Below are positions 1 through 33,540 of a stretch of 33,540 nt of DNA, piece after piece (position 1 is the stretch's first letter; each line of letters starts with the position of its first letter). Location of the stretch: contig MGRL01000108.1 of NCBI GenBank assembly GCA_001798165.1, positions 1-33,540 of the forward strand, written 5' to 3'. The DNA is from Deltaproteobacteria bacterium RIFCSPHIGHO2_02_FULL_43_33 (GTDB lineage: Bacteria; Desulfobacterota; GWC2-55-46; UBA9637). A program made the position numbers and the translations under genes. Below the pieces are notes generated by a model that did no database searches, had not been told where the DNA came from, and saw nothing but the letters and a program-made list of their open reading frames with translations.

Positions 1-161
1 GTCTCTGTTCCTGACCATTTAAGAAATAAACCAGGCCCCTTCAATCCCCGAAATTTTCCCAAGGTGTATACAACAAAACGCTGATGCTCTGAAGCAATCT
101 TAATTTTTAAGAAAATAAAAATGGCTAATATCGTAACTATAACACCGGCTGAGCTTATCAT
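1..161 (-). CDS. Slipin/stomatin-like SPFH protein, N-terminal 53 codons only (cut by window edge)
   Basis: Translating the minus strand from the ATG at 161 gives an uninterrupted frame to the window edge. It begins with a hydrophobic segment (about residues 5-18, VIVTILAIFIFL region), followed by a stretch containing EHQRFVVYTLGKFRGLKGPG. This is the layout of prokaryotic slipins (SPFH/band-7 family): one N-terminal membrane anchor, then the RxVxxxLGxFxGxxGPGLF signature. Family members scaffold membrane microdomains and are often paired with NfeD proteases; the gene that would show this lies outside the window. The ATG overlaps the TGA of the upstream transketolase gene by 4 bp, so the two are probably translationally coupled. 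Identification rests on the N-terminus alone. Confidence 0.75.
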   Translation of the reverse strand, partial: MISSAGVIVTILAIFIFLKIKIASEHQRFVVYTLGKFRGLKGPGLFLKWSGTE

Positions 162-1033
162 ACCACCCTCTCCGGCCACCCATCTGCCGATACCCCAAGT
201 TCCTCCAGCGATTTTTTCAACTCTTCATCCGACGGCGGAACGCCATGATACTGGTATTTGCCCTCAAATAGCGAAACGCCCTTGCCCTTTACCGTCCTCG
301 CAATAATCATGGTTGGCTTTCCTTTTATCGTCTCTGCATCGTCAAGCGCCCTGATTATCTGCCCCATATCGTGGCCGTCTATCATGAGAACATACCAGCC
401 AAATGCCTTCCACTTTTCGCTCAATGGCTCAACATTCATTACGTCTGTTACAGCGCCGTCTATCTGAAAACCGTTAAAATCTACAATGGCGCAGAGATTG
501 TCTAATTTATAATGGGCTGCGCTCATGGCAGCCTCCCAGACCTGGCCCTCTTCAACCTCGCCGTCGCCGAGAAGCGCATAGACCCGCGAAGGTTTTTTAT
601 CAAGCCTTAAAGCTAATGCCATTCCATTTGCCATAGAAAGCCCCTGTCCGAGCGAGCCGGTGCATACCTCAATCCCGGGCGTGCATTTCATATCAGGATG
701 ACCCTGAAGAATACTCCCCAATTTTCTCAAGGTAAGCAGTTCCTTTGGAGAAAAATATCCGCACCTCGCAAGCGCAGCATACTGAATCGGCGCTGCATGT
801 CCTTTTGATAATATAAATCTGTCCCTATCCTCCCATTTTAGGTTTTGGGAATCATGTCTCATCTTGTAAAAATAAAGGGCTGTAACAATATCGGCGGCTG
901 AGAGCGAGCCGCCTGTATGCCCTGATTTTGACTTATTGAGCATCATCAAAACATCCAGCCGCAACTGTTTTGCCCATTTCTTTAGATTTTCTATGTCTGG
1001 TTTTGTCATAACTTCACTTATTAAACTCTCCAT
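158..1033 (-). CDS. Transketolase, N-terminal (thiamine diphosphate-binding) subunit
   Basis: A 291-residue protein that matches the N-terminal half of transketolase and ends where split N-subunits normally end (HGVPPSDEELKKSLEELG). The thiamine diphosphate/Mg motif is present as GDGEVEEGQVWEA followed by DFNGF. The early KSGHTGGSLSAADI and SKGHAAPIQYAAL segments carry the family's active-site histidines. It transfers two-carbon units in the non-oxidative pentose phosphate pathway, but only together with a C-terminal subunit. That partner is usually the next gene; here the next gene is a slipin, so the C-subunit must be elsewhere. An internal Met at residue 9 (MTKPDIENL) is an alternative start. 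The gene lies 12 bp after the upstream hypothetical gene, suggesting one transcript. Confidence 0.93.
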   Translation of the reverse strand: MESLISEVMTKPDIENLKKWAKQLRLDVLMMLNKSKSGHTGGSLSAADIVTALYFYKMRHDSQNLKWEDRDRFILSKGHAAPIQYAALARCGYFSPKELLTLRKLGSILQGHPDMKCTPGIEVCTGSLGQGLSMANGMALALRLDKKPSRVYALLGDGEVEEGQVWEAAMSAAHYKLDNLCAIVDFNGFQIDGAVTDVMNVEPLSEKWKAFGWYVLMIDGHDMGQIIRALDDAETIKGKPTMIIARTVKGKGVSLFEGKYQYHGVPPSDEELKKSLEELGVSADGWPERVV

Positions 1034-1045
1034 TTTTATCCGTGC

Positions 1046-1456
1046 TTACTCCTTTTCACTGAGACTTAGATACTCCAAAATAATATCATCAAGGCTTTTT
1101 TCTTCAACCAATGGCCCGCCCTTTTTTTCTACTGCCCCCCGATTAAGACCTTCGGGGGCAAGCTTTTCTGCTGTCTTTAGTTGTTGAGGTTCAATCTTTT
1201 CTTCTTTCTTGTCAAATACGCCATTTTTCAGATTCTTCAGCATAGTGCCGTGCTGGTCACGCATAATCTCTTTTACAACTATATCAAGTTTATCGGACTT
1301 TATAATATCTGCATAGCTTGTCCTTTTAGAGGATATAATAATGCCTTCTTTAAATAAGAGTGTAGTTATTACAGGGTTTTTCCTGCCGCCATCTTCTGTC
1401 TGGACATGGTAACGTACTTCCTTATGCATTACATTTTCATTAAAACCTAATTGCAT
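1046..1456 (-). CDS. Conserved hypothetical protein
   Basis: A 136-residue protein whose first 80 residues look like a compact domain (MQLGFNENVMHKEVRYHVQ, then TEDGG, NPVITTLLFKEG, SSKRTSYADI, DQHGTMLKNLKNG). The rest is a Lys/Glu-rich linker ending in a short acidic helix (SLDDIILEYLSLSEKE). I recall similar short proteins of unknown function from Desulfobacterota and Nitrospirota but cannot assign a role. There is no signal peptide or membrane segment. An AAGGTG sequence 5 nt upstream of the ATG supports this start. It is first in a minus-strand unit with the transketolase N-subunit and slipin, and is divergent from the M50 peptidase gene. Confidence 0.75.
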   Translation of the reverse strand: MQLGFNENVMHKEVRYHVQTEDGGRKNPVITTLLFKEGIIISSKRTSYADIIKSDKLDIVVKEIMRDQHGTMLKNLKNGVFDKKEEKIEPQQLKTAEKLAPEGLNRGAVEKKGGPLVEEKSLDDIILEYLSLSEKE

Positions 1457-1628
1457 AGCTTCACCTTATCTTAAATTTTCTAACACACTGTTTTGATTTA
1501 TTCAAGACTTATATGCCTCCGTAAAAAAATCAAAGTCTATTTTGGGGTGCCTTTTATTATAAATGGTAAAACTCGGCATGAAATTTTCGTTGACGCAATG
1601 AGAGGCTTTCTGATAACCTTCAAAAAGG

Positions 1629-1697
1629 CCGTGAGCCGTGACCGTGTTCCGTATCCGTGTATATTTTACGGTCACGGCCAACGGACACAGGAAACGG
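1629..1697. repeat. Inverted pair of heptamer arrays (GCCGTGA type)
   Basis: The left arm is a run of about 7-bp units (GCCGTGA, GCCGTGA, CCGTGTT, CCGTATC). After a short AT-rich middle comes a right arm with the same period in the opposite sense (ACGGTCA, CGGCCAA, CGGACAC). GCCGTGACCGT and ACGGTCACGGC are perfect complements, so a hairpin can form just upstream of the M50 peptidase start. The core CCGTGTTCCGT recurs at about 6078 after the first restriction gene. The surrounding divergent intergenic region (1457-1706) otherwise holds only an AT-rich promoter-like stretch around 1555. Confidence 0.65.
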
Positions 1698-1706
1698 TAT
1701 TTTTCT

Positions 1707-2354
1707 ATGGAATCATTAGCCTCTATAATTCAGGACATAGCCATACTTGCAGTTCCGGTACTTTTAGCCGTAACCTTTCACGAGCTTGCGCATGGTTGGG
1801 TGGCGGATAAGCTTGGAGACCCCACGGCAAGGCTTTTGGGAAGGCTTACCTTAAATCCTATTAAGCACCTTGACCCCATCGGGACCCTTGTATTTTTTCT
1901 GACCCGAATGATTGGCTGGGCAAAACCTGTGCCGGTAAATCCTTTCAATTTTAAAGACCCGGTAAAGGGTATGATGTGGGTTGCCATAGCAGGACCTGCG
2001 ACAAATCTTTTTCTGGCAGCAGTGAGCGCTGTTCTCTTTAAGGCGCTGTTTGCGTCAGGCATATTATTCGAGCCTTCTCTTTCATTCATTATGAAGCCGC
2101 TCTTTATGATGATTCAGGTGAGTGTTGTGATAAACATCGGCCTGGCTGTCTTTAATTTTATTCCCATCCCGCCCCTTGATGGAAGTAAAATCCTTATGGG
2201 CCTTTTATCCAGAGAGCAGGCAATGGTTTTTGCAAGATTTGAGCCGTATGGGTTCATAGTGTTGATTCTTTTAATTATGACAAATGTTGTTACTACAATT
2301 ATTTCTCCTATCATTAGTTTAGCAGTGGGTTTGCTTCTTGGAGGCGGATTTTAA
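1707..2354 (+). CDS. Site-2 protease family (M50) membrane metalloprotease
   Basis: A polytopic protein with the zinc site HELAHG near the N-terminus and the second metal-ligand motif NFIPIPPLDGSK near the C-terminus. The conserved GPATNLFLA segment lies between them, a typical order for the short non-PDZ branch of S2P proteases. The family cuts substrates within the membrane; this protein's substrate is unknown. I chose the ATG at 1707 (MESLASIIQ) because the 23 upstream in-frame codons are made of the 1629-1697 repeat and an AGGAAA lies upstream of 1707. It comes directly before trpS, with a 1-bp TAATG overlap. M50-trpS-scpA-scpB-rluB is a gene order I know from several phyla. Confidence 0.9.
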   Translation: MESLASIIQDIAILAVPVLLAVTFHELAHGWVADKLGDPTARLLGRLTLNPIKHLDPIGTLVFFLTRMIGWAKPVPVNPFNFKDPVKGMMWVAIAGPATNLFLAAVSAVLFKALFASGILFEPSLSFIMKPLFMMIQVSVVINIGLAVFNFIPIPPLDGSKILMGLLSREQAMVFARFEPYGFIVLILLIMTNVVTTIISPIISLAVGLLLGGGF

Positions 2355-3358
2355 TGACTATTAAGCGGGTCTTAAGCGGCATGAGGCCTTCCGGTAAGCT
2401 GCACCTCGGCCATTTCCACGGCGTTCTTGAAAATTGGCTCAAGCTGCAAAAAGAGCATGAATGTTTTTTCTTTGTGGCTGACTGGCATGCGCTTACCACC
2501 GAGTATAACAACCCTTCCGCTATTCAGGAGAATATCAAGGAGATGGTGATTGACTGGCTGTCTGTGGGGATACTGGGGACAGATTTGAAATCTGTCCCCA
2601 ACTCAACCATATTTCTGCAATCCGCAATCAAAGAACATGCGGAACTGCATCTTCTCCTCTCCATGATAACACCGCTCTCGTGGCTGGAGAGAAATCCCAC
2701 TTACAAGGAACAGGTGGACGAGGTAAAAGATAAGGATTTGCACACCTACGGATTTCTCGGGTATCCTGTTTTGCAGACCGCTGATATTATTATTTATAAG
2801 GCAAATATGGTGCCGGTAGGCATTGACCAGGCGCCGCATCTGGAGCTTTCCCGCGAGATTACCCGAAGATTTAATTTCCTTTACGGCGAAACATTTCCTG
2901 AGCCGCAAACGCTTTTGACGGAAACGCCGAAACTCCTCGGCACTGACGGCAGAAAGATGAGCAAGAGCTACAACAACGCCATATTTTTGTCGGACCCGCC
3001 TGATGTGATAGAAAAAAAGCTCCTGCCCATGTTCACAGACCCGGCGCGCCAGCGGAGGACGGACAAAGGAAATCCTGAGGTATGCCCGGTATATTTTCTG
3101 CATAAGATTTATTCCATTCCTGAAACCATCACGTGGGTTGAGCAGGGATGCAAGACCGCTGGCATCGGCTGCATAGAATGCAAAAAATCGCTCATCCCGT
3201 CTATCGTCAAAAAGCTTGAGCCAATTCAAAAGAAACGGGCAGAGATTGTAAAAAATCCTGACATCGTGAATGAAGCGCTGAACAAAGGAAATAAAAAAGC
3301 GTTAAAAATAGCGCAGGAGACTATGACCGGGGTGAGGAAGGCGTTGAAACTACAGTAG
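2354..3358 (+). CDS. trpS: Tryptophan--tRNA ligase
   Basis: A class I aminoacyl-tRNA synthetase of 334 residues, the normal length, charging tRNA-Trp with tryptophan using ATP. The HIGH motif reads HLGH at residues 17-20 and the KMSKS motif is exact at residues 201-205. The stretch HAELHLLLSMITPLSWLERNPTYKEQ is also typical of bacterial TrpS. The odd feature is the octapeptide GTDLKSVP at residues 75-82. It replaces the short turn normally found between the helix ending in xxVGI and STIFxQS, and is encoded exactly by a 25-bp palindrome. The reading frame stays open, so the enzyme is probably functional with a surface-loop insertion. Confidence 0.97.
   Translation: MTIKRVLSGMRPSGKLHLGHFHGVLENWLKLQKEHECFFFVADWHALTTEYNNPSAIQENIKEMVIDWLSVGILGTDLKSVPNSTIFLQSAIKEHAELHLLLSMITPLSWLERNPTYKEQVDEVKDKDLHTYGFLGYPVLQTADIIIYKANMVPVGIDQAPHLELSREITRRFNFLYGETFPEPQTLLTETPKLLGTDGRKMSKSYNNAIFLSDPPDVIEKKLLPMFTDPARQRRTDKGNPEVCPVYFLHKIYSIPETITWVEQGCKTAGIGCIECKKSLIPSIVKKLEPIQKKRAEIVKNPDIVNEALNKGNKKALKIAQETMTGVRKALKLQ
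2575..2599. repeat. 25-bp intragenic palindrome, copy 1 (in trpS)
   Basis: Perfect 12-bp arms GGGGACAGATTT and AAATCTGTCCCC surround a single central G. Read in trpS as GTDLKSVP. Same family as 7334, 10720, 10840 and 22247. Confidence 0.95.
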
Positions 3359-3376
3359 GCAGTACGCACTACCTGA

Positions 3377-3406
3377 CTCGTTCCCAAGCTGGAGCTTGGG
3401 AACGAG
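3377..3406. repeat. 30-bp perfect palindrome upstream of the first methyltransferase
   Basis: Arms CTCGTTCCCAAGCT and AGCTTGGGAACGAG flank a GG centre. It lies between the trpS stop and the methyltransferase start and has no T-tract, so it is a repeat rather than a standard terminator. A degenerate half copy sits on the other side of the restriction-modification pair at 6120-6139. Confidence 0.85.
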
Positions 3407-3410
3407 ATGA

Positions 3411-5018
3411 ATGTTGCAAATCGAGACAAACATGATTGAGACAAACAAACTGTTAAATATAAAAGAAGCCAGCAAATGGGCAACGGGGCATCTGGGCAAG
3501 ACAGTGACGACCTCAAATATTTCTTATCTTATTCAATACGGAAGAATAAAGAAGATCGGTAGCAACGGCACAACTCTGGTTTCCAAGCATGAGTTAATTA
3601 ACTACTACAAATCTTACAACGGCCACAGAGAACTTTCATGGAAAGACCAGCTTGGCAAGGATTTGAACTGGGCTTTGTCTTTTGACCAATACAAAGAAGC
3701 CGAAACAACAAAACACGTTCACCGGCTCCATCCCTACAAAGGAAAATTCATCCCGCAGTTGGTTGAATATTTTCTTGATAGCCATACCGATAACTTTAAA
3801 AAACAGATTTATTTCAAAAAAGGGGACATCGTTCTTGATCCGTTTTCCGGCAGCGGAACCACATTGGTTCAGTCTTGTGAACTCGGGATGCACGGCATTG
3901 GGATAGATGTTTCAGCGTTTAATTCTTTAATCGGAAATTGCAAGGTAGCCAGATACGACATGGCTGATATTCAAAATCAAATCAACCGAATCAGCAAAGC
4001 CTTCAAAGAGTTTCTTTCAGACTCGCACACGCTTGAGTTTGAGGGGAAACTGCTGAAGGAGCTTTACCGGTTCAACAACAAATATTTTCCGGTTCCCGAT
4101 TATAAATACAAAGTGAAAAGAGGAGAAATCAACGAAGACAAATACGGCGCAGAAAAAGAAAAGGAATTTCTTCCTGTCTTCAATAAACTCGTTAAAGAAT
4201 ACAATATCAAATTGCGGCAAGACAAGGCAGACTCCTTTCTTGACAAGTGGTATTCACAACACATCAGGGAAGAACTTGAATTTGTATTCGATGAAATAAA
4301 AAAGATTGAAAACAGAGACACAAAGAAAATCATCAGCATTATTTTAAGCAGAACGATTCGCTCCTGCCGTGCCACAACCCACGCGGATTTGGCGACGCTC
4401 AAAGAACCGGTAACCGCAACTTATTATTGCGCTAAACACGGAAAGATTTGCAAGCCGCTTTTCTCAATTCCCAAGTGGTGGGAGACCTATTCTCAAGACA
4501 CTGTGAAAAGGCTTATGCAGTTTGACAAGCTGCGCACACGGACTTATCAGGCTTGCTTGACCGGCGACAGCCGCGCCATTGACATTTTCAAAGAACTTGA
4601 AAAGAAAAATTCTCCATTTGCAGCATTGGCAAAGAAGAAAAAAATCAAAGGTATTTTTTCCTCTCCGCCTTATGTCGGACTTATTAATTATCACGAACAG
4701 CACGCTTACGCTTACGACCTTTTCGGTTTTAAACGACAAGACGATTTGGAAATCGGCCCGCTTTTTAAAGGGCAGGGCAAGGGAGCAAAAGAAAGTTATA
4801 TTGCGGGAATCGCCGATGTGCTGAATAATTGCAAAAGGTTTTTAGCTGATGATTATGATATTTTTCTTGTCGCCAACGATAAATATAATATGTATCCTGC
4901 TATTGCAGAAAAGGCAGGAATGAAAATAGTCAATCAATTTAAACGCCCCGTGCTTAACCGCACAGAGAAAGATAAAGGGGCGTATGCGGAAATAATTTTC
5001 CATTTAAGAACAAAGTAA
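3411..5018 (+). CDS. DNA methyltransferase of a type II restriction-modification system, with N-terminal HTH-like domain
   Basis: A 535-residue protein. Residues 12-65 look like a small MerR/excisionase-type winged helix (IKEASKWA, then TTSNISYLIQYGRIKKI, then LVSKHELINYY). The AdoMet-binding motif DPFSGSGTT is at about 142-150 and the catalytic SSPPY motif at about 417-421. The glycine motif precedes the catalytic motif by about 270 residues, unlike the common beta-class order seen in the second methyltransferase here. SPPY points to amino methylation (N4-cytosine or N6-adenine), not C5. It presumably protects DNA from the nuclease encoded 2 bp downstream. A second in-frame Met (3432, MIETNKLL) is an equally plausible start, because GAGACAAAC is duplicated around it. 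The target sequence cannot be read from the protein. Confidence 0.9.
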   Translation: MLQIETNMIETNKLLNIKEASKWATGHLGKTVTTSNISYLIQYGRIKKIGSNGTTLVSKHELINYYKSYNGHRELSWKDQLGKDLNWALSFDQYKEAETTKHVHRLHPYKGKFIPQLVEYFLDSHTDNFKKQIYFKKGDIVLDPFSGSGTTLVQSCELGMHGIGIDVSAFNSLIGNCKVARYDMADIQNQINRISKAFKEFLSDSHTLEFEGKLLKELYRFNNKYFPVPDYKYKVKRGEINEDKYGAEKEKEFLPVFNKLVKEYNIKLRQDKADSFLDKWYSQHIREELEFVFDEIKKIENRDTKKIISIILSRTIRSCRATTHADLATLKEPVTATYYCAKHGKICKPLFSIPKWWETYSQDTVKRLMQFDKLRTRTYQACLTGDSRAIDIFKELEKKNSPFAALAKKKKIKGIFSSPPYVGLINYHEQHAYAYDLFGFKRQDDLEIGPLFKGQGKGAKESYIAGIADVLNNCKRFLADDYDIFLVANDKYNMYPAIAEKAGMKIVNQFKRPVLNRTEKDKGAYAEIIFHLRTK

Positions 5019-5020
5019 TT

Positions 5021-6070
5021 ATGCCACTATCACAAGATAAAATTGAAAAAATATCTTTTCAAATCATCAAGGTTCTTTTTACGCGGTTTGAAAGTTTTCC
5101 TGAAGATGCTTCAAGCAACAGAAATGCTCCCTTTCACACTGCATTCTTAAATGCCTTTGCAGACAAGTTTCAAGGTAAAGTTTCCGATGTTCCGTTTTTT
5201 GTCAGTTTAAGCAGTTGGCTGCAAGGATTGAACACCACATTAGGGCAAACATTCTTTGAGAATGTTGCTCATATTTTAAGCGATGGCGAGAAAAGAGAAT
5301 ACACCTCTAAAAAGCTGGGCAATCTTTCCATTGATAAAAAGCAAAAGGAAAATGCAAATACCATCATAACCGATTTAAGCACAGCGAAAAATATCCCGCA
5401 TCTTGATAACGAGAATCGGAAGCTATTCATACATGATAACACCGAACCGGTGAGCGCTCTGGATTTTTCAGCAGATGTTTTTATAGATGATGGAACTCAA
5501 GTAACTGCTATTGAATTGAAATCAGTAAGACCAAACTCCGGAGAGATGCGCGGTGAAAAGCAGAAAATTTTAGAAGGAAAAGCTGCGCTGTTCAAAAAGT
5601 TTCCGGGTAAAACGGTTCGGTTTTATATCGGTTTCCCATTTGATCCTACACATGAAGCATCTGCGACCGGTTATGACAAAGCAAGATTTCTCAGTTCAAT
5701 TATCAATATGAACAAATACTTTGCCGGCAGCGAGGTTTTACTGGCAAGCGAACTGTGGAATTTTTTATCAGGCGAAACCGCAACAATGGAACAATTGCTG
5801 CAACTCATTAACACGATTGCAACCACTGAGTTTTTAACCAAATACGATTTTCTCAACAACCATCAGAACAAACAGCAAAACCTTAAACTCTACAAACAAA
5901 GATTGGCAGAATGGAACCTTCATTCCGAGATTGAGTTGATAAACAACGAGGCAACAATAAAAGCTAAAACAGGAACAGATAAAAAGTTGGCGAGAATATT
6001 TAACCAACTTGTATTTAAAGACGGCGTGTATAATATAGACAGATTTAAGGCATTAAACGAAATTATCTGA
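5021..6070 (+). CDS. Type II restriction endonuclease, TdeIII-like
   Basis: A 349-residue protein with the family pattern I associate with TdeIII-type endonucleases. Its elements are NAPFHTAFLNAF near residue 35, a central SSWLQGLNTTLGQTFFENVAHIL, then the PD-(D/E)xK-like core SADVFIDDGTQVTAIELKSVRPNSG (ELK at about 165-167), and FYIGFPFDP and SELWNFLSGE further on. Known TdeIII-family enzymes cut GGNCC; whether this one does is inference. It starts 2 bp after the methyltransferase stop, the usual arrangement for a coupled pair. No frameshift or stop breaks it, so the system looks intact. Confidence 0.8.
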   Translation: MPLSQDKIEKISFQIIKVLFTRFESFPEDASSNRNAPFHTAFLNAFADKFQGKVSDVPFFVSLSSWLQGLNTTLGQTFFENVAHILSDGEKREYTSKKLGNLSIDKKQKENANTIITDLSTAKNIPHLDNENRKLFIHDNTEPVSALDFSADVFIDDGTQVTAIELKSVRPNSGEMRGEKQKILEGKAALFKKFPGKTVRFYIGFPFDPTHEASATGYDKARFLSSIINMNKYFAGSEVLLASELWNFLSGETATMEQLLQLINTIATTEFLTKYDFLNNHQNKQQNLKLYKQRLAEWNLHSEIELINNEATIKAKTGTDKKLARIFNQLVFKDGVYNIDRFKALNEII

Positions 6071-6119
6071 TCCGCGCCGTGTTCCGTGCCCATAAAGACA
6101 AGAATCATCTTTCACGGTT

Positions 6120-6139
6120 GACTTGTTCCCAAACTGGAG
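6120..6139 (+). repeat. Half copy of the 3377-3406 repeat, downstream of the first R-M pair
   Basis: This 20-mer matches 3375-3394 at 18 of 20 positions (consensus GACTYGTTCCCAARCTGGAG). The first restriction-modification pair is therefore bracketed by direct repeats. The rest of the 6071-6225 gap holds a CCGTGTTCCGT motif shared with 1629-1697 and nothing else I recognise. Confidence 0.6.
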
Positions 6140-6225
6140 ATTAGGCATTAGATGATAAGGTGATTCAATGTTAAGAAAATTTATTGCTGGCTACCGTTTG
6201 AGATTTACGATATGAAGGAATGGCA

Positions 6226-6615
6226 ATGAGCAAAAAGGTAGTTAAAAACTGGCTTGCCCTTGCAGAGTATGACTTTGAAACGGCAAAGGCGATGATGAAA
6301 AGCGGAAGATACCTGTATGTTGCCTTCACCTGCCAACAGACGATAGAGAAGGCATTAAAGGCTTTGTATGTGAAAGAGAAAGAAGAAACCCCGCCGTATA
6401 CGCATAATCTTATAAGACTTGCAGAAGAATTATCCATTGGTAAACAGATAGACGAAGAAACAAACAGATTTTTAGAGAGATTGAATTCTTATTATATTCA
6501 GTCAAGATATACAGAGGAAATATATCAAATATCAAAATCCCTTGATAAAAAGAGCGCACAGGAGATTTTATCCAAAACAGGAGAGTTGTTTAAATGGCTA
6601 AAAAAACATGTGTAA
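6226..6615 (+). CDS. HEPN-domain protein of a HEPN/MNT pair
   Basis: A 129-residue all-helical protein of the HEPN family (PF05168-type). Evidence is the segment YVAFTCQQTIEKALKALYV, then PYTHNLIRLAEEL, and the late YYIQSRYTEE, matching the family's (S/A)RY(P/T) signature. It lacks a clear Rx4HxY RNase motif, so ribonuclease activity is uncertain. The ATG at 6226 is preferred over 6220 because AAGGA at 6215-6219 sits 6 nt before it. Its 3' end overlaps the nucleotidyltransferase gene by 22 bp. In characterised HEPN/MNT systems the nucleotidyltransferase neutralises the HEPN toxin, sometimes by adenylylation; that role is inferred here from pairing only. Confidence 0.85.
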   Translation: MSKKVVKNWLALAEYDFETAKAMMKSGRYLYVAFTCQQTIEKALKALYVKEKEETPPYTHNLIRLAEELSIGKQIDEETNRFLERLNSYYIQSRYTEEIYQISKSLDKKSAQEILSKTGELFKWLKKHV

Positions 6616-6932
6616 TAGAGGAAGACACTATTAAAAAAGAGATATCCGTTTTCTATAACTTGATAAAAGACGCTTATCCGGTAAAGAAGATGATCCTGTA
6701 CGGTTCTTATGCAAAAGGAGTTGCAACAAAGGACAGCGATATAGATGTTGGAGTTATCATTGATTTGCCTGACAGTGTAAACAAAGTGGAAATAACGGCA
6801 AATCTGTTTCATATCGCCAGAAAGATTGATACCCATATTGAACCTCTGTGCATTTTATGGAGCGAATACAAAAATTTTGAGCGCGGCAGTATTCTTTCGG
6901 AAATAGTTAAAACCGGAATTGAGGTGGTTTAA
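6594..6932 (+). CDS. MNT-type nucleotidyltransferase, partner of the HEPN protein
   Basis: A 112-residue minimal nucleotidyltransferase with the pol-beta-fold motif GSYAKGVATKDSDIDVGV: the GS motif, then the DxD metal-binding pair. The fold ends in HIEPLCILWSEY and a short helix. These proteins transfer AMP or another nucleotide to a protein or tRNA. As the downstream partner of a HEPN protein, it is the probable antitoxin. Translation starts inside the HEPN gene, so expression is likely coupled. It ends 14 bp before scpA, which has no good Shine-Dalgarno of its own; that border looks like an insertion junction. Confidence 0.87.
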   Translation: MAKKTCVIEEDTIKKEISVFYNLIKDAYPVKKMILYGSYAKGVATKDSDIDVGVIIDLPDSVNKVEITANLFHIARKIDTHIEPLCILWSEYKNFERGSILSEIVKTGIEVV

Positions 6933-6946
6933 CTTTATCTACTGTT

Positions 6947-7723
6947 ATGTCCTACAAAGTCAAACTTGAAATATTTGAAGGCCCTCTTGACCTTCTCCTC
7001 CACCTCATAAAACAAAATGAGGTGGATATCTATGATATTCCCATTTCCATTATTACAGCGCAGTATCTGGAATATGTAGAGATGATGAAGACCCTCAACC
7101 TTGAGGTGGCAGGGGAATTCCTGCTCATGGCAGCCACTCTCATCCACATCAAGTCAAAGATGCTTCTGCCTTTTTCAGAGGAGGCGGGTGAGGAAAAAGA
7201 GGAGGGCGGCGACCCGCGGCAGGAGCTTATCAGGAGACTGCTTGAATATCAGAAGTATAAAGAGGCTTCGGCCCAATTGGAACAAATGATGATTCTCGGC
7301 AGAGATACATTTACCAAAGGCCAGATGCCTGCTGGGGACAGATTTCAAATCTGTCCCCAAGAAGAAGGGGGATTGGTAAATTTATCCCTCTTTGATTTGC
7401 TGGAGGCATTAAAAGATGTCTTGGCAAAGGCGCCGAAGACTATCGGTTTTGACATAGCATTAGAACATATCACCATCGCAGACAGGATAAATTTTATCAT
7501 GGAGCTTTTGAGCAAGGAAAAGAGCATAACATTTTTCTCCCTGTTTCCTTCAAGCAGCAGCAGGGCTATGATAGTTACAACGTTCCTTGCAATGCTTGAA
7601 CTTACCAAGATGAAGGTGATAAGAATTTACCAGTCCGAGCAGGATGGGGTGATACGGCTTTATGTGCCGGAAAGCAGTTCGGAGTTGGGAGTTCAGGATT
7701 CGGAGATAGTAAGTCAGGAGTAA
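6947..7723 (+). CDS. scpA: Segregation and condensation protein A (kleisin)
   Basis: A 258-residue kleisin subunit of the SMC-ScpAB condensin, which organises and segregates the chromosome. The N-terminal SMC-neck-binding region is typical (LEIFEGPLDLLLHLIKQNEVDIYDIPI), with LLMAATLIHIKSKMLLP after it and the C-terminal winged helix (TTFLAMLELTKMKVIRIYQ) near the end. Residues 130-137 (GDRFQICP) are encoded by the 25-bp palindrome, in a different frame from the other copies, and fall in the variable linker. The last 14 or so residues are encoded by a heptamer array at 7678-7726. scpA normally adjoins scpB; here a restriction-modification pair separates them. Confidence 0.95.
   Translation: MSYKVKLEIFEGPLDLLLHLIKQNEVDIYDIPISIITAQYLEYVEMMKTLNLEVAGEFLLMAATLIHIKSKMLLPFSEEAGEEKEEGGDPRQELIRRLLEYQKYKEASAQLEQMMILGRDTFTKGQMPAGDRFQICPQEEGGLVNLSLFDLLEALKDVLAKAPKTIGFDIALEHITIADRINFIMELLSKEKSITFFSLFPSSSSRAMIVTTFLAMLELTKMKVIRIYQSEQDGVIRLYVPESSSELGVQDSEIVSQE
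7334..7358. repeat. 25-bp intragenic palindrome, copy 2 (in scpA)
   Basis: Arms GGGGACAGATTT and AAATCTGTCCCC with central C. It is shifted one frame relative to the other copies and is read as GDRFQICP. Confidence 0.95.
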
Positions 7724-7726
7724 GAG
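7678..7726 (+). repeat. Seven tandem heptamers at the scpA 3' end
   Basis: Consecutive 7-bp units read TTCGGAG, TTGGGAG, TTCAGGA, TTCGGAG, ATAGTAA, GTCAGGA, GTAAGAG. They encode the ScpA C-terminal tail and provide its stop codon, and end 10 bp before the second methyltransferase gene. Confidence 0.75.
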
Positions 7727-7735
7727 GGCGGTAAA

Positions 7736-8848
7736 ATGAAAACAACCGGCAGAATTACAAGGTCTTATAAGAAACATTTTATAAAAAAGAAACAACCTGT
7801 AGTCAAGGAATCCCCTGTTCTCTATAGACCAATTGAAACGTCATTTCAAGATTTGCTGAATAATATAATACAGGGAGATAATCTTGAGATATTAAAATTG
7901 ATTCCCGACAATACAGTAAATTTGATCATCACTTCCCCTCCCTATTTTAAACAAAGAGATTACGGCGGCGGCATCGGGAATGAAAAAACCGTTGAGGAAT
8001 ATATTGATAATCTGCTGAAGGTTTTCTCGGAGTGCGTTCGTATTTTAAAGGATGACGGAAGTATCGTATTCAATCTGGGCGATAAATATTTGGAAGGAAG
8101 CCTTCAATTGATTCCATATCGATTTGCCGTTGCGTCTTTAAAATCATTTCCGGTCAAACTGGTGAACAGCATCACTTGGGTAAAATCCAATCCTACACCA
8201 AGACAATATCAGAGAAGACTTGTGAGCAGCGCCGAACCATTTTTTCATTTTATAAAAAACGACAACTACTGTTATAACTTTGCCGACTACATGAGTAATA
8301 ACGGATTGAAAAGCAAACGAACCGCAGGCAATAACATCGGAAAAAAATATTTTGAGCTCATAGAAACCTCTGCTCTAACACTGGAGCAAAAGAAGATGGC
8401 CCTCTGCGAATTGCAGGAAATAATAGAGGCGGTTAAATCCAGGAAAATAGAGAGCTTCCGCATGAAGATAAAGGGCATTCATTCCGAGCCGTTTGGCGGG
8501 CAAGACGGGGGCAGAAAATATCAGCTCATGAGAAAAGGTTTCACAATCATAAAAATTAAAGGCGAACCGATAAAAAGGGATGTGATAGAGTGCGCGGTAG
8601 AAACAATAAAAGGATGCAAACACCCCGCCATCTATCCGCTGTCTATTATTAAAGAACTCATAAAACTCCTTTCCTTGCCCGGCAATATTGTATTGGATCC
8701 GTTCATGGGAAGTGGCACCACGGCGGCGGCGGCCAAAGAACTGGACAGAAGGTATATCGGCATTGAAAGCAATGAGGAATATTGCAAATATGCGCAAGAG
8801 CGGATTAAAAATATCGGGATAGGGAAACCGCTGGAGCTTTTCAGGTGA
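7736..8848 (+). CDS. Beta-class DNA methyltransferase (probably N4-cytosine) of a second restriction-modification system
   Basis: A 370-residue protein with the beta-class motif order. The catalytic TSPPY lies near residues 65-69, and the AdoMet motif DPFMGSGTT is near 320-328, followed by ELDRRYIGIESNEEY. TSPPY is the usual form in N4-cytosine enzymes, but N6-adenine cannot be excluded. About 100 residues between the motifs (around 185-290) form a probable target-recognition insert with SEPFGGQDGGRKYQL. A GAGGGCGGT sequence lies just upstream of the ATG. The stop codon region overlaps the start of the next gene, its presumed nuclease. The pair lies between scpA and scpB, clearly a foreign insertion in that operon. 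Confidence 0.9.
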   Translation: MKTTGRITRSYKKHFIKKKQPVVKESPVLYRPIETSFQDLLNNIIQGDNLEILKLIPDNTVNLIITSPPYFKQRDYGGGIGNEKTVEEYIDNLLKVFSECVRILKDDGSIVFNLGDKYLEGSLQLIPYRFAVASLKSFPVKLVNSITWVKSNPTPRQYQRRLVSSAEPFFHFIKNDNYCYNFADYMSNNGLKSKRTAGNNIGKKYFELIETSALTLEQKKMALCELQEIIEAVKSRKIESFRMKIKGIHSEPFGGQDGGRKYQLMRKGFTIIKIKGEPIKRDVIECAVETIKGCKHPAIYPLSIIKELIKLLSLPGNIVLDPFMGSGTTAAAAKELDRRYIGIESNEEYCKYAQERIKNIGIGKPLELFR

Positions 8849-8853
8849 GAGAA

Positions 8854-9987
8854 ATGACTGCCGATAAAAAGAAAACGCATAGAGATATTCTTCAGGAAAT
8901 TTACCGAAAGGCATTGACCATAGTCAATGACGCTGTTGTCCGGCATTTGTTTGATGAGTTTGGGACTGAAGAGAAAAAATATTTACAGACGGTAATAGAT
9001 AATTTTGAAAAAGGCAAAGGAGTTTTAACGGTTCTCATAACAAGCCTCGTTCATAAGCTGCACAATCCCGCGCAGGATATTCGGCTGCATCAGGATAATA
9101 TGAACGGCGGATATTCCGGCAGAGGAATTGATACAAAATATGTTACTCCTTTTATGAAGGAAATGGAATTTCCTTCAATGGCGGAAAGCGGTTGGTTGAC
9201 GAGATCGCTGGAGCAAAACCTTCCGTATGATTTTCATTACCCGGGAAAAATAACTCCCGATGAGTTGAAAAGAGCATTTCTTAACCTGCTTGACCTGATC
9301 CAAAATCAAAACAGGTCTCCTGAAAAATATTTATTGGCGTTATTTGTAAAACTGATTGAGTATCGTGAGCAGAAAAAGATTGACTTGGCAAAACCTACCA
9401 ACCTTTCCATATCGGCCATCGTTCATGATCTCAAAGAACATTTTGAAGCAGGCTATTCATGCCGAGGGGCTTCCCGCTTGCCTACCTTGGCTGTTTATGC
9501 CGTTTATCAATGCATGATAAAAGAACTGAAACGGTTCGAGGGCAAGCAATTGATGCCATTGGAAGAGCATACTTCCCCTGATAAAAGATCAGGCATGGTA
9601 GGTGATATTGAAGTGAGGAATGCAAAGGGAAGGGTATTTGAAGCCGTTGAGATTAAACATGGAATTTCCATAAATACCAATTTAATCAGAGACGCTTACG
9701 AAAAATTCAAGTCGCATCCGATAGAACGGTATTATCTGTTGACCACCGCAGAAGAAGATTTATCGCATGCCGGGAGCATTGCAAAAGAAGTTTCCAGAAT
9801 ATCAAAAATCCACGGCTGCCAAGTAATTGTGAATGGCATCTATCCGACGCTCAAATATTATTTGCGGCTTTTACACGATCCCTATGATTTTATTGACAAC
9901 TATGTGGAAAGCTTAAAGAGCGACAAAACCATAAAATATGAGCATAAACTGAAATGGAATGAGATTGTCAGCCGGCAGGTATCATAA
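8854..9987 (+). CDS. Type II restriction endonuclease, partner of the second methyltransferase
   Basis: A 377-residue protein with an apparent PD-(D/E)xK core: GDIEVRNAKGRVFEAVEIKHG at about residues 250-270, with EIK as the catalytic pair. A distinctive block lies earlier (HNPAQDIRLHQ, then GGYSGRGIDTKYVTPF, then MAESGWLTRSLEQ). From memory this block resembles proteins annotated as SacI-family endonucleases, but I hold that weakly. Position directly after the methyltransferase makes a restriction role the simplest reading. The ATG at 8854 is preferred over GTG at 8845 because AGGTGA at 8843-8848 is well spaced. No disruption is visible. Confidence 0.75.
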   Translation: MTADKKKTHRDILQEIYRKALTIVNDAVVRHLFDEFGTEEKKYLQTVIDNFEKGKGVLTVLITSLVHKLHNPAQDIRLHQDNMNGGYSGRGIDTKYVTPFMKEMEFPSMAESGWLTRSLEQNLPYDFHYPGKITPDELKRAFLNLLDLIQNQNRSPEKYLLALFVKLIEYREQKKIDLAKPTNLSISAIVHDLKEHFEAGYSCRGASRLPTLAVYAVYQCMIKELKRFEGKQLMPLEEHTSPDKRSGMVGDIEVRNAKGRVFEAVEIKHGISINTNLIRDAYEKFKSHPIERYYLLTTAEEDLSHAGSIAKEVSRISKIHGCQVIVNGIYPTLKYYLRLLHDPYDFIDNYVESLKSDKTIKYEHKLKWNEIVSRQVS

Positions 9988-10011
9988 AATTTCACAATGG
10001 AGTAATACAAC

Positions 10012-10674
10012 ATGGACAAAGACAGCTTAAAACCGCTCATAGAAACCATAATCTTTGCCGCTGATCATCCCATCAGCTTTGAAAAACTGATGAATGTATT
10101 GGAAGGGGAAAAGCGGGATGAGGTGAGGCTTGCACTGAATGAGTTGATGGTTGACTATGTGCAATCAAGGCGAGGATTTACCATTGAAGAGGTGGCAGGC
10201 GGATATCAGCTCAGGACAAGGCCTGAGTTTTCGCCGTGGCTCAGGCGGCTTTTCAAGATAGGGTTCCAGAAACTGAGCAAGGCATCTATGGAGACCCTTG
10301 CCATGATTGCATATAAGCAGCCGATTACAAGGATGGAGATAGAAGAGATCAGAGGAGTTGACTGCGGCGGGGTTTTGAAGACGCTCATGGACAGGAATCT
10401 CATAAAGATTATCGGCAGGAAAGAGGTGCCTGGCAGGCCGGCAGTATATGGGACGACAAAGGAATTTCTTGAGATTTTTGATTTGAAAGACCTTTCGTGT
10501 CTGCCCACATTAAAAGAAATTATTATGCCGCAGGAGGAAGAAATTGCAGGAGAGATTACAGAAGATAATAGCGCAAGCGGGGATAGCGTCCAGACGCAAG
10601 GCAGAGGAGATGATTCTGGAGGGGAGGGTCACGGTCAACCGCAAGGCAGCGACGAAACTGGGGACCAAGGCTGA
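10012..10674 (+). CDS. scpB: Segregation and condensation protein B
   Basis: A 220-residue partner of ScpA in the SMC condensin complex, built of two winged helices. Typical segments are LIETIIFAADHPISFEKL, then GFTIEEVAGGYQLRTRPE, KLSKASMETLAMIAYKQPITRMEIEEIRG and the closing GRKEVPGRPAVYGTTKEFLEIFDL. The conserved protein ends near residue 175 (LPTLKEI). The remaining 45 residues are a low-complexity Gly/Gln/Asp/Glu tail, produced because the frame runs 131 bp into rluB before meeting a stop. The tail is probably an accident of a lost stop. A GGAG lies 9 nt before the ATG. Confidence 0.95.
   Translation: MDKDSLKPLIETIIFAADHPISFEKLMNVLEGEKRDEVRLALNELMVDYVQSRRGFTIEEVAGGYQLRTRPEFSPWLRRLFKIGFQKLSKASMETLAMIAYKQPITRMEIEEIRGVDCGGVLKTLMDRNLIKIIGRKEVPGRPAVYGTTKEFLEIFDLKDLSCLPTLKEIIMPQEEEIAGEITEDNSASGDSVQTQGRGDDSGGEGHGQPQGSDETGDQG
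10532..10537 (+). promoter_or_regulatory. Strong ribosome binding site that fixes a TTG start for rluB
   Basis: AGGAGG lies 6 nt before TTG at 10544, inside scpB. The next codons give QERLQKIIAQAGIASRRKAEE, the standard RluB N-terminus, so TTG is the true start. Confidence 0.85.
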
Positions 10675-11305
10675 CCCTGAAAAGGATAGGATTGCGGTTG
10701 ACGGCAGGGTAATATCAGCGGGGGCAGATTTAAAATCTGTCCCCAAAATATATATCCTGCTCAATAAGCCCAAAGGGGTTATAAGCACGGTTTCAGACCC
10801 TGAAGGAAGGCCTACGGTCATTGACCTTGTAAAAAAATTGGGGACAGATTTCAAATCTGTCCCCAGGTTAAGACTCTTCCCCATCGGAAGATTAGACTTA
10901 GATGCGGAAGGTGTTTTGCTCCTCACCAATGATGGAGAGCTTGCCAATAAGCTCATCCATCCCAGATATAAAATTCCCAAAAAATATCTGGTCAAGGTCA
11001 GCGATGCGCCTGATGACAAGGATATTGCCAAGCTTAAAAAAGGCATCTATCTTGAAGACGGCAGGACTCTGCCTGCTGAGGCTAAATTCATAAAGGCAAC
11101 AAAGACAAATTCGTGGATAGAGCTTACAGTGTATGAGGGGAGAAACAGATTGGTGAAGCGGATGTGCTTTGCAATAGGCCATTCCGTGCTAAAGTTACAG
11201 AGGACGGAATTTGCAGGCATAAAACTCGGCAGCCTCAAGCCTGGAGATTTCAGGATGCTGACAGCAGGTGAAGTGAAAAAACTGAAGGGGTGGACTGAAC
11301 CTTGA
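10544..11305 (+). CDS. rluB: 23S rRNA pseudouridine synthase, RluB/RsuA family
   Basis: An N-terminal S4 RNA-binding domain (LQKIIAQAGIASRRKAEEMILEGRVTVN) is followed by the RsuA-type catalytic domain with YILLNKPKG, the catalytic-Asp motif GRLDLDAEGVLLLTNDG and the late GRNRLVKRM. The product isomerises a uridine in the peptidyl-transferase region of 23S rRNA in RluB relatives. Two copies of the 25-bp palindrome lie in frame. GADLKSVP (residues 60-67) is in the linker between the S4 and catalytic domains, and GTDFKSVP (100-107) is in the loop before LFPIGRLD. Key residues are intact, so activity is expected. The start codon is TTG, within scpB. Confidence 0.94.
   Translation: MQERLQKIIAQAGIASRRKAEEMILEGRVTVNRKAATKLGTKADPEKDRIAVDGRVISAGADLKSVPKIYILLNKPKGVISTVSDPEGRPTVIDLVKKLGTDFKSVPRLRLFPIGRLDLDAEGVLLLTNDGELANKLIHPRYKIPKKYLVKVSDAPDDKDIAKLKKGIYLEDGRTLPAEAKFIKATKTNSWIELTVYEGRNRLVKRMCFAIGHSVLKLQRTEFAGIKLGSLKPGDFRMLTAGEVKKLKGWTEP
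10720..10744. repeat. 25-bp intragenic palindrome, copy 3 (in rluB)
   Basis: Same arms with central A and one A-to-G change in the left arm, which would still pair as G-U in RNA. Read as GADLKSVP. Confidence 0.92.
10840..10864. repeat. 25-bp intragenic palindrome, copy 4 (in rluB)
   Basis: Perfect arms with central C, read as GTDFKSVP. It lies 95 bp after copy 3, in the same gene and the same frame. Confidence 0.95.
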
Positions 11306-11310
11306 TGAAT

Positions 11311-11364
11311 GTAGTTGCCGATTTATCGGCGTTTTTAAAATGCGCCCATAAATGGGCAAGCTAC
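11311..11364 (+). repeat. Two-hairpin intergenic repeat, copy 1
   Basis: Outer ends GTAGTTGCC and GGCAAGCTAC enclose two small palindromes, GCCGAT-TT-ATCGGC and GCCCAT-AA-ATGGGC, separated by an A/T spacer. It fills the gap between rluB and the EndoIII-like gene and ends 4 nt before the latter's ATG, which lacks a visible Shine-Dalgarno. Other copies are at 14981 and 16766. Confidence 0.85.
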
Positions 11365-11368
11365 AGAT

Positions 11369-12016
11369 ATGAAGAACCTGACGTTATCCACTAACCTCAA
11401 AAAAACCTACAAGAAACTCTTTGCCGCCTTCGGCCCCCAACATTGGTGGCCTGGTGATACGCCGTTTGAAGTAATCGTTGGCGCAATCCTTACCCAAAAT
11501 ACCGCATGGACAAATGTCGAAAAGGCTATTCGTAATCTTAAGAGGGCAAAACTTCTTATTCCTAAAAAGCTCCACGACCTTTCCCATGATGAACTTGCAA
11601 AACTTATAAAACCGGCAGGTTATTTCAATATAAAGGCAAAGAGACTGAAGCATTTTTTAAATTATCTCTTTGATAATTACAGCGGCAGTCTCAACAGGAT
11701 GTTTAAAAAGAGGACTGATGCATTGAGGCGGGAATTGCTTCAGGTAAACGGCATCGGGCCTGAGACAGCGGATTCAATCCTTTTATATGCAGGCAATCAT
11801 CCTGTCTTTGTTGTTGATGCGTATACAAAGAGGATTTTTTCAAGACACCAAATTATAAAGATAGACGCTGATTATCATGATGTTCAGGCATTATTTATGA
11901 AAAGCCTGCCTCATGATGTGCGTATGTTTAATGAGTATCATGCGCTGATTGTAAAAATCGGAAAGGATTTTTGCAGGAACAAAAAACCATTGTGTAGCAA
12001 ATGTCCTTTAATGTAA
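11369..12016 (+). CDS. EndoIII-superfamily DNA glycosylase (HhH-GPD, COG2231-like)
   Basis: A 215-residue base-excision repair glycosylase. The helix-hairpin-helix LLQVNGIGPETADSILLYA is followed by the catalytic aspartate in VFVVDAYTKRIF. The segment FEVIVGAILTQNTAWTNVEKAI is family-typical. The EndoIII lyase lysine of the HhH is replaced (PET instead of RKT), implying a glycosylase without the classic lyase chemistry, like the 3-methyladenine branch. Three cysteines of the usual four-cysteine Fe-S loop are visible (FCRNKKPLCSKCPLM), but the protein stops before a fourth. The start has no clear ribosome binding site because a repeat ends just upstream. Confidence 0.85.
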   Translation: MKNLTLSTNLKKTYKKLFAAFGPQHWWPGDTPFEVIVGAILTQNTAWTNVEKAIRNLKRAKLLIPKKLHDLSHDELAKLIKPAGYFNIKAKRLKHFLNYLFDNYSGSLNRMFKKRTDALRRELLQVNGIGPETADSILLYAGNHPVFVVDAYTKRIFSRHQIIKIDADYHDVQALFMKSLPHDVRMFNEYHALIVKIGKDFCRNKKPLCSKCPLM

Positions 12017-12030
12017 AGCAGGTAATATCC

Positions 12031-12447
12031 ATGCCATTTGAATGGACGCAGAATTTATCTATAGGTGTCGCTGAGATTGATAATCAGCATAAAGAATTGT
12101 TTAAAAGGATTAACAATCTGCTTGATGCGATAAGCCAGGGTAAAGGCAAGCAAGAATTATTCGCTGTGCTTGAATTTCTGGAAGATTACAGCAAGTTTCA
12201 TTTTGCCAAAGAAGAGAAGCTGATGCTCGCGCATAATTATTCAGCCTATAAAGCGCATAAGGCTGAGCATGAGCGGTTTATACAAGAATTGAATGGGCTT
12301 AAGAAAAAATTTGAGACAGCAGGTGCATCCTTGGCATTAGTTGTCGAGGTTCAACGTAAGACTATTGATTGGTTGATAGAGCATATATCAAAGATAGATA
12401 AGCAAATGGCAAATATGATGCATGGTCTGCCGAAAGAGAGACAATAA
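12031..12447 (+). CDS. Bacteriohemerythrin
   Basis: A single-domain hemerythrin of 138 residues that binds O2 at a di-iron site. The ligand pattern is present: H in EIDNQHKELF, HFAKEE (HxxxE), HKAEHERF (HxxxH) and LIEHISKID (HxxxxD). The start MPFEWTQNLSIGV matches the family N-terminus, so I use the ATG at 12031 and not 12001, which lies inside the preceding gene. It ends 2 bp before the c-di-GMP signalling gene. The pair may link oxygen binding to c-di-GMP output, an inference from context. Confidence 0.92.
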   Translation: MPFEWTQNLSIGVAEIDNQHKELFKRINNLLDAISQGKGKQELFAVLEFLEDYSKFHFAKEEKLMLAHNYSAYKAHKAEHERFIQELNGLKKKFETAGASLALVVEVQRKTIDWLIEHISKIDKQMANMMHGLPKERQ

Positions 12448-12449
12448 GG

Positions 12450-14984
12450 ATGTTTAGAAAGAGCATTCTATCAAAGATTCTTGGCGTGGTCATAGCTGTT
12501 GCAATTATCGGTTTTGGCGGACTTATTTATAGAGTGATAGAACAGGGAAAAAAGAATCTCTTGGAAGAAAGAAAGAGGGCCAGCGAACTCATGGCAGAGC
12601 CTATATTGGAGAGTATATATGATGATATGCTGCGTGAAAGGGCTGATATAGCCCGTTATTTTATAAAAGGTGTTCAAAGTATAAAGGGTGTGGAAAGGGT
12701 GCAGATCATCAGAAGCAACGGCATAGAAGAGGCATTTCAAGATTTTAAAACACTAAAGACTGTAGAAAAGGAATATGGAAAACTGAAGCCTGAGTGGACT
12801 GCAGATCACCCAGATAAGCAAAATAATGTTGCCCAGGGGGTTGATAAGCCGGAATTTAAGGAAGCTGTCAAGTTATTTAACAAAGGCAAGAAAGAGAGCG
12901 TATCCTATATTGAAGAATCTGTTGACAAGCGCCTTTTAACTTATCTTGTGCCAATAGTGGCAAGGCCAAAATGCAAGTCCTGTCATGGAGTGGAGCAAAG
13001 CGCAAGAGGCGTGCTGATGATATCCACCTCTCTGGAAGATATGTATGCATCTTCAGCATCCAACAGGGAGCGCTGGCTGATATACGGCCTATTTACAATC
13101 CTGAGCATTACCGTCCTTCTTGCTTTTCTTGTTAGAGGTATTATAAGACCGCTCCAGAGGCTTTCTTCTGCAGCAGAGGATATTGCCAATGGCAACTTTA
13201 AAATTAGCGTCCCTGTTCAAACCAGCGATGAAATTGGAAGGCTCTCTCGTTCGTTCAATAAAATGGCGCATGAGGTTGAAGTAAGAACCAAGGAGCTTCA
13301 AAAGCTTTCCATGGCCATAGAGCAGAGCGTCAATGGTGTATTTATTGTAGGCCGTAACGGGGTTATTGAATATGTGAATACGATGTTTGAGCAGATTACC
13401 GGGTACTCTAAAGAAGAGATGGTAGGCCATGATTTGCGAACCTTTGCTTCTGAGATTATGACAAAGAACGAATATGAAGGGTTATGGAAGACTATTTCTG
13501 CAGGCAATACATGGCAAGGATCGTATAAGCATAAAAAGAAATATGGCCAGCCTTACTGGTGCAATTGCTTAATCTCTCCGATTAAAGACAAAAAAGAAAA
13601 TATCACCCATTTCCTTCTGATTCAGGAGGACATTACTAAAAAGAAAGAATCTGAAGAAAGGATACAACATCTTGCCTCATACGATGAGTTGACAGGCCTT
13701 ATCAATCGTACACGGTTTATGGAACTTATGGATGAGTGGATAGCGTATGCCAAAACCAAACCTGCTATTGCCGGGCATCCGCAGACAGGCGCCTTATTAT
13801 TGATTAATATAGATGAATTTAGATATATCAATGATACTTATGGGCACAATATTGGAGATGAATTCCTGCGCGGCGCAGCCAAGATATTGGGAAACACCAT
13901 AAATGATATGGCTGCGCAAAACATAAAAAGGGCAAAGGAGAAAAGTATCATAGGCCGGCTCGGCGGAGATGAGTTTGCAATCTTTATGTCTTACACCGAT
14001 GTAAAAGAAACAATAGATGTTGTTGAACTAATCCGTAAAAAGATAGGAAGTATTCATAGTTTTATATCCGCCTCTGTACAGTTGACTGCAAGCATAGGAA
14101 TTGCGTTTTACCCCAAACATGGGGCGGCGACAAAAGAACTCTTTATAAAGGCAAACGCTGCTATGTCCCAGGCAAAGGAAGCAGGCGGGGATAGGCATCA
14201 TATCTATAGCCCTGAAGATAGCTATTTAGAGAAAATGCGCTCGCGATTTGAGTGGAAGGGGCATATACAGAAGGCTATAGAAGAAGGCCGCTTTGAGCCT
14301 TGGTTTCAGCCCATACTTGACTTGAAAGATGATAAAATACATCATTATGAGGCCCTTGCCCGGATGCGCAGCGAGGATGGGAAGATACTCCTCCCTGGCG
14401 TATTCATTGACACAGCAGAGATATTCGGTCTTATTGGTACAATTGACAAGATTATTACAGAAAAGGTAATGAAGCTCCAGGCAGAGACCAGCCGCCAGAA
14501 AAGCTCTTTAGCCTTTGGGATGAATCTTTCAGGAAAAGACCTGGGGAATGAAGAGCTTCTATCCTTTCTGCAATCCAAGATAGTGGAAACGGGCGCAGAC
14601 CCCAGCCATCTAATCTTTGAAATAACGGAGACTGCGGCAGTTCGCGACATGGATAGAGCCATAAAATTTATAAATGCATTAAAGTCTATAGGATGCCTGT
14701 TTTCTTTAGACGATTTTGGCGTTGGCTTTACATCTTTTATCTATTTGAAGGAGATGAATGTGGATTATATCAAGATTGACGGCTCATTCATAAGACGGCT
14801 CAATGAAAATCAGAATGATCAGCTCTTTGTAAAGGCTATTGTAGATGTGTCAAAGGGAATGGGGATTAAGACCGTCGCCGAATTTGTGGAGAATAAAGAG
14901 ATAATAAAGCTTCTTAAGGAGCTTAATGTAGATTATGCCCAGGGTTATGGCATAGGCAAGCCGGCGCCGTGGAAAGATTTGTAG
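12450..14984 (+). CDS. Membrane sensor HAMP-PAS-GGDEF-EAL protein with periplasmic CXXCH haem motif
   Basis: An 844-residue c-di-GMP signalling protein. TM1 is at about residues 10-28. A periplasmic domain follows, with CKSCH at 175-179, a covalent c-type haem attachment motif in a Tll0287/DUF3365-like sensor. TM2 is at about 208-228, then HAMP, PAS (about 285-395), GGDEF (about 405-575, intact GGDEF) and EAL (about 590-840). The EAL domain has YEALARM, EITE, DDFGVG and KIDGSFIR, so both synthase and phosphodiesterase sites look complete. The likely input is redox state or a gas ligand at the haem. The stop codon TAG lies inside a repeat starting at 14981, so the native end may have been altered. 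Confidence 0.93.
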   Translation: MFRKSILSKILGVVIAVAIIGFGGLIYRVIEQGKKNLLEERKRASELMAEPILESIYDDMLRERADIARYFIKGVQSIKGVERVQIIRSNGIEEAFQDFKTLKTVEKEYGKLKPEWTADHPDKQNNVAQGVDKPEFKEAVKLFNKGKKESVSYIEESVDKRLLTYLVPIVARPKCKSCHGVEQSARGVLMISTSLEDMYASSASNRERWLIYGLFTILSITVLLAFLVRGIIRPLQRLSSAAEDIANGNFKISVPVQTSDEIGRLSRSFNKMAHEVEVRTKELQKLSMAIEQSVNGVFIVGRNGVIEYVNTMFEQITGYSKEEMVGHDLRTFASEIMTKNEYEGLWKTISAGNTWQGSYKHKKKYGQPYWCNCLISPIKDKKENITHFLLIQEDITKKKESEERIQHLASYDELTGLINRTRFMELMDEWIAYAKTKPAIAGHPQTGALLLINIDEFRYINDTYGHNIGDEFLRGAAKILGNTINDMAAQNIKRAKEKSIIGRLGGDEFAIFMSYTDVKETIDVVELIRKKIGSIHSFISASVQLTASIGIAFYPKHGAATKELFIKANAAMSQAKEAGGDRHHIYSPEDSYLEKMRSRFEWKGHIQKAIEEGRFEPWFQPILDLKDDKIHHYEALARMRSEDGKILLPGVFIDTAEIFGLIGTIDKIITEKVMKLQAETSRQKSSLAFGMNLSGKDLGNEELLSFLQSKIVETGADPSHLIFEITETAAVRDMDRAIKFINALKSIGCLFSLDDFGVGFTSFIYLKEMNVDYIKIDGSFIRRLNENQNDQLFVKAIVDVSKGMGIKTVAEFVENKEIIKLLKELNVDYAQGYGIGKPAPWKDL

Positions 14985-15032
14985 TTGCCCATTTATGGGC
15001 ATTTTTAAAAACGCCGATAAATCGGCAACTAC
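14981..15032 (-). repeat. Two-hairpin intergenic repeat, copy 2 (inverted), supplies a stop codon
   Basis: The reverse complement of the 11311-11364 repeat, with GCCCAT/ATGGGC and GCCGAT/ATCGGC stems and GTAGTTGCC/GGCAACTAC ends. Its first bases (GTAG) provide the TAG stop of the upstream GGDEF-EAL gene. Confidence 0.88.
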
Positions 15033-15046
15033 AGAGGAGATAAACC

Positions 15047-16471
15047 ATGAACCTCACCCTTGATTTCAACAATGTAATGTCAGATGTTATAGGCCATGAG
15101 CATGGCCTGAGGCCAGAGGATATTGATGTCGTGAAGGGCAGGGGGGCCGAGATCCATAAAAACCTTCAAGAAAGGAGGAAGGCGGATATTGGTTTTTATA
15201 GCCTTCCTTATGACAATAAACTGCTGAGGGAAGTTTTATCGCTTTCAAAGGAACTGGCCGGCAGTTTTGACAATCTTATTGTCCTCGGCATAGGCGGCTC
15301 GTCTCTGGGCGGAAGGGCTATATTCAATGCCCTGTGTCATCCGTATCATAATCTCCTGTCAAGAACAGGCAGCGTCGGGGTTTATCCCCGACTAAAGAGA
15401 AATGCCTCAAGTATCTTCTTCTGCGATAACATAGACCCGGATAGCTTTGAGCCTCTCCTTAAAATGCTTGACCTGAGAAAAACCCTTTTTAATGTCATAA
15501 CAAAATCAGGCGAGACAGCTGAAACCGTTGCCCAGTTTCTTGCCGTAAAAAAGCTACTTGAGAAAGAGGTTGGGAAAAAATATAAAAATCATATTGTTAT
15601 AACAACCGACCCGATAAAAGGCCCTTTAAGGAAGCTGGCCGGCGAAGAAGGTTTTAAGACCCTTTCCATTCCTCCAAATGTGGGAGGCAGATATTCTGTA
15701 TTTTCAGCGGTAGGTCTGTTTCCATCGACAATGGCAGGGGTTGATATAAAGAAACTTCTTGCCGGCGCCAGAGACATGGACAAGGTATGCAGCATAGACA
15801 ATATATGGAAAAATCCGGCATATATGTCTGCAATCATTCAATATCTTGCATATCAAAGAGGAAAAAATATATCTGTGATTATGCCTTACTCCAATGCGCT
15901 CAGGGATTTTTCCGAGTGGTATATCCAACTCTGGGCAGAGAGCCTTGGCAAGAGCGTAAACCTCAAAGGTAAAGCAGTCAATATCGGGCCAACGCCGGTT
16001 AAGGCCATCGGCACAACAGACCAGCACAGCCAGCTTCAGCTTTACATGGAAGGTCCCTATGACAAGATTATTACATTCATAGAGGTTAAAAAGTTTAAAA
16101 ATGAGGTGTCCATACCAAAGATGTTTGAGGATTTTAAAGAGATTGGCTATCTTGGAGGGCGCTCAATGGAAGAACTGTTCAGGGCAGAGTTAGTAGCAAC
16201 CAGAATTGCCCTGACAAAAAATAAAAGGATGAACTACACCATCACTATCCCTGATATAAATCCATTCACAATCGGCCAGCTTCTTTTTTTCTTTGAAGTC
16301 CAGACCGCATTTGCCGGCGGCTTATTTAATGTTAATCCATTTAACCAGCCCGGTGTGGAAGAGGGGAAGAAACTGACATACGGCATGATGGGAAAGAAGG
16401 GTTATGAAAAAAAAGGGGCAGAGGTTAAGGAAGGACTGAGAAGGAATAAGAGGTATGTAATTCAAGGCTGA
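15047..16471 (+). CDS. pgi: Glucose-6-phosphate isomerase
   Basis: A 474-residue enzyme interconverting glucose 6-phosphate and fructose 6-phosphate. Hallmarks are GIGGSSLGGRAIFNAL, ITKSGETAETVAQF (phosphate-binding), GGRYSVFSAVGLFPSTMAG, TDQHSQLQLYMEGP and NPFNQPGVEEGK. The length and motif order are those of the compact bacterial type. Residues 108-116 (GSVGVYPRL) look like an insertion in the loop before IFFCDNIDPDSF and are encoded by a small palindrome at 15374-15392. A GAGGAGA sequence just after the 14981-15032 repeat gives a good ribosome binding site. Confidence 0.96.
   Translation: MNLTLDFNNVMSDVIGHEHGLRPEDIDVVKGRGAEIHKNLQERRKADIGFYSLPYDNKLLREVLSLSKELAGSFDNLIVLGIGGSSLGGRAIFNALCHPYHNLLSRTGSVGVYPRLKRNASSIFFCDNIDPDSFEPLLKMLDLRKTLFNVITKSGETAETVAQFLAVKKLLEKEVGKKYKNHIVITTDPIKGPLRKLAGEEGFKTLSIPPNVGGRYSVFSAVGLFPSTMAGVDIKKLLAGARDMDKVCSIDNIWKNPAYMSAIIQYLAYQRGKNISVIMPYSNALRDFSEWYIQLWAESLGKSVNLKGKAVNIGPTPVKAIGTTDQHSQLQLYMEGPYDKIITFIEVKKFKNEVSIPKMFEDFKEIGYLGGRSMEELFRAELVATRIALTKNKRMNYTITIPDINPFTIGQLLFFFEVQTAFAGGLFNVNPFNQPGVEEGKKLTYGMMGKKGYEKKGAEVKEGLRRNKRYVIQG
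15374..15392. repeat. Short in-frame palindrome in pgi
   Basis: GTCGGGG, TTTAT, CCCCGAC: perfect 7-bp arms. It encodes VGVYPR in a loop that is shorter in typical Pgi proteins. Its ATAAA-type centre recalls the intergenic two-hairpin repeats. Confidence 0.7.
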
Positions 16472-16560
16472 GGTTAAGTCTAAGGCTAAGATTAAAAACT
16501 CCTTCTCTTATCAACCTCAACCTCAACCTATAGCCCATAGCCTGTATTCTTGCTTATTGC
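16472..16560. repeat. Short tandem repeats between pgi and the mutS remnant
   Basis: The left part has AGGTTAAG/TAAGGCTAAG-like units. The right part has three CAACCT units, then CCTATAGCCCATAGCCTG, which resembles the right arm at 29392-29420. The two parts are roughly complementary. Confidence 0.5.
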
Positions 16561-16593
16561 TTACATCCTGTCTTTTTGTTACTATCCTTTCAT

Positions 16594-16731
16594 ATGCAAG
16601 ACATTGTCTTAAATTCACAATCCGAAATCCCAAATCCGAAATCCGAAGACCTCACCCCTGCCATGAGGCAGTATCTGAGAGGGGGCTGCGTCGAAAAAAT
16701 GGCCGCAGGAGTAAACGAATTAAATTTGTAG
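16594..16731 (+). pseudogene. Truncated duplicate of the mutS 5' end
   Basis: An ATG frame of 45 codons reads MQDIVLNSQSE..., then SEDLTPAMRQYL, then an unrelated tail and a stop. The true MutS begins MQDIILNPQSE... and continues LTPAMQQYMEIKQG. The match extends upstream: TCTTTTTGTTACTATC is identical before both ATGs (16571 and 21854). So 16570-16680 is a diverged copy of the mutS leader and first codons, carrying none of the MutS domains. It marks a duplication or insertion event that left the RND operon between remnant and gene. Confidence 0.8.
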
Positions 16732-16765
16732 TCTGCCTATCCCGTTTAAATACATAACGGGACAA

Positions 16766-16820
16766 GTTTATCGGCGATTTTAATTCGCCTCAGGCGGACG
16801 CCCATAAATGGGCAAACTAC
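16766..16820 (+). repeat. Degenerate two-hairpin intergenic repeat, copy 3
   Basis: The TTTATCGGCG half, a diverged middle containing CGCCTCAGGCGG, and an intact GCCCATAAATGGGC half ending CAAACTAC. It lies 92 bp upstream of the efflux adaptor gene. Confidence 0.65.
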
Positions 16821-16911
16821 ATCTACTTATTTTTGTCGTCCACTATAATACATAAATCTCCCCGTTGTTTCAGTAATTATTAAAACGCTATTTGCTGCTG
16901 AAAGGAACATT

Positions 16912-18054
16912 ATGGATATTAATTCCACTACATCAAAAGATAAACTCTTCAGGCGCATATGGGGCATGCTGCCTGCGCTGTTCCTTGTACTGATAATTAT
17001 AGTTATCGTTGCAATGTTTTCGCGTATCAAAGGTGAAAGCGAACGTATCAAGGCAGAGAAGCTCGCTGCTTTTAATAAAGAACGGCCCCCTGTAAACGTA
17101 GTTGTTCTGGATATTATTCCAATGCTAATACGTGACCGGCTGAATCTCCCGTCGCAGGTTGAGCCGTGGGTTGAGCTAAAAATTCTTGCCGAAGTGTCCG
17201 GAAAAGTGATTAAACTTTCAGCGGATGAAGGCGCTTACGTCCGGAAAGGCGACATAATTGCCGTTCTTGATTCACAGGATTATGAGAATGAGCTTGCCTC
17301 TATTCGTTCTGAGTACGACCTTGCCCGGAAAAACCTGAGCCGCTCAAAGGACCTCTTTGAAGAAGAACTTATTGCAAAGGCAATACTCGATAAAGAGCAA
17401 TCCATAGTTGATTCTCTTTCCGCTTCAATGAAGAATGCTGAGCTCAGGCTCCAAAGATGCACTATCAATGCCCCGATCTCAGGAATAATAAATCGCCTTG
17501 ACGCAAAAGAGGGGCTTAACCTGAATGTTCAGGATCCCATAGCTGTAATCCTTGACATCAGCAGAGTGAAGATAAGCGCAGGAATCCCCGAGTCTGATGT
17601 GGATGAAATAAGAAAGCTCACACAGTTTGATGTGACTATTGATGCCCTTGGCAGCAAGACTGTAAAGGGGCAGAAGATTTTTCTTTCAAAAAGCCCTGAA
17701 TCGTTTGCGCATCTATATAAGCTTGAGATCGAGGTTCAGAACCCGGATAGCGCAATACTCCCCGGCATGTTCGGAAGGGTCAGCATTGTAAAAAAAGAGG
17801 TAAAGGACAGCGTCTCTGTGCCTCTCTATTCAGTCATATCCCGCGGTAACGAACAGTTTGTATTTGTGGAAAAGGACGGCAAGGCACATGTAAGGATGGT
17901 TGAGACAGGTATCCTCGAGGGCTGGAGAATACAGATTTCCAGAGGTCTTAAAAGAGGAGACCGCGTAGTAGTCGTAGGCCACCGCAGCCTTGATGAAGGG
18001 CAGAAAATAAATGTGGTCCGCAGCATATCAGACCCGGAGGACCTTTTTAAGTGA
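16912..18054 (+). CDS. RND efflux periplasmic adaptor (membrane fusion protein)
   Basis: A 380-residue adaptor with an N-terminal membrane anchor (about 17-37). A lipoyl-like half (AEVSGKVIKLSADEGAYVRKGDIIAVLD), an alpha-helical coiled-coil hairpin (about 125-175) and the second lipoyl half (CTINAPISGIINRLDAKEGLNL) follow. Beta-barrel and membrane-proximal domains complete it. It connects an inner-membrane RND pump to an outer-membrane channel. AAGGAA lies 5 nt before the ATG. Its 3' end overlaps the pump gene by 4 bp. No outer-membrane TolC-type gene is in the window, so the pump must borrow one. The substrate is unknown. Confidence 0.93.
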   Translation: MDINSTTSKDKLFRRIWGMLPALFLVLIIIVIVAMFSRIKGESERIKAEKLAAFNKERPPVNVVVLDIIPMLIRDRLNLPSQVEPWVELKILAEVSGKVIKLSADEGAYVRKGDIIAVLDSQDYENELASIRSEYDLARKNLSRSKDLFEEELIAKAILDKEQSIVDSLSASMKNAELRLQRCTINAPISGIINRLDAKEGLNLNVQDPIAVILDISRVKISAGIPESDVDEIRKLTQFDVTIDALGSKTVKGQKIFLSKSPESFAHLYKLEIEVQNPDSAILPGMFGRVSIVKKEVKDSVSVPLYSVISRGNEQFVFVEKDGKAHVRMVETGILEGWRIQISRGLKRGDRVVVVGHRSLDEGQKINVVRSISDPEDLFK

Positions 18055-21000
18055 TACTGTCGGACAACGCAGTGCGTCAGAGAATAAGTGTAATGGTCCT
18101 GGCGGTTATCATAATCGTTTTTGGCGTATACTGCTATAAAGTCCTGCCCCGTGAGAGCGAACCTGATATCACTATTCCATTTGTATTTGTCTCAACGCCC
18201 TACAAGGGTGTCTCACCCTCGGATATTGAAACCTCAATTACGATCCCTATAGAGAAAAAACTTAAAGGCCTTGAAGGGGTAAAAAAGGTCAACTCCATAA
18301 GCTCCGAAGGGCAATCCTCTATAAGTATAGAGTTCGTAACCGGCACGGATATAGACGACGCCATTGAGAAGGTCAGGAACAAGGTAGACGAGGCAAAGAA
18401 TGAACTGCCCTCTGACCTGGAAGATGACTCCTCGGTTTTTGAGGTGAATTTTTCCGAGATGCCGATTGTAATATTTTCACTGAGCGGCACCTGTGGAAAC
18501 CCATGTCTGAAGAAAATAGCGGACGAGATAGAAGACGAGATTGAGGCTATTCCGGGCGTGCTTGACGCAGAAATATCAGGTGCGCTTGAGCGTGAGATCC
18601 GCATTGAAATCAATCCTGAAAAGCTTGCCTATTATAATATTCCTATTACTGCTTTCCAACGTGTAGTCTCCGGCGAGAATCAGAACATATCAGGCGGCGC
18701 CATCAGACTTGGCGATGGACGCTTCCAGCTCAGGGTGCCGGGGGAATTCAGAATGCCTGAGGAGATATACGGTCTTATTGTCGGCACTCACGATGGCCAG
18801 CCAGTTTATCTGAAAGACCTGGCGCGTGTGAAGGACGGGTTTAAGGATGAAACCAGCCGCTCGCGTCTGAACGGGCGTGAATCTGTAAACATCGCTGTAA
18901 AAAAGCGGGCAGGTGAAAACATAATTGAGATAACGGACAGGGTTGACGAAATACTTGCGCGCCTCAGTCCAGGCTGGCCAAAGGGCACTAATATCATTAA
19001 GGTCATGGACAAGTCCAAGGATATACGCATTATGGTCGCTGACCTTGAAAATAATATCTACACCGGTTTAGTACTGGTAGTCCTCGTGCTGCTCTTTGCA
19101 ATGGGTATCAGAAACGCAATACTTGTAGGCCTTGCAATACCTTTTTCAATGCTCCTCTCTTATGTTGTCTTGTATGTGATGGGAATTACACTGAATATGG
19201 TGGTGCTCTTCAGCCTGATACTTGCGCTTGGGATGCTCGTAGACAATGCCATTGTTATCGTTGAGAATATTTACCGCTATATGCAGCAGGGGGTTTCACG
19301 AAGCCAGGCGGCAATGCGCGCTGCATCAGAGGTTGCATGGCCGATAATAGGCTCTACACTGACGACGCTCGCTGCATTTTTTCCGATGATCTTCTGGCCC
19401 GGGATAATGGGGGAATTCATGAAATATCTCCCGATTACACTTATAGTAACTCTTACGGCAAGCCTGTTTGTTGCATTAGTCATAAATCCCGCGCTTGCCT
19501 CTTTCTTCATGAAGACAAAAAACAGCTTGGGCAAAAGCCTTAGTTCAGAAGAGGCATTTGCAGCAGGAGAAAAGCCGATAGAGATAAAGGGTGTTGTGCT
19601 TATCCTTTATGCCGGATTACTAAAAGCCGCTCTAAGGCATCGTCTAACAGTAACACTCTCCACCTTTCTCCTTATGATAATCCTTTTTCAGGGGTGGCTC
19701 CTTGTTGTGGGGCTTGAAAGGCCGGTCGAGTTTTTCCCGCACATAGACCCGAAGTCAATGTATGTGAATATTGATGTGCCTGAAGGAACGGACATTGATT
19801 ACAATGACCGCATACTCAAGCAGATTGAAATGCATATTAACGGCGCTGTCACTGACATTGGCGGCGCTATTGATGATATGTATAAAGAATCTTATCTGCC
19901 AAAGCGCCATAAAAAAGCAGGCAATGATGAATATACAAGCTCCAGCGACCTTGAAAACATAGAATATATTTACGCGCGGTCAGTGGCCTTCCCCACTGCG
20001 GGTTCGGCATTTGAGCCGATGGCTGCAAACCATGTAGGCATACAATTTATCGACATGAAAGACCGCCGTGTCCCTTCATCTGATACCCTTGATAAGGTCC
20101 GTGAGCGTGTAAAAGATATCCCCGGCAGCAAGGTGACAATAGCAGAGGCTGAACAAGGTCCGCCAACAGGCGCTCCGATAAATATTGAGATATCCGGCAC
20201 TGACTTTAGGGTGCTTGGCCGTCTGGCAGGGGAGATACGCAAGGTCATCGAACAAATCCCGTATGTTGAAGATATAAGAGACGATTATGTCGAGGGTACG
20301 CCGTCAGTCAGGGTGTCTGTGGACAGGCAGAAGGCAGCGCTTTTCGGGCTCACGACCGACTCCATAGGTTTTGCGCTCAAGACCGGTTACAACGGCCTTA
20401 ACATTTCAACATACCGTGAAGAAGATGAGGACTTTGATATCACTGTTCAACTTGCTGACCCGGACCGCAGGGTAATAGATATACTTCGCGAGCTGATGCT
20501 GCCGACTCCGGCAGGCAAGATCGTTCCGCTTACAACTGTTGCGAAGATAGATTATTCAGGGAGCCTTGGCAATATCATAAGGATCAATCACTCGCGTGTG
20601 GTTACAGTCAAGGCCAATGTTGACGAAACAAAGATACCCGGCGCTGTGGCGCGTCTCCAGGCAGAGGAGTTGCTTAAGAAATTCCCGATCCCCGCTGGAT
20701 ACAGGATGAAGTTTACCGGCGAGTTTGAGTTTCAAAAAGAGTCTGAGGAGTTTTTGTCCAAGGCGTTTGTTATCGCGCTTTTCCTTATATTCCTTATTCT
20801 TGTTGCCATGTTTAATTCTGTTTCACAGCCCTTTATCATCATGACCTCGGTAATCCTTTCATTGGGCGGGGTCTTCCTCGGTCTAATGACCATAAGTTCT
20901 CCATTCGGCATCATCATGACCGGCGTCGGGGTAATATCACTTGCCGGCGTTGTGGTTAACAATGCCATCATACTTGTTGACTACACAAACAAACTTCGCA

Positions 21001-21368
21001 AGAGGGGGATGAACATCCATAATGCAGTTGTTGCAGGAGGCGCTACCCGGCTGAGGCCAGTGCTCCTTACCGCGATAACGACCATACTCGGCCTTATTCC
21101 CATGGTAACCGGCGTATCGTACGATTTTAAGAATTGGAAAATTTCATGGGTGAGCGAATCTACACAGTGGTGGCGCACTATGGCCGTAGTCGTAATCTAC
21201 GGACTCATGCTCGCAACATTCCTTACCCTTGTTGTTGTGCCGACTCTCTACTCGCTTTTCGACTCATTCCAAAACAGGGCGGGTTCGTATGTTGAGAGTA
21301 TAAGAAGGTTTTACTGGAAGCCTTATGAATGGCTGACAGGCAGAGCAGGGAATAGGCAAAACGAGTAA
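18051..21368 (+). CDS. RND-family efflux transporter permease
   Basis: A 1105-residue inner-membrane pump with the duplicated RND layout. TM1 near residues 12-30 is followed by a periplasmic loop (porter), six TM helices at about 340-560, a second porter loop, and a final TM bundle at about 910-1080. The proton-relay segment in TM4 reads GMLVDNAIVIVENIYR: D398 is present but the second Asp of HAE pumps is Asn. This falls in the broad HAE/AcrB-like branch; the drug or metabolite exported cannot be told. It begins with GTG, overlapping the adaptor stop. Arg codons CGT and CGC are frequent here, while the first 400 codons of mutS use almost only AGA, AGG and CGG, suggesting transfer. Confidence 0.95.
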   Translation: MILSDNAVRQRISVMVLAVIIIVFGVYCYKVLPRESEPDITIPFVFVSTPYKGVSPSDIETSITIPIEKKLKGLEGVKKVNSISSEGQSSISIEFVTGTDIDDAIEKVRNKVDEAKNELPSDLEDDSSVFEVNFSEMPIVIFSLSGTCGNPCLKKIADEIEDEIEAIPGVLDAEISGALEREIRIEINPEKLAYYNIPITAFQRVVSGENQNISGGAIRLGDGRFQLRVPGEFRMPEEIYGLIVGTHDGQPVYLKDLARVKDGFKDETSRSRLNGRESVNIAVKKRAGENIIEITDRVDEILARLSPGWPKGTNIIKVMDKSKDIRIMVADLENNIYTGLVLVVLVLLFAMGIRNAILVGLAIPFSMLLSYVVLYVMGITLNMVVLFSLILALGMLVDNAIVIVENIYRYMQQGVSRSQAAMRAASEVAWPIIGSTLTTLAAFFPMIFWPGIMGEFMKYLPITLIVTLTASLFVALVINPALASFFMKTKNSLGKSLSSEEAFAAGEKPIEIKGVVLILYAGLLKAALRHRLTVTLSTFLLMIILFQGWLLVVGLERPVEFFPHIDPKSMYVNIDVPEGTDIDYNDRILKQIEMHINGAVTDIGGAIDDMYKESYLPKRHKKAGNDEYTSSSDLENIEYIYARSVAFPTAGSAFEPMAANHVGIQFIDMKDRRVPSSDTLDKVRERVKDIPGSKVTIAEAEQGPPTGAPINIEISGTDFRVLGRLAGEIRKVIEQIPYVEDIRDDYVEGTPSVRVSVDRQKAALFGLTTDSIGFALKTGYNGLNISTYREEDEDFDITVQLADPDRRVIDILRELMLPTPAGKIVPLTTVAKIDYSGSLGNIIRINHSRVVTVKANVDETKIPGAVARLQAEELLKKFPIPAGYRMKFTGEFEFQKESEEFLSKAFVIALFLIFLILVAMFNSVSQPFIIMTSVILSLGGVFLGLMTISSPFGIIMTGVGVISLAGVVVNNAIILVDYTNKLRKRGMNIHNAVVAGGATRLRPVLLTAITTILGLIPMVTGVSYDFKNWKISWVSESTQWWRTMAVVVIYGLMLATFLTLVVVPTLYSLFDSFQNRAGSYVESIRRFYWKPYEWLTGRAGNRQNE

Positions 21369-21394
21369 CCCGGAAAATGAAATGGCATTTTCTG

Positions 21395-21467
21395 ATAATA
21401 CATCATATGGGATAAGAATCATGTGATGTTGGCCAGACACTGGCCAAGTGCGAAAATGGTGTATTAT
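21395..21467. repeat. Inverted repeat with inner hairpin, downstream of the RND gene
   Basis: Outer arms ATAATACATCAT (21395-21406) and ATGGTGTATTAT (21456-21467) match at 11 of 12 positions. Inside is a perfect TTGGCCA-gacac-TGGCCAA hairpin (21429-21447). No T-run follows, so a Rho-independent terminator is not supported. Confidence 0.55.
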
Positions 21468-21490
21468 TCAACCAGTCAAGTCTAATTAAA

Positions 21491-21639
21491 TTAACAGGCT
21501 GTTGAAAAAGGCATCAACAGCCTTGATTACACAGATTAGGAAAAACGATTACACAGATATTTCAATGGGTTTTAATCTGTGAAATCTAATCTTTTATCCG
21601 TGTAATCGGAGTTTGTTGAGTTTTTCAACAAACTGTTAA
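21491..21639. repeat. 149-bp inverted-repeat element upstream of mutS
   Basis: Terminal arms TTAACAGGCTGTTGAAAAA and TTTTTCAACAAACTGTTAA pair at 17 of 19 positions. The interior continues the symmetry with GATTACACAGAT-type repeats on the left and ATCTGTG/CCGTGTAATC on the right. No ORF is present. The structure suggests a MITE-like or hairpin element. Confidence 0.75.
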
Positions 21640-21684
21640 ATAGTTGCGGCGATTTGATTTTGTGATTTGGTTGATATGGCTCTA

Positions 21685-21720
21685 AAAGTTGGATAAAGTC
21701 CAGAAACTGTATAATCAGTT
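21685..21720 (+). promoter_or_regulatory. Possible sigma-70-type promoter upstream of a mini-ORF and mutS
   Basis: A TTGGAT sequence lies about 15-16 nt before a consensus TATAAT. The spacing is slightly short, so this is only a candidate. The next 30 bp contain two AGGAGG-like sequences. Confidence 0.35.
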
Positions 21721-21747
21721 CTTAGGAGGAAAATCAGGAGGATTACC

Positions 21748-21810
21748 ATGGATACCGCTGGTTCTGTTAAAGGGTTTAAAAATTTCCTAATTTCAATTCC
21801 TAATTCCTAA
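21748..21810 (+). CDS. 20-codon mini-ORF, leader peptide or truncated gene start
   Basis: AGGAGG at 21736-21741 lies 6 nt before the ATG, one of the best ribosome binding sites in the window. The frame encodes MDTAGSVKGFKNFLISIPNS and stops inside a heptamer array. The first 13 residues look like a real protein N-terminus; the last six are encoded by repeat DNA. It may be a gene truncated by repeat insertion or a short leader for mutS. I cannot assign a function. Confidence 0.35.
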   Translation: MDTAGSVKGFKNFLISIPNS

Positions 21811-21828
21811 TTAACAATTCCCGTTCCC
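21794..21828 (+). repeat. Tandem heptamers upstream of mutS
   Basis: Units CAATTCC, TAATTCC, TAATTAA, CAATTCC, CGTTCCC in strict 7-bp register. A comparable array (AATCCGA/AATCCCA units) lies in the mutS remnant at 16618-16648. Confidence 0.7.
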
Positions 21829-21875
21829 TGTCTTTATTATTGCCTCTCACCTATCTTTTTGTTACTATCTTTTTT

Positions 21876-24596
21876 ATGCAAGATATTATCTTAAATCCCC
21901 AATCCGAGAGCGCAACTCTTAACTCCGAAGCCTCAAATACTGGCGAACGGCAGTTCGCCCCTACAAACTCTCTTACCCCAGCGATGCAGCAGTATATGGA
22001 GATTAAGCAGGGTTGCAAAGACGCCATCCTGTTTTTCAGAATGGGCGATTTCTATGAGATGTTTTTTGAAGACGCCAAGCTTGCCTCAAAAACCTTAAAT
22101 ATTACCCTTACAACAAGAGACAGAAACAAAGAAAATGCCATTCCCATGTGCGGCGTGCCGTATCATGCGGCAGCCGGGTATATAGCAAGACTTGTTAAAG
22201 AAGGGCACAAGGTGGCTGTGTGCGAACAGGTTGAGGGCCGAAACCCCCTCACAGATTTAAAATCTGCCCCCACTGCAAAAGGCATCATGCGGCGGGAGAT
22301 AACGCGGGTCATCACACCTGGTGTTGTGTTGGAAGAAGAGTTGCTGGATGCAAAGACAAACAATTTCATAGCAGCCTTAACATGGACTGAAAATATGGGC
22401 GGTCTCTCTTATATGGATGTGACCACAGGTGAATTTAAGGTGACAGAATTTTCTGGAAAGAATGAACTATTGGATGAGATGAAACGGATAGAGATGAAAG
22501 AACTGCTTATCCCGGAAGAATTAGCTAACAGTAAATCTTTTGCAGAATTCTCAAAGGCTGCAAATAATGTGAGGGTTACGCTCTTACATGGATGCAATGT
22601 GCGGCATGAGGAAGCTGTATACGGTTTGACATCTCATTTTCAGGTTATATCTCTGGATGGTTTTGGATGTGCTTCGCTGAGTGAGGGTGTAAAGGCTGCG
22701 TGGATTCTGCTCAAGTATGTGAGGGAAACACAGAAAGGTGCACTTCCTCATATAAAAAGATTATCTGCCTATCATCCCAGCCAGTTTATGATAATAGACT
22801 CCATGACAAAGAAGAATCTTGAGCTCATAGAGACCATACGGCACAGCGGGAAAAAGGGGACGCTCCTCGGTCTTTTAGACAAAACCAAGACTGCCATGGG
22901 CGGAAGAAGATTAAGGGCCTGGTTAGACTCGCCTCTGAAAGATGTGTCAGAGGTAAATAGAAGGCTTGATGCTGTTGAGGAGATGTCCGGAGAAAAGCTG
23001 GTTCGGGAGGAGATTCAGGTCTATCTGGTCAAGGTGTATGATATTGAAAGGCTTGCGGTAAGGGTAGCCCTTGATACAGCAAATCCGCGGGATATTATCA
23101 GCCTCAGGGATTCGCTCAGGATTATACCAAAGATAAAGAACCTTCTAAAGCCCTTTAGTTCAGCCCTCATGAAGGGCATCTATCATGGATTGGATGATGT
23201 AAAAGAGGCTGCTGATTTGATCGAGGCCGGTATTATTGATTTACCTCCAATGACAGCAAGGGAAGGCGGTGTTATCAGAGAGGGATTCAATGCAGAATTG
23301 GATGAGTTGCGAGGCATCATGAGCAGCGGCAAGGATTGGATTTCAAGATTTGAGGCAGGTGAGAAAAAGAGGACAGGCATAAATTCTTTAAAGGTTGGAT
23401 ATAATAAAATCTTTGGATATTATGTTGAGATTACAAAGGCCAATCTGCCGCAGGTTCCGGTTAATTATGCAAGAAAGCAGACCCTTGTGAATGCTGAAAG
23501 GTTTATAACGTCTGAGTTGAAGGAGTATGAGACCAAGGTTCTCGGCGCAGAGGAAAGGGTGATAATTCTGGAGCAGAGGCTCTTTCATGAAATAAGAAAG
23601 AAGGTTGCTTTTTACAGGGATAGGATTCAGGAGACTGCAAACCTTTTGGCAGGCTTGGATGTCCTGACTGCCTTTAGTCAAATAGCAGATGATATGGATT
23701 ATGTCAGGCCCAAGATAAACGACGGGGATGCAATAAATATTATGGAAGGCAGACATCCTATTATAGAGGCGAATAAGGAAGAGCGGTTTGTTTCCAACGA
23801 CACCTTATTAGACGGCGCAGATAATCAGATAATAATCCTTACAGGCCCTAACATGGCAGGCAAGTCCACTTACATAAGGCAGGCTGCCCTTATCGTGATT
23901 ATGGCGCAGATTGGGAGTTTTGTGCCTGCAAAAGAGGCGATGATAGGTATTGTTGACAGGGTGTTTACACGGATAGGCGCGTCAGATGACATAAGCAGAG
24001 GTCTTTCCACATTCATGGTTGAGATGAGCGAGACTGCCAGCATACTCAACAATGCTACGGAAAAGAGTCTTGTTATCCTTGATGAGATAGGCAGGGGCAC
24101 ATCTACCTATGACGGTTTGAGCATAGCATGGGCTGTTGCAGAATATATCCACGACCATCCGCAGGTCAGGGCAAAAACCCTTTTTGCAACGCATTATCAC
24201 GAATTGACAGAACTTTCTTTAACAAAAGACAGGGTAAGAAATTATAATATGGCGGTCAAGGAATGGAATGACAAGGTTATCTTCTTAAGAAAGGTAGTGC
24301 CGGGCGGAAGCAACCGCAGCTATGGAATTCAGGTTGCAAGGCTTGCTGGTATGCCGGAGCATGTTATACAGAGGGCAAAGGAGATATTGCATAATCTTGA
24401 AAAGGGCGAGCTTAATGAGGCAGGCATGCCGAGACTGGCTTCGTCAAAAAATATGGAACAGACAATCCCGCAGATGAATCTTTTCGGCGAAAAGGATTTG
24501 GTAAAAGAGGAGCTGCTCAAAATAGATGTAAACAGCCTTACGCCGGTAGAGGCGTTGGTGAAGCTGAGTCAGTTGAAGGAGATGGCAGAGGAGTGA
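21876..24596 (+). CDS. mutS: DNA mismatch repair protein MutS
   Basis: A mismatch-recognition ATPase of 906 residues from the ATG at 21876. FFRMGDFYEMFFEDA carries the mismatch-contacting Phe-X-Glu. Walker A is GPNMAGKSTYIRQ, Walker B DEIGRGTSTYDG, and FATHYHELTEL follows; the C-terminus carries the short PVEALVKLSQLKEM. The frame is open from TTG at 21840, but ATG 21876 is preferred because the duplicated remnant at 16594 shares it. The first 36 residues before MQQYM are an unusual extension, partly made of repeats (GERQFAPT from 21942-21959). LTDLKSAP at 125-132 comes from a degenerate 25-bp palindrome. No mutL is in the window. Confidence 0.96.
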   Translation: MQDIILNPQSESATLNSEASNTGERQFAPTNSLTPAMQQYMEIKQGCKDAILFFRMGDFYEMFFEDAKLASKTLNITLTTRDRNKENAIPMCGVPYHAAAGYIARLVKEGHKVAVCEQVEGRNPLTDLKSAPTAKGIMRREITRVITPGVVLEEELLDAKTNNFIAALTWTENMGGLSYMDVTTGEFKVTEFSGKNELLDEMKRIEMKELLIPEELANSKSFAEFSKAANNVRVTLLHGCNVRHEEAVYGLTSHFQVISLDGFGCASLSEGVKAAWILLKYVRETQKGALPHIKRLSAYHPSQFMIIDSMTKKNLELIETIRHSGKKGTLLGLLDKTKTAMGGRRLRAWLDSPLKDVSEVNRRLDAVEEMSGEKLVREEIQVYLVKVYDIERLAVRVALDTANPRDIISLRDSLRIIPKIKNLLKPFSSALMKGIYHGLDDVKEAADLIEAGIIDLPPMTAREGGVIREGFNAELDELRGIMSSGKDWISRFEAGEKKRTGINSLKVGYNKIFGYYVEITKANLPQVPVNYARKQTLVNAERFITSELKEYETKVLGAEERVIILEQRLFHEIRKKVAFYRDRIQETANLLAGLDVLTAFSQIADDMDYVRPKINDGDAINIMEGRHPIIEANKEERFVSNDTLLDGADNQIIILTGPNMAGKSTYIRQAALIVIMAQIGSFVPAKEAMIGIVDRVFTRIGASDDISRGLSTFMVEMSETASILNNATEKSLVILDEIGRGTSTYDGLSIAWAVAEYIHDHPQVRAKTLFATHYHELTELSLTKDRVRNYNMAVKEWNDKVIFLRKVVPGGSNRSYGIQVARLAGMPEHVIQRAKEILHNLEKGELNEAGMPRLASSKNMEQTIPQMNLFGEKDLVKEELLKIDVNSLTPVEALVKLSQLKEMAEE
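21942..21959. repeat. In-frame palindrome in the MutS N-terminal extension
   Basis: GGCGAAC-ggca-GTTCGCC with perfect 7-bp arms, followed by CCTACA. It encodes part of TGERQFAPT, which is absent from the mutS remnant at 16594, so it was probably inserted after the duplication. Confidence 0.7.
22247..22271. repeat. 25-bp intragenic palindrome, copy 5 (degenerate, in mutS)
   Basis: The core CAGATTT-A-AAATCTG is intact and the right end CCCC is kept. The left G-run has decayed. Read as LTDLKSAP, in the same frame as in trpS and rluB. Confidence 0.8.
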
Positions 24597-25900
24597 GAAG
24601 GTATAGTAAACAGTATGCAGTAGGCAGTAGGCAGGAGGCAATTACGAATTACGATTTACGATTTACGAATTTAAAATCGAAAATCTTTTTACCCTTTACT
24701 GCTTACTGCTTACTGCTTACTTTTTTTATACACGCATCTTCCACCTATGCCGCAAAAGCTGGCCATGCCAAGTCTACGTCAAACAAGGCGGCAGTCAAGG
24801 TGACGGATATCAAACACTGGTCTAACCCAAATTATACAAGGGTGGTTATCAGCTTAAGCGGAGATGCTGCTTTTACCCATCGCCTGCTTAAGGAAGACCC
24901 TGCAATAAAAAAGCCGCGGCGGCTTTATGTAGATATAAGGAGAACACGTTTAAGCCCTTCTTTGAAACAACCTATACCAATCAATGATGGACTCTTGAAG
25001 ATGGCAAGGGCAGGCCAGTATGCCAAAGATGTTGTCAGGGTTGTCCTTGATATAGAATCCATAGAGGATTATAAGATTTTTTCATTGGCAGAGCCTTTCA
25101 GGATAGTTGTAGACGTAATGGGGAAACGAGAAGTCAGGAGTCAGGAGTCATCCGCCTCCGGCGGAAGAAGCCAGCCAATACCATCCCAACCTTCTTTGGC
25201 GCAGCAATTAGGGCTGAAAATAAAGCGCATAGTGATTGACGCAGGGCATGGAGGAAAGGATTCCGGAGCTGTTGGAAGGAACAGATTAAAGGAAAAGGAT
25301 GTTGTGCTGAAGATAGCAAAAGGGTTGAAGGAGACTCTATCAAAGGAGACGGGCGCAGAGATTATTATGACAAGGGATGATGACACCTTTATTCCGCTGG
25401 AAGAGAGGACTGCCATTGCCAACACAAAGGAGGCGGACATATTCATATCTGTGCACGCCAACGCAAGTTTTAACAGAAAGGCCGGCGGTGTTGAGACATA
25501 TTTTCTTAACCTTACCAATGATGCAGTCGCCATAAGGCTTGCTGCGAGAGAAAATGCCGTTTCAAGCAAGAAGATGAGCGACCTTCAATATATCCTGAAT
25601 GACTTAATAAAGACATCCAAGACCAATGAATCCAGCAGGCTTGCAGCAGTTGTCCAGGAATCTCTGGTTTCAAATTTAAAGACAAAATATAACGATGTAA
25701 AGGGGAACGGTGTAAAGGGTGCGCCCTTCTATGTGCTTGTTGGCACGCATATGCCGAGCGTATTGGTAGAGGTGTCATTCATAAGTAATCCAAAGGAAGA
25801 GGCAAGGCTTTCTGATAGCAACTATATAAAAGAGATTGTCGCTGGCATAACGAATGGGGTGAACAGGTATGTAAAAGAGATGGAGGTTGCCAGTGAGTAA
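24593..25900 (+). CDS. N-acetylmuramoyl-L-alanine amidase (AMIN + Amidase_3, AmiC-like)
   Basis: A 435-residue exported cell-wall hydrolase that cuts the amide between MurNAc and the stem peptide during division. An AMIN targeting domain (about 65-178, VTDIKHWSNPNYTRVVISLSG to FRIVVDVMG) precedes the zinc amidase domain (about 205-430). The latter has IDAGHGGKDSGA, a second ligand in KEKDVVLKI, SVHANA, and the catalytic Glu in VLVEVSFISNPKE. The signal peptide core (FTAYCLLLTFFI) is encoded by heptamer repeats. The linker between domains contains repeat-derived VRSQESSASGG. It starts with GTG overlapping the mutS stop by 4 bp. Confidence 0.93.
   Translation: MRRYSKQYAVGSRQEAITNYDLRFTNLKSKIFLPFTAYCLLLTFFIHASSTYAAKAGHAKSTSNKAAVKVTDIKHWSNPNYTRVVISLSGDAAFTHRLLKEDPAIKKPRRLYVDIRRTRLSPSLKQPIPINDGLLKMARAGQYAKDVVRVVLDIESIEDYKIFSLAEPFRIVVDVMGKREVRSQESSASGGRSQPIPSQPSLAQQLGLKIKRIVIDAGHGGKDSGAVGRNRLKEKDVVLKIAKGLKETLSKETGAEIIMTRDDDTFIPLEERTAIANTKEADIFISVHANASFNRKAGGVETYFLNLTNDAVAIRLAARENAVSSKKMSDLQYILNDLIKTSKTNESSRLAAVVQESLVSNLKTKYNDVKGNGVKGAPFYVLVGTHMPSVLVEVSFISNPKEEARLSDSNYIKEIVAGITNGVNRYVKEMEVASE
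24605..24722. repeat. Inverted pair of heptamer arrays forming the amidase signal-peptide coding region
   Basis: The left arm has GCAGTAG, GCAGTAG, GCAGGAG, then CGAATTA/CGATTTA units. The right arm has three ACTGCTT units. The arms are near complements (GCAGTAR repeated on one side, YTACTGC on the other). Three heptamers equal seven codons, giving TAYCLLL. Confidence 0.8.
25132..25165 (+). repeat. AGTCAGG heptamers plus a TCCGCC/GGCGGA palindrome in the amidase linker
   Basis: AGTCAGG, AGTCAGG, AGTCATC are followed by TCCGCC-TCC-GGCGGA. Together they encode the VRSQESSASGGR linker between the AMIN and amidase domains. Confidence 0.7.
25882..25886 (+). promoter_or_regulatory. Ribosome binding site favouring the GTG start of glnD
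   Basis: GGAGG lies 6 nt before GTG at 25893 but directly abuts TTG at 25887, so GTG is the better start. It lies inside the amidase gene. Confidence 0.6.
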
Positions 25901-28649
25901 AGTCAGGAGTCAGGGGCCTGCCCCTGCAGGCTGTAAGCAGGGGTCAGGAGTCAGGAGTTTTAACTCCACGTCCCAATCTCTTCACCCCATAGATTTAACA
26001 GGCAATGACATCTTATCAAGGGTAAAGGAGTATCTTAAAAGCGGTGTTGAGACATTAAGAGAAAGGCATAGGCAGGGCGCATCCGGTTTTGAGATTGTGC
26101 AAGGCTATACTGTTTTGATAGATACATTTCTCAAGACGCTTTTTGAGAGGATAGAGGCTGAGGTTAAGAGTCAGAGAGTCAAAGAGTCAGAGAGTCAGAG
26201 AACTGCCATTGTTGCCCTCGGTGGATACGGAAGGGGAGAGCTGAATATTAAATCAGATATTGACCTGATGCTTCTCTATTCCAACAAGCTTACCCCTTAC
26301 ATAGAAAAACTCACCCAACGGATGTTGTATATTTTGTGGGATACTGGCCTTGATGTAGGATTCAGCACACGGTCTGTTAAGGAGTGTATTAAACTTGCCA
26401 AATATGACCTCAAAACCAAGACTGCCATATTAGACGCCATGTTTATCGCTGGAGAAAAGACTGTATTTGATGAGTTCAAAGAGAGGGCTCAAAAAGATGT
26501 TTTCAGGGAAAAGGAGACAGAAAAATTTATCGAAGAAAAAATGGAAGAGAGCAAAACACGGCATGCGAAATACGGCGGTTCGGTCTATATCCTTGAGCCC
26601 AATGTTAAAGAGGGCGAAGGCGGATTAAGGGATATTCATACTGCTCTGTGGATAGCAAAGGTAAAGCATGGCATTGACTCTATTGATATGCTGGCTGAGA
26701 AAGGGTTTTTGCTCCACGATGCAGCAGAAAGGCTTAAGGCATCCATAGATTTCTTGTGGAGGGTCAGAAATGAACTCCATTTTGAAAGCAAAAAAAAGAC
26801 TGACCAGTTGACCTTTGACCATCAGGAAAGGATGGCAAGGTTATTTGGTTTTGAGAATACAAAAGAATCTCTTGCAGTTGAAAAGTTTATGCAGGAGTAT
26901 TACCGCCATGCGTCAAATCTCAGCTATTTCTCTTCTCTTGTCATTAACAGATGCATCCATGGAGCAGCTTCATCCATGCCTCATTATTGCAAGGTAGAAA
27001 ATGAGGTTGACGGCAACTTTAAGATATGCGACGGCGCGCTTACGTTGTCCAACCATAAAGCATTTGAAGATTCTCCGGAAAACATCATGACGGCCTTTGA
27101 GCATTGCGCAAGGCTTAATATAGAGATGGATAACTTTACCAGAGAGAGGATTATCAAAAACCGTATCAGGGTTGATGATAATTTTATAAAATCCAGAGAT
27201 GTAGGGCGCTCCTTTTTAAATATCCTAAAGAGCGGCAGGCCGTTTGAGACCTTGCAGGAGATGAATAGGTTAAGATTTTTGGAAAGGTATATGCCGGAAT
27301 TCGGCGATATTACCTGCAAGGTTCAGCACGATATGTATCATGTCTATACCGTGGATACCCATTCTTTGTTTGCTGTGAGGGAATTGGAAAGGCTTCGCAG
27401 CGCAGAATACAAAAAGGATTTTTTCCTGCTTGCAACACTTTTAGAGGAGGTTAAAAAACCTGAAATTCTTGCGCTCGCTGTTTTGCTGCATGACATAGGA
27501 AAATCCTTTGGCAAGGGCCATGCAGAAAAGGGCGCTGAACTTGTTCCGAAGATATGCGGAAGGTTGGGGATGAGCGAAGAAGATGTTGCCGCAGTGAAAT
27601 TTCTTGTGAAATATCATCTTATCCTCGCCGATACCGCCCAATACAGAGACCTGCACGATGAAAGGCTCATCATAGATTTTGCAAAGACAGTCGGAGATAT
27701 TGAAAGGCTCAATCTTTTGTATCTCTTGACCTTCGCGGATGTGCGGGCTGTTGGGCCGGAGGTCTGGAGCCACTGGAAAGGCGCATTGTTTCAAGAATTG
27801 TATTTTAAGACCTTGACCGTCATAGAAAGAGGGACTTACGAGATAGAAGAGGCCAGAGAAAAAATTCCAAAGATTATGCAGGAAACTGTCCAATCGTTGG
27901 GAGGTGAAATTGCGGCAGAGATAGTGGAAGACTATTTTCAACTCCTGCCCCAGCGCTATTTTCTGGCAAATGGAGCAGAGGCAATTATTGAGCATATAAA
28001 GATTGTTCGCCAACTTGGCGACAAGCCGCATATCATGCGGGTCAAACAAAACCTTGAAAGGCAGTATTCAGAAGTGACGATATGCACCGTTGATGTACAT
28101 GGCCTGTTTTCAAAAATAACCGGCGTTATGGCTGCAAACAATATCAATATCCTCGGTGCGCAGATAAACACGCTAAAAAACGGCGTGGTTCTTGATGTGC
28201 TGTATGTGAATAGCTCTACCGGCGAGATTATTTCCGACGAGCGCAAATGGGCAAATGTGGAAAAAGATTTAACAGATGTGTTGACTGAAAAAATTCTTGT
28301 AGAAAGGCTTGTATCCCGGCGAGGGCCTTCCATCCTTGACAAAAAGGCAAAACCCAGGGTGCATACGCGGGTGGATGTGGACAATGAGGTTTCCGATGCC
28401 TTTACGGTCATTGATATTCACACACAGGACAGGATAGGACTTTTATACACAATTACAAGCACCCTTTCAAAACTTGGCCTCTATATCCACATTGCAAAGA
28501 TAGCTACAAAAGGAGACGCAGCAGCGGACATATTTTATGTAAAGGACATCTTTGGCCAGAAGATATATTACAAGGAAAGGCTGAAGGAGATACGAAAAAC
28601 CATCTTTGAGGCGCTGGGGGAAAAGGCGCCGGGGGAAGAAGAGGAATAA
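25893..28649 (+). CDS. glnD: Bifunctional uridylyltransferase/uridylyl-removing enzyme GlnD
   Basis: A 918-residue nitrogen sensor that adds or removes UMP on PII proteins according to glutamine level. The nucleotidyltransferase motif is VALGGYGRGELNIKSDIDL (about 105-123), followed by LEPNVKEGEGGLRDIHTALW. The HD hydrolase motif is LLHDIGKSFGKGHAEKGAE (about 530-548). Two C-terminal ACT domains sense glutamine (ICTVDVHGLFSKITGVMA and VIDIHTQDRIGLLYTI). The N-terminal 30 residues and residues 92-104 (KSQRVKESESQR) are encoded by short tandem repeats. The 5' end overlaps the amidase gene. No glnB or glnA is nearby. Confidence 0.95.
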   Translation: MSKVRSQGPAPAGCKQGSGVRSFNSTSQSLHPIDLTGNDILSRVKEYLKSGVETLRERHRQGASGFEIVQGYTVLIDTFLKTLFERIEAEVKSQRVKESESQRTAIVALGGYGRGELNIKSDIDLMLLYSNKLTPYIEKLTQRMLYILWDTGLDVGFSTRSVKECIKLAKYDLKTKTAILDAMFIAGEKTVFDEFKERAQKDVFREKETEKFIEEKMEESKTRHAKYGGSVYILEPNVKEGEGGLRDIHTALWIAKVKHGIDSIDMLAEKGFLLHDAAERLKASIDFLWRVRNELHFESKKKTDQLTFDHQERMARLFGFENTKESLAVEKFMQEYYRHASNLSYFSSLVINRCIHGAASSMPHYCKVENEVDGNFKICDGALTLSNHKAFEDSPENIMTAFEHCARLNIEMDNFTRERIIKNRIRVDDNFIKSRDVGRSFLNILKSGRPFETLQEMNRLRFLERYMPEFGDITCKVQHDMYHVYTVDTHSLFAVRELERLRSAEYKKDFFLLATLLEEVKKPEILALAVLLHDIGKSFGKGHAEKGAELVPKICGRLGMSEEDVAAVKFLVKYHLILADTAQYRDLHDERLIIDFAKTVGDIERLNLLYLLTFADVRAVGPEVWSHWKGALFQELYFKTLTVIERGTYEIEEAREKIPKIMQETVQSLGGEIAAEIVEDYFQLLPQRYFLANGAEAIIEHIKIVRQLGDKPHIMRVKQNLERQYSEVTICTVDVHGLFSKITGVMAANNINILGAQINTLKNGVVLDVLYVNSSTGEIISDERKWANVEKDLTDVLTEKILVERLVSRRGPSILDKKAKPRVHTRVDVDNEVSDAFTVIDIHTQDRIGLLYTITSTLSKLGLYIHIAKIATKGDAAADIFYVKDIFGQKIYYKERLKEIRKTIFEALGEKAPGEEEE
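25901..25957 (+). repeat. AGTCAGG arrays flanking a GC-rich inverted repeat in the glnD 5' end
   Basis: Two AGTCAGG units, then CCTGCCCCTGC and GCAGGGGTCAGG (complementary but for one base), then two TCAGGAG units. They encode the VRSQGPAPAG...GVRS N-terminus, outside the conserved GlnD fold. Confidence 0.65.
26167..26198 (+). repeat. Four tandem octamers inside glnD
   Basis: AGAGTCAG, AGAGTCAA, AGAGTCAG, AGAGTCAG in exact 8-bp register. They encode KSQRVKESESQ immediately before the catalytic VALGGYGRGE motif. A related octamer array in metH (30950-30989) gives a similar peptide. Confidence 0.85.
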
Positions 28650-28847
28650 CTTAAAAGTTAAAGTAGATAAAGATTGAGCTTACGCACCAAAAGTCAGAAC
28701 TACACCTCATCTTCTGCATACACAAACCACCAGCCTGCGGGCAGTTTTGGCTATATAATTGAAAACAGTTATCAGAACGCATATCTACCATTCTTCAAGG
28801 CTGTTTCCAAATATCCATCTATAAAACCATCATTTCGTAGATGGCCT
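28650..28847. other. Intergenic gap between convergent glnD and greA
   Basis: I see no gene, tRNA, clear terminator hairpin or repeat here. A 72-codon frame (28674-28892) runs into greA and has no coding character. Confidence 0.6.
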
Positions 28848-29327
28848 TCAAGCCTTCAGCATATCATGCAAGGTAATAAGTTTGTTTATTGAATATTCCT
28901 TTTTTCCTGTAGGAAGCTGGATAATCACTTCGTCCCCAACCTCTTTGTTTAAGAGGGCATTGCCAATGGGAGAGGCGATAGAAATCTTTCCATTTTTAGG
29001 GTCAACATCTTCAGGCGTGACAAGCTCATAGATGACCTCGCCTCCTGTATTCAAATCCTCTAAAAAGACCTTTGAACCGAATGCAATCTTATCCTTTGGC
29101 AATGTGTTTAAATTTATAGAGGAGAGGGCATTGATTCGTGTATGTAAATGTGCAAACCGTGCCTGAAGAAAGGTCTGCCTTTCTTTTGCAGCATGATATT
29201 CAGCATTTTCCCTAAGGTCGCCATGGGCTGCTGCCTTTCTGATCTCTTTTGGTAGTTCAATGCGCAATTCTCTTTCTACTTTTTTAAGTTCTTCTTCCAA
29301 TTGTTTTATGATAGGAAGTTTATGCAT
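28848..29327 (-). CDS. greA: Transcription elongation factor GreA
   Basis: A 159-residue factor that rescues backtracked RNA polymerase by stimulating transcript cleavage. The N-terminal coiled coil carries the acidic tip HGDLRENAEYHAAKERQ (Asp37 and Glu40). The C-terminal FKBP-like domain includes VDPKNGKISIASPIGNALLNKEVGDEVIIQLPTGKKEYSI, with the conserved SPIGxALL. AGGAGA lies 6 nt before the ATG. It is downstream of metH, separated by a hairpin of heptamer repeats at 29341-29421. Confidence 0.95.
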   Translation of the reverse strand: MHKLPIIKQLEEELKKVERELRIELPKEIRKAAAHGDLRENAEYHAAKERQTFLQARFAHLHTRINALSSINLNTLPKDKIAFGSKVFLEDLNTGGEVIYELVTPEDVDPKNGKISIASPIGNALLNKEVGDEVIIQLPTGKKEYSINKLITLHDMLKA

Positions 29328-29340
29328 GTGATTCTCCTAA

Positions 29341-29421
29341 AATACAGGCTATAGGTAATAGGTGATAGGCAATAGGTAAAATCTAATTTTATCGCCTATA
29401 GCCCATCACCTATTGCCTGTA
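29341..29421. repeat. Inverted pair of heptamer arrays between metH and greA
   Basis: The left arm begins AATACAGGCTATAGG and continues in ATAGGTA/ATAGGTG/ATAGGCA units. The right arm ends CACCTATTGCCTGTATT. About 25 of 30 aligned positions pair, leaving an AT-rich loop. It fills the whole metH-greA gap apart from the greA ribosome binding site. Confidence 0.8.
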
Positions 29422-29422
29422 T

Positions 29423-31840
29423 TTATACCATATCTTTTTTAACAAGTCTTTTCATTTTTTCAACTGCTTCCAAAGCATCTTTTGCATAGCCGTTTGCGCC
29501 TATCTTGTCTGCAAAATCCTGACTTACCACAGCGCCGCCTACCATAGTCAGCACAGGCACTCCCTTTGCCTTAAGCTTTTTTAGGATATTGTCCATCTCC
29601 ATTACCGTTGTTGTCATGAGCGCCGAAAGTCCGACCACATCCACTTTGTTTTTTACTACCTCTGCGATTATCTTGTCAGCAGGCACATTCTTTCCCAGAT
29701 CAATAACCTCAAATCCGTGATTTTCTAAAAGTGTGGCTACAATATTTTTTCCTATATCATGTATGTCGCCCTCAACGGTAGCCATTAAAATTTTTCCGAG
29801 AGGTTTTCCCTTCTTATCTTTAAATTCGTTCTTTAATCTCCCAAACGCCTTTTTCATAGTATCTGCTGAAAGCATGACCTGAGGGAGAAAATAGATGTTC
29901 TGCCCGAAGAGCCGCCCGACCTCCTCAAGCCCTGGTATGAGCCCTTCATTACTTATCTTCAACGGCTCCCAGCCTTGTTTCAAAGCCTCTTCGACCAAAG
30001 CCACAATCCCTTCTTCATCGCCATCTATAATTGCCTTCTTTAATTTTTCGTCAATTGTCCTCGGCTCTTCTTTAACCTCTAACCTCTCACCTCTAACCTC
30101 TGTTTTTTGACTGTACCTCTTTATATATCTTTCTGCCCTTATGTCCCTGCCTGTCAATACAAGCGCTGCATGATAGGCATCCATCATCTGATTGTTGTGC
30201 GGGTTTATAATGGCAGCATCAAGGCCTGCCTCAATTGCCATTGTCAGGAAGTTTGCATTTATTATTTCTCTGTTAGGAAGGCCGAATGAGATATTGCTTA
30301 CGCCGAGAATGGTTGAAAGCCCGAGTTTCTCTTTTACCATGCGTATTGCCTTTAATGTCTCTCTCGCAGATTTTTGGTCAGCGCTTACGGTTAATGCCAG
30401 ACAGTCTATTACTACATCAGATTTTGAAAGCCCTTCTTTTAATGCCCTCTTTAATATTTTTTCGGCAATCTTAAACCTGCCTTCTGCTGTGGCAGGAATT
30501 CCTTTGTCATCCAGTGTGAGGCCAAGCACAGCAGCCCCGTATTTTTTTGCAAGAGGAAGTATTGTATTTAGTTTTTTTTCTTCTCCGCTTACTGAGTTGA
30601 TGAGAACCTTTCCATTAACTGCTTTTAAGCCTGCCTCAAGCGCTGTCGGGCTTGAAGAATCCAAAACAATGGGAAGCTGGCAGTTCTCATTTACTGCAAA
30701 GACTGCCATCTGCATTGAAGTTGGTTCATCTATTCCAGGCACGCCTACATTTACATCCAGTATATGGGCGCCTGCATCCTGTTGCGATTTTGCCTCTTTA
30801 CGAATGATAGAGGTCTTTTTTTCTTTAATCTCCTGTTGGAGGAGTTTTTTGCCAGTTGGGTTTATCCGTTCTCCGACAATTACAGACGGCTGGCTATCGC
30901 CAAATTCTACAAACCCCGAACGGCTTGCAAGCCTTGTAGTTTTAATTTCTGAGACTTTGACCCTCTGACTCTTTGACCTTCTGACTTTTGCCTTCATTGC
31001 CTTAATATGTTCCGGTGTTGTGCCGCAGCATCCGCCGATTATCCTAACTCCGGCATCTATAAGTTTTGGCACATAGGCTGCCATTTCTTCCGGCGTTGCA
31101 GGGAAAATTGTCTTGCCGTCTTTTAGATACGGTATGCCTGCGTTCGGTTGGGCAATTAAAGGAAGTTTAGTAACTCTGCTCATGGCCGCAACAGCTTTAT
31201 AGATACCTTCTATTCCAAGGCTGCAATTGGCGCCAATGACATCGCATCCGAGTCCTTCAGCAATAATGGCAAATGCCTCTGGCGGAGTGCCTAATACAGT
31301 CCTCATGCTTTCATCAAAGGTCATTGTAGCAACTACCGGCAGGCCTGATGCCTTTGCTGCAATGATTGCCGCCCTCATCTCTCGCATGTCCATCATGGTC
31401 TCAATAATGATTAAATCTACGCCGCCATCCTTCAGAGCATTCACCTGTTCTGAAAATACAGCTACTGTCTCGTCAAACGACAAATCACCTATAGGCTCTA
31501 CGAATTTTCCGGTTGGCCCAAGTCCGCCTGCAACAAACCCTTTCTTACCAGCCGCCTCTCTCGCTTTCTTTGCTGATTTAAGGTTTATTTCGCGAAGTTT
31601 ATTTTCAAGGTTGTATTCCTTGAGCTTGATTCTGTTGGCCCCGAATGTAGCTGTTGTAACAACATCAGAACCTGCATCTATATAGCCCTTATGAACCTGT
31701 TTGATCATTTCAGGGTTTGTCAGATTTAGTTCATCCGGGCACCCGCCTGGTTTGAGTCCAAGCCTCTGAAGCATCGTGCCCATAGCCCCGTCAAAAATAA
31801 TTAGCCGCTCTTTTATAGTTTTTAAGAAAGTTTTCTTCAT
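29423..31840 (-). CDS. metH: Cobalamin-dependent methionine synthase without activation domain
   Basis: An 805-residue enzyme that methylates homocysteine to methionine using methyl-tetrahydrofolate and B12. The homocysteine domain (1-290) has zinc ligands C206 (GANCS) and C271/C272 (GGCCGT). The pterin domain (about 318-590) has VGERINPTG and later DGLD/NPHNNQMM-type segments. The B12 cap and Rossmann domains (about 610-800) have EGDIHDIGKNIV with the lower-ligand His. It ends after the B12 domain, so the AdoMet-dependent reactivation domain is absent, as in many anaerobes, which use separate reactivases. Repeat-encoded inserts lie in both linkers (KSQRVKVSE, TTRLASRSGF, EVRGERLEVKEE). Confidence 0.94.
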   Translation of the reverse strand: MKKTFLKTIKERLIIFDGAMGTMLQRLGLKPGGCPDELNLTNPEMIKQVHKGYIDAGSDVVTTATFGANRIKLKEYNLENKLREINLKSAKKAREAAGKKGFVAGGLGPTGKFVEPIGDLSFDETVAVFSEQVNALKDGGVDLIIIETMMDMREMRAAIIAAKASGLPVVATMTFDESMRTVLGTPPEAFAIIAEGLGCDVIGANCSLGIEGIYKAVAAMSRVTKLPLIAQPNAGIPYLKDGKTIFPATPEEMAAYVPKLIDAGVRIIGGCCGTTPEHIKAMKAKVRRSKSQRVKVSEIKTTRLASRSGFVEFGDSQPSVIVGERINPTGKKLLQQEIKEKKTSIIRKEAKSQQDAGAHILDVNVGVPGIDEPTSMQMAVFAVNENCQLPIVLDSSSPTALEAGLKAVNGKVLINSVSGEEKKLNTILPLAKKYGAAVLGLTLDDKGIPATAEGRFKIAEKILKRALKEGLSKSDVVIDCLALTVSADQKSARETLKAIRMVKEKLGLSTILGVSNISFGLPNREIINANFLTMAIEAGLDAAIINPHNNQMMDAYHAALVLTGRDIRAERYIKRYSQKTEVRGERLEVKEEPRTIDEKLKKAIIDGDEEGIVALVEEALKQGWEPLKISNEGLIPGLEEVGRLFGQNIYFLPQVMLSADTMKKAFGRLKNEFKDKKGKPLGKILMATVEGDIHDIGKNIVATLLENHGFEVIDLGKNVPADKIIAEVVKNKVDVVGLSALMTTTVMEMDNILKKLKAKGVPVLTMVGGAVVSQDFADKIGANGYAKDALEAVEKMKRLVKKDMV
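30072..30099 (-). repeat. Four tandem heptamers in the metH pterin-B12 linker
   Basis: Plus-strand units TAACCTC, TAACCTC, TCACCTC, TAACCTC. On the coding strand they give EVRGERLEVK. Confidence 0.8.
30907..30939. repeat. Palindromic element in the metH interdomain linker
   Basis: CTACAA (30907-30912) and TTGTAG (30934-30939) ends, with a perfect 12-bp palindrome GGCTTGCAAGCC at 30922-30933. It encodes TTRLASRSGFVE. Confidence 0.7.
30950..30989 (-). repeat. Five tandem octamers in the metH interdomain linker
   Basis: Plus-strand units TGAGACTT, TGACCCTC, TGACTCTT, TGACCTTC, TGACTTTT. The coding strand gives KSQRVKVSE, close to the GlnD peptide KSQRVKESE. Confidence 0.8.
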
Positions 31841-31845
31841 GGGTA

Positions 31846-32475
31846 TTATCCTTTGATAAAGTCTTTATCAGAACTCAGAGGGAAGGAAATATCTATATGA
31901 CCTGCGAGGGTTTTTGCCTTTTTCCCTTCTATGAGAAGCTGCACCTTTTTTACCTCTGGGAAGTTAAGCGTTACTGTGTTAACGATTGAGTAGATAGTCT
32001 GGAGTTCAGCAGAGCTTCCGCCATGGTGATTTTCAGAAATCTCTTTGCTGAAATTTAAGTATGCAATGCCTTCTTTAATATCAACACTGAGAAGTTTTGT
32101 CCCAGCAGGTATTGTATTGGTAAATTTTCCCTCTGGTCCGCTTATTAGTCTTTTTATAGTCTCTTTAATCTCCTTTGTTAGAGATCCTTTTTCTATCCCC
32201 CCCTTTTCTGCATTCAGCGCCAGACCTTCTTCATTAGAAAAATAAAGATTTACTGTTTTTATCTCTGTTCTATCTATCTTCCGGGGGATGAGGTAAGTCG
32301 GAATCTTGTCGCCATACTTTGCAAGCAAATAGATTCCAATAACCACAGTAAGAAAGGCAACGATAATTACTGTCAGCATAGCCTTACCGCTGCTATCTTT
32401 CTTTTTCCTTAAGCCTTGTGTTTTTGAGCGAGGTCGTGAGGTTGATTTTTTATCAGGCGCCTTTTTCTTAGCCAT
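31846..32475 (-). CDS. GerMN-domain membrane-anchored protein
   Basis: About 209 residues from the ATG at 32475. A Lys/Arg-rich cytoplasmic N-terminus (about 1-30) is followed by one TM helix (AMLTVIIVAFLTVVIGIYLLA). An extracytoplasmic GerMN domain then has VNLYFSNEEG, TIKRLISGPEG, IPAGTKLLSVDIKEGIAYLNFS and LQTIYSIVNTVTLNFPEVKKVQLLIEG. GerMN domains occur in GerM and LpqB and in many non-sporulating bacteria; the role is unclear but probably concerns the cell envelope. TTG at 32493 and ATG at 32484 are alternative starts. It sits between murI and metH, almost touching both, in one minus-strand operon. Confidence 0.85.
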   Translation of the reverse strand: MAKKKAPDKKSTSRPRSKTQGLRKKKDSSGKAMLTVIIVAFLTVVIGIYLLAKYGDKIPTYLIPRKIDRTEIKTVNLYFSNEEGLALNAEKGGIEKGSLTKEIKETIKRLISGPEGKFTNTIPAGTKLLSVDIKEGIAYLNFSKEISENHHGGSSAELQTIYSIVNTVTLNFPEVKKVQLLIEGKKAKTLAGHIDISFPLSSDKDFIKG

Positions 32476-32489
32476 GCAAGTCATCTCAG

Positions 32490-33293
32490 TCAATCTTCCA
32501 GATTTACAAGTTCAACATTATTAAGCCTTGTGCCCATAAATCTGCTGCCAACCTGCCTGAACCTCTCAGGCGAGTCTGTAACAAAGAACCTGTGGAAGCT
32601 CTCTCCTGATGATATGGTCTTGAGCAGATTCTTTTCCATAAGGCACTTGGCGACTTCAGCCGCAGTTTCGTGGCCAGAGTCTATCAGGGTGACCGTATTA
32701 CCCATAACATCGCTAATTATACTCTTTAACAGAGGGTAGTGGGTGCAGCCAAGTATAAGCGCATCTATCCACTGTTTTTTTATATCATTCAAATATGCAT
32801 GGGCGGTCATGCGCGCTATCTGATTGTTTGTCCACCCCTCTTCTGCAAGAGGCACGAACAAAGGGCATGGCTGGGTGAATACAGCAATAGATTGGTCAAT
32901 GGTTTTTATTGCGTCAAAATACGCCCCGCTCCGTATCGTGCCTTCTGTCCCGATGATGCCAATCCTTTTTGCCTTTGTTACCTCCACAGCCTTTTTTGCG
33001 CCAGGCTCTATCACGCCAATCACGGGGATGGATAATTCTTCCTTTAGCTGAGGCAGGCAGTAAGCAGAGGCCGTATTGCATGCAACAACCAGGAGTTTTA
33101 TGTCAAATTTAAGAAGAAATTTTGCATTCTCAAAAGAATATCGCGTAACCGTTTCGGCAGACTTTGTGCCATAAGGTACTCTGGCGGTATCGCCAAGATA
33201 GATTGTATCTTCACCGGGCATGGCATTTAATATCTCCTTTAATACAGTAAGTCCGCCTATACCAGAGTCAAATATGCCGATTGGTCTTTTCAT
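32490..33293 (-). CDS. murI: Glutamate racemase
   Basis: A 267-residue enzyme making D-glutamate for peptidoglycan. Both catalytic cysteines are present: C72 in VVACNTASA and C183 in LGCTHYPLL. The N-terminal IGIFDSGIGGLTVLKEI and YLGDTARVPYG are characteristic of the family. It is the first gene of the minus-strand group murI, GerMN protein, metH, greA. A good -35/-10 pair lies about 100 bp upstream at 33387-33415, overlapping a perfect palindrome. Confidence 0.96.
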   Translation of the reverse strand: MKRPIGIFDSGIGGLTVLKEILNAMPGEDTIYLGDTARVPYGTKSAETVTRYSFENAKFLLKFDIKLLVVACNTASAYCLPQLKEELSIPVIGVIEPGAKKAVEVTKAKRIGIIGTEGTIRSGAYFDAIKTIDQSIAVFTQPCPLFVPLAEEGWTNNQIARMTAHAYLNDIKKQWIDALILGCTHYPLLKSIISDVMGNTVTLIDSGHETAAEVAKCLMEKNLLKTISSGESFHRFFVTDSPERFRQVGSRFMGTRLNNVELVNLED

Positions 33294-33382
33294 TGCAAAA
33301 TATCTTTCTTGCTTAATTCATTGAATTTTTCAATGGCTATCCGCTATTGTTTGTAAATCGTTGGCAGAAACAAAATCATTTA

Positions 33383-33415
33383 GTGTTTTACAGAGTAAAA
33401 CACATAATTTGTCAA
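33383..33415 (-). promoter_or_regulatory. Putative murI promoter with operator-like palindrome over the -10
   Basis: On the minus strand TTGACA (33415-33410) is followed after exactly 17 nt by TGTAAA (33392-33387). GTGTTTTA and TAAAACAC (33383-33403, 5-nt centre) form a perfect inverted repeat that covers the -10. This could be a repressor site. Confidence 0.55.
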
Positions 33416-33480
33416 GGGTCAAGGTGAGTTTTTGTTTATTATAGATGTTATTATAGATGTTATGTTGTCAACAAATAGAT

Positions 33481-33519
33481 TTGTCCGCTTTTAGAGCAAA
33501 TGAATTGTCCACTTTTAGA
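33481..33519 (+). repeat. Two near-identical 15-bp direct repeats at the window edge
   Basis: TTGTCCGCTTTTAGA (33481) and TTGTCCACTTTTAGA (33505) differ at one base and are 24 nt apart. Repeated short motifs of this kind occur at ends of IS21-type elements, but the body would lie outside the window. Just before it, TTATTATAGATG is also duplicated in tandem (about 33437-33461). Confidence 0.5.
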
Positions 33520-33540
33520 TTGGCAGGAAAGGCACGTAGG

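Follow-up and report, generated by a model that had tools for sequence, protein, structure and literature searches.

The window analysed here comprises positions 1-33,540 (33,540 nucleotides) of contig MGRL01000108.1 from Deltaproteobacteria bacterium RIFCSPHIGHO2_02_FULL_43_33 (assembly GCA_001798165.1), a member of the order UBA9637. It contains the housekeeping genes trpS, scpA, rluB and mutS, all of which hold a short palindrome in frame (Table 1). The copies at 2575, 7334, 10720 and 10840 show 0, 0, 1 and 0 mismatches, respectively, with 0 expected in shuffles, and a fifth, degenerate copy lies at 22247 in mutS. The preliminary description of this DNA had listed these five copies, two of them in rluB, with the centre bases G, C, A, C and A and one arm change that would still pair as G-U; all of this was found again, the arm change being at 10720. 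At the mutS site, intact copies of the palindrome occupy the same position in two relatives, G002 and G009. Alignment to solved homologues places the insert in TrpS and MutS and, in broad terms, in RluB.

Table 1. Insert sites and host genes in the window.
Feature	Position	Strand	Remarks
trpS, host gene	2354..3358	+	PDB 2g36 homologue, E=6.8e-111
27-bp palindrome in trpS	2574..2600	.	read L-GTDLKSVP-(N); takes the place of the usual DPEK loop
scpA, host gene	6947..7723	+	PDB 3w6j homologue; that alignment leaves the insert unplaced
27-bp palindrome in scpA	7333..7359	.	read GDRFQICPQ
rluB, host gene with two inserts	10544..11305	+	PDB 4lab homologue
palindrome, rluB site 1	10719..10745	.	arm A to G (G-U pair), outer T is C; read GADLKSVP
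27-bp palindrome, rluB site 2	10839..10865	.	read LGTDFKSVP
mutS, host gene	21840..24596	+	PDB 7ou2 homologue without the insert
decayed palindrome in mutS	22246..22272	.	read (P)LTDLKSAP

The region from trpS to scpB (3411-9984) also carries an N6_N4_Mtase DNA methylase, a TdeIII-type restriction endonuclease and a HEPN/nucleotidyltransferase pair; scpA is followed by a further N6_N4 methylase and its partner gene. These are apparent restriction-modification and toxin-antitoxin genes. An intergenic repeat at 21496-21634 consists of two hairpins, AGGCTGTTGAAAAAGGCATCAACAGCCT and AGTTTGTTGAGTTTTTCAACAAACT, which occur 7 times (variants included) and 4 times, respectively, in 218 kb of sequence from the same genome.

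The palindrome itself is real, but its length, first given as 25 bp, has to be extended: in the source genome, each of the 33 distinct exact copies is preceded by T and followed by A, and the unit is thus 27 bp, T[25]A. The hairpin has the layout GGGGACAGATTT-N-AAATCTGTCCCC, with the arms GGGGACAGATTT around one variable centre base. A search of the source genome (2.19 Mb, 126 contigs) at up to 3 mismatches delivered 46 copies, and the reversed control pattern delivered 0 copies in the same search. A rarer 39-bp form with the pattern TGGGGACAG...CTGTCCCCA, mostly TGGGGACAGATTTCATCCGCCAAAGGCGGACTGTCCCCA, accounts for five further copies and contains an inner hairpin. RNA folding energies are strong for both forms, -18.8 kcal/mol (z -5.4) for the 27-bp and -24.8 kcal/mol for the 39-bp form. 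Among the copies of the genome the arms stay and the centre varies. Most arm changes are one-sided, and both arms are altered symmetrically in only 1 of 46 copies.

One copy (C116, with 3 mismatches in a heptosyltransferase-like ORF) was set aside as doubtful. By our classification 29 of the remaining 45 copies lie inside long ORFs and 16 outside, and the genic copies are all in frame. The earlier statement that no copy is intergenic is true of the window but is a small-sample effect, with about 16 of 45 copies intergenic genome-wide. With a coding fraction of about 0.85-0.91 in the sampled DNA of this genome, genic copies are in fact under-represented (p=5e-4 at 0.85). Many of the intergenic copies are located at the tip of a CCCCC/GGGGG hairpin. 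Genic hosts beyond the window include leuS, queA, dnaE, recJ, tsaD, selB (two copies), formate-THF ligase, ilvB, ffh, psd, ppx/gppA, recG and truA; host names are our reading of the ORFs, database-tested for the window genes only.

Each genic insert adds a nine-residue peptide, most commonly in the frame GTDLKSVP. Including mutS, 20 copies are read as GTD(L/F)KSVP, 7 as GDRF.ICPQ and 3 as WGQI.NLSP, a use of frames that is mildly skewed against the stop-allowed expectation (p=0.04). Only two frames are used in the window, as initially noted, but all three occur elsewhere in the genome. The stop codon proposed to close the third frame does so for an A or G centre, which closes the WGQ frame, but this frame is used with a C centre; the GDRF frame is closed when the centre is T. 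On each strand, one or more frames of the 27-bp unit are free of stops, and both 27 and 39 are multiples of 3.

Orthologues of the host genes were compared across eight relatives in the order. The proposal of recurrent in-frame insertion is supported, as orthologues from other phyla (the PDB homologues of TrpS, MutS and RluB) and many close relatives are without the residues. TrpS without insert mostly reads (D/N)P(E/D)(K/R/E), as in Thermotoga 2g36; insert-free MutS reads ED-PK-(x)AKG or the like, and the alignment with E. coli MutS opens a gap of nine residues. A simple addition of the unit was not borne out, since every well-aligned site has lost 1-4 host codons, whether in the act of insertion or through trimming afterwards. 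Counted by eye on codon alignments, the net gain is +15 bp in RecJ, Ppx, RecG, a GATase-like protein (L041) and IlvB, +18 bp in TrpS, ScpA, SelB and Psd, +21 bp in MutS (G002/G009), a DUF1015-like protein, Ffh and DnaE, and +24 bp in RluB site 2 and a FabF-like protein; the sites in QueA, formate-THF ligase and TsaD are less clear.

Occupancy is polymorphic even within the genus, where G001 has 8 of about 20 comparable sites occupied, one of them in another frame and one interrupted. The trpS insert is present in the source genome, G002 and G009 and absent from G001, G003-G005, G008 and G010; the ppx insert is present in the source genome, G001, G008 and G009, and the distribution of single sites is homoplasious. 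In some loops (L041, L033) the frame of the insert differs between genomes. At shared sites, third codon positions are 90% identical in the insert vs 59% in the flanks, in pairs selected for 5 or more shared residues out of 9, which is a mild bias. This contrast suggests that insertion was recent or recurrent, that copies were homogenised, or that the arms are constrained. The same loop of Ffh holds an interrupted palindrome in G001 (L262), whereas in G003 (L264) it is occupied by a CCCCC/GGGGG hairpin repeat of unrelated sequence, so that one loop accepts several repeat families.

The palindrome is found in 10 of 10 better-assembled genomes of the order (5-44 copies each at up to 1 mismatch), not in order member G007 (62% complete), and in 0 of 86 other genomes of the phylum. 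Its spread across phyla is patchy: among the matches listed, exact copies originate from Gammaproteobacteria, Syntrophales, Nitrospirae and other MAGs and isolates (Marinobacter, Geobacter). The same 24 arm bases occur in distant phyla, and the T..A flank varies outside the order. In-frame genic copies exist in other taxa too, e.g. in valyl-tRNA synthetase (L172) and an HGD-D protein (L118). An assembly artefact was ruled out, as the palindrome is present in many independent assemblies including those of the isolates. Predicted viral contigs contain exact copies in 13 stretches. One of these contigs, IMGVR_UViG_3300033489_000011 (54 kb), has 12 exact palindromes in three fetched stretches (L432, L433, L438) and may be a vector, or else bacterial DNA that was misclassified.

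The arms GGGGACAGATTT match the terminal inverted repeat (TIR) of one clade of Y1/HUH transposases. The seed of this clade comes from a Coprothermobacterota MAG (L320), in which the Y1 transposase gene is bracketed by GGGGACAGATTTATTT and AAATAAATCTGTCCCC. Of 13 non-seed Y1 loci at least 52% identical to the seed, 10 carry the TIR motif GGGGACAG adjoining the gene, vs 0 of 26 loci below 52% identity (Fisher p=4.5e-7). The motif is typically located 31-54 bp upstream and/or just downstream of the gene; in L361 it occurs only 215 bp downstream, and in L362 it is present as the palindrome. Both TIR ends were seen in L357 (seed), L358, L359, L444 and L446. L444 belongs to a control genome of the class (G016), which has the gene and both ends and no palindromes. 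Within the order, G002 contains a partial clade gene with the end repeat at a contig edge (L366/L413) and G009 a 28-residue remnant. The source genome retains seven TIR-end relics, GGGGACAGATTTATTT, with ATTTATTT; no intact clade transposase was found in it, the best match (49%) being cut by a contig end. Y1 queries from the source genome (tblastn) detected no Y1 gene near the palindromes in 133 loci, because these Y1 proteins are only distantly related to the TIR-bearing clade; a clade query also detected none in the same 133 loci or in the viral loci.

The initial comparison with Rickettsia palindromic elements (RPE) is fair in principle but overlooked this nearer relative. Both are palindromes in frame in unrelated protein genes; the present repeat is set apart by sequence, by taxon and by the indicated transposase link. 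RPE-1 is much longer than 27 bp. The repeat resembles REP/REPIN (RAYT) sequences as a short palindrome associated with a Y1 transposase and with some in-frame intragenic copies, but all copies are without a GTAG or CGTC foot, and the arms are the complete repeat. TIRYTs (TIRtrons) have terminal repeats GGGGWSAS, some of which are dispersed as dimers (PMC3733652, Di Nocera et al. 2013). GGGGACAG, as GGGG-A-C-A-G, fits this consensus; here, too, inverted repeats flank a Y1/HUH gene and are dispersed as singles and dimers. Unlike TIRYTs, the dispersed unit is a fused, perfect 27-bp palindrome in frame at about 30 protein places in one genome, in which no intact cognate transposase was found; such a gene is usual for TIRYTs, though published as not required. 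In PMC3733652, transposase genes show no obvious correlation with repeat families; GTAG and CGTC REPs, RPE-4 and RPE-6 among them, are described there as having intragenic copies, some of them in frame, e.g. in uvrA, recB and DnaE, and the passages considered here mention no such copies of TIR repeats. According to PMC6006769, most TIRYTs belong to TnpA-Y1 subclass 2.1, with a C-terminal HTH. In the seed protein Pfam detects Y1_Tnp only and no C-terminal HTH, so that subclass 2.1 is not claimed; the repeat is filed as TIRYT/TIRtron-type, its in-frame 27-bp form being new. A literature search for the insert peptide gave no match, and one for the 12-mer arms gave unrelated papers only.

We consider it likely that the palindrome is a minimal non-autonomous repeat in which two TIRs (GGGGACAGATTT) of a Y1/HUH element of the TIRYT kind stand head-to-head with one base between them. 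A transposase of this kind, provided in trans at present or formerly, would cut the single-stranded hairpin and insert it anew, and the repeat may still be mobile. As the unit is 27 bp in the order, insertion itself would tend to keep the reading frame, and genic copies would persist where the presumably neutral peptide falls in a tolerant surface loop. Several results count against a TIRYT-type repeat: no intact clade member was found in the source genome and no Y1 gene near the palindromes in the loci searched, the seed protein shows no C-terminal HTH, net gains range from +15 to +24 bp with no clean +27, and clade members are present in 12 of 35 palindrome-positive vs 3 of 35 palindrome-negative genomes (p=0.018), only a moderate excess. 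Spread independent of a transposase is unlikely; the palindromes would then be made and kept perfect by template switching during replication, by repair of hairpins or by gene conversion among dispersed copies. The conserved arms around a varying centre would fit such processes, as would the inner hairpin of the 39-bp form and the copies nested at the tips of other hairpins (CCCCCTTTTC[27]CAGGGGG). Copy-specific inverted flanks of at least 5 bp, found in 14 of 124 copies in other phyla vs about 0.1 expected, would fit as well; together with the hairpin-tip copies they suggest hairpin tips as targets or products. Such processes leave unexplained why the arms coincide with the TIRs of a single Y1 clade and why the same arm bases recur in distant phyla, and the mostly one-sided arm changes speak against them.

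A selected site, either for protein binding of the palindrome or for a function of the peptide in the host proteins, is very improbable. It would account for the conservation of the arms at shared sites across diverged hosts and for the stable RNA hairpin, but the host genes are unrelated, three frames are used, about a third of the copies are intergenic and presence is polymorphic among close relatives. The latter polymorphism, together with copy number and genic location, also ruled out a DNA-uptake or regulator site. Ancient vertical inheritance with repeated loss appears the least probable reading: the trpS pattern could reflect one gain and several losses, yet random loss would not restore the Thermotoga-like TrpS loop seen in most insert-free lineages, and the loops that hold the insert in different frames disagree with it. 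It is possible, though doubtful, that the palindrome acts as a frame-safe mobile hairpin, selfish DNA that would recurrently take the same essential-protein loops across lineages, swapping 1-4 codons and steadily remodelling the loops.

Palindromic insertions that keep the reading frame have mainly been known from Rickettsia and GTAG/CGTC REPs; they are herewith tied to the little-studied TIRYT class of HUH transposases. With one nine-residue insert recurring at about 30 sites in housekeeping proteins and varying in presence between close relatives, the order offers a natural series in which the entry and persistence of selfish DNA in essential genes become directly testable. Apparently, a second repeat family exists within coding DNA of the same genome: a Y1_Tnp ORF on contig 82 (L058, 1054-1854) contains in-frame SVGQGF(T/S).. 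repeats.

Follow-up and report, generated by a model that had tools for sequence, protein, structure and literature searches.

The window, that is, the whole stretch of 33,540 nucleotides that was analysed, makes up the whole of contig C108 of a draft genome (G000) of 2.19 Mb in 126 contigs. Between pgi and mutS it carries the two genes of an efflux pump, an RND adaptor (16912-18054) and an RND permease (18051-21368), and a truncated copy of the mutS start lies on the pgi side of the pump. The features of the locus are as follows.

15047-16471, plus strand: pgi (Pfam PGI), the left neighbour, which adjoins mutS in the sister genera G002 and G003
16548-16593, plus strand: second copy of the mutS upstream region, including the 16-mer TCTTTTTGTTACTATC (from the repeat match and alignment)
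16594-16680, plus strand: orphan mutS start, the first ~29 codons, ending just past LTPAMRQY (the equivalent of HTPMMQQ)
16681-16709, no strand: filler at the left junction, with no convincing match in mutS or the rest of the genome
16710-16849, plus strand: MITE-like element, TA-flanked, with ends TATAGT...ACTATA; ~20 genomic copies
16850-21354, plus strand: transferred unit common to G006 (91.6% DNA identity), with edges ACATAAATCTCC... and ...GCAGGGAATA
16912-18054, plus strand: RND periplasmic adaptor (membrane fusion protein, MFP); Pfam HlyD_D23; NCBIfam RND_mfp, 214 bits (cut-off 94.9)
18051-21368, plus strand: RND permease, 1105 aa; Pfam ACR_tran, 720 bits
21408-21721, plus strand: integron attI-like leader with promoter-like boxes, ending in ACTGTATAATCAGTT/CTTAGG
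21491-21640, no strand: second MITE, inside the attI-like leader and splitting it; >40 copies in the genome
21748-21810, plus strand: cassette-like gene start of ~20 codons (ribosome-binding site, then MDTAGSVKGFKNF...), called from sequence, decaying into AT-rich DNA
21831-21875, plus strand: upstream region of the intact mutS, homologous to 16548-16593
21876-24596, plus strand: intact mutS (MutS1) with its own start; NCBIfam mutS1, 1026 bits (cut-off 642)
21942-21959, no strand: palindrome GGCGAACGGCAGTTCGCC (GERQFAP codons), an insertion confined to the intact mutS in the alignment with relatives

No direct repeat in the window is longer than the pair formed by 16548-16654 and 21831-21935 (78.5% identity over 107 columns, E = 7.4e-17), and a search of the 2.19 Mb genome with 16548-16654 returned mutS itself as the sole comparable match. 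Aligned with the mutS start, the remnant reaches a local score of 98, whereas 500 shuffles average 19.6 and do not exceed 32; once the mutS start is removed, the flanks score 18, which is chance level. The 16-mer TCTTTTTGTTACTATC (at 16571) is the same in the remnant and in the intact mutS and is near-identical in G002 and G005. The remnant ATG at 16594 reads MQDIVLNSQSEIPNPKSEDLTPAMRQYL, and the encoded MQDIVLNSQSE...DLTPAMRQY has the family form of the MutS N-terminus when aligned with four relatives. A dispersed simple repeat occupies the middle of the remnant (AATCCGAAATCCCAAATCCGAAATCCGAA), but the homology outside it (promoter stretch, MQDI.LN.QSE and LTPAM.QY) does not depend on that repeat. 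When 17 gene starts in the window were tested, mutS alone was found to have a long second copy other than a dispersed element. We regard it as confirmed that the mutS promoter region and first ~29 codons are present a second time, in diverged form, as the orphan start.

An earlier note on this DNA had reported a broken mutS 5' copy upstream of the gene with an RND operon in between, and an identical 16-mer, MQDI.LN.QSE and LTPAM.QY in both copies, all of which the alignment bears out. Chance-level alignment outside the repeat units, which it had named as a refutation, does not apply, as the homology stands on both sides of AATCCGAAATCCCAAATCCGAAATCCGAA. The note had also given the remnant 45 codons, and this stands for the length of the open reading frame, which is real, but not for the homology to mutS, which ends at ~16680 (codon 29), after QY(L); the last ~16 codons are filler and the end of a transposon (the MITE at 16710-16849), which also supplies the stop codon.

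To judge from its sequence, mutS is intact over its full length and is preceded by an upstream region of its own. The protein shares 79-80% amino acid identity with those of G002 and G003, and the identity to both is even over the whole length of the gene, on which ground mosaicism of mutS was rejected. The GERQFAPT palindrome, said earlier to be present only in the full copy, is likewise missing in all four of the family relatives with a readable mutS start; it occurs once more elsewhere in the genome.

That pgi and mutS were once neighbours, as the earlier note supposed, is seen in the relatives: in G003 the order M50-trpS-scpA-scpB-rluB-nth-EAL-pgi-mutS is uninterrupted, in G002 the order is pgi-mutS-ami-glnD, and the pump is absent from both sites. 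The contig analysed here keeps this ancestral order, with pgi to the left and ami-glnD to the right of the block. A remnant lacking RND genes, the second refutation named, was seen in none of G002, G003, G005 and G007 (the two genes do not share a contig in G005 or G007). In G001, a genome of the same genus, the sequence breaks off within mutS and no pgi is seen.

Among 63 genomes of the class, the pump unit is present in two, G000 and G006, the latter belonging to another genus. The two pumps share 94% amino acid identity and ~92% DNA identity, compared with 71-78% for orthologues, and the next best permease in a sample of the wider phylum is only 68% identical. At 4-fold sites, the G000-G006 divergence is 0.23 for the permease and 0.15 for the adaptor, as against 0.41-0.62 between genera for pgi, mutS and ami, which places the transfer later than the split of the genera but not in the recent past, in accordance with the earlier suggestion that the event is not very recent. 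Because the adaptor and permease are closer to those of another genus than orthologues are, are patchily distributed and have an empty site in relatives, the MFP-RND pair qualifies as a horizontally transferred efflux operon. The pump comes with a ribosome-binding-like site of its own and with a 62 bp leader that G006 also has, and the edges of the unit in the comparison with G006 are sharp on both sides, the left one directly abutting the MITE (16850).

Between pgi and mutS, the only open reading frames of at least 100 aa are the MFP and RND genes and one antisense frame within the RND gene, and none encodes an integrase or transposase; outside the two pump genes, the gaps are occupied by the MITEs and the attI-like region. 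No inverted repeats common to G000 and G006 were found at the unit edges on inspection, and the repeats that do flank the pump are long and differ between the two sites. A classical transposon insertion was rejected for want of a transposase frame or terminal inverted repeats, plasmid cargo because the best plasmid match has 36% identity, and viral cargo because no match was found in viral contigs. An integron cassette was rejected too, since the pump lies upstream of the attI-like site and an attC could not be recognised by eye past the RND stop; no attI-like site was seen at the end of the G006 copy.

The flanks are made of mobile debris. The window copy of the MITE at 16710-16849 has lost its outermost 2-3 left bases relative to 14 other aligned copies, whose TATAGT/ACTATA ends are typical of what would be a TA-targeting element. 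To the right of the pump, the attI-like leader (21408-21721) resembles two loci in G003, one of them followed by a small open reading frame that has a GTTAGGC boundary. At its 3' end, the leader is similar to the DNA on the attI side of the integron integrase gene of G000 itself, a gene that scores 373.9 bits (cut-off 265). Past the gene start at 21748-21810, AT-rich sequence runs into the mutS promoter region. The insert is accordingly a composite of a MITE, the pump genes and an attI-like fragment interrupted by a second MITE, and a patchwork of this kind does not require a single entry event. The proposal that a block from about 16730 to 21840 had entered thus survives as regards foreign entry but not as regards the left boundary: the block begins between 16681 and 16710, is composite and was perhaps built in several events.

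The same unit is found in a second place. In G006 its neighbours are toxin-antitoxin debris on one side and, on the other, the gene for an NDP-forming acyl-CoA ligase subunit. To the left of the unit, the ligase leader and first ~10 codons recur in a diverged stretch of ~76 bp that stops at the unit edge (local score 83, against at most 35 in shuffles; E = 6e-16), and the full ligase gene lies to the right of the unit; in G003 the leader-ligase junction is uninterrupted. A third partial copy of the leader, lacking ligase codons, occurs at L130:5377. Part of the leader reads as the 3' end of a restriction-type gene (LTEEEIAIVEG-like), which recurs in the family and is scattered near toxin-antitoxin genes; since this 3' end makes up the upstream half, the leader was rejected as a native G006 promoter. 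The one unit thus sits at two unrelated genes, and in both cases the gene that follows the unit has an orphaned copy of its 5' end on the other side.

It should be noted that the scar is not a general phenomenon, as judged from two sets of controls. Two other foreign inserts in the operon, both of restriction-modification genes, have flanks free of partial duplication, on which ground orphaning was rejected as a general habit of the genome, a weak 37 bp repeat at ~3374/6119 being the sole hint of a similar duplication in the window. A flanking repeat is also absent from all eight of the more distant pump homologues (56-68% identity, elsewhere in the phylum), and orphaning was rejected as a habit of the pump family.

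The remnant and the intact mutS differ at 13 of 82 trusted sites, a divergence of the size expected from the neutral divergence of the pump. The remnant differs about as much from the mutS genes of other genera (15 of 83 and 8 of 57 trusted sites). The best tree joins the remnant to the mutS of its own genome (AU p = 0.69), with unrejected alternatives at 0.30-0.48 on ~83 alignable sites, and the AU test rejects the placement of the remnant only with G005 alone or G007 alone. A closer tie of the remnant to its own mutS than to most of the other genera lacks statistical significance, so one of the two starts could have been imported. No coding site unites the two copies to the exclusion of the relatives, and at LTPAMRQY (24 nt) the intact copy (MQQY) deviates while the MRQY of the remnant matches all relatives. 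A partial duplication of the mutS start, as proposed in the earlier note, is likely but falls short of proof on so few sites.

The explanation that we hold to be probable, with real room for the others, is that the efflux operon was inserted in mutS by a recombination that left the mutS start twice. The acquired MFP-RND operon and its flanking mobile debris would have entered between pgi and mutS, inside mutS at codons ~29-30. The left, pgi-linked copy (promoter stretch, start codon and ~29 codons) would have been cut off as the orphan, and the right copy would have kept a promoter and start in frame with the remainder of the gene, so that mutS survived. The likeliest mechanism would be recombination that needs no dedicated enzyme and duplicates part of the target, whether by a single crossover with a circle that bore a fragment of it, by one-sided homologous or illegitimate joining, or by a template switch during repair. 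Cuts in mutS that did not duplicate its 5' end would destroy the gene and be lost, and survivorship of this kind may have shaped the 5'-end pattern. Several observations count against this explanation: the break sits at the motif of known mutS-integrating elements, which is unexpected for random joining; the deviant MQQY of the intact copy would fit an imported start; no coding site sets the remnant and its own mutS apart from the relatives; and neither the restriction-modification inserts nor the eight distant pump homologues have a comparable duplication.

Mobile elements are known that break mutS at HTPMMQQ, orphan the host start and supply mutS with a replacement start and promoter, in Vibrio splendidus 12B01 and hundreds of Beta- and Gammaproteobacteria (PMC5296598). 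The block may be a decayed element of this type that has lost its integrase and retains the pump as cargo; this is the serious rival, although we consider it unlikely. The anatomy is the same, and the break directly past LTPAMRQY is a very good fit; the remnant resembles the relatives at the motif while the active start (MQQY) is the odd one, and the phylogeny is compatible with separate origins of the two starts. The reported elements span 4 kb to >150 kb, including one of 7 kb that has few genes and shows no detectable excision (PMC5296598). Yet the integrase gene is absent and outside the two pump genes there is no room for one, the block holds an integron fragment and two MITEs in place of element genes, and both starts are homologous across promoter and N-terminus, whereas the start supplied by the known Vibrio element is described as unlike that of its host. 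The presence of the same unit at an unrelated gene in G006 means that it is not tied to mutS. We therefore favour recombinational partial duplication over a decayed mutS-targeting element.

It is less probable still that one start was imported from another family member by homology-facilitated recombination, in which case the two starts would be orthologues of different lineages. The similar divergence of the remnant from its own mutS and from those of other genera (13/82 versus 15/83 and 8/57) would be expected, and genes have evidently passed between genera in this operon: at the scpA/scpB site, a restriction-modification pair shares 96-98% identity with its counterpart in G004, while most of the flanking genes share 74-91%. 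Import would, however, call for two donors, one with the pump next to mutS and one with it next to the ligase gene; in addition, the best tree keeps the remnant with its own mutS, and the latter has no identity break relative to G002 and G003.

A more far-reaching idea, which we consider doubtful, is that the MFP-RND unit is a non-autonomous mobile cassette that inserts in the first codons of genes and each time puts a cut-off 5' end with its promoter before itself and a whole one behind; if true, the unit would take over a housekeeping promoter and the target gene would stay functional. As the orphan keeps the conserved TTTTTGTTACTATC stretch and a start codon, it could drive the pump, but a sigma-70 promoter scan of 16548-16593 gave no site above threshold, so pump expression from the orphan promoter is only a suggestion. 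Finally, an assembly artefact fusing two loci, conceivable in a draft of 126 contigs, is very improbable, given the ancestral order (pgi to the left, ami-glnD to the right), the recurrence of the pump, with a flank of like type, in an independent genome (G006), and the difference between the copies at ~20% of sites, which would not make read collapse or cross-joining easy.

The locus offers a dated, bounded example of a gene pair entering a conserved operon without destroying the gene that it cuts. Should an orphan start prove to be a general signature, scans for orphaned 5' ends would reveal acquisitions that leave no integrase or transposase behind.

Three known systems resemble the locus in part. 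As in integron attI/cassette platforms, 21408-21721 resembles the attI side of the genome's own integrase locus and ends at a GTTRRRY-like point; unlike an integron cassette, the pump lies upstream of the attI-like site, and no attC was recognised for it. In E. coli plasmid integration, 56 of 60 integrants were target duplications, of 109-950 bp in the 14 that were sequenced (PMC3240628), and homology-facilitated illegitimate recombination has been invoked for Vibrio T6SS arrays (PMC5361080). As in such single-crossover and illegitimate-recombination duplications (PMC3240628), the insert here is flanked by a ~100-1000 bp copy of part of the target gene and no dedicated recombinase would be needed; unlike in the E. 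coli experiments, the outcome alone is seen, ~20% diverged. As in the mutS-integrating elements (PMC5296598), foreign DNA sits in the TPMMQQ/TPAMRQY motif, with an orphan start of host type upstream and a second start and promoter serving the downstream mutS. Unlike those elements, the locus has no related integrase near mutS, its two starts are homologous over promoter and N-terminus, what it carries is an MFP-RND pair amid MITE and integron debris, the host is an uncultured lineage of deltaproteobacterial type, and the same pump is found elsewhere at an unrelated gene. A foreign insert that orphans the mutS start is thus of a known kind; what stands out is the repetition of the scar in a second genus and the coincidence with the motif where no integrase is present, which extends the mutS N-terminal motif as a break point for foreign DNA beyond the Beta- and Gammaproteobacteria, here in an integrase-free form.

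Two restriction-modification-like segments lie in the operon upstream of the pump insert:

3411-6932, a foreign insert with trpS on one side and scpA on the other: it carries two small ORFs alongside a DNA methylase and a restriction enzyme of the TdeIII type
7736-9987, in the scpA/scpB interval: a second restriction-modification-like pair

The two small ORFs look like a toxin-antitoxin pair, and the insert that contains them is not present at the trpS/scpA site in any of the four genomes in which this site was compared (the same-genus genome G001, the sister-genus genomes G002 and G003, and the further relative G004). The pair at 7736-9987 has same-site counterparts in G001 and G004; because it is 96-98% identical to that of G004, while most flanking genes are 74-91% identical, the comparison points to exchange between genera.

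Palindromic repeats were also observed. A dispersed repeat (CAGATTTAAAATCTGCCCCCA) lies within the mutS coding sequence at 22252-22275, leaving the reading frame intact, and further copies are found in the window at 2580, 7339, 10725 and 10845. A short palindromic element is present as two inverted copies immediately upstream of nth (11310-11368) and pgi (14977-15035).

As regards the host's family, mutS had no match in G004 (99% complete) or in the pump-carrying genome G006 (82% complete), and pgi had none in G001, G004, G006 or the further relative G007; these absences are possibly real losses. Among eight family members, integron integrases scoring above the curated cut-off were found only in G004, G006 and the host's own genome, where the gene (contig C10, L213:1978-3423) is accompanied by a site resembling attI and by an initial ORF resembling a cassette. 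Scattered across the family and adjoining toxin-antitoxin-like modules are LTEEEIAIVEG-like fragments (L130:5377-5433, L130:6419-6460, and loci L203 and L202), whose sequence resembles a restriction-type gene at its 3' end.
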